The notes under the pieces: model-generated
What the model was told of the DNA's origin: nothing
The model's input: the letters and a program-made list of their open reading frames with translations, nothing else
The model's database searches: none
Made by a program: the position numbers and the translations under genes
Origin: Chrysochromulina parva
Lineage: Eukaryota > Haptophyta > Prymnesiales > Chrysochromulinaceae
DNA: 37,729 bases
Assembly: GCA_002887195.1 (NCBI GenBank)
Contig: PJAB01000145.1
Span: forward strand, 1 to 37,729
Direction: 5' to 3'
Shown: piece after piece, positions 1 through 37,729 of the stretch
Position numbering within the stretch: the stretch's first letter is position 1
Layout: every line of letters starts with the position of its first letter

Positions 1-1396
1 CCGCGTACTGCTCTGCCTTGACGAATTGGATGAGATCAAGCACATCCTTGTCCGGCATGCCCGCGGGCGGCGGCGCGACAAACTTGTCGAGGAGCACGGC
101 GACGACGACCTGGGTGAGAACCATGTTCGTCAGGATTACGAAGGAGACGAAGAACGTGCCCACCGTGAATGTGCTCTTTTGGTACAGCCCGAACGTCAGC
201 GGCCGTCCAGTGCCAGCACCCTCTGCCCACGAATCACCCGTCATCACCTGGAACATCGAGAACATTGCGCGCGAATAGGTGCCATAGTACTCGATCCCAG
301 CAGTGTAGCCACGTGGCGTGTACGCGTCGTTGATGTGGCTACACTCGCCGTCGCGATTGATACGGCTGATTTCGGCCACGTTCTCGTTGACGACCATTGT
401 TTGCCTACACGCGTCGCCGAGGTCGTTCACCGTGTACGTGCCGTTCGCGCCAAAGTCGCGGAAGAGCTCGACGGCGAGGATGGAGTAGATGCAGAAGAAG
501 ATGAAGAGGATCAAGAAGGCGTTCGAGACGCCCGGTACGGCAGACAGCAGTGCCATGATGATCTGGTTCAGCGACTTGATCCGCTTGAAGAGGCGGAAGA
601 CGCGGAACGCTCGCAGCAGCTTGAGCTTGCTCATGCTGCCCAGGTCGACGCCCGTCATCAGTAGAATACCCACCGCCACGATGATGAAGTCGAAGACGTT
701 CCACCCGCTCCGCCAAAACGCTCCGCCGAAGCCGAAGCCATACATGTTGACCAGCAGCTCGATCAAGAAGAGATAGTTGAACAAGACGTCGAGGCCATCC
801 CAGACCGCTGTGTATTGGGGATTGTTGACGTCGGCATCGATCTCCTTCTCCACGATGTTGATCACGAAGTTGGCAATGATGATTAAGGCGACGCCAAACA
901 CAGCCTTGTTACTCGTGTAGACGGTGCGTACCAGCCGCTGATACGGCAGCGGATGGTCATGGCCCAGAATCGAGTGCTCCAAAAAGGGCTCGGTTGGCTG
1001 GAAGATTTCGAGCGTTGCCATCAGCTTGGAGAAGCCAAACACGTCGATCGCATTACAGCGCCCTGCAGAGTCAATCAGTTCCAGGCTTGCGTTGATGAGC
1101 GGGCCGCACTCAGCGATCAGCTTCTTAGCCTGCCACACCGACACGCCCCGACCGAGCTCCTCGAAGCAGACCACCAGCTCCTCCGCGCCGATCTTCTCGC
1201 TTCCATCCCTGTCACACTTTTGGAAGGCCTTGAAGACCCTTTCTGAGATGCCTTCGGGGATCTCGTCAGGGTTTTGAACCGCGCTGGGGAGTTTGAAGTG
1301 ATCGTCGTCCTCCTCTGCTCGACGAGCGTTTTCGGCAGCAACCTTGGCGTTCCTTTTGTTTCCTTTCGAACGGAGCGCCTTGAAGATGGCGGCCAT
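1..1396 (-). CDS. voltage-gated cation channel with N-terminal EF-hand (3' truncated by window edge)
   Basis: An uninterrupted reading frame of 465 codons runs from ATG at 1396 off the left edge, so the C-terminus is missing. Residues 62-73 form a canonical EF-hand loop (Asp62, Asp64, Ser66, Glu73). A complete six-helix channel domain follows: S1 around 145-165, S2 (GLDVLFNYLFLIELLVN), S3 (WNVFDFIIVAVGILL), S4 with Arg/Lys at every third position (LLRAFRVFRLFKR), S5, a pore loop with MTGDSWAEG, and S6 (TFFVSFVILTNMVLTQVVVAV). From family knowledge, an acidic residue before Ser-Trp in the pore is the selectivity residue of Na+/Ca2+ channels of the single-domain NaChBac/EukCat kind or of one Cav/Nav repeat. 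The window does not show whether more repeats follow. The EF-hand suggests calcium feedback at the plasma membrane or a flagellar membrane. The GCGCG-ATG-G context supports the start. It diverges from the protease at 1994. Confidence 0.88.
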   Translation of the reverse strand, partial: MAAIFKALRSKGNKRNAKVAAENARRAEEDDDHFKLPSAVQNPDEIPEGISERVFKAFQKCDRDGSEKIGAEELVVCFEELGRGVSVWQAKKLIAECGPLINASLELIDSAGRCNAIDVFGFSKLMATLEIFQPTEPFLEHSILGHDHPLPYQRLVRTVYTSNKAVFGVALIIIANFVINIVEKEIDADVNNPQYTAVWDGLDVLFNYLFLIELLVNMYGFGFGGAFWRSGWNVFDFIIVAVGILLMTGVDLGSMSKLKLLRAFRVFRLFKRIKSLNQIIMALLSAVPGVSNAFLILFIFFCIYSILAVELFRDFGANGTYTVNDLGDACRQTMVVNENVAEISRINRDGECSHINDAYTPRGYTAGIEYYGTYSRAMFSMFQVMTGDSWAEGAGTGRPLTFGLYQKSTFTVGTFFVSFVILTNMVLTQVVVAVLLDKFVAPPPAGMPDKDVLDLIQFVKAEQYA

Positions 1397-1993
1397 CGCG
1401 CGCAGGAGAGATGCGAGACCGCTCCAGAAACGCTGCGTCAGTTGTCTGTGGACAGTTTGGCAGTTTCTTCTTTTGTGACCCTAAGACGGGGAAACGCGGA
1501 ATGCCTCGTCACATTAGGTTTGCATGCACAGCATGGCAAAAAAAAATACAATTGGGGGAGCGCTTCACGGAGCCCGCTTACTTGCACACAAACCCCTTTC
1601 GTGTTTCGAACATTCGAAGAACGACCCCCCCTAACCCCCTGCCCCTTGCCCCCTGCGAGATACAATGTAACAGCTACATAGTATCTCTGTGAAACGGCTG
1701 TGAGCCGGAGCTTGGGAACGTCCTTCACCCTCACCTCCACCCACCTACTCGTCCTCGTCGTAAGTTAGCGGCGAGCGAGTTGCGGCCATGCGTTATTCCT
1801 AATGCGTTCCGCCTGGCTCGACGAGGGCCTGCGCCCCGACGGGCGTACGACGGGCGACGGCGTAGCCCTCGACAGCTCATAATATGCCGGGCCGCCAGCC
1901 CGAGAAGGCACCAACTTAACACAACTCACAGTTGAAAAGGTCGTACCTGTCCTGATATGGAATGTGTCCCGATTAGGATCGTTCGATCGCCTA
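1397..1993. promoter_or_regulatory. divergent intergenic region (channel / cathepsin)
   Basis: This is a roughly 600-bp head-to-head gap that should hold both promoters. A C-rich tract lies at about 1625-1655 and an A-run at 1540-1550. I see no TATA box or recognisable gene. The reading frames present show no domain. Confidence 0.4.
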
Positions 1994-3542
1994 ATGCAAT
2001 TCCTGCCTCTCTTTCTGGTGGGCATCGTATGGAAGGAGAACTTACCGAGTCTGAGGCCCCCAGAGGACCGGGCACTTCCCGCGGGCGTACCCGCGGCCTT
2101 CCAGGCGCTCTTTGGCGAGGGCATGGAGAAGACAGACACAGGCCTGGAGGCGGCGTTTGCCAAGGTGGACGAGGACATGAAGGATCGAGGCAAGATCGAC
2201 ACGGACGACATGAAGGCGTTCATCACGAACTTGTACGATCGCCCCCGCGAACTCAAGCGCACGGAAGCGCTGTGGGCCAGGATGGCGCGGGAACATGCGG
2301 AGAAAGAGTCAAATGAGCACCTGCAGAGGAGGAGAGCCTCAACGACCCTGCTTGCGGACGTGCACGCCATCGAGCCAGCGCTGCCCAAGGAGTTCTCATG
2401 GCGGGCCTTTGAAACGCCAAACGGAGACAAGATTGACCTCCTCACGATGCAGCGCAATCAGCACATCCCAAGTATGTGCCGTGGCCCGCTCTCCGACCCC
2501 CTGCCGCTATCGTGTGTGCTCTCGCTCGCTCGCTCGCTCCCTAAAGCACACTCCGCGTCACATCCCTTTGGTGCCCACAAGACATTCCTTTTCTAACCGC
2601 TGACCCCCTGGCATCCTGCCCTTGCATGCACCAGGGTACTGCGGCTCGTGCTGGGCCTTCGCGGCCACCACTGTGCTTGCGGATCGGTGGAATGTGTTAC
2701 AGTACCGGACTCGACCCACGCAGCCGGTGCACTCGATCGCGCTCTCGGTGCAGAACGTGCTCAGCTGCGGCAACGAGAGGGTGCAATGTGGCACTTGCCA
2801 AGGCGGTGACGATGCGATGGTCTTCGAATACGCCTCGAAGTACGGCATCCCGCACGACGACTGCAGCTCGTACATCGCGGAGAACATGCAGTGCTCCGAG
2901 AGTCTCATCGGATACAATGAGACTGCGCGGATTGAGGCGCGCCCAGACTGCTACAGCTGCGACGAGAAGGCACGGTGCTGGGCAATTACGTCGTACGATC
3001 GGCTCTGGTCCAGCCCGGCGTACGGGGTCTACGGCGAGCACGGCATGATGAAGGACATCATCGAGAACGGCCCGATCAGTTGTGGGATCATCGCAACTGA
3101 TAAGATGGAGCACGGGTACGGCCCCGATTGCCTCGAGCCGCCAGCGTCGTCCAATACGACAAGGGCAGTGGCGGGCGCGCACTGCATCACTGGTACCTTC
3201 CAGGAGAACTCCACTGGCTATGTGAACCACGTGATCGGCGTCGTCGGCTGGGGAACGGACCCGGAGGGCAACGACTACTGGACCATTCGCAACTCATGGG
3301 GCTCGGAATGGGGACAGGAGGGCTTCATGAACATTGTGCGCAAGTCAAACAAGGGGCCGCTCGGCACGGGCAACAACCTGTTCGAGCACGACTGCGCCGG
3401 GGCGCACGTGTATGACTATGCCACTGGGGGGCCGTACCACGCCAACCCCGGCCCCGCCGCCTTCCAAAGGCGGATGTCTTTGCTCGCGCCGGCGCCGGCG
3501 CTGAAGTTGGAGACGGCCCACCGTCTCTGGTCGCCGCAATGA
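1994..3542 (+). CDS. cathepsin Z/X-like papain-family (C1A) cysteine protease, two exons
   Basis: The exons are 1994-2471 and 2635-3542; the 163-nt GT-AG intron splits an Arg codon. Splicing produces NQHIPRYCGSCWAF, which closely matches the hallmark NQHIPQYCGSCWA of cathepsin Z/X and fixes both junction and frame. The catalytic Cys is in YCGSCW, the His in YVNHVIGVVGWG and the Asn in TIRNSWGSEWG. The protein has about 460 residues. The first in-frame ATG (1994) opens a short hydrophobic stretch, MQFLPLFLVGIVW, that could be a signal peptide; an upstream exon is possible. The propeptide (about residues 35-130) is charged and atypical. It contains a segment rich in Asp/Lys resembling a degenerate EF-hand (KVDEDMKDRGKIDTDD). 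A vacuolar/lysosomal or secreted carboxypeptidase-type protease is the family expectation. Confidence 0.9.
2472..2634 (+). other. intron of the cathepsin gene (ordinary class)
   Basis: The donor is GTATGT and the acceptor CACCAG, with likely branch sites CTAAC/CTGAC about 30-40 nt upstream of the acceptor. It carries a CTCG microsatellite near 2520-2540. It has no copy of the downstream exon and no CTGATGGCC repeats, unlike the introner-like introns elsewhere in the window. Confidence 0.85.
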
Positions 3543-4672
3543 TGGCGGCGCGGTGGCGATGAGTGAGCGTACAATGGAAATCAATCGCATCTGGTTCTGT
3601 GAGGTTCTGCTTCTGTGCCCGCGTGCAGTGTGTCATCAGTCGTAATGATCTGTGGGGGTCACGAGCGAGCGGAGAGGGTACTGTGTGGTGGCGCTGGAAG
3701 TGGGTCCAGGGCGTGTGCGGTGCAGCCGGTGCGGGGCGTTCTGGTGCCGGTTGCGGCGTCGGGGGCGGGTTGTCGGCATGTTCGCGCATCCGTTACATCA
3801 CGCATCCGGACGCGCGGGTCTGTATTTGCACATGTGCTCTTTTTATTATCCGAGATGCACGAGAGGTCGAGGAGCTCATATTGAACTCATACCATTTGCC
3901 ATGACCATTTATGCAATTTAAATGCTTTTATCGGTTCATAAACACCGGGGGGAGCCGGGACACACACGGGACACATGGACACACGGATCACACAGACGAA
4001 CCTCACAACCATCCTGCAGACTCACCAACGCACATGCAGGATGCACGACCGCGGAGAGGGCGGAGCCGACCCCACTCAGCCGACCGAACCCCACGGCCGA
4101 CTCAGAAGAGGCCGCCCCCAGCGAACCCGCGGCCCCGCCCGCGGCCCCTTTACCGCCGACGATCGTAAGTGATCGGCTTATCGGCCCGTTGCAGCGTAAA
4201 GGCTGAACGAGTATGAGCGAGACAGTATGAGCGAGTATGGAGATCCGAGTTTCCTGCGCGTCGAGTTCAACCCCTTGGCTGTCGATACATGTAAGTCGAA
4301 TCAAAAACAAACACTTGTGGGCCTTCTGTTGAGAATGTGGCGCGTGCACTTACTCCCCCACCTTGTCCCCCACCTCTTGTATCATGTTAGGGGTAGGAGT
4401 TACTCCCCCACCCCAGCACCCCTCAACAAGCTATTTGTACATGTACTTGTGGCGTGATGAGCTTAGGGGTGACCGCTGACTTGACTTGACTTGACTTGAC
4501 TTGACTGAACAGCCTGTTCACGCACTGTTCACGCGGAGCAAGGACAAAAATGTCCTGTTTCACTGTTAACAAGAAAGCCCAAAATGTTCACCGCTTAAGC
4601 TCCTGAGTTTCCAAGAGATTTGGTTACAGTTCTTCTCTGTGTCTCGTTTCACTGTTAACAAGTAAGCCCAAA
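3543..4672. other. 1.1-kb intergenic region with simple repeats
   Basis: No gene is supportable here. A Pro/Ala-rich open stretch at about 4070-4165 ends at a good donor-like GTAAGT (about 4167), and a second GTAAGT lies at 4291. An unrecognised small exon cannot be excluded. The sequence TTACTCCCCCACC occurs twice (about 4348 and 4400), followed by TTGAC pentamers and a duplicated 33-mer described separately. Confidence 0.5.
4476..4505 (+). repeat. (TTGAC)n pentanucleotide microsatellite
   Basis: There are six tandem copies of a 5-bp unit, the first being CTGAC, in the gap upstream of the small membrane-protein gene. A pair of GTTCACGC repeats follows at about 4516-4534. Confidence 0.95.
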
Positions 4673-4678
4673 ATGTCC
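4557..4678 (+). repeat. 33-nt direct repeat, second copy spanning a start codon
   Basis: Copy 1 is 4557-4589 and copy 2 is 4646-4678, 89 nt apart with 31 of 33 positions identical. Both contain TTTCACTGTTAACAAG and AAGCCCAAAATGT. The ATG in copy 2 is the start of the membrane-protein CDS at 4673. The ATG in copy 1 meets a stop after four codons, so it is at most a tiny upstream reading frame. Confidence 0.9.
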
Positions 4679-5202
4679 GATTTTTCTCTCGGCGCCGCCA
4701 AGCGCGCGGTCAATGATGCCGAAAAACGAGGCGCAACAATGAAGGGCGTGACGAAAGCTGCAGGCGAACTCATGTTCAGCATAGCCAACCTCGCCAACAT
4801 GGGTGTCATCGTGCTCTCCATGTACGGCGCCTACGACAAAGGTGACCCGCGGGTGTTTGCCGTCGGCGCCGCCTTCTTTGGCTTCTTCCTGTGGGCGCGT
4901 GAGCGCATGTTGTGGTCGCGCGCACCGCGCCTGCAGCTCTTACTGGTTCTTTCACTCGTCGGCCTCTCTTTTTGCTTGCACTTTCTCTACCTGCCGGCCG
5001 GGTTGTGCTGCTTCGTGGTTATGATCATGACAAAGAACGAGGTGCGTCGCGCCGTCTCAACGCCCTGGCTTCTGCTGTGCCTGTCATCGACTCTCTCCTA
5101 CTCACGTAAAAACCCGCGGATCGACGCTCGTGACTGCAGATGCTCGTGCCGACCAAGGCTCCTCCAATGGCCCGCGGGTCCCCGGGCAAGAAAAGGGAAT
5201 GA
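4673..5202 (+). CDS. small multi-pass membrane protein, two exons, function unknown
   Basis: The exons are 4673-5041 and 5140-5202, giving 143 residues. Hydrophobic segments at about residues 33-54, 60-75, 87-107 and 108-120 suggest three or four membrane helices. The N-terminus is soluble, amphipathic and charged. Without splicing the frame stays open to 5215 but acquires an Arg/Cys-rich tail. Removing the 98-nt GTGCGT...CTGCAG intron instead gives a tail of KNEMLVPTKAPPMARGSPG-type sequence ending KKRE and a TGA stop. I prefer the spliced form. A C-terminal KKRE resembles a di-lysine ER-retrieval signal, but that is weak inference. I do not recognise the family. Confidence 0.65.
5042..5139 (+). 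other. predicted intron of the small membrane-protein gene
   Basis: The donor is GTGCGT and the acceptor GTGACTGCAG. It is phase 0, so both spliced and retained forms stay in frame. No downstream-exon copy is convincing. Confidence 0.6.
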
Positions 5203-5531
5203 AGTCATTGAATAGGACGCTCTGGATTAGAGGTTAAGCATGCTGTCTCTTGTGGATGGGGATAGTGGTTGGATTGCTTGCACACTGGACCTGAGCCGAG
5301 AGGCCGACCCCTTTCCGTTCCACACATCCAAAATGCGGGCGTGCCGCTCCGACGCTTCGCTGTGGGCTGTGCGCGGCGCGCACTCACGCCCCGGACCGAC
5401 GCTCGGAGCAACTACAATACTGCGGCCAGCGGCCGAACGCGTCTTTGGTGTTAAAGAGCTTCTGGACCGCTGCTGATTGCTCAGCGGGCGAGCCTCGCAC
5501 GATATTGTTCTCCCACAGGATCCACGCCCGT
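5203..5531. other. intergenic, convergent gene ends
   Basis: This lies between the 3' ends of the membrane-protein gene and the GT77 gene. I see no gene, repeat or hairpin worth naming. Confidence 0.5.
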
Positions 5532-7506
5532 TCAGTGCCAGAGCATGAAGGTCGCCGCGCGCGGCGCTCCGCGTTTGGCCTCCTCGTTTGGCGCGCAGCA
5601 CCAGCTGCCTGCAATGTAGCCAAACTTGCGCTGCGCCGCCCGCTTCTGCTCGTCGCTCAGGACGGCGCTCCTGGTCGCCGTGAGGTCGAGCTTCGTGAAC
5701 GTGTTGGTGACGTGGAGGACCTTCGTGGACTTCATGGCATTGAGCCGTTGGAATTCGGATTCGCCACCGCCGCCCTCGGCGTTTGTGCCGAGGGTGACCT
5801 CGGCACGGGCTGCCTTGACAGCGGCGGGCATGCGGGGGTTGTCTAGCAGTGACCACTCTCGTATGGTGGAGACCGGCTCGAGCATACCCACCTCGATGAA
5901 ATGATCGAGTGGGCACTGGCGGATGGGCAACGCCCACGTGTGAGTGCCCGGTATGACGCCGCGCCAGAGCGGTCCCCAGTACTTATCGTAGCCGCACGTG
6001 ATCGCTGGGAGCACGAGCTTGCGCTTGAGGCTGTGCGCGAGCGCCAGGGCTGACTTGACCTGACGTAGCTGGTACTTGATGAGGGTTATGTGCCCCTGCA
6101 CGGTCATGCCGCCCGGCGGGTGCACAAGCGAGTCGGGCACCTCGAGCGCCATTGTGAGCAGACCGTTTGGAGGATCGTAATACTCCGGTGGGTCGACCCA
6201 CACCTGATGAAGGAGGCAATCAGAGGCCATGAGAGGCCATGAGAGGCCATGAGAGGCACTCAGCGGCTCGCTTCCTGACGTCAGCCCACACCTTGGCCTC
6301 GCGTAGCCTATGACGCTTGCCCGCGGCGGCTGCGTACTGGTACGTGGTGTGGATCGAATAGGGCGCCCATCCCTTTCGCTGGGCGAGCTGCGACACAAAG
6401 TAGTTGTGCCCACCGCAGAAGAGCGAGAGCGGCAGCACGCCCCCTATGACCTGTTCCTTGTAGGACCAAAAGAGGCGAGGGTCGGACAGACCATCCTTCC
6501 GATGCGGCTTCCACTTGAAGCGAGCGAGCCGGTTGAACTCGCCCTGGTCCCACTTGTTGCGGGGGTCGGAGCGGATCACCTCGCGCCACTCCTCCACCAG
6601 CGGCAGCGCCGACTTGCGAAAGAACATGTACCCGATGTTAAAGGCTGTGTGGATGCCGTTATGGTTCTCGAGCCCGTCGTCGTCGGTCGTATTCCCCAAG
6701 TGGTCACTGGTGGTCAGATAGCCCGCGTCCGGCCAGCGCGCGCTCATGAAGCTGAACGGCTCACGCAGCACGAACGCGTCCACGTCCGTGATGATCACCT
6801 CGAGATCCCACGAGATCGCCTTGTAGATGAGCTCGATCTTGTGCGGGCCGAGCGCTTTGAACGAGGGCGAGCCCCACGGCCACTCGCCCTCGGGTAGGTT
6901 GGTGCGCATGTCGAAGCACGGGATGCCGTTCTTGGACAAGCGTGTGAGTGCCTGCCCATCGGTCGCGCCCACCAACCAATTCGTCAGCCCGAGCGCGCGA
7001 ACGTGCGCCACCCACGACTCGGCGAAGTCGTAGCGGATCCGGTTGACAAAGGTGAGGATGATCTGCTTGTTGGTCGCGACGGCAAGGGCGCGCTCGCGCG
7101 TGAACTCGATGGATGCAGAGAGGCGGCGGCGGGGCATATTGGGGAGCTGCTGCAGCGTGATCGGGTCCAATGGAACCCCATGGAGGCGGAGAGGCGGCGC
7201 CAAGTCGGCCTGCACGGCGACGCCCGAGAGGCGCGATAGGTTGGATGCGCGGGCGCGTAGCTGCTGGCGCAGCTGATCGTGCTCGCGCGTGGTCGTGTTC
7301 ACGAGCAGCATGAGCTGCGCGTTCTCGTACTGCAGCGCCCTGAGCGGCCGGCGCACCGGCGTAAGGTCCCGGAAGGCGTGAGCGGCCTTGACGGAGCTCT
7401 GCGTCTCTCCGTCCATGCGCATGCCCGCGACGAAGAGGAAGGTGCAGCAGACGAACACGCAGATGCCGCCGCCGACTAGGCCGGAGCTGCCTCCCGTGCT
7501 TGACAT
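5532..7506 (-). CDS. GT77-family glycosyltransferase, XEG113/RRA-like (arabinosyltransferase-type), two exons
   Basis: The exons are 7506-6292 and 6203-5532 on the minus strand, giving 628 residues. A single N-terminal helix (GLVGGGICVFVCCTFLFVAG, about residues 10-29) gives a type II Golgi topology, followed by a stem. The catalytic region has NKQIILTFVN, the nucleotide-sugar/metal motif DVD in ITDVDAFVLREPF, and DQGEFNRLAR. Exon 2 carries KYQLRQVKSALALAHSLKR, CPLDHFIEV and a SLLDNPRMP motif. These match the C-terminal half of plant XEG113-type GT77 proteins, known as extensin hydroxyproline-O-arabinosyltransferases. The donor sugar and acceptor cannot be read from sequence; another nucleotide-sugar is possible. 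The single intron is introner-like. It diverges from the RING gene at 8189. Confidence 0.85.
6204..6291 (-). repeat. introner-like intron in the GT77 gene
   Basis: This is an 88-nt phase 0 intron. Read on the minus strand it starts GTGTGGGCTGAC, and the downstream exon starts GTGTGGGTCGAC, 10 of the first 12 matching. The body is a tandem TCTCATGGCC repeat (three copies, then a CTCTGATTGCC variant). It ends GCCTCCTTCATCAG. Splicing yields EAK-VWVDPP. Confidence 0.85.
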
Positions 7507-8188
7507 GTCTTCGTCCTGAGCAAGTCAAGACAAGTCGTGCAGACAAGTCGCGGCTTCTCTTCACAGGAAAGGCACAGAGTGTGTCTGTTGGGGAGTTTCC
7601 TCTTCCTTGGGTTGTTACATAGATCGTGAACACTTAGGCCAGTTGGAAATTGATGTGGAGCTTTTGACGGAACATAGATTAGCGATGCAATCATTAGTGA
7701 CTGCTTTCGGCGCGCCTGGACGGAAGCTCGCGCGAGCGGACCATCATGCGCTCGCTCCGCCAATTCAGGATGATGTCGCCGCAACAATCGTCCCCAACCA
7801 CGAGCTCGCCGCGGCCTGCATGGGGCGCACCACGACCTTCGCGCAGCCGGCCGAGTCTCAAGGCCCTCGTGCGTCCGCGGACGCCGATCATCTCCATCGC
7901 TGGCAATCCCAACCACTCAGAGCAATCTCTGCGCCTGAGGCACCTTCCAGGTGCACGCTCAGCACGAGTGGGCGCTACACACCTCCTCGCCTAAGCCGCA
8001 TCGGCTCTGGCGCTCAATCTTGCTGGCATCCGTCGGCCGCGGGGCGCTTCTGCCATGCTTCCATTGCACATGACACCGTGCAATCTCGTGTGAGTTCTTA
8101 AAACCTGGCGTTCGTCTCACGAGAAAACGCAGGCTTGCTGAAGCGTTTGATACGTCGCTTCCTACGATCCGGGAATGACAGCAGCGCG
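7507..8188. promoter_or_regulatory. divergent intergenic region (GT77 / RING)
   Basis: This is a 680-bp head-to-head gap. Open frames on both strands overlap each other and show no domain. I see no repeats. It presumably holds both promoters. Confidence 0.35.
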
Positions 8189-8902
8189 ATGCCCATCTCA
8201 CCGCCCGACACGCCGCTCTCGTCGGGACGCTCGACTGCGCCACTGTCGCCATCGCTGCCGTGCATTGCCGCCGCGCCGGCGGCGGCGGCCGCATTGTCCT
8301 CGTCGTCGTCATCGACCTCCTATGCCGCCGATCCAGTGCCCACCCAGCACGTCTACACCATCCGGCACTACCCGATCATGCTTTCGGTCGGACGTGAGGC
8401 GGCCGCTGCGAGCGCCGGCATGGACCTCACGACGTACAACTTGCTCATGGAGCTGCAGCAACGAGACATCACGCCTGAAGATTACGACATGCTCCGCCGC
8501 TTGGACTCATCCGTCCAGCCCAAGACCCTCAGCAGGCAGCGCCTCGACCAGCTCTGCCCGAGCTGGGTCGTACCGGCAGCCGACGCTGCTGCTGGCGTCG
8601 TACCTGCCGTAGCTGGTGCAGCGGCGCCGCCAGCCACGGAGGCGAGCGCGCCGGTGACGCGCAAGGCTGCGGCGGCGTCCGCCGCCGCCGCCGCCGCAGC
8701 CGCCGCCGCCGCCCCCGCCGCCAAGCGCCCTTGCCGCGACGCTGTGAGCATGGAGACATGCAGTATCTGCCTCGAGCCATTTGCATGCAAAGAGTGCATG
8801 CGCCGACTGCCATGTCGGCACCTGTTCCACACGACGTGCATCGACCATTGGCTCACTAGCTGCTCCAACCTGTGTCCCGAGTGCAACGTGTCGGTCGAAT
8901 AG
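8189..8902 (+). CDS. RING-H2 zinc-finger protein, probable E3 ubiquitin ligase
   Basis: The protein has 237 residues from the first ATG (8189); the frame is open further upstream but without an ATG. The C-terminal RING (about residues 190-233) reads CSICLEPF, CMRRLPCRHLFHTTCIDHWL and CPEC, giving the metal ligands of a C3H2C3 finger. It ends six residues later at TAG. The middle is low complexity: Ser runs and a polyalanine tract around 165-182 encoded by GCC/GCG runs. The N-terminal part is Pro/Ser-rich. From family knowledge the RING recruits an E2. I see no membrane helix or substrate domain, so target and location are unknown. Confidence 0.85.
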   Translation: MPISPPDTPLSSGRSTAPLSPSLPCIAAAPAAAAALSSSSSSTSYAADPVPTQHVYTIRHYPIMLSVGREAAAASAGMDLTTYNLLMELQQRDITPEDYDMLRRLDSSVQPKTLSRQRLDQLCPSWVVPAADAAAGVVPAVAGAAAPPATEASAPVTRKAAAASAAAAAAAAAAAPAAKRPCRDAVSMETCSICLEPFACKECMRRLPCRHLFHTTCIDHWLTSCSNLCPECNVSVE

Positions 8903-8961
8903 ACCGTGTGCCGTCCGTGCATGCAACGTGTCTGTCGAATAGACCGTGTGCCGTCCGTGCA
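8882..8961 (+). repeat. two 40-bp tandem repeats over the RING stop codon
   Basis: Units 8882-8921 and 8922-8961 match at 39 of 40 positions. Unit 1 contains the last codons and TAG stop of the RING gene. Unit 2 repeats the same coding end and stop in the 3' flank. Confidence 0.95.
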
Positions 8962-9464
8962 TGCAGGCATGCATGGCGCGCGGCGCATGCGTGCGTCCCC
9001 GAGCCATGGTCCCCGTCGCATTGCGGCCGGCGGGCTCGCCACGCGCGGCCACCACGTGTGTGTGATCAGTTCTCGCATGCCACCACCATGTGTGTGATAC
9101 CAGTGCTCGCATGATGATGATGATAGAGATCACGCATGAGGCACCTGTGGAATCATGATGAGGCATGACGACCAAGCCGGTAGCCGCGCACGGCAATCGC
9201 GCAGCTGGTGTGCGCTGTGCAGCGCGGCATGAAAACTTCCCCCAGCGCCGTGGCCACGCGTTATGTGACCCAGTGTTGAGGCCGTCCACATCGGCGCGCC
9301 GGGCGGTCCGACAATAGACTGTGTGAGTCGCACGCGGACACGTCGGTGTGCGGAAAAAGAGCTTACGAGGTTACGTGTTGCGTGTCGCGATTGGGAGGCG
9401 TATTCATAATGAAAAATAAATGAAAAAGAGCGTAACGAAAAACAATACGCGTGTTGATTCGTAA
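8903..9464. other. intergenic, convergent gene ends with short repeats
   Basis: It lies between the RING and J-domain gene ends. Besides the 40-bp duplication it has GCATGC-rich sequence (about 8960-8990) and a roughly 33-bp imperfect direct repeat at about 9048-9112 (CCACCA-GTGTGTGTGAT and CTCGCATG in each copy), then ATGATGATGATG. No gene is seen. Confidence 0.6.
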
Positions 9465-11321
9465 TTACACACGCTGCGCGTTCCAGTCGGAGCAGCAGCA
9501 ATCCGCATCGTACGCGGCGCGCAGCGCGTCATCGGATAGCACGCTCCACGCAGCGGCCAGCTCCTGGAAGCGCTCGTGCGCCACCGCTGCCTCGCATGCA
9601 CTGTCGTGAGCGTGCTTGTCGGGATGCCAGCGTAGCGCGAGCCTCCGATAGGCGCGTCGCAGCTCATCGGCCGTCGCGCGCACGTCGCAGCCAAGGACCG
9701 CATAGAAGTAGGGCGCCTCACAGGCGTGCGGGCTGGCGGTGGGCAGCTGCCTCCACGCCGCTACCACGGCAGAAAGGCCGCCCTTGTCTTCCTTGGAGGG
9801 GGCTGCTTGTAAAGGTGCATGGCCGGGCGTTGTGCCGGGCGTTGTCAGCTGCCGCCCTGGCTCGCGGCCCTGCTGATACGTAATAAGCGCCTCGGTTAGG
9901 GCGTTGAAGCCCCGAGTACGGGCGACCAACTGTTTCTCGGAACCATCCTCAGATTCGGTGGCCGTGGCCACCTCGGGGTATCTGCTGCTGCTGCGACTGA
10001 TGCGACCGTCACGCGAACAAGCCCTCTCCAGCGTCATCTCGAGCGCATCGCGTCGTGTCGCACGAACCGCGGCCAGCGTCGTCGTGGTGCTGGTCGTGTG
10101 GAGCGTGTCATGTTGAGCACATCGTGTCGTCGTCGTGTCGCGCTCGGCACGGCGCTCTGGCGACAATGGTTTCGCCACCATCGGATGGCCATTGCCCCAT
10201 TCGCCATGGTCCCATTCGCCATGGTCCCATTCGCCATGGTCCCATCGCGTGGACACGCGACGGTTGGGATGGCAAGTAGGTTGGTGGTGGGACTGCCGCG
10301 GCAGCGGCGGTGGCGGCGGCGGCGACGGCGGCGGCACATTGGCCGAGGTGGAGGCCGAGGTGGAGGCGGCCCGCAACTCCTTCGATTCCTCACGCGCGGC
10401 AGACAGGTGCCTCTTGGCTTGCTCGAGCGCCTCCTCGAGCGCTGCGGCGCGCGCCTCGGCCCGTGCCCGCGCCGCTGCCTCGACTGCCACGGCCAAGTCC
10501 GCTGCCGCTGAGGCTCGTGCCGCCGACTCAGAACGCGCCGTCCCGGCGAGTGCCGTAGCGCGCGTCGCCCCACTGCTGACGTACTGACGGCGGCGCCGGC
10601 AGCGCGCTGTGTGTCCCAAGTCGATTGACGGAGCCTCCACCGCCGAGATCTCAACCGCCGAGATCTCCACCGCCGAGATCTCCACCGCCGAGATCTCCAC
10701 CGCCGAGATCTCATCGCCATCGACGTAGCAGTACTGTGCGTCATCGACGACGCTCGATGCCGCAGCAAGATCATCCGCGGTGGGTTCAACACGGATCGCG
10801 CCGGCCGCATCCATGCCGCCTGCCACTTCCTCCGTGTTCGCGGTCGCACCGGTTTCCTTCGGCGCGCCTTCCTCATCCTCGTCCGACCGCACGCCCGCGG
10901 CAATGAGAGACCGCCTTAGCCGTCGCGCCGCCGTGTCCGTCGCGAGATTTGGTATCGTAAGGCAGTGCGTGCCGCTCTGTACGTGGACAGGCTTCGAGGG
11001 CTTGGTTGTGCGACGCTGAGGCTCCTCCTCCTCGCGCCCATGTGCACGCTCCTTTCGGCGCGGACGCTGCTCCTCCTTATGCCAATGCGCCCGCTCCTGG
11101 TCTCGCCACAGCTCAGGCGATGGCAATACGGTGGCTTCGTCGAGAGCGTTCCAGCGTGCCAACTCCTCTTTGCGCCACAGGCTAGGAGATGAAGGCCGCC
11201 GCCGCTGCTGCTGCTCAGTCAAGGGCGTCCTCGGGGGTTTGGACCACTTGTCTTTCCACTCATCTGCAACCGTTGATGCCTTCTTCTTCCAATCATCGAG
11301 CAGGCCAGATATGGCTGCCAT
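9465..11321 (-). CDS. large low-complexity protein with a C-terminal J domain (DnaJ-like co-chaperone)
   Basis: A single-exon frame of 618 residues starts at ATG 11321. The J domain lies at the extreme C-terminus (about residues 540-610): YFYAVLGCDVRATADELRRAY, then RWHPDKH with the HPD signature that stimulates Hsp70 ATPase, then helix 4. A C-terminal J domain without Gly/Phe or zinc-finger regions is a type III (DnaJC) layout. The rest is charged and repetitive: an Arg/Glu-rich N-terminus, five EISAV pentapeptides, an Ala/Glu-rich probable coiled coil (about 270-330), a proline run and three WDHGE repeats. I see no signal peptide or membrane helix. The repeats make the middle prone to length variation. 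Confidence 0.8.
   Translation of the reverse strand: MAAISGLLDDWKKKASTVADEWKDKWSKPPRTPLTEQQQRRRPSSPSLWRKEELARWNALDEATVLPSPELWRDQERAHWHKEEQRPRRKERAHGREEEEPQRRTTKPSKPVHVQSGTHCLTIPNLATDTAARRLRRSLIAAGVRSDEDEEGAPKETGATANTEEVAGGMDAAGAIRVEPTADDLAAASSVVDDAQYCYVDGDEISAVEISAVEISAVEISAVEISAVEAPSIDLGHTARCRRRRQYVSSGATRATALAGTARSESAARASAAADLAVAVEAAARARAEARAAALEEALEQAKRHLSAAREESKELRAASTSASTSANVPPPSPPPPPPLPRQSHHQPTCHPNRRVSTRWDHGEWDHGEWDHGEWGNGHPMVAKPLSPERRAERDTTTTRCAQHDTLHTTSTTTTLAAVRATRRDALEMTLERACSRDGRISRSSSRYPEVATATESEDGSEKQLVARTRGFNALTEALITYQQGREPGRQLTTPGTTPGHAPLQAAPSKEDKGGLSAVVAAWRQLPTASPHACEAPYFYAVLGCDVRATADELRRAYRRLALRWHPDKHAHDSACEAAVAHERFQELAAAWSVLSDDALRAAYDADCCCSDWNAQRV
10194..10243 (-). repeat. 15-bp tandem repeat encoding WDHGE x3
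   Basis: On the plus strand the unit is CCCATTCGCCATGGT, in three near-identical copies. It stays in frame within the J-domain protein. Confidence 0.9.
10637..10713 (-). repeat. 15-bp tandem repeat encoding EISAV x5
   Basis: There are five copies of a unit containing GCCGAGATCTC, almost identical, in frame within the J-domain protein. Confidence 0.95.
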
Positions 11322-11698
11322 ATGTAGGGAACGGCGTTCGCGTTCGTGGAGGCCGAGGCGCCGACGCGGGCCGGGCGTTGGAGAAGCAGGTAGCTACTCG
11401 TAGTGCGTCGTTCACACCTTCAAAAAAGCGTTGGTTAACGTACCGGTAGCTTCGGCAAGACGCGCTATACACGCCCTTCGAGGACCCGACCGGTGATAAC
11501 CTTTAAGACCGGAAACCGCCCCGAACCCGGGCCCTTCAATTTGCTTAAACCCCGTGACCGCACCAGCGTGGTAAAACTTAGAGTCAACTCGACTCGCCAT
11601 GATGTGGTCAGGCCGATGAGTGCAGATCGTGGGAGCTGGTACAGCTGTGGTTGGTACAACCCTATATCTGCTCATCAGACGCGGCAGGCCATCTGCAC
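11322..11698. other. intergenic region rich in inverted repeats (UreG 3' flank)
   Basis: It contains several small inverted repeats: GAGTC-aactc-GACTC (11581-11595), AGCTG-GTA-CAGCT and GGTTG-GTA-CAACC (about 11634-11660), and the inner part of a 16-bp inverted repeat (11612-11627 with 11691-11706). A 96-codon minus-strand frame (11702 down to 11412) overlaps the UreG stop but has no recognisable domain; I do not call it. Confidence 0.6.
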
Positions 11699-11706
11699 TC
11701 ATCGGC
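11612..11706. repeat. 16-bp perfect inverted repeat enclosing two mini-hairpins, over the UreG stop codon
   Basis: Arm 1 (11612-11627, GCCGATGAGTGCAGAT) is exactly complementary to arm 2 (11691-11706), with a 63-nt spacer. Arm 2 covers the UreG TGA (11699-11701). The spacer holds two further perfect 5-bp stems, each with a GTA loop. In the UreG transcript this could fold as a branched 3' structure; a small inverted-repeat element is an alternative. Confidence 0.85.
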
Positions 11707-12656
11707 TCGAGTGCTCATCATGGGAATGGCTGTGAATGTGGTCATCATGGGAATGGCTGTGGGAGTGAGGGCCGTGCTTTCCGTGGTGATTCGTGGCGTG
11801 CTCGCAAGACTCAAGGATGTGGCGGACGATCTCATCGACCTTTTGGTTCAATTTGACCGCGGCGAGCACGGTCGGTCCGTCACCTGTGGGGAGAGAGAGG
11901 GAGGGTTAGGCGCCGAAGTGAGCACTGGCATGCAGAAGGCGAGATCGAGGCGAGATCGAGCGCCGTCGGTCACTCACCGCGCATCTTGGCAGCGTCGCGC
12001 GCCATGACTTCGAGATCAGCACCCACGGCCTCTGCAAGGTCGATCTTGTTGATGACGAGCAGGTCGGACTGTGTCACGCCGGGCCCACCCTTGCGCGGCA
12101 CCTTGTCGCCGCCGGCCACATCGATCACGTAGATCGTGTAATCGGCCAGCTCGCTCGAGAAGTTGGCCGCGAGGTTGTCGCCGCCCGACTCGCACAGGAG
12201 CAGCTTCGGTGTCGGATAGACGCGCATGAGGTCCTCGAGCGCCGCGAGGTTCGAGGTGACGTCCTCGCGGATCGCCGCGTGCGGGCAACCGCCCGTCTCG
12301 ACCGCGCGGATGCGCTCGGCTGGCAGTGCGTTCTGCTTCGTGAGGTACTCGGCATCTTCACGCGTGAAGATGTCGTTCGTGACGACGGCAATCGAGTGGT
12401 GATCGCGCAGATGGCGGCACAGCTGCAGGACCAGCGCAGTCTTGCCCGAGCCGACAGGACCGCCGATGCCCACGGTGAAGGCCCGCTGCCTCCAGTCCCG
12501 GGTGGCCCACACGTGGTCCGAGCCCGTCTCGCGCATCGAAAAGGAGCCGACGCCGTGATCATGGCCGCCGTGCCAACGCACGCCACCGAGGAGGCGAAGT
12601 GTTGAGGCGGCGGTGGAGGCGGTTGTGGAGGCGCGAAGCACGGGCCGAAGGAACAT
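11699..12656 (-). CDS. ureG: urease accessory GTPase UreG, two exons, His-rich C-terminal tail
   Basis: The exons are 12656-11978 and 11883-11699, giving 287 residues. UreG is a SIMIBI GTPase that delivers nickel to apo-urease with UreF/UreD. Visible motifs: P-loop [13 protein letters not shown] (about 63-75), [15 protein letters not shown], the Ni-binding CPH in [46 protein letters not shown] and the NKID guanine motif. Splicing restores [15 protein letters not shown] in the terminal helix region. Two features are odd. The last 34 residues form a His-rich tail ([19 protein letters not shown]), whereas plant and many bacterial UreGs carry this at the N-terminus. The first 30 residues are Arg/Ser/Thr/Ala-rich without acids, like an organelle transit peptide, although UreG is usually cytosolic. 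It diverges from the FCP1-like gene only 190 bp away. Confidence 0.93.
11884..11977 (-). repeat. intron of ureG with downstream-exon duplication
   Basis: This is a 94-nt phase 1 intron. It begins GTGAGTGACCGACGGCG and the following exon begins GTGACGGACCGACCGTG, 14 of 17 matching. The body has a CTCGATCTCGC repeat and a pyrimidine tract ending CCCCACAG. It lacks the CTCATCAG end of the other duplicated-exon introns. Confidence 0.85.
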
Positions 12657-12846
12657 CGACTCTGGTACTACTGTCGCGCTGATTAGACCCTATTTTTGCG
12701 CTAGCGCGTGTGTGTTATTTTTGGAATCATGCGGAAGAAGCTAGGCTGGCCGTCGGTCGATAGAATGTGCGCTCGACCGGCGTTTTTCCTGTTTGCAGAA
12801 ACCTCAATGAAACCTCCGATCGTCATCGGGCCGCACGCTCCGCACG
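12657..12846. promoter_or_regulatory. 190-bp bidirectional promoter region (ureG / FCP1-like)
   Basis: Two opposite start codons are separated by 190 bp, with AT-rich patches (TATTTTTGCG, TGTTATTTTTGG) in the middle. Both transcripts must initiate here or within introns not seen. No specific element is recognised. Confidence 0.5.
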
Positions 12847-14155
12847 ATGTTTTGCGGCCCAGACGACGACGATGATGACTTCGACCAGTTCATGGAGGCC
12901 GCGCTCGCCGAGGAGATGGAGCAAGCACCGTCCTCTCCGGCTCCGCGGAAGAAGAAGCCTCGGAACGAGGCACAAGGCCTGCCAGGCGATGGCGGCCTAG
13001 GTGGGCTGGCCTACGTCGCGAGCGCAGGCGGTGGCGCCAGCACGTCCAGCCTGCCGACGAGCAAAGAATCGGCTGCGGCCACCAAGGAGGACGAGGAGGA
13101 CGAGGAGGAGGACGTTGAGGAGGAGGCGGCAGGCTACATGTGGGGCATGAACATCCTGACGGGCCGCACACGTGAACAGGATGAGGCCGACGGCCTCATT
13201 GCCAAGCGCGACGGCTCGAAGAAGAAAAAGGAGCTGGTGCAGCTCAAGTACGGCAGCTACCAGGGCCTGCAGCTGAGCGCCACCGAGGTGCGCCGCATCA
13301 AGGCGGAGGAATGCGATGCGATGCTCCGACGCCGAAAGCTCGGCCTCGTGCTTGACCTCGACCATACCTTGCTTAACTCCGCGACACACAATGAGCTCGA
13401 TGCGGATGCGCGCGCCGCGCTCGACCAGTGGGCGCGCAAGGAGCGTGGCCTGCCGCCCGCCACCGTGGAGAGTGCTACAGCACCGCCGAGCGCAAGTGTA
13501 GTGCCGACGGCGGCGGCCGAGGCGACGGGCGAGGCGACGGGCGAGGCGGTGGCGGCGGCAGCGGCGACGGCCGAGGCAGCGAGCGCCTGGGACAGCGAGG
13601 CCGCTGCAGCTGGCAGCTCTGCCATGGCGAGCAGCAGCGGCCAAGGTGCGCGATCAGAGGCGCTGCCATCACTCTTCCATCTAGCTCACATTCACATGTG
13701 GACCAAGCTGCGTCCATATGTGCGAGACTTCCTGCGCGGAGCGGCTGAGCTATTCGAGCTGCATGTCTATACGATGGGTGCCAAGGGGTACGCTGCGGAG
13801 ATGGTGGGGCTGCTTGATCCGACCGGAGAGCTCGGGCTGTTGCATGCGGACCGTGTCATCTCGAAGGACGACTCGACGAACTCGCACACTAAGTCACTCG
13901 ACGTCCTACTGGGCTCTGAACGAACCGCTCTGATCCTTGACGACTCGCCCTCGGTGTGGCCGCAGCAAGCCGCGCAGCTGCTCGTGCCGCGCAGGTACCA
14001 CTTCTTCCCCTCGTCCGCCGCGCGGGATGCCTCGCTCGCGCCCGGCTACGTGCCGTACCTGAACAGCGGGCAGGACGAGGCGGTAGAAGGAGGCCAGCTG
14101 CATGCACTCCTCGCCGCGCTCCGAGCCATCCACGCGGACTACTTCAAGCGACTGC

Positions 14156-14234
<79 letters not shown>

Positions 14235-14770
14235 CGGCGGCGGCGGCGTGCGTGAGCCATGGCCCCACGTGGCGGACGCCGTGCGCGCTGTGCGCCGGCG
14301 CGTGCTTCGAGGCAAGGTGCTCGTCTTCACGCACGTCATCCCCCTACAGCAGCAGAAGCATCCGGAGGCACACCCGGCGTGGCGGCTCGGCACAGAGCTA
14401 GGGGCGTCCATCCAGACGAGCACAGGCGCGGGCGTGACGCACGTCATCGCCGGCAACGACAGCACCGACAAGGTACGCACATTGGGCGCACTCGCTGCCC
14501 AAGGTCCGCTGAGGACCTCTGAGGACCTCTGAGGACTTCTGACGACCTCTGATGACCACTGATGACATCCCTGCTCAGGTACGTTGGGCGCGCTCACAGC
14601 CTGGGGTCCACGCGGTCTCGGTCGACTGGCTCGCCTCGTGCGGCTTTCTCTGGAGGGCTGCTGATGAGCACGAGTGGCCAGTGGAAGGAGTCGCGCCCGG
14701 TGCCGCTGGGAGCAGCACGCTGTGCCTCGGCCCAGGGGGAAGCACACTGCCGCCACCACAGATGCAGTAA
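12847..14770 (+). CDS. FCP1-like RNA polymerase II CTD phosphatase with poly-Q and BRCT domain, two exons
   Basis: The exons are 12847-14472 and 14579-14770, giving 605 residues. The FCP homology domain has the catalytic DLDHTLL (DxDxT, about residues 170-176), MWTKLRPYVRDFL, YTMGAKGYAAEMVGLLDP, and the DDS of LILDDSPSVW. An Ala/Glu/Gly-rich insert (about 205-275) splits the domain after the catalytic motif. A pure CAG-encoded run of 24 glutamines (14161-14232) precedes a C-terminal BRCT domain with VLVFTHVIP and GVTHVIAG. Exon 2 adds HAVSVDWLASCGFLW, which supplies the conserved Trp. From the family, FCP1 dephosphorylates Ser2/Ser5 of the Pol II CTD in the nucleus. The acidic N-terminus is intrinsically disordered. 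The BRCT domain is split by an introner-like intron. Confidence 0.9.
14161..14232 (+). repeat. uninterrupted (CAG)24 trinucleotide repeat in coding sequence
   Basis: There are 24 pure CAG codons encoding poly-Gln between the phosphatase and BRCT domains, with no CAA interruptions. Confidence 0.97.
14473..14578 (+). repeat. introner-like intron in the FCP1-like gene
   Basis: This is a 106-nt phase 0 intron. Its first 35 nt (GTACGCACATTGGGCGCACT then CGCTGCC, ending GGTCC) resemble the first 31 nt of the next exon (GTACGTTGGGCGCGCTCACA then GCC, ending GGTCC), with a 4-nt indel. The body is tandem CTCTGAGGAC / CTCTGATGAC units. It ends CATCCCTGCTCAG. Confidence 0.88.
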
Positions 14771-15149
14771 AGCTCTGCACACTCTGACCTCAGCGCTGAA
14801 GTGGCTTCGCCGGTCTGACAGCGCAAGCGGCAGAGGATCCAGGCTCCAGGGGGATATTCCCCCAGGGCGTGTGAGGTCTAAAGAGAGAGGACTCGACGAA
14901 ACCTGTGCTGGATCCAAAGGTGGTGGTCTGACTATAACTTGTTACTGGGTTACGATGAATGGTCTTGGAGACGTTACTTTATAAAGTAACGTGAAAAACG
15001 TCGGGCTTGCGCTTGGGAATCCGGGCCCCGCCCACACCGGCGACGCGGCCGACGCCATCCGCGCGACGCCGCTGCATACGAGGTTCGGAAACTTTTAGAG
15101 GTTCCACACGGGAGAGACCTTGAACTCGGCCCTATCCGAAAAAAAACCC
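14771..15149. other. convergent 3' flanks with a 22-nt perfect palindrome
   Basis: It lies between the FCP1-like and START-like gene ends. No gene is seen. A perfect palindrome lies at 14971-14992, listed separately. Confidence 0.6.
14971..14992. terminator. 22-nt perfect palindrome between convergent genes (possible 3'-end element)
   Basis: The sequence ACGTTACTTTATAAAGTAAC continues GT and equals its own reverse complement over 22 nt. Its position between two convergent gene ends allows a shared 3'-processing or termination role, but that is inference. An unrelated protein-binding palindrome is equally possible. Confidence 0.35.
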
Positions 15150-16079
15150 CTACACAGACTGCTCCGTGCTCCAAAATAGCCTCAAGGAGTCCCACATATG
15201 CGACATGCGATGCTGCACGGCCCTCGTAGCCTGCGCGAGCCCCGCACCAACTTTCTCCGCATGGTCTGTCGCGCGCTGGGAAGCGGCCGCCGCGGCCGCC
15301 CTCTTCCTCTCCATAAAGTGGCCCGACAGCCACAGCGTGCCCTTTCCCGCCATGTCGCCTGCAATGCCGCTCGCGTCAAAGATGACCAAATTAGGTACGA
15401 CCTTGCGGTTCACCTCCATGACGCCGGCGGCGTAGATGTTGACATCATTTGCGCGCTGCTCGAGGCCCACGTAGACGGTGAGCGTGTTGAACGGCTTCTT
15501 CGCCGTGCTCGGTTGCTCCGGGTCGAGGGTCACGAGCGCACAATAGCAATTTCGCCCGACCTTGTCAACGATGATCTTCTGGGAGTAGCGCATCTCGCCG
15601 GTCGAGGATGTGATGACGCGCTGCGAACGCAGCGTCAGGTCCTGCCGGTAGTAGACGTCCGAGTCGCTCTTCCTGCGCGTGACCCGAATGGTCGATACCT
15701 TGTCGGCATTCCACTTGAGCTGCAGAATGCCGCTCAGATAGGCCATCAGTACCTCCTCGCATGTGCACGAAGGCGCAATCTGCTCGCTCTCCGCCAGTAC
15801 CCAATCACCACCTAGTTTCGTCGAGCATATGTAACCGTGGCGTCCATCACTGCCTTGGTGCCAGCGAAAGCTCGAGCTCGAACGGACTCGCTCGAAGGCT
15901 CGTTTCATAGCGGCCTGAGATTGGAAGCGGCGGAAAGTAAATTCACTGCCTTGGCCGTACTGCAGCGTATCTGGAGCTGATTGATCGAACTTTCTTCGAT
16001 GCTTGGCGATCGCGATGTTAGACGACGTACTCAACGCCATCAGGGTCAAGGTCGCGCAAAGCGTCAAGCGTGTTCGCAT
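15150..16079 (-). CDS. secreted or organelle-targeted START-like lipid-binding domain protein
   Basis: A single-exon frame of 309 residues starts at ATG 16079. The N-terminus (TRLTLCATLTLMALSTSSNIAIA) is a signal peptide, cleaving near residue 25. The region about 60-255 resembles a START domain in spacing and pattern: an amphipathic start, then CTCEEVLMAYLSGILQLKWN, then strands with VYYRQDLTLRSQRVITSS, RNCYCALVTLDPE and VYAAGVMEVNR-like sequence. It ends in a long C-terminal helix (ASQRATDHAEKVGAG). START domains bind sterols or phospholipids. The match is by pattern, so confidence is moderate. It diverges 224 bp from the CS-like gene. Confidence 0.6.
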   Translation of the reverse strand: MRTRLTLCATLTLMALSTSSNIAIAKHRRKFDQSAPDTLQYGQGSEFTFRRFQSQAAMKRAFERVRSSSSFRWHQGSDGRHGYICSTKLGGDWVLAESEQIAPSCTCEEVLMAYLSGILQLKWNADKVSTIRVTRRKSDSDVYYRQDLTLRSQRVITSSTGEMRYSQKIIVDKVGRNCYCALVTLDPEQPSTAKKPFNTLTVYVGLEQRANDVNIYAAGVMEVNRKVVPNLVIFDASGIAGDMAGKGTLWLSGHFMERKRAAAAAASQRATDHAEKVGAGLAQATRAVQHRMSHMWDSLRLFWSTEQSV

Positions 16080-16174
16080 GTTGCGACGCGTGATTGCAAT
16101 CTCGAGCGTGATCTGTCACGCTTATGTGAGGTAAAAGGTCCTGAATCACAATTCCTGAGTGTGCGCTCCCCTCT

Positions 16175-16197
16175 TTTAAGTCTTGTTCTGACTTAAA
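16175..16197. repeat. hairpin-forming inverted repeat in the START/CS divergent promoter
   Basis: TTTAAGTC (16175-16182) and GACTTAAA (16190-16197) are perfect complements around a 7-nt loop, in the 224-bp gap between the two start codons. It could be an operator-like site. Confidence 0.6.
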
Positions 16198-16303
16198 GAA
16201 TTATGATCATGTTTCCCGAGCTTCGGCGGACGCCGCGCTTCACCCTGTGGTTCTTCACAAGCACACCGCCGGCGCATATTTGCCTCGACAGTCCAAGCCT
16301 TTC

Positions 16304-16861
16304 ATGAGTGTCTCGTTGCTGGTCGTGGCGCTCATGCCGCTCGCTCGCGCAATGTCACTCATCGGTAGCGGCGCGCAGTCGTGGGGCTCATGGAAGCATC
16401 AGACCACTTCAATACACCTTGAGCTGGTCCTCGCTCCAGAGGTGAAACCGGCGAACGTGCGGTGCGAAGTTGGGGAGGGATTCCTGTGCGCCTGGCAAGA
16501 TGCGAGCTATGACGCCTTCTATGAGGACGGCGTGTGGAATGGCGAGGCGGTCATCGAGGACGAAAACCCGGTACCACCAATCTTGTTCGGTCGTTTCGCT
16601 CAAATTGTGCTTGCCGCTGGATTAGAGTGGGACGTGGAAGCGCGCGACGGCTCCAACGTGCTGTCGATTTCGCTGCCGAAGCCAACGGCGATCGACGTTG
16701 TCGACGGCACCAGCATTAGTGATGCAATTTTCGATGAGACGCTTCACCTCAACGGCGAGCAATGTTTGCTGCCTGGCCTCTCCGTGCCAACGGCAGCTAG
16801 TGCGGCCGGCGCGCAGTCAAGCAAGCCCGCAACTCCGAAAGTCTTCAAAATCAAGCTGTAA
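16304..16861 (+). CDS. secretory CS-domain-like (p23/NudC fold) small protein
   Basis: There are 185 residues from the first in-frame ATG (16304). An N-terminal signal peptide (SVSLLVVALMPLARA) would cleave after ARA. The remainder matches the p23/NudC CS-domain pattern: SWGSWKHQTTSIHLELVLAP, VRCEVGEGFLCAW, then PPILFGRFAQIVLAAGLEWDV and SNVLSISLPKP near residue 145. CS domains are beta-sandwiches that bind Hsp90 or clients, normally in cytosol or nucleus, so a signal peptide is unusual and suggests ER or plastid. Codon use matches the neighbours. Assignment rests on strand pattern and the W/LxG/W/L-K residues. Confidence 0.6.
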   Translation: MSVSLLVVALMPLARAMSLIGSGAQSWGSWKHQTTSIHLELVLAPEVKPANVRCEVGEGFLCAWQDASYDAFYEDGVWNGEAVIEDENPVPPILFGRFAQIVLAAGLEWDVEARDGSNVLSISLPKPTAIDVVDGTSISDAIFDETLHLNGEQCLLPGLSVPTAASAAGAQSSKPATPKVFKIKL

Positions 16862-17094
16862 GTCGTGAAAGTCTCGCCTTGCGTGCCGGTACTGTACGCA
16901 GTTCGTGAGGTGTTGCTGAGATGACAGGGGTGACTCTGTCGTTCATTGGACGGCCAGAGTCACGACGGAGCGCCTCCAGACGCTAAAATTTTTTAGGAGC
17001 GCTTGCACCCTCGACGACGATTGAAAAGCCGTCCCGTCATGGCGCTTTCACGGGGCACTTTCCGCAACGCGTCGTTTTAAGCGCATTTCGGCCC

Positions 17095-18723
17095 ATGTCG
17101 GGGTTGTCGGCGTACCTTGCAAACGCGGGCTTCGAGGACGCGGCCGGCGGCCTGCGCAGCTGGGAGAAGCTGTGCGGGCAGTCGCGCTGCGCCGAATCAT
17201 ATATCGAGCGTGTGGACGGTCGCGACGGCTCCTCGACGCACGCGGCCGCACTGCGATGCTCGCCCGACGACTGGACCTCCGTGCGGCTAAAGCAGCGGCT
17301 CAACGCTCCGCTTCCAGGTGGGCCGGTCGCGCTGGACGCGTGGGTGCGTGCCGGCTCGGATAGCTGGATGTCGCCGTCTGCGTCGCTCGAAGCGCGTCTC
17401 GAGCTGCACTTTGAGGACGCCGACGAGGCGCTCGGTAGCTGCTCCGTGCAGCGCTTTGAGCTGCCGGCGGCGTGGGAGCGCATGCGCGTGAGCTGCACGC
17501 CGCCCGTCGGCTCGACGTCGGCGTGGGCCGTGGTGACCTTTGCATGCGTACGCGGTCAGGCCACGCTCCTCGCGGACGACGTGGCGTTCAACGTGCTCGA
17601 GGGCGAAGGCGGCGCGCCAGACTCGGCAGGTGTACCTCTCGCGGACACGCCAGCGGCGGTAGCGGCGGCGCCGATCCCGCGCGTGGTGCACGTGATCTTC
17701 GGGCTCTCGTCCGACTTTGGCGGCAAGCCCTTTGGGCTCGTGCACCACCTCGTCCTCAAGGCCGCCCTCCACTTTGTGCGCCCTTCGATCGCCTTCTTCC
17801 ACCACGCCCACGAGCCACGTGGGGTGTGGTGGGAGCGCACCAAACAGCTGCTCGCGTTGCGGCGCGTGCAGCCGCCCACGAGCATCTTCGGTCAGCGCGT
17901 GCGCAAGTTTGCGCACCAGGCCGACGTACTCCGCCTCGAGGTCCTCCAGCAGCATGGGGGTGTCTACCTCGACCTCGACGTCGTACTGTTGCGTCCACTC
18001 GATGATCTGCTCCACTCGGCACACGAGCTTGTGCTGGCTCATGAAGGCGTGGACGGCACGATTGGTGCGGGCAACGCGATGATGCTCGCACGCCCGAACG
18101 CCTCCATCCTCGGCGAATGGTACCAGCGGTACCACACCTTCTCGGACGCCGTCTGGAATGGCTTCTCAGTCCGACTGCCCATGGAGTTTGCCATCTCGCG
18201 ACCCGATTTAGTGCGCACGCTCGACTACACGGCCTTCTACTGGCCTCCATGGAATCCCTGGGGGGTCGCACAGCTGTACCGCACGCCGCGCTGCCTCATG
18301 AGCGGCCAACACGCGGTCCATTTATGGGAGACGAAGATGTGGGGGTCGCTACTCTCTGGCCTCGAACCAGCACATCTCGACTCGAATGGCTCGTGTTTCG
18401 CGCGCCTTGCGAGCGCGGTGCACGAGGGCACCTTCCTTTTTGGGACGGCAACCGTGGCGGAAGGGCAGCGCATGGACGAAAATGATCACCTGATCCACAG
18501 CGCGAGCCTCGCCGCGCAACTCGAGGCCACGCCGCCGCTCGAACGCCGCCTCGCATCAACGCCCGACGCGCTGCCACCGCAGCTCCGCCCGTTTTTGCGC
18601 AAGTGCGAGGACGCGTTGCCCGACAAGTGTGCCGCGTGGGCGAAGGCGGGCGAGTGCGCGCGCAACGCGGAGTACATGAGGGAGCAATGTGCGAAGGCTT
18701 GTGGGTTTTGCAGCCGCGCATGA
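17095..18723 (+). CDS. DXD-type glycosyltransferase (capsular/Och1-like fold) with C-terminal ShKT domain
   Basis: A single-exon frame of 542 residues starts at ATG 17095; a short upstream ATG frame (17039) terminates first. Residues 1-185 look like a beta-rich carbohydrate-binding module (YLANAGFEDAAGGLRSWE, then strands with ARLELHFED). The catalytic region starts at IPRVVHVIFG, has FAHQADVLRLEVLQQHGG and the metal/nucleotide-sugar motif DLD in VYLDLDVVLLRPLDDL (about 289-303), as in the Gly_transf_sug family. The last 42 residues hold six cysteines in ShKT spacing (CEDALPDKC, GEC, EQCAKACGFC), a disulfide module common as an extracellular appendage. No signal peptide or anchor is visible although glycosyltransferase and ShKT domains imply the secretory pathway, so an upstream exon may be missing. 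Confidence 0.85.
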   Translation: MSGLSAYLANAGFEDAAGGLRSWEKLCGQSRCAESYIERVDGRDGSSTHAAALRCSPDDWTSVRLKQRLNAPLPGGPVALDAWVRAGSDSWMSPSASLEARLELHFEDADEALGSCSVQRFELPAAWERMRVSCTPPVGSTSAWAVVTFACVRGQATLLADDVAFNVLEGEGGAPDSAGVPLADTPAAVAAAPIPRVVHVIFGLSSDFGGKPFGLVHHLVLKAALHFVRPSIAFFHHAHEPRGVWWERTKQLLALRRVQPPTSIFGQRVRKFAHQADVLRLEVLQQHGGVYLDLDVVLLRPLDDLLHSAHELVLAHEGVDGTIGAGNAMMLARPNASILGEWYQRYHTFSDAVWNGFSVRLPMEFAISRPDLVRTLDYTAFYWPPWNPWGVAQLYRTPRCLMSGQHAVHLWETKMWGSLLSGLEPAHLDSNGSCFARLASAVHEGTFLFGTATVAEGQRMDENDHLIHSASLAAQLEATPPLERRLASTPDALPPQLRPFLRKCEDALPDKCAAWAKAGECARNAEYMREQCAKACGFCSRA

Positions 18724-19205
18724 GTGATGAGACGATGACGAGATCGTCTTAAGATCGTCTTGCAGAAGTGGAGATGGGCGCGGATTTGGCCGCCACTGAC
18801 AGCACAGCTCGCACACGTGCGACAGGCTTTGGGTCTGTAACTATATACATGGAAATAATCGTGCCTCGGTCAAGTCTTTATAGTCCGTCGATGTCGAATT
18901 CGATTCCGGGATCCTCGGGCCTCGGCCGGGCAAATCGGGATCCAAGCATGTAGCATCGGCGACTGACAGAGAGAGATGCCACCTGGATGCCACGCGAAAC
19001 GCTGGACGCGGACCCTATCAAAGGATCGCATTCGCAATCCGATGAATCCGATCCACGCACGATCCATCAATCCTCATCGCATAAAAATGTCGAATAAAAA
19101 TGTAAAATCACATATCAGCCGAACACCGTCGGTGTCTCAGGGTGACAGCCGCCCCTCAGACAGCCCTCTGTGCTCTGAGCCCTCACAGCACACGCACGCT
19201 GCCGT
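18724..19205. other. intergenic, convergent gene ends
   Basis: It lies between the DXD glycosyltransferase and fucosyltransferase-like gene ends. It starts with a short GATCGTCTTAAGATCGTCTT repeat (about 18744-18764). No gene is recognised. Confidence 0.5.
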
Positions 19206-20339
19206 TCACCCCATGAAGACTGCTCCGTGTTTTTTGTGCGTCTCCTTCCATCGCTTGCGCCTGCCTTCCGAAAAGCAGTTCCCGCCCTTGGGCAGCTCAT
19301 CCGCTTTCTCACAGCAATCCCACATCCGCCACTCTGGCAGTGGACGGCGATACTCTTGCCAGCAGCGCGGAAACAGCACGAGGCCTCGTGAGATGAGGGC
19401 CGCCGCCATCGACAAGGCGGAGCGCGACATCACCAGGGCGTCTGCGGAGACGAGCCGGTGGTAGGCGACGCTGAGGCTGGTGCGATCCTCAGCCGCGACG
19501 TTGCTGTACCGAGAGAGATCAAAGACTACGTCCGAGCCATTCAAGCCCTCTCGGCTCATCAGCGCCACATCCTCGAGGCGACCGTTGCTCTGCACGCGGA
19601 AGAAAGGCGCGCCACCGGCACCACCGCCCACCGGCACGGTGCTGAGTAACTCGACTCGGAGGGCCTTCACGGCCCTTACGTAGTAGCCGACTGGCAGGGC
19701 TCGCTCGGCCACGTCGCCTAACCGCACATGGATGGCAACCTTGGCCCCCCACGCCTGCTGCAGAGCGTGTGTATGCCAGCTTTCTGACGGTTTCATGACC
19801 GCGGAGTAGAGCTGGCGTATGGCTGGTCTCGCACGTTGTAGCCACAGCTGCGGCCAATCTGAATGGCAGCTGAAAAAGTCGTAGCAATTGTCCGCGGTGA
19901 ACACGGGCGTTCGGCCACGACTGTCTGCGCAGCACACTGCCTGGCGGAAGCTCGCATTGGTCTCGACTTTCCGCAGCCAACTCGGAGCGTAGTGCGTGCT
20001 CGCGCATGTCGAAGTCAAATTTGCACGATTCAAGCAGTACCGGCAAGGTCTGGCAAAGGGCCACGTGGCCGCACTGCTTGGCTTCCGCCGCACTTGATGT
20101 TGGCTCGAACGGTTGAACGATGGGTACGCAAGGCTGAAACCCATGAGGTTCTCTGGTTCCTCAGCACTTTCACCATGCGCCTTGCCTTGGAATGGAACGT
20201 GCACGTAACGGAGGCCAAGGTGCATGGCGGCAGCTATGCACATCATCTTGCTCTCAAGTTGGTGGCCGAAGCCATCGAAGGATATTTGGCCAATGTGACA
20301 AACCGGAGTCTCTGCCGGCTTCACACAACTCGCACGCAT
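19206..20339 (-). CDS. fucosyltransferase-like protein (HxRxGD family)
   Basis: The protein has 377 residues from ATG 20339, with an in-frame TGA immediately upstream. The N-terminal motif FDGFGHQLESKMMCIAAAMH resembles the G-[FV]-G-[NH]-Q-L motif, and AIHVRLGDVAERA (about 201-213) gives the HxRxGD motif. Both are typical of GDP-fucose-using GT-B enzymes (GT11/GT23/O-fucosyltransferase clan), where the Arg binds the GDP phosphates. The C-terminal SADALVMSRSALSMAAALIS segment is the usual third block. Many cysteines suggest a lumenal protein, yet no signal or anchor is present. The precise family and substrate are not assignable. Confidence 0.7.
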   Translation of the reverse strand: MRASCVKPAETPVCHIGQISFDGFGHQLESKMMCIAAAMHLGLRYVHVPFQGKAHGESAEEPENLMGFSLAYPSFNRSSQHQVRRKPSSAATWPFARPCRYCLNRANLTSTCASTHYAPSWLRKVETNASFRQAVCCADSRGRTPVFTADNCYDFFSCHSDWPQLWLQRARPAIRQLYSAVMKPSESWHTHALQQAWGAKVAIHVRLGDVAERALPVGYYVRAVKALRVELLSTVPVGGGAGGAPFFRVQSNGRLEDVALMSREGLNGSDVVFDLSRYSNVAAEDRTSLSVAYHRLVSADALVMSRSALSMAAALISRGLVLFPRCWQEYRRPLPEWRMWDCCEKADELPKGGNCFSEGRRKRWKETHKKHGAVFMG

Positions 20340-20542
20340 TCAAAACCGCATAAGGCGTCCAATCTGACCGGTCGTTGGGGAGTGTGAGAGATGTGCATGC
20401 AATGCCCCCCAAAGTTACAAAAAGTTGCATGCTCGCCACACACTCTTCCCCTGGTGCTGCGTGCGCAGGAACCTTGCTCGGGAGTTGCCACGCGTCCCGG
20501 GCCGACTTACGGGCCGAGCGGCCGACGCGGCACTAATATGGC

Positions 20543-21577
20543 CTAATCCTTGGCGGTGGGTGCCTTTACCGGTGCCTTTTGCACCATGTTATTGGCGGTG
20601 GGTGCCTTTACCGGTGCGTTTTGCTCCATCATCTTGTTGGCGATAGGTGCCTTAGCCGGTGCCTTCTGCTCCATTTTCTTCTTCACGATTGGTGCCGGGC
20701 TGTAAGCCATGCTGTAAGAGGCAGGCTTGGAGTCGGAGAGCATGGCTGGGTTGGCGCCGCCGTTGAGGGTAAAGGCAAGAGCGGCGATGATCAGGGCACC
20801 GCCCGCTGCCTGAGCAGAGTTGCCAGCCTCGATGATCGTCGACAAGCCACCCTCGGCGGCCGGCTTCTCTTCCTTAACCAGCTTCTTTACCACCTTGAGA
20901 GTCTGGGCAGCCGAGCACTCCTTAAACGAGTCTACCCCCTCGTCGACTGAGACGTGCTTCACGACTCCGTTCTGGATGATCATGGCGAACCTCTTCGAGC
21001 GCACGCCGTAACCATAGCCCATGTCCTCCGCGAGGCCGAGCGCCTTCACGGCGTCGCCGTCGGCGTCAGAGAGGAAGACGAGCTTCTCATACTGAGCGCG
21101 TGTGGAGGGGCGCGTCGCCTCCAGGGCCTGGCGCCACGCCATGTTCACAAACCGATCGTTTGTCGTCATGACTGCGACGCGATCGACGCCCGACGATGTG
21201 AGCGAGTCAATATTGGTCATGATGTCTGGAAGGTGCTCTTTTGTGCATGTCGGCGTGAAGGCGCCTGGCATTCCGATTAGGAGAGACGTGCCGTTGATGC
21301 CGCCGACGCCAAGTATCTCAGGTAGAGAGGCGACGCGGTAGCTTCCATCGGCGCTGCAGATCTCGGTGTCTACAACCGGGAGCTGAGCCCCGACTGCAAC
21401 CTGCTCCACCAACTCGGCCACCTCGCGCTTCTCACGGCCAAAGCCTCGCAGCTTTGCCAACAGTCCCATGTCAAGAGATAGTGCTCGGGGCGATGCCACG
21501 ATGCTTTTCATGGGGGTCTTCCCGCTTTGAGTGTTTGAGAAGGCGACGGCCGCAATGCAGGCGAAGATGAACGCCAT
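20543..21577 (-). CDS. type II (Prx5-like) peroxiredoxin with signal peptide and C-terminal repeat tail
   Basis: There are 344 residues from the first true ATG (21577). A hydrophobic N-terminus (MAFIFACIAAVAFS) followed by a basic Ser/Arg stretch suggests a bipartite plastid-targeting leader, as in algae with secondary plastids. The thioredoxin-fold domain (about 65-235) has the peroxidatic Cys in GMPGAFTPTCTKEHLPD, then VAVMTTND and SDADGDAVKALGL, as in Prx5/PrxII enzymes that reduce H2O2 and alkyl peroxides. After the domain come a putative helix (GGALIIAALAFTLNGGANPA, about 260-280) and a Lys/Pro/Ala tail with three imperfect APxKAPxANxM repeats. That extension is not part of the usual 160-residue enzyme. 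Confidence 0.9.
   Translation of the reverse strand: MAFIFACIAAVAFSNTQSGKTPMKSIVASPRALSLDMGLLAKLRGFGREKREVAELVEQVAVGAQLPVVDTEICSADGSYRVASLPEILGVGGINGTSLLIGMPGAFTPTCTKEHLPDIMTNIDSLTSSGVDRVAVMTTNDRFVNMAWRQALEATRPSTRAQYEKLVFLSDADGDAVKALGLAEDMGYGYGVRSKRFAMIIQNGVVKHVSVDEGVDSFKECSAAQTLKVVKKLVKEEKPAAEGGLSTIIEAGNSAQAAGGALIIAALAFTLNGGANPAMLSDSKPASYSMAYSPAPIVKKKMEQKAPAKAPIANKMMEQNAPVKAPTANNMVQKAPVKAPTAKD
20549..20670 (-). repeat. tandem repeats encoding the KAP/ANKM tail of the peroxiredoxin
   Basis: There are about two and a half units of roughly 45-51 bp containing GGCGGTGGGTGCCTTTACCG on the plus strand. The unit is in frame and gives repeated KAP-x-ANKM-x-Q peptides. Confidence 0.8.
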
Positions 21578-22576
21578 TCGTAATTTCCGATCAATGTACT
21601 CCAAAATTAGGCTTCCTAGTAATTAAACGGGTTTCCACAGCTGCGAGACACAGCCGACGGCGTTTTGTAAAGTTTTGTCGCGCACGACACAGCCGGTTGA
21701 CCGGGGGGCCGGGACACACCGCCGGAAGGAGTCTGGATCACTGGATGATCACTCTCGCAGAATGGGCGGAGTGCCGGAGCCTGAGCGAAGGATGAAAATG
21801 TGCTCGCCCACACCCGACCTTTACTTTGTGAAAAAGTTGAGCGGCAGCCACGGCCTGCAGCTTCGTCGACCCCGAGCGTGCTCAGTACCAGCGCGATCCG
21901 CGAAGACCGAACCTGAGGCGTCGGGGCACCTCTCAGCTGTAGGCAGCACGGTGGGATGCGATCATGCGATCAAGCCTCACCCACCCCAGTTTAACCTGCT
22001 TGAGGTTACCAAACATCTCCATATTGTTCTCTCACTTCTCATTGCCTTCTCATCAGCGCGGGGAGCGGTCGGTGCGGGGGGCATGTTCGGAGTGTAGGCA
22101 CTAGGGAATGCGTTCAGCCAGTCTCCAGTCAGTCTTTCAGTATTTCAGTGTAGTTGGTACGTACTGGGGCAGCCGAAGCTGGGGCCGTGAGCTGGGGTTT
22201 ATCTGGAAAAGTTGAAGAACTTCTTTATACCCGGGTAAAGGGTTCTTGATAAGAACGTGCCCGAGGCGCGTGGTTCCTTAGCCGGCCCCTAGAGACCGGA
22301 CACTCTATAGCGGTTAGTGTCACGAGTGAGAAGTGAGTAGAAGTGTGTCTTTGTGTAAGTGTCTTGAAATTTTTAGGCTTAGTCGGCACGCTGGACTAAG
22401 GAGCCGCGACTGTACCGTCGCGCGTCGTACCCGGTGCACCCTGAGTTTGAGATGCCTCTACTGTCGTGTACGGAAGACCTATCATCAAGGTTAACCTTCA
22501 AGGTACGTGGTGCTATCTGTCGTGGGAAGTCTTATAGCTGAACGAGAGCCGTGTTCGGATTGCTATGCATAAGGAA
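21578..22576. other. 1-kb intergenic region between peroxiredoxin and PFKFB genes
   Basis: No gene is supportable. An imperfect hairpin lies at about 22214-22246 (AAGAACTTCTTTA, CCCGGG loop, TAAAGGGTTCTT). Short CAGTCTCCAGTCAGTCTTTCAG repeats lie near 22118-22140. It holds the peroxiredoxin promoter and the PFKFB 3' flank. Confidence 0.5.
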
Positions 22577-24526
22577 TCACTCATTGAGCGTACGTAAGCT
22601 CGGCGGCGGCACGGGGATGGACGACGACGAGAGCCGATTGGACCACTGCAACTCAGCCGCTCCACCGGTGCCTGGTCCGGCTGCCCGAGTGGTGCGCCCC
22701 GAAGAGATGGGGGTATGCATGGTCGAGAAGCCTGAGTGCGAGCGGCGCAGCTCGATGACGCCCGGCCCCACCTCAAGGTACGGCAGCTTATGGAGCTCGA
22801 CGCCTCCCGAAAAGTAGCAGAGCAGCACGCGGCACACGGCACGGTCGCATGGGATGATCACATTCCCGCGCGTCTGCTCAATTGACAGGATGATCGACTC
22901 GAGGCGAAGAATAAGGTCCATGTATGACTCGCCGCCCGGGCCCGGGTACCGGTAGTTCAGCTTGTCTGTCTCCCGTGCCTGGTACTCGGCCGCGTACAGC
23001 TGGCGCATCTGCTCGTAGGTGAGCGAGTCGAGCTTGCCAGCGCAGAGCTCATTGAGGCGGTGCAGCTGCAGCGAGATGCGCCTGCGACGGCGCCCTGCGG
23101 GCGGTGCGGTGGCGGATGGCACGACAGACGCGGCGGCCAGCTGCGCATCGCTCGCCGGCGGAGGCGACCGCGGCGGCGACGAAGGCGATGCGGTGGACGT
23201 GTCTCGTTCGGGCCCTCGGAAGTGATCGCCGAACCGATCGAGACCCTCCCTTGAGCCTCCGAGACCTGATCGAGAAAGCGGCGAAGTCTTCTGCCGCAGA
23301 ATGAAGGGCAGCTCATCCTCATCCGCGCAGATGACCTCGGCCATTTGCACGTTGCGCCGTAGGGTGCCGGTGAGCACCATCGCCGGGGCGGGTGGCTGGC
23401 CGGCGGCGTCGCGCAGGTCGTCGGAGCGCTCGCGTGCAAGCACGTGCTCGCGCACCGCACGAGCGTATTCTAGACCATCCGTCGAGAGCGACGAGTCTCC
23501 ACCAAGCACCCCCTGCAGATCGTTCGAGGTCTCTCCGACGAGCGTGATCCAGATGCAACGACGGCCGAGGTGGATGGAATGGAGGAGGGAGAGTAACTCG
23601 TTCACGACGAAACCCTCACATTGGGTCACGATCAGCTTACGGCCTGCGTCGATCATCTGGATGCAACCCGGCAGCAGCGCCGCCGCTCCCGCCGCCGCCC
23701 CCGCCACCGCCTCCACTCCCGCCTCCACGCCCGTCTCCACTCCCGCCTCCACGTCCGCCTCCACGTCCGCCGCCACTCCCGCTGCCTTCGCCTCGGCGGG
23801 CGCCTCTGTGAGCGGACGGCAGTCGACGGCGTCGTCGACGGGCTCATACACCCGCTCGTACTGGCGAACACGCTCCTGGAAGTCACGAAGTGCCGCCTCG
23901 GGATCGGTGCCTTTGTAGTCGTCATTCGACAGCTTCATGCGGTAGTTGTCCTGCAGAATCGCGTCGTCGCGGCAGACCAGCTCGAGAAAGATGAGTCTGA
24001 CTGGCGGGTGCTCACGCCGCAGCCGCTGGCGCACCTTCTCTCTTCTCGCGATGGTGGTGTTCGTCGCGTCGAAGATGCCGCACGCGCAGCCCGCTTCGGG
24101 CGAGGTCACGCCTCGGATCCATTCTAGCGCCTCGTCAAGGGTGTCCATGGCCATGCGCTCGCGCTGCGCCTTTGCGTCCATGTTGGATGCGTCGAAAAAG
24201 CCGGCGCCCACGCCCGACGCGCCCTCCTGCCGCCGCTTGTTGCCCGCGTTGAAGAGGCGCGCAGGGCAGCCGATAAATTGCAGGTAGCGCACGATCGCCT
24301 TCGAGATGTAGCTCTTGCCACGCGCAGGCAGACCGACCATGGCAATCAGCACACGGTCCGTGAGCACCGTATGCGAATTTGTCGTATAAGTCGGCTCGAC
24401 GCCGATCGAGACGTTGCGCGCGACGACGGAACGCAGCTCCTCTGTCGCCGGATTGATGCCGCTGTGATACGTGTTGGAGCTCTTTCGCAGCATATTAACT
24501 ACCCTCTCCGGTTCCAAGGTCTTCAT
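22577..24526 (-). CDS. 6-phosphofructo-2-kinase/fructose-2,6-bisphosphatase homologue with degenerate phosphatase half
   Basis: A single-exon frame of 649 residues starts at ATG 24526. The kinase half (about 55-240) is intact: Walker A GLPARGKSYISKAI, FDASNMDA, GIFDATNTT, FLELVCRDDAI and NYRMKLSNDDYKG. It predicts synthesis of fructose-2,6-bisphosphate in the cytosol. The second half has the histidine-phosphatase fold (GGDSSLSTDGLEYA, LNELCAGKLDSLTYEQM, PGPGGESYMDLILRLE). The RHG motif carrying the nucleophilic His reads TLVGET (about 327-332), and the second catalytic His motif (CHQAV in animals) reads CDRAV (about 559). Phosphatase activity should therefore be lost. A Val/Glu/Ala repeat linker (about 250-285) and a Ser/Pro insert (about 415-465) enlarge it beyond the usual 450-530 residues. 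It diverges from the gene at 24757. Confidence 0.92.
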   Translation of the reverse strand: MKTLEPERVVNMLRKSSNTYHSGINPATEELRSVVARNVSIGVEPTYTTNSHTVLTDRVLIAMVGLPARGKSYISKAIVRYLQFIGCPARLFNAGNKRRQEGASGVGAGFFDASNMDAKAQRERMAMDTLDEALEWIRGVTSPEAGCACGIFDATNTTIARREKVRQRLRREHPPVRLIFLELVCRDDAILQDNYRMKLSNDDYKGTDPEAALRDFQERVRQYERVYEPVDDAVDCRPLTEAPAEAKAAGVAADVEADVEAGVETGVEAGVEAVAGAAAGAAALLPGCIQMIDAGRKLIVTQCEGFVVNELLSLLHSIHLGRRCIWITLVGETSNDLQGVLGGDSSLSTDGLEYARAVREHVLARERSDDLRDAAGQPPAPAMVLTGTLRRNVQMAEVICADEDELPFILRQKTSPLSRSGLGGSREGLDRFGDHFRGPERDTSTASPSSPPRSPPPASDAQLAAASVVPSATAPPAGRRRRRISLQLHRLNELCAGKLDSLTYEQMRQLYAAEYQARETDKLNYRYPGPGGESYMDLILRLESIILSIEQTRGNVIIPCDRAVCRVLLCYFSGGVELHKLPYLEVGPGVIELRRSHSGFSTMHTPISSGRTTRAAGPGTGGAAELQWSNRLSSSSIPVPPPSLRTLNE

Positions 24527-24756
24527 CGCTACCCTTCGCGGAGCGTCCGAATCTTCGCACTTCGTCCTGCTTCGTCACAGTCCTTCGTCAATCGCGTTAC
24601 TGTAATCGTTCGTTACCAAGGGGAGCCGAAAAGGGAACTCTTGTAGGTCAAGACATATCATGTCTTGTCTGCGAGCCTTGACTTCTGAATCACGTAACCG
24701 ATGAGGCGCCCGTCGCGAACCGTTACGTTTCGTAAACTTGCGACTCAGCTTCGGGC
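24527..24756. promoter_or_regulatory. 230-bp bidirectional promoter region (PFKFB / unknown)
   Basis: It separates two opposite ATGs. It contains a CAAGACATATCATGTCTTG inverted repeat (about 24650-24668) and no recognised promoter box. Confidence 0.4.
24650..24668. repeat. CAAGACAT/ATGTCTTG inverted repeat in divergent promoter
   Basis: CAAGACAT and ATGTCTTG are perfect 8-bp complements around a 3-nt centre, midway between the two start codons. This is the shape of a dimeric transcription-factor site. Confidence 0.7.
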
Positions 24757-25545
24757 ATGGCTGATAACCTCTCCTCCGCGAGTCGCCTCTCGTTCAGCAG
24801 CCTGCCGTCGATCTCGAGTCGGGCGGAGAACCACCGCGACCTCCTGAAGGACCGTAGGGCACACCTGATGACGCAGCTGGAGCGGGTCCGCAACCTCCTC
24901 GAAGAGGCCGAAGAGGGTGGCATGCCGCCACTGCATCCACTGCAGCCGGAACTGCCGCTGTTGCCTACGCTGCGGCAGGACGCGTTGACGCCGGGACGGG
25001 ATGCTGGACGCGGCAAGCGGCAGCAAACCTATCAGCCCGAGTCCATCGACGAAGACGACGCGATGGAGGCCAACGAGGCGACCCTCGTGACACAAGGTGA
25101 CCGTCTGTTGATGACAAAGCTGCGGCGCAGCGCCAGCAGGCAGCTTGGACCGGACAGTGACTCGCTCACCATGAGTGGCTTTCCCTTTAAGAGCCAGAAG
25201 AGCCACGGCGCCATCCGCGACGTCATGACGCCCTTTAGCGGATTTGACGCAATCCGTCATGATGCGAATACTCCCTTTGGCGGTAACGGCGCCCTGCGAC
25301 CTTGGAAGCACTACCTCTTTCGGAATCTCGTGCCGACGCCGCTGCCGCAGAGCCGCTACCCTCGGACGATTCGTCAACCAACTCCCATGAAATGGGGCTA
25401 CCCGGGCGCGATGTCGCAAGTCAGCTACCCTGCTCGTGTCTTCAGCTGCGAGCGGCTGCCTACGGCTCCGGGCAACCTATCGAACAGCGTATCCGCCAAG
25501 GCGATACTCGGCACTTCGCTGGTCGTCTACTCAAACGGCAGGTAG
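24757..25545 (+). CDS. unknown protein with N-terminal coiled coil
   Basis: A single-exon frame of 262 residues starts at ATG 24757 in a good context (GGGC-ATG-G). Third positions are GC-biased throughout, like the neighbours. Residues about 22-52 (SRAENHRDLLKDRRAHLMTQ then LERVRNLLEEAEE) form a charged coiled coil. The rest is Pro/Arg-rich with Thr-Pro and Ser-Arg motifs that could be phosphosites. I recognise no domain, signal or membrane helix. A competing frame on the opposite strand (25419-24745) is shorter and lacks a better case. Confidence 0.55.
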   Translation: MADNLSSASRLSFSSLPSISSRAENHRDLLKDRRAHLMTQLERVRNLLEEAEEGGMPPLHPLQPELPLLPTLRQDALTPGRDAGRGKRQQTYQPESIDEDDAMEANEATLVTQGDRLLMTKLRRSASRQLGPDSDSLTMSGFPFKSQKSHGAIRDVMTPFSGFDAIRHDANTPFGGNGALRPWKHYLFRNLVPTPLPQSRYPRTIRQPTPMKWGYPGAMSQVSYPARVFSCERLPTAPGNLSNSVSAKAILGTSLVVYSNGR

Positions 25546-26390
25546 AGCACGCCGGCTGAACCAGCTTCGCGTCGTGCGCGAGCCACGGAGGAGCTGAGCC
25601 GACCGCGTGTGCCCTGACGCGCCCCATAAACCGGTCGGCTCCCGGTCCGACGCCGGAACGGCCAATCGGTCATTATTTCAGATTTGTTGTGTGGAGTGTT
25701 GCCGCGCGCGCGCGCGCGCCATGAATTCAGCCTCAGTCAGAACAGTACGTTGTTCATTCGACATTGCAGGTCACAGCGCTGAACAGCATCCCCGTTCTGC
25801 GTTCACTTCGTTAGTATCGATCTATTTTACGCCCGCGACCGGCCGCAGCCGCGCGGCAGGTAGCCGATCGGCCCGACCGCGGCCGCGGGGACACGCACCG
25901 TCGGACGCGCGCGGGCAAACGGCAAAGTAACGAAACGCGGCGCGGGGAACGCACTCCGGAAGCCACAACCCGACCTCACCGCGGCGAGTCGCGGTACCGT
26001 TACACACACTCGTGTGGATGCATAGCAACCAGAGAGGGTTCGACTCGCAGTACGAACCTAACCGCACAGCAGTCCAGCGCTCAGCCGCACATACCCGCTC
26101 CCAGAATCTCTGTGCATTTACCAGGGCGCCGGCACCTTGGCCGCTTGAGCTTGTCTCCTGAGGCCCAGTCGATGGCGCCCACCTCGGCGCCCATCTCACG
26201 GCCAGCTGCAGGTGCAGGTCAACGGCGCGGGCGCGTCGCGGAAAGCTAATATGGGGCCCTCGGTGCGATCTAGGTGCGATCTAAGTGCGATCAAGCAGGT
26301 TGGGTGAACAGTTCGTCTCGTTGACCTCGTGTTCGACCCACTTTTATAGGAAAGTTCCTCAGGAACTTCCTCAAATCCTTCGAGACGAGT
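25546..26390. other. 845-bp intergenic region
   Basis: It contains a CG dinucleotide run (about 25703-25720) and three GGTGCGATCTA-type 12-bp tandem repeats (about 26260-26294). No gene is recognised. It is flanked by the 3' ends of the unknown gene and the phosphoesterase gene. Confidence 0.5.
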
Positions 26391-28118
26391 CTACTTGCGT
26401 TCAGGCGTGGGGATGTGGCAGATGGTCTCGTCCTTCATGGCCGCCTCGGCCACCTCGACGGCCTTCTCGACGGTCTCCGCATTCCGATCTCCATGTCGCC
26501 AGATCTGGTACTGAGCGCGAATCCATGCGTCGAGCTCATCGTAGCCCATCGCCTGCCAATTGTCTGGAGGAGCCACCCCGTTGAGACGGGTCCAGAGATC
26601 GACGTTGCGGCGCTGCATGCGCGAGATGTCGTCCTTGTCGCCGCAGCTGTGGAAGGCGGCCTTCTGCGAGGGCGGGGGCGCGTCAGGCAGATGCATCGGT
26701 GTGTCGCGCGGCGTCGTCTCGGTCAACAGCTCCGAGAACGAACCAGCCCACGAGTCGCGCTTCGTCAGGTACTTGGGGAGGCCGAAGAGGTCGACGATGG
26801 TGGCCGAGATGGCCGAGTGCTCCCAGGCGGTGCCGTTGGTCTTCAGGGGACCCCCCTTTTTGGGTGGGCCCACGATGACTCCCGCGGGGACCCACGGCGA
26901 CATGAGGAAGGATACCACGCGCGAGCCGACGCGTTTGAAGTCGAATGGCTTATAGCAGCCGGACTTGATGACGCAAGACGACTCGTCGGGCACGATGCCC
27001 TCGTGAGGGGGTATCACGTGGTCGTAGAAGCCACCAGCATCGTCGTACGTCACGAGGAAGAGAGTCTTGTTCCAACCGGGGCCGGCGCGCAGGCTCTCGT
27101 ACACGTCCTTGACGAGCCGCTCACCGAGGGCAACGTCGTTACAAGGGTGGTCCGAGTTGCCCTTTCCGTTGCGCGGGTCGTTACCAGGAAAAACAAACGA
27201 AAAGGAAGGGAGCGTACCATTCGCCGCCTGCCCCCAGAAGTCGGTGTAGCCCAGGAACTTGTCGACGTGGCGCTGGACGCCATCCATGTCGGTGTCGGCC
27301 GAGTGCGGCGTGTGGTTAGAGTAGATGCCAAAGCTCACGCCCCCTTCGGCCATGTTGTCGTAGATGGTGCGCTGCGGGAACGAGGCCTTCGAGCCGCCAC
27401 AGTCGTCCCAGTGGACGTTGTCATCGAGGCCGCACGAGGTGGCCGACTGCGCGTACAGATGGTTGGGCGTCGAGAACGAGGGGACGGACGAGTGATAGTT
27501 GTTGAAGATGGAGAATTCGCGGGCAATCGCCGACTTGACCGGCACGGTACCTTTGCCGAAGAGGGTGACCGCCACGCCGAACGCGCCATGGTCGTAGCTG
27601 TACTTGTCGTCCTGCTCGCCGTACGGATACTTGAACTCATCGCTTCCTGGCTTGAAGTGAAGGCCGAACATCTCGAAGTTAGGCCCTACCGGGCAGACGT
27701 ACGTCGCACTGCCACACTTGAGTGTCGCGCCACCCTTCGAGGGATCGGCGGGGTCGATCGGAAGGAAGTGGCCATCCTTGACGAAGTCGCCGGTCGGAAG
27801 GTCGTCACATGCCCAAATGTGGTCGGCTGCACGGCGCGACGCGCGAGCGCGCGGTCAGACAGTGAGCGTGCTCACAAGGCAAGCGGCTGAGTGCGGCCGT
27901 CGACTGGGGCGCGCGAAGCGGCCGTGCATTCGAGCGGCTTTCAACTCACGAGTCCGGTTCTCCATGAAGAGCACGACGAAGTGATCGATCTTTTCATTCT
28001 TCTGGCCCGCATTGGGGTTGTCCAGGCCTTCGGCGGGTGGGATATCTCTGGGGGGGCGGTACGGCTTGCCCGTGGTTGCCACAGCGACAGCTGCGACGGC
28101 TGCGAGATAGAGCACCAT
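26391..28118 (-). CDS. secreted phosphoesterase (phospholipase C / acid phosphatase family, PF04185-like), two exons
   Basis: The exons are 28118-27950 and 27826-26391, giving 534 residues. A signal peptide (MVLYLAAVAAVAVA) is followed by IDHFVVLFMENRTPDHI, the N-terminal metal-binding ENR[ST] motif completed across the splice junction. Further family blocks: FNNYHSSVPSFSTPNHL, GIYSNHTPHSADTDMDG, the second metal cluster in TYDDAGGFYDHVIPPHEG (about 315-332), GSRVVSFLMSPWVPAG, and EHSAISATIVDLFGLP. Members hydrolyse phosphodiesters or phosphomonoesters (non-specific phospholipase C, AcpA). In algae such enzymes often scavenge phosphate, but no phosphate box is visible. The intron is an ordinary one. 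Confidence 0.88.
27827..27949 (-). other. intron of the phosphoesterase gene (ordinary class)
   Basis: This is a 123-nt phase 1 intron with a GTGAGT donor and CCGTGCAG acceptor. It has no similarity to the downstream exon start and no tandem repeats. Confidence 0.85.
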
Positions 28119-29071
28119 GTCGGCGAATCCGACGTCGTCGGTCTTCTCATTCCGCGCCGACGGAGATATCTTGTCAAAGAAAATCTATTCATATATTTGT
28201 AATTTTAATTTGATAATATAATGTACCGTGAGCATTGTATTCGAGTACTCCGAGGAGTACAGTACATGTACCGGTAACAGTGCGACAGTACACGAGTCGC
28301 GAAGAGCTGAAATTTCGTTATTTCGAATCGGATGAGAGATGTTCGCAGGTATCTGATATGTCCATGAACATGAACAACTTAGGACCGTTGCCGTGTTGTA
28401 GAGCTTAGTTTTTCTTAGTGGTGCCACTGGTGGTGCACGATTCTTGGCACGATTAGAGCTGAAGCGCGTGTATTATAATAATTCCCAACCGATAAGTACC
28501 CACCAAAATCAATCAATAAAAATCAACACATCACCGTACTAGGTGCTTCCGAAAGGGCGGCGCCGGTGCTACGTCCTCCGGTCCTCGCGGACCTGCGCTC
28601 CTTCAAGGGCGCTCCTTGCGGCGAAGCCCGGCCCGGGGGCTAAACGGCCCGGGCGGAGGGGGGGCGGGGAGCGGCTTCGAGACTCTCGAGGCCGCGGCTT
28701 GGACCACCCCGGACTTCGCCCATGACCGCGCGGACCGCGGTCCGTCATGTTCGTTGTTCTCGCCCGCATGTCACCGAATATATCGATATATCGCACTATA
28801 GCCATTAGCCTGAACCCTGATTCTCCCTTAATTCTCCCACTTTACCCAGGGGCCTGTGGGCCACCACCTGACACCTTGCCTGAGAAAAACACAGTACACC
28901 GCAGCTACTCCAGCGACCGTTCTCGTCGCGGCGGCTCTTGGGGCTAAGTATGCCGCCTATGCACGGCACGCAAGTGACGCATCACTCTGATTCATGGTGT
29001 CGAGTTTTCCCGCACTGTGCGCGAGAATGGCGCTCTCTGCACGCTGAATCGAGCAAGATATTCCAGCGACC
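28119..29071. other. 950-bp intergenic region with an AT-rich island and inverted repeats
   Basis: The AT-rich stretch (about 28185-28225) is unlike the GC-rich surroundings. A perfect inverted repeat GTACTCC-GA-GGAGTAC (28245-28260) is followed at once by palindromic GTACATGTAC. A G-rich run lies at about 28650-28672. No gene is recognised. It contains the phosphoesterase promoter and the EF-hand gene 3' flank. Confidence 0.6.
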
Positions 29072-30520
29072 CTAGTACGACCGAAGCGTGTAGCTCGGCC
29101 TGCCGGCCACGAGGCGCACGGCGGTTTTGGTCCACAGCGGCACTCCCTCGGGGGAGACGCTTGGAAGCGGTTCGGTCCAACGATTGCAACTCCCGACGAG
29201 CTTATGTTTGAACACGATGGTGCTCAGACGGAGATCAGCGTCAGCGAGATTTCTGTCCATTCGTACATCGGCGGCTTTCTGCACCTTCTCCACGGTCAGC
29301 GATCGGCGGCATGCGGCACTCTCGCTCTCGACGAGCATCAAAGGCGCGACGGAGCTGGTGTGCTGAGAGAGCTGCGCCGCACGCCGCCTTGCCGACGACA
29401 CCGTCAACGCGCTGCTGGAGTGCGCCGCGCGCACTCCGCCAGCGCCAGCGTGCGGTAAAGCTGACGATGTCGAGCCGAAGCCAATCAAGCTCTTACTCGT
29501 GCTGAGCAAGCCTGCGAAGGACATCGAGGTGAGCGGTGCCGGCGCGGGGAAGGCTGTCGAAGGGGCAGCCGTCGCGGGGGCAGCCGTCGCGGGGCGCAGC
29601 TCTAGACGTCTGAGCAGAGCGTCCGGCAGGCTTTTTGTCATCATCGGAGGTGCGGTCTGCGGCCGGCGCGGCGAGTCCGCCGGCAATTCGCTGTTCGATC
29701 GCGGAGACTGAGTGGTTGAGCGCGGAGATTGGTCCTTAGAGCGCGGAGATTGGTCAGTAGAGCGCGGAGACTGTTCCCTAAAGTTTGACGCCTCACGTGT
29801 CTGCACGCGCGCGAACGACAGCATCTCGCCACTGACAGTGCCGGGGGTGGTGCCTGGCCGGCGGATGGCTGCAGCCTGCTGTGCAAAGTCGCCGCGGAGC
29901 GAGTAGGATTTGTTTTTCGCATGCAACGAGATCGCGCCCGCGTTGCCGACCTGAAACTTCCGGGCCAGCCTGATCGTCGATCCCTGGCGCACCTGCCTGT
30001 GCAGCTCGTGGTACGTAAGGGACCCATCGCCGTTCACGTCCATGTCGTCGAAGACGCGATTGAGGTCGTCGTACTGGATGTCGAAACCGAGGAGCCCCAT
30101 CACCTTGCGGAACTCGGCCTTATCGATTTTGCCGCTTCCGTCCTGGTCGAATTGGCGGAACAGGTTCATCACCTGCTGTGCAGATGCAGCCAGCGCGTCG
30201 CGTAGGACATACTTGATGAACTCGGTGCGCGTGACCTCGCCTGAGCCGTCAAAGTCAAACTCGTCGAAGACGGCACCGCTCACGTGAGCTGGCACTTTCA
30301 CGCCGAGCGCGAGCACGGCCTGGTGCAGCTCCTCCTTGTTGAGGGTGCCCGATCCATCAAGGTCGATCATCTCAAAGAGCAAGCCAATCGTCCGCGCGGA
30401 CTGGCACAGCAAGTCCTTAACTTTCTTCTTGCCAACCCTCATAGCATTGATTTTTGCGGCCCTCTGCTCGTGTGCACGCTCAGCGGTTTCGCGCGACTCC
30501 TTGAGGTCAACGTGGACCAT
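29072..30520 (-). CDS. four-EF-hand calcium-binding protein with long disordered C-terminus
   Basis: A single-exon frame of 482 residues starts at ATG 30520. Four canonical EF-hand loops start at about residues 53 (DLDGSGTLNKEE), 89 (DFDGSGEVTRTE), 124 (DQDGSGKIDKAE) and 160 (DVNGDGSLTYHE). They have the calmodulin/centrin-like spacing of about 36, so all four should bind Ca2+. The C-terminal 280 residues are Ser/Ala/Pro-rich, including four QSPRSxx heptads, and end in a short ordered-looking segment. A basic N-terminal helix precedes the EF-hands. A cytosolic or flagellar calcium sensor or scaffold fits. No kinase domain is present. Confidence 0.85.
   Translation of the reverse strand: MVHVDLKESRETAERAHEQRAAKINAMRVGKKKVKDLLCQSARTIGLLFEMIDLDGSGTLNKEELHQAVLALGVKVPAHVSGAVFDEFDFDGSGEVTRTEFIKYVLRDALAASAQQVMNLFRQFDQDGSGKIDKAEFRKVMGLLGFDIQYDDLNRVFDDMDVNGDGSLTYHELHRQVRQGSTIRLARKFQVGNAGAISLHAKNKSYSLRGDFAQQAAAIRRPGTTPGTVSGEMLSFARVQTREASNFREQSPRSTDQSPRSKDQSPRSTTQSPRSNSELPADSPRRPQTAPPMMTKSLPDALLRRLELRPATAAPATAAPSTAFPAPAPLTSMSFAGLLSTSKSLIGFGSTSSALPHAGAGGVRAAHSSSALTVSSARRRAAQLSQHTSSVAPLMLVESESAACRRSLTVEKVQKAADVRMDRNLADADLRLSTIVFKHKLVGSCNRWTEPLPSVSPEGVPLWTKTAVRLVAGRPSYTLRSY
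29708..29800 (-). repeat. 21-bp tandem repeat encoding QSPRSxx x4
   Basis: Units contain GAGCGCGGAGATTGGTC on the plus strand. The heptapeptides contain Ser-Pro sites that could be phosphorylated. Confidence 0.85.
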
Positions 30521-30816
30521 GGTGGTCGTGCGAATGTGCGATGATCACGGACTGGACGGGGTGCGTGCGTCGCGAGGAAACGTCGCGGCAGCGAAAAGTT
30601 GCGAAGCGCGATGCGTACGTATACCCGGTACTCAAGCATTTCTAGCGGTACTGTTGCGTGCACATCTACGAAGATTTGTGGCTAGGTTTGTTCCTCAAAT
30701 TCACGGAGGTCGTCGGAGGTCGTCGGAGATCCGTATACGTCGACCTACCGGTGCACTACTGACCTCTACTTTTCCATGGAAAAATCTCGTCCGCACACCG
30801 CTCGCTCGCAAGAGGG
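30521..30816. promoter_or_regulatory. 296-bp bidirectional promoter region (EF-hand / ABCC)
   Basis: It separates two opposite ATGs. It contains three GGTCGTCGGA units (about 30706-30730). No known core element is recognised. Confidence 0.4.
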
Positions 30817-33800
30817 ATGTCGAAGGCGCCCGTATCGCCGGCTCGATCGGTCTCCGATGAGTGGCGCGCCGGGCCGTTGTCGAAGCTCTTCTTCTCCTGG
30901 ATATTCCCTCTCCTGCGCCTCGGCGCCCAGCGTCCGCTTCAGCGTGAGGACCTGGGCTTTGCCAACCCTTCAGACGAGGTGAAGCAGCATGCGGAGAGGC
31001 TGGAGGCCTGCCTTCGCACTACGGGTGGCAAGAGCTTTCGCGCTCTGACCAAGGCGTTCAGCTCTCACATGATCAAAGGTGCACTATGCAAGGGCCTTGG
31101 AGATTCCGCATCCTACGCCCAGCTGTGGGCCGTGAAGACGATCATTACCTATGCGGAGATGCGTGAGGCTGGCGTGGTGGAAGGCACCGTAGCATGGCCG
31201 GCCCGTCCGATTGCATCGTACTTTACCAACGCGCCGGCGGCGGCAATGGCACGCCCTGGTGCACCCCGCGTGGTGGATCTCGCCGTCCTGCTGCTGCTCC
31301 TTGGCCCAATGGTCTCGGGCCTCGGGCTGCATTGGTTCTATCACTATGTGATGCTTGATGGTCTGCACGCGCGTTCGGCCCTCAAGTCGGTCCTCTTCCG
31401 CAAGCTGCTGCGCGTCCCGGCGGTGGGCGGGCAGCACGCGGATGGCTCGATCACCGCCGCAACAGACGGCCACTTGACGAGCGGCCTGAGCGGGCCTGCC
31501 AAGGTGAAGGAGGACGACGGCGGCTCGGGGAAGCTGCTCAACCTGCAGAACGGCGACGCTCGCGCGGTGGAGAACGTCTACCACATGTGCGTCTACTGGA
31601 TCTTCGTCCCGATCCAGATCGCGATCTACCTCTTTGTCCTCTCCCTCGAGATCGGCGCCTCGGCCGCCGTCGGGCTCGCATGCATGAGCCTGGCGGTACC
31701 CGCGCAGGTGAGTGGTGCTGGTGGCGTCGGAATGCGTCCGATTGCGTCTGAGTGCGTCCGATGACCTTCGATGTTTGCCTCCGATGGCCTCTGATGGCCT
31801 CTGATGGCCTCTGATGGGTTCTGGCGTCGCCGGCGCAGGTCCTGCTGAGCGGCCGCATGAAGAAGGCGCAGGGCAGCCTGCTCTCAGCCTCCGACCGCCG
31901 GATGCGCAGCGTCAAGGAGACTGTCCATGGTATCCAGGCCGTGAAGGCCTTTGGGTGGGAGCCGGCGTTTGGAGAGCGAGTTCGCCGGGCGAGGGATGAG
32001 GAGCTCAGGCACAACTTGGTCGTGCAGCGCCTCTCGGCGGTCTCAAGTGCTGTCATGGAGGCGTTGCCTATCGTGTGCGCCCTGGCGTCGCTCGCGAGCT
32101 ATGGGCTCTTCTACCCGGACTCACCGCTCACGGCCTCGCGCGCGTTCATGTCGCTCCTGGTCTTTAACCAGCTACGCATGCCGCTGATGATCCTTCCATT
32201 TACGATCCTCGTCACTATTGGAGGTCTCGCTGCAGTGAAACGCATTGACGAATTCCTGTCGGTGCCCGAGGTCGAGCCTCTCCCCGACCACACGAGAGGC
32301 GGCGGCGGAGGGAAGCAGGGGGAGGCCGGGGGGGATGCCCACGACGACGCCTGTACGGTCCGGATCGTGGGGGGCGTCTTCCAGTGGCCCAAGTCGTTGG
32401 TGAAGCGGCCGAGCGCGCCCAAGCCACGCACAGGCGACGAGGAGGCGGAGGCCGGTATACCCATAGCCGCAGGCGCGACGACGGCGCCCGTGACGGCGCC
32501 GTTCCAGCTGGGCGGCGATCGGGGCGCGCCGATCGAGCTTCGCTGCGCCCCGGGACTGACGGTGATCCTTGGGAGCGTCGCCTCGGGCAAGTCGGCGCTG
32601 CTCAACGCATGCCTTGGGGAGATGAGCGTCGTGCGCGGCGCCGTCTCCGTGCGCGGGCGCATGGCGCTATGCCCGCAAACACCCTGGATCTTCAACGCGA
32701 GCCTCAGAGACAATGTACTCTTTGGAGCACCACCGTTGATGACCGCTGATGACCGCTGATGGCCGCTGATTGCCGCTGATGCCCGTTGATGGCCGCTGAT
32801 GAACATTGATTGCCTTCCTCATCAGGTGCTCTTCGGCGCGCCACATGATGCGGCGCGCTACCAGCGCGTCCTTGAGGCGTGCGCTCTCGAAGCCGACCTG
32901 GCGGCGCTGCCGTCGGGTGACGCCACAGAGATTGGCGAGAGGGGCGTCACGCTCTCGGGCGGACAAAAGGCGCGCGTCTCCCTAGCGCGCGCGCTGTATG
33001 CCGACGCGGACGTGTACCTCCTCGACGACGTGCTCAGCGCTGTGGATGCACATGTGGGCCGTCACCTCGTCGATCAGGCGCTCGGGGCGACGCTCGTGGC
33101 CAACGGGCGTACGGTCCTCCTCGCGTCGCACCAGCTCAGTGTCATCGACCGCGCGGATAGGGTCCTCATCCTGCGCGACGGCCACGTGGCTTTTGACGGC
33201 ACGCCCGCGTCGTGCCGAGCGTCCGAGGCCTTCGCGGCCATCCGTGGCGAGCACGACAGCAAGGCCGACCTTAGCATGGGTGCCGTGCCGAGGTGGACGG
33301 CAACCCCCGAGATCGGCCTCGTGTACGTCAAGGAGGGTGCGCCAGCTGCGCCCGCCGACGGAGCCTCAAGCAAGGGTGTTGGTGCAGGGTCCAGAGGGTC
33401 CGAAGGCGTCGACGGCGGCGACAGTGGTGGCTCGGAGGCGCAGGGGGGGCAGAGTGCCGTCATGAGCGCTCAAGAGGGCGCGTCCGCCGACCTCGGCAAG
33501 CTGACGGCCGCCGAAGATCGCGAGACAGGCTCAGTCTCTATGCGCGTACTCGCCACGTACGGCCGGCTCGGCGGCAGCGCGCTCGCGGCCCTCGCCCTCG
33601 CCCTTCTGGTGCTCAAGTCGGGGGCCGCTGTCGGCTGTCAGGGCTGGGTGGCCGCTTGGACGGCGAAGACATCGTCGCCGGCGAAGGTATCGTCGCCGGC
33701 GAGTGCCAACGCGACCTCGGCGCTTGGGCTTGGGCCGCACGAGCCGCCTGTGGCGTACGCGCCCTTCGCGAGCGCGCAAGACGAGACGATGTGGTACATT

Positions 33801-36079
33801 TCCATCTACGCCCTGCTCTCTCTCGGCGCACTCATCTTCGTGCTCGTACAGCAGCTCTCGTGCGTCACGCTCTCAATCAACGCTTCGGCCCGCGTGCATG
33901 CGCACGCCTTCCGCGCCATCTCTCGCGCGCCGATTAGCTTCTTCGAGACGACGCCGACGGGACGCATCCTGGCGCGCTTCGGCAACGACATGAACGTGGT
34001 CGACACGATGCTGATGAAGTCGCTCAACCAGTCCGGCTCGCAGTTCTGCGTGCTCGTTGTCGTCTTCATCATGAACGCGTGCCTCGTGCCGTGGCTGGTC
34101 GCAATCTCGCTGCCCCTCATCGTCGTCTGTACGCGCCCTACACCACAACGCACCGCCATTGCCCCACCCCCGCCACTCCCCTCCCACCCTCGCCCCGCCC
34201 CCCCTTGCCCCAATTCCCAGCCCCCTTCCATCGCTCCCCCTCCTTCTCCTCCGCTGCTCACTACGGCGCGTGCTCCTCGGCCGCAGACACCGTTCTCGCG
34301 CAGCTCTACCGGCGCTCCTCGCGCGAGCTCAAACGGCTCGAGAATATTGCCGAGACGCCCGTGTACTCGGGCTTCGCGTCCTGCATGGACGGGCTTCTCA
34401 CAATCCGTGCGTTCCGCGGCTCCGCGGAGCGCCTGACGCAGCAGACGGACCGGACGATCGACGATTGGGTCGCCTGCTGGCTCAAGAACAACATCGCCAA
34501 CCGATGGATGGGCATACGCCTCGACATGATCGGTGCCGGCCTCTCGGGTTCAGTAGGGCTCTTCGGGCTGCTCTGGGCCGATGGCGTCATTGGTGACGGG
34601 GCGGCCGCGTTCAACGCGGGGGTCATCGGTCTGATGCTCAGTTTCACGGCCTCGCAGGCCTCCATGCTCAATTGGATGGTGCGCGGTGTCGCTGAGGCTG
34701 AGCAGCACGCCACGTCGTTTGAGCGCTGCCTGACGATGGCAAATGTACCGCCCGAGCGCTGGGGCGACGAACACGACGACGGCGGCGACGACAGGGCGGC
34801 GGCGGAGGAGGGTGCTCAGGACGGCGCGCCCACCAAGTCGACCTCCAAGGGCGCCCGGGACGGCGCCCGGGACGGCGCCTGTGACGCTCGCAAGGGCGGC
34901 AGGCTCTCCTCGGCCGAGATGACAGCCATCCCAACGGCCGGTGCCAGCGTCGCGGTGGCGGCGGTGCTCTCCTCGGCCGAGATGACAGCCATCCCAACGG
35001 CCGGTGCCAGCGTCGCGGTGGCGGCGGTGCCGCCCACCGCCGCCACGATCGCCCACACGAACTGGCCGACAATCGGCGCGATCGAGATCTGTGAGCTCTC
35101 GATGCGCTACCGGCCGGGGCTGCCCCTCGTACTCAACGGCGTCTCGCTCTCCATCCGCGGCGGCGAGCGCATCGGCATCTGCGGCCGCACGGGCAGTGGT
35201 CAGTCGCTCTCGAAGTGCCCTTGATGGCCCCTTGATGGCCCCTTGATGGCCTCTTGATGGCCACACTCATGGCCACTGAGTGCCTCCCTCATCAGGCAAG
35301 TCCTCCCTTTCAAAGTGCCTGCTCCGACTCGTCGAGTATGCGGGCGGCGACATCCTCATCGACGGCCGCTCAGCGAGCGCGTTGCCGCTCCGTACGCTGC
35401 GTCGTAGCATGGCGATGGTTCACCAGGACCCGAGTCTCTTTTCGGGCTCGCTGCGACACAATCTCGACCCGACCGCCTCCTTTGGCGAGAAGGAGCTCCG
35501 TGACGCCCTCGGCAAGTCCTCTTGATTGCTGCTTGATTGCCTCTTGATGGCCACTGGATTGCCACTTGATGGCCACTTGATTGCCACTTGATGGTCACTG
35601 GATTACCGCGACGCCCTCGGCAAGTTCTCCCTCGCCCCCCTCTCGGCTCCTGTTTGCCTCTTGTTGCCACTCATCGCAATTGATGGCCTCCCTCATCAGG
35701 CAAGGCCTCCCTCGGACATCTCGCCCTGGATGACGAAGTGGACGAGGGTGGCGCTAATTTGTCTGCTGGCGAGCGGCAGCTCGTCTGCCTCGCACGCGTG
35801 CTGCTCGTACGGCCCAAGATCCTGCTACTCGACGAGGCCACGTCCTCGCTCGATCGGCGCACCGATGAAGCCGTGCAGGCGGCCGTGCGCGCGCTCTCGG
35901 GCGTCACCATCCTGAGCATCGCCCACCGGCTCGAGACCTTGATGGAGTATGACAAAGTCGTCGTGCTCGACCAGGGCCGGGTGGCGGAGATGGGCCCTCC
36001 ACGGGAGCTCGCCAGCCGTGCCGACGGTCTTTTTGCCGCCCTCCTGCGGCGCCAGCGCGGCGGCGAGACAGCGCAGTGA
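30817..36079 (+). CDS. ABCC (MRP)-type full ABC transporter, six exons
   Basis: The exons are 30817-31707, 31839-32714, 32826-34128, 34287-35198, 35296-35511 and 35700-36079, giving about 1525 residues in TMD1-NBD1-TMD2-NBD2 order without TMD0. The N-terminus (LSKLFFSWIFPLLRLGAQRP) is the typical ABCC lasso entry. NBD1 has Walker A GSVASGKSALL, signature TLSGGQKARVSLARAL, Walker B VYLLDDVLSAVD with Asp in place of the catalytic Glu (normal ABCC asymmetry) and H-loop ASHQLS. NBD2 has GRTGSGKSSLSKCLL, a variant signature NLSAGERQLVCLAR, Walker B ILLLDEATSSLD and SIAHRLE. TMD2 contains ISFFETTPTGRILARFGND. The family exports glutathione, glucuronide or other organic anions. Four of five introns look introner-like. 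Intron 5 uses a GC donor. Confidence 0.93.
31708..31838 (+). repeat. ABCC intron 1, introner-like with an upstream-exon copy at its 3' end
   Basis: This is a 131-nt phase 0 intron. Its last 18 nt (CTGGCGTCGCCGGCGCAG) match the last 18 nt of exon 1 (CTGGCGGTACCCGCGCAG) at 14 positions. The body holds GCGTCCGAT and GCCTCTGATG tandem repeats. Here the duplicated flank is upstream, the reverse of the other introns. Confidence 0.75.
32715..32825 (+). repeat. ABCC intron 2, introner-like
   Basis: This is a 111-nt phase 0 intron. Its first 19 nt (GTACTCTTTGGAGCACCAC) match exon 3 (GTGCTCTTCGGCGCGCCAC) at 15 positions, and all four mismatches are codon third positions. The body is eight or so GCTGATGNC units. 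It ends GCCTTCCTCATCAG. Confidence 0.9.
34129..34286 (+). other. ABCC intron 3 (C-rich, ordinary class)
   Basis: This is a 158-nt phase 1 intron with a GTACGC donor and GGCCGCAG acceptor, dominated by a long pyrimidine strand of CCCC and CCACC runs. Splicing restores IVV-Y-TVLAQLYRRSSRELKRL. There is no clear exon copy and no CTGATGGCC repeats. Confidence 0.8.
34904..35029 (+). repeat. exact 63-bp coding duplication in the ABCC linker before NBD2
   Basis: Units 34904-34966 and 34967-35029 look identical. Each encodes LSSAEMTAIPTAGASVAVAA plus V. A shorter GARDGARDGA repeat lies just upstream. The lack of synonymous divergence implies a recent event. Confidence 0.95.
35199..35295 (+). repeat. 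ABCC intron 4, introner-like, inside NBD2 Walker A
   Basis: This is a 97-nt intron splitting the GSG|KSS codons. Its start (GTCAGTCGCTCTCGAAGTGC) is a copy of exon 5 (GCAAGTCCTCCCTTTCAAAG then TGCC) with a 3-nt deletion. The body is CCTTGATGGCC units. It ends GCCTCCCTCATCAG. Confidence 0.88.
35512..35699 (+). repeat. ABCC intron 5, GC-AG, containing a copy of the exon 5/6 junction
   Basis: This is a 188-nt intron with a GCAAGT donor, the only one that keeps ALGKASLGHLAL in frame. Exon 6 begins GCAAGGCCTC against the intron's GCAAGTCCTC. Near 35606-35633 the intron holds CCGCGACGCCCTCGGCAAGT then TCTCCCTCG. This matches the spliced exon 5/6 sequence (CCGTGACGCCCTCGGCAAGG then CCTCCCTCG) at 25 of 28 positions. 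TTGATGGCCA repeats flank that copy. It ends GCCTCCCTCATCAG. Confidence 0.88.
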
Positions 36080-36441
36080 TGCTGATCCTGATGGGGCGCG
36101 CGGCGGCGGCTGAGAGACACTGATCACTGTGGCGAACGAGAATTCTATGTTAAATCGAGCTTCGCTTGTGGCGCTGTTGGCTGTAACGCGACCGGTAGGA
36201 GGCGAGGTGTCCGGCCGGGGTAACCCGCGGACAACATGCGATGGATGGATGGGATGATCGAAGGCTTCGAGGCGAGACGTGCATCGTTGTTTTTATTCGT
36301 GTTTAACTGTTATTGGATTTGCATATGTTATTGTGTAACGATCGTCGAACGCGCTCGAAAAAGCCCGCAAGTAAACTGTGAGCTCACACAGTGCACAGTA
36401 ACGCAAACTAAGTACGTGGCCGCGATGCGCACTCACTCACA
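36080..36441. other. convergent 3' flanks (ABCC / PX)
   Basis: A 362-bp gap includes an AT-rich patch (about 36290-36340). No gene or strong structure is seen. Confidence 0.5.
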
Positions 36442-37542
36442 TCAGCCGAGCGCGCGCAGGTCGCGCAGGTTGCGCTGTGACGGCGGCTGCCTGGCAGACG
36501 AGGCTCCCCCGAGGATGACCGATGATGAAGTAGTGCTCCCACTCGAACCATCCCGCGGTGCGCCTATGTCTGCGAGGCGCTCGTTGCGATGTGCAATGTC
36601 TTCGGCGGTGGTGAAGACGGAGGAGGTGGAGGCGCAGCATGCGCTCATCCCGGCGCGCGAGCCGCCCACGTCGAGCGACCCGAGCGCGCCGCCACCGCCG
36701 GTGGGCATGGAGGTACAACCCCCAAATGTATCGGCGTACTGCCAGTGCAAGTGGGAGCGCGAGAGAAAGTTGAGGACGAGGCGACGCGCCTGCACGTGGG
36801 GCTGCACGAGCGGGAGCAGCTGCTGCATGTAGCTGTTGAGCGCAAACTGCCTATAGCTCACCACTCGGCTCGTGCGCAGCCGGTAGCGCGCGGGTAGCGG
36901 CGGCCGGACGATCTCCTCAGGGAGAATCTTGGCGAGCTGCCGGTCGAGCTCGATCCAGTCGGAGAAGCGGTGCGATACCTGCCAGCAGCGGCAGCCGCGC
37001 ACGACCGTGAGCGTGTACGCGGGCACCGTCTGGCCGCCCGAGCGCAGCTCCACCGTCCCATTCACGATCGCGAAGAAGACCGCGAGGGACCGGTACTTGG
37101 TCCGCTGCAGGTATCCTCGTAGGATGCTCTGCACCCGCGTGGCGGCCTCAGTGCGCCGCTGCACGGCCGCGGCCTCCTTGGGGTCCCAGAACTCGCGCGT
37201 CAAGAAAGAGGGCATCGCGACCGGCGCGGCAGGTGGCGCAGCAGGCGGCCGGTTGTGGGTCAGCCGCGCGCTGCGTACGCTCGAAAAGCTCATCAACGAC
37301 GACGTCGAGGACGTGGAGAGCTCACGCAGGCGGCCTTCCATGGGCAGCGAGCCCGAGCGCAGCATGCTATTGCCCGCCAGCACGCGCGGCTCGCCCAAGC
37401 TCTCGTCGGTCGGCAGTTTGCGAAGCGCCCGCAGCTGCGCATGCAGCTTGCCCGAATGCGCCCGCCACTGCGCCAGGCTTATCTCAGTCGCGCGCAACTC
37501 GGAGGCGAGAGTCGCGATGATCGCGTTCTCCTGCGACGTCAT
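36442..37542 (-). CDS. IQ-motif and PX-domain protein (phosphoinositide binding)
   Basis: There are 366 residues from the first ATG (37542); the frame extends upstream only to non-ATG codons. A coiled-coil-like N-terminus (IATLASELRATEISLAQWRA) is followed by Ser-rich linker. An IQ-like helix (ATRVQSILRGYLQRTKYRS, about 127-146) suggests calmodulin or light-chain binding. The PX domain (about 150-260) shows the strand YTLTVVRG, the RFSDWIELDRQL motif whose Arg contacts the 3-phosphate, PPLPARYRL and the helical end ALNSYMQQLLPLV. PX domains bind phosphatidylinositol phosphates, usually PI3P on endosomes. The C-terminus is disordered. IQ plus PX hints at Ca2+-tuned membrane traffic, which is inference. 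Confidence 0.82.
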   Translation of the reverse strand: MTSQENAIIATLASELRATEISLAQWRAHSGKLHAQLRALRKLPTDESLGEPRVLAGNSMLRSGSLPMEGRLRELSTSSTSSLMSFSSVRSARLTHNRPPAAPPAAPVAMPSFLTREFWDPKEAAAVQRRTEAATRVQSILRGYLQRTKYRSLAVFFAIVNGTVELRSGGQTVPAYTLTVVRGCRCWQVSHRFSDWIELDRQLAKILPEEIVRPPLPARYRLRTSRVVSYRQFALNSYMQQLLPLVQPHVQARRLVLNFLSRSHLHWQYADTFGGCTSMPTGGGGALGSLDVGGSRAGMSACCASTSSVFTTAEDIAHRNERLADIGAPRDGSSGSTTSSSVILGGASSARQPPSQRNLRDLRALG

Positions 37543-37729
37543 TGAAAAGGACGTGCGAAGTGGCACTCCAAGCACGCGGAGTCGCCGGAAGAGGAATTGC
37601 GAGGCAAGATGTTCCAGTCACCAGGAGTGGGGTCGCGCCCACGAGGGCGCCGCGCGAGGCCGGCGGAGTGCCGGAGGGTAACCCCTTCGATGTTGCCGTT
37701 GGCATGCATGCATGTGGATCTCGGGGAGA
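37543..37729. promoter_or_regulatory. 5' flank of the PX gene
   Basis: It should contain the PX promoter or 5' UTR. A GCATGCATGCATG run lies at about 37703-37715. It is cut by the right edge. Confidence 0.3.

What the first reader, a model, noticed from the sequence alone, without database searches (positions are those of the whole stretch)
6204..35699. Family of introner-like introns: copy of the downstream exon start, tandem body, shared TCATCAG end
Five introns in three genes (GT77 6204-6291; FCP1-like 14473-14578; ABCC 32715-32825, 35199-35295, 35512-35699) begin with a diverged copy of the next exon's first 10-30 nt. They continue as short tandem repeats with TGATGGCC/CTGAC cores. Four of them end GCCTYCYTCATCAG and the FCP1-like one ends CATCCCTGCTCAG. 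The shared 3' module points to a repeated element, and the exon copy looks like a target-site duplication that supplies the donor splice site. This matches the known logic of introner elements, but the long diverged duplications and minisatellite bodies look distinctive. Ordinary introns in the same window (cathepsin, phosphoesterase) lack all three features.
Basis: partly seen in the sequence, partly recalled or inferred. Interest (0 to 1): 0.92.

Follow-up and report, generated by a model that had tools for sequence, protein, structure and literature searches.

The report
Jumping introns flanked by exon copies
In a genome that is likely a haptophyte alga's, about 2,200 places carry the same short word found at the 3' end of these introns, and about half of the sampled simple ones start with a copy, roughly 14 to 40 letters long, of the exon that follows, so such introns were likely inserted into genes as mobile pieces at staggered cuts and probably spread through RNA copies.

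Summary
The five introns are real and belong to a large repeated family. CCTYCYTCATCAGG occurs 1,294 times in the 45-Mb genome (reversed control 2), CCTCATCAGG 2,219 times (23), the full 20-mer CTGATTGCCTCCCTCATCAG 525 times (0). Of 89 sampled simple sites, 44 carry a scoring copy of the downstream exon start, against 1 of 350 shuffled pairs and 3 of 89 displaced controls. In 25 single insertions chosen for a clear copy, copies are 14-37 nt (median 24), 7 exact. The 3' end is constant, the 5' end is not; bodies repeat every 10 nt. Excision gives full-length GT77, FCP1-like and ABCC proteins. Relatives' proteins run through two sites, which suggests gains. Corrections: an unmentioned UreG-like intron has the best exon copy of ten window introns scored; one of the five copies is not significant alone. 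These are introners, but not the TIR/short-TSD DNA-transposon kind. Target-primed reverse transcription fits best; staggered-break capture is the main rival. No RT was linked: eight fetched LINE-tail copies have TSDs of about 12-16 nt.

The parts
6204..6291 (-). Family intron in GT77-like gene; 12-nt exon copy at 6280-6291, 3' module 6204-6221
   Evidence: 628-aa ORF when excised, stop when not; anchored score 8, null >=8 in 2 of 488; near-identical protein P0002 reads into it
6192..6203 (-). Exon-side copy of the repeat (start of downstream GT77 exon)
   Evidence: sequence
14473..14578 (+). Diverged family intron in FCP1-like gene, 3' end CATCCCTGCTCAG; exon copy 14473-14507 vs exon 14579-14609
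   Evidence: 605-aa ORF with NIF and BRCT domains when excised; score 7, null >=7 in 7 of 488
32715..32825 (+). Family intron in ABCC gene; exon copy 32715-32733 vs exon 32826-32844; eight 10-nt units
   Evidence: score 11, null 0 of 488
35199..35295 (+). Family intron inside the ABCC Walker A codons; weak exon copy 35199-35219 vs 35296-35319 (3-nt gap)
   Evidence: PDB alignment runs without a gap through the junction; copy score 3, not significant alone
35512..35699 (+). Family intron in ABCC, GC-AG; exon copy 35512-35521 vs 35700-35709; third exon copy at about 35607-35634
   Evidence: score 8
31708..31838 (+). Sixth intron with TGATGGCCTC units; acceptor GGCGCAG resembles the end of the upstream exon
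   Evidence: frame stays open when excised; no downstream-exon copy (score 2)
11884..11977 (-). Intron of a UreG-like gene with pyrimidine-rich 3' end and a 21-nt exon copy (17 of 21): a second class
   Evidence: score 13; gene by PF02492 CobW/HypB/UreG
5532..7506 (-). GT77-like gene (PF03407), exons 7506-6292 and 6203-5532
12847..14770 (+). FCP1-like gene, exons 12847-14472 and 14579-14770
30817..36080 (+). ABCC transporter gene, six exons: 30817-31707, 31839-32714, 32826-34128, 34287-35198, 35296-35511, 35700-36080

Best explanation
The five introns belong to a dispersed family whose 3' core word CCTCATCAGG occurs 2,219 times in this genome and of whose 89 sampled simple members 44 begin with a copy of the exon that follows (14-37 nt in 25 clear single cases), so members were likely inserted at staggered cuts and copied in from an RNA, probably an excised intron, by reverse transcription primed at the target. 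Steps: (1) [inferred] an RNA ending ...CAUCAG, the 3' end of a spliced-out intron, is the template. (2) [inferred] One strand is nicked just before a G in an exon, often AG|GTRCG, and the freed end primes cDNA synthesis from the RNA 3' end. (3) [inferred] The other strand is cut 14-37 nt further on, so that stretch is duplicated. (4) [shown in sequence] The element's 3' end abuts the right copy exactly; its 5' end is variable and joins the left copy, with some shared letters. (5) [predicted from frames] The left copy starts with GT or GC and supplies the donor; the element supplies the branch-like CTGAT and the CAG. Splicing would restore the original reading frame whatever the repeat length. 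(6) [arrays shown, their growth inferred] Units multiply locally in tandem, inside bodies and as whole copy-plus-element arrays.
For: Family: 1,294 hits vs 2 reversed control; 2,219 vs 23; 525 exact 20-mers vs 0, of which 89 are followed by a letter other than G, so 436 of 525 by G; a 20-mer has 0 hits in viral contigs and 1 in 257 Gb of prokaryote contigs. Exon copy: 44 of 89 score >=12 vs 1 of 350 shuffled and 3 of 89 displaced; >=16: 33 vs 0 vs 2; 30 of 55 in the second batch, 14 of 34 in the first plus window. Variable repeat length: 25 strict singles 14-37, median 24, 7 exact. 5' end variable. Excision: frame open across the junction in 23 of 34 vs 0 of 34 unspliced, 16 and 11 with a 1- or 2-nt shift, mean 17.7 with swapped flanks; a Pfam model spans it in 7 of 10 chosen fragments; open frames of at least 2,484 aa (L010) and 781 aa (L023) restored, L010 with polyketide-synthase domains on both sides. 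Gain: four GT77 relatives and one TPR relative run through the site, while near-identical P0002 and P0087 read into the intron. Short RNAs are retroposed here: an APE-endonuclease LINE, 40 places with its 3' tail, TSDs at eight of eight fetched ~80-nt copies. 5' junction overlap: mean 2.14 vs 1.20 letters, 0 of 1,000 shuffles, 21 of 25 sites.
Against: No RT is tied to the family: LINE A ends in (TTAC)n and eight of its small copies have TSDs of about 12-16 nt, shorter than the introners' (Mann-Whitney p about 6e-5 with all eight, 4e-4 with the six read by script). Forty-five of 89 simple sites show no copy at this threshold. Selection for frame-preserving splicing could by itself favour an exact 3' end. 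The frame test is weak in this GC-rich genome: swapped flanks reach 23 of 34 in at least one of 200 shuffles. About a third of a letter of the junction overlap is expected from how the repeat end is defined, so one search is only suggestive. The exon copy also occurs in introns with unrelated bodies. No RNA-seq. Copies outside genes were not examined.
Confidence: 0.52

Rival explanations
1. Capture at staggered double-strand breaks: paired nicks leave 14-37-nt overhangs, fill-in duplicates the exon stretch, and a stray piece of intron DNA or cDNA is joined in by end joining. Only pieces ending exactly at an AG survive selection.
For: Variable repeat length and some 5'-junction overlap; two intron classes with unrelated bodies share the same architecture; Daphnia neointrons are explained this way (PMC4202315, passages read).
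Against: Daphnia intron/exon repeats are given as 4-12 bp, and the passages I read name no common 3' module. Here one exact 20-nt end recurs 525 times and its 10-nt core 2,219 times, which random capture would not give without very strong selection or an amplifying source.
Confidence: 0.27
2. Introner of the known non-autonomous DNA-transposon kind, moved by a transposase, with the left target duplication used as donor.
For: Same splice logic as the Symbiodinium introners of PMC9860276 (element carries the 3' splice site, duplication gives the 5' one); CTGATGA and TCATCAG are complementary.
Against: Repeat length is not fixed (14-37, n=25); element 5' starts differ from site to site, so there is no matching inverted end. 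No transposase search was made.
Confidence: 0.1
3. Local exon tandem duplication around AGGT followed by minisatellite growth, with no mobile element.
For: The intron starts with an exon copy at AG|GT; tandem arrays are seen in several loci; the mechanism is known elsewhere (PMC3443670, passages read).
Against: Only the first 14-37 nt are exon-like; the rest, including the 18-20-nt 3' module, is shared between unrelated genes.
Confidence: 0.06
4. Chance or artefact: similar GTRCG starts, low complexity or misassembly.
For: Donor-like GTRCG starts give every pair some similarity; bodies are low in complexity.
Against: Shuffled pairs share that bias and still give 1 of 350; near-identical proteins that differ from ours at a few residues read into the same two introns.
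Confidence: 0.02

Closest known systems
Introners in Symbiodinium microadriaticum (PMC9860276, Fig. 2B legend read)
   Same: Element carries the 3' splice site; the target duplication supplies the 5' one.
   Different: There: 4-bp TSDs and TIRs. Here: variable 14-37-nt duplications, no constant 5' end, 10-nt tandem bodies.
Introners in Chrysochromulina sp. (PMC9860276, Fig. 2C legend read; a haptophyte, recalled)
   Same: Likely the same algal group; no TIRs.
   Different: 4-bp TSDs; the element carries the 5' splice site and borrows the 3' one, the reverse of this case.
Amoebophrya introners (PMC7789003, passages read)
   Same: Direct repeats at the borders of repeated introns.
   Different: 3-5-nt direct repeats, 8-20-nt inverted repeats, non-canonical splice sites.
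Daphnia neointrons from staggered breaks (PMC4202315, passages read)
   Same: Exon end duplicated at the opposite intron end.
   Different: 4-12 bp; no common 3' module in the passages read.
Intron gain by tandem genomic duplication (PMC3443670, passages read)
   Same: AG|GT reuse; intron starts like the downstream exon.
   Different: There the whole intron is exon-derived.
LINE/SINE retroposition (TPRT; recalled, plus this genome's LINE A copies)
   Same: Fixed 3' end, variable 5' end, flanking target duplications.
   Different: No poly-A or (TTAC)n tail; longer duplications; no RT linked.

Membership tests
Introner (intron-generating repeated element) | Many introns in unrelated genes share sequence | tested here: met
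   1,294, 2,219 and 525 hits vs 2, 23 and 0 controls; different Pfam models span the junction in 7 of 10 chosen fragments
Introner (intron-generating repeated element) | Similarity extends to near both splice boundaries (PMC9860276 pipeline) | tested here: not met
   Where a copy is seen, the first 14-37 nt are locus-specific and the 5' ends differ; only the 3' end is common
Introner (intron-generating repeated element) | Inserts into exons de novo, leaving the protein intact | tested here: inconclusive
   Supporting but indirect: relatives' proteins colinear through the GT77 and TPR sites; frames restored in the window and in L010, L023. No empty-site DNA was seen
DNA-transposon introner (MITE type) | Fixed short TSD (3-9 bp) | tested here: not met
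   14-37 nt, median 24, n=25
DNA-transposon introner (MITE type) | Terminal inverted repeats | tested here: not met
   The 25 element starts listed share no common 5' end
TPRT retroelement (LINE/SINE type) | Constant 3' end, variable 5' end | tested here: met
   (sites were found by a 3' word, so the last letters are fixed by the search)
TPRT retroelement (LINE/SINE type) | Variable-length target duplications | tested here: met
TPRT retroelement (LINE/SINE type) | 3' tail shared with an RT-encoding partner | tested here: not met
   For LINE A only: it ends in (TTAC)n. LINE B 3' ends were not determined; isolated TCATCAG words lie inside its frames
TPRT retroelement (LINE/SINE type) | RNA intermediate | not testable with these tools
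   No RNA or mobilisation data
Tandem genomic duplication intron | Intron wholly derived from flanking exon | tested here: not met
   Body and 3' module are shared family sequence
Spliceosomal intron | Removed from mRNA at these borders | not testable with these tools
   No RNA-seq; supported by frames and domains only

The most novel reading that the evidence does not exclude
In this haptophyte lineage spliced-out introns in general, not one selfish element, are retroposition templates: their CAG-OH 3' ends are reverse transcribed directly into nicked AG|GY sites of exons, leaving long exon duplications, so at least two unrelated intron classes (the TGATTGCC family and the pyrimidine-rich class of the UreG-like intron) carry the same scar. 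That would be a working intron-transposition pathway caught in the act.
Probability: 0.2. Interest if true: 0.93.

Novelty: new variant of a known kind. Interest (0 to 1): 0.74.

Why it matters
How new introns arise is a long-standing question, and a broad survey concluded that most introners move as DNA transposons (PMC9860276, section 4 read). Here a family whose 3' core word occurs 2,219 times leaves long, often still exact exon duplications, so insertion site, repeat length and relative age should be readable at hundreds of loci. Such families are easily missed: that survey required similarity near both intron ends and removed low-complexity families by hand (sections 4 and 17 read). I found no report of introners with variable duplications of this length in the searches (open-licence PubMed Central papers only; mostly listings seen).

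Tried and rejected
Synonymous divergence: in ABCC-32715 all four differences between the copies fall on third codon positions (by eye), but over 23 sites mismatches by codon position were 6, 16 and 13 of 187, 185 and 183, so I see no coding constraint on the intron copy. LINE partner: RVT_1 gave 5 hits, one with an APE-type endonuclease; LINE A's 3' end is not introner-like. A hairpin near LINE A's 3' end resembles CTGAT...ATCAG (by eye); not pursued. PF07727 and PF14529 gave nothing; for PF07727 the control rang nowhere, so that is uninformative. First microhomology test (15 periodic bodies: mean 1.53 vs 0.55, permutation p 0.003) included array members and was replaced. One search's Mann-Whitney used a typed list of LINE-tail TSDs with two values set low; repeated with the values. 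The open repeat scan was swamped by satellites: 113 hits vs 128 for its control. The regex scan counted overlapping matches several times; one search is the deduplicated version. One search had the cathepsin, UreG-like and phosphoesterase borders wrong; one search corrects them. One search had a faulty pattern and crashed; rerun. Viral scan: none. The one bacterial hit is compatible with chance and was not used.

Full report
WHAT WAS CHECKED. The window is contig C145 of a 45.07-Mb, 2,199-contig assembly with no relatives held. The host is read as a haptophyte because the best named relatives of the GT77 protein come from Prymnesium, Calcidiscus, Coccolithus and Emiliania; land-plant proteins follow at lower scores, and the top hits are unnamed (86 hits). 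This rests on one protein.

THE FIVE INTRONS. Pfam finds PF03407; NIF plus BRCT; and two ABC_membrane and two ABC_tran stretches. The ABCC NBD2 aligns to ABCC2 (8rq3_A) without a gap through the Walker A codons that intron 35199-35295 splits. Against 488 mismatched pairs the anchored exon copies score 8, 7, 11, 3 and 8; the fourth is not significant alone. The FCP1-like 3' end looks like a diverged form of the family end (by eye).

THE FAMILY. CCTYCYTCATCAGG occurs 672 times forward and 622 reverse, reversed control 1 and 1; CCTCATCAGG 1,158 and 1,061, control 12 and 11; the full 20-mer CTGATTGCCTCCCTCATCAG 290 and 235, control 0 and 0. Tandem units count separately. Of the 525 20-mers 89 are followed by a letter other than G, hence 436 by G; the next-letter preference therefore does not come from my choice of loci. 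Across 89 simple sites the letters -20 to -14 read CTGATTG at 65-94% per position; the last 11 were constrained by the search pattern, and loci were chosen on the last 13 plus G. Body autocorrelation peaks at 10 nt (0.46) and 20 nt (0.35) over 25 sites. A 20-mer of the end is absent from viral contigs and occurs once in the prokaryote set.

THE EXON COPY. I analysed the window, 20 stretches of up to 10 kb and 50 short loci taken around places listed. They hold 118 usable sites, of which 89 have no family repeat in the next 75 nt. The first two exon letters at 119 sites: GT 90, GC 21, CG 4, GA 2, GG 1, AA 1; a few of the non-G sites are chance matches to the pattern. Score >=12: 44 of 89 real, 1 of 350 shuffled, 3 of 89 displaced by 50 nt. 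Batches: 14 of 34 (first fetch plus window) and 30 of 55 (second fetch). Forty-one sites score >=13. After dropping 16 (inner or multi-unit array members and L037), 25 singles have copies of 14-37 nt, median 24, with 0-7 differences, 7 exact; their introns are 66-223 nt long. Shorter copies would escape this threshold. In the 41, the letters left of the repeat are G (30) and A (20) at -1 and -2; the exon copy starts G 40, then T 34 or C 5, with G at +5 in 30. Where the left flank lacks AG, the AG must come from the element.

ARE THEY INTRONS ELSEWHERE? Of 34 non-inner sites, 23 have a frame open over 150 nt upstream plus 210 nt downstream after excision. Control: unspliced 0 of 34, one letter off 16, two letters off 11, flanks swapped between sites mean 17.7 with 23 reached in at least one of 200 shuffles. 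So the short frame test shows that the insert must go, but places the border only weakly. Better: of 10 fragments that I chose from 36 because they looked protein-like, a Pfam model spans the junction in 7 (L068, L023, L077, L032, L019, L013, L055; in L077 only by models below their curated cut-off), lies beside it in one (L010), and none is found in two (L043, L031). In L010 excision restores an open frame of at least 2,484 aa with ketoacyl-synthase, carrier and other polyketide-synthase domains on both sides; in L023 one of 781 aa.

GAIN, NOT LOSS. Of the 86 GT77 hits I looked at five. P0001, P0003, P0004 and P0005 run straight through the junction; P0002, nearly identical to ours, ends by reading into this very intron. 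P0005 also contains what looks like a read-through of another intron, so these gene calls seem not to be splice-aware and continuity there suggests an empty site. For L023 I looked at two of 240 hits: P0087 (99%) reads into the introner with one changed residue, and P0088 (56%) runs through. So both introns seem to be shared by other strains or alleles and to be missing, at the protein level, in relatives.

HOW IT PROBABLY WORKS. Constant 3' end, variable 5' end, variable-length target duplications and no inverted ends are the marks of target-primed reverse transcription (recalled knowledge of LINE and SINE insertion). The left duplicate provides GT/GC and the element provides CAG, so splicing would restore the frame for any repeat length. 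The genome has a LINE with an APE-type endonuclease and RT (L080). Its 3' tail gave 41 matches at 40 places, with 40 of 79 candidates scored. The eight ~80-nt tail copies that I fetched all have target duplications of about 12-16 nt: six by script, two (L090, L093) by eye. Short RNAs are therefore retroposed here, but with shorter duplications than the introners' (p about 6e-5 with all eight, 4e-4 with six) and a different tail. The introners' enzyme is unknown. At the 5' junction the family sequence runs 2.14 letters into the repeat on average against 1.20 with swapped tails (21 of 25 sites, 0 of 1,000 shuffles); by my estimate about 0.3 of this is built in, so I call it suggestive.

A SECOND CLASS. 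The intron 11884-11977 (minus) of a UreG-like gene (PF02492) ends in CTCTCTCCCCACAG, has no TGATTGCC body, and its first 21 nt match the next exon at 17 positions. Two predicted introns in L014 show the same (24 nt with 2 differences; 16 nt with 2). In a strict scan of 27 loci, 4 of 9 polypyrimidine AG|GY sites (one is a variant of the main family) score >=12, against 2 of 55 GA/AC controls and 0 of 23 shuffled pairs. The sample is small. If it holds, the insertion scar is a property of the host pathway, not of one element; this is the basis of the novel case.

VERDICT. A real, abundant introner family with an unusual scar: a new variant of a known kind. I put about 0.93 on dispersed introner family with long target duplications, and about 0.5 on the whole account including retroposition.

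Noticed in passing
window 11884-11977 (-); L014 minus-strand predicted introns ending at 9081 and 9352: Pyrimidine-rich introns outside the CATCAG family also start with a 16-24-nt copy of the next exon.
   Followed up: partly
L080 (C34), L083 (C324); L086-L093: APE-endonuclease LINE with (TTAC)n tail and ~80-nt SINE-like copies of its 3' end with target duplications of about 12-16 nt.
   Followed up: partly
L081/L082 (C103), L084 (C1434), L085 (C2182): Further RVT_1-bearing long frames (up to 2,709 aa in C103), apparently a second group.
   Followed up: no
L010 (C5:11000-20900): Very large polyketide-synthase frame interrupted by an introner with an exact 14-nt exon copy.
   Followed up: partly
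window 31708-31838: Intron with TGATGGCCTC units whose acceptor resembles the end of the upstream exon, a mirror-image arrangement.
   Followed up: partly
L023 site 4945: Introner with an exact 24-nt repeat starting GA, so a predicted GA-AG intron, in a TPR gene.
   Followed up: partly
L028 sites 4714-4985; L022, L027, L057: Arrays of whole copy-plus-element units joined AG|GT, each a possible intron or recursive splice step.
   Followed up: no
C1628, C1743, C2032 and C1323: The 20-mer CTGATTGCCTCCCTCATCAG followed by C or T recurs every 21-22 nt in places: satellites of the 3' module itself, not followed by a G[TC] exon start.
   Followed up: no
window 14160-14232: Long CAG (glutamine) run in the FCP1-like gene.
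   Followed up: no
window about 34905-35030: Tandemly duplicated segment inside an ABCC exon (repeated LSSAEMTAIPTAGASVAVAAV).
   Followed up: no
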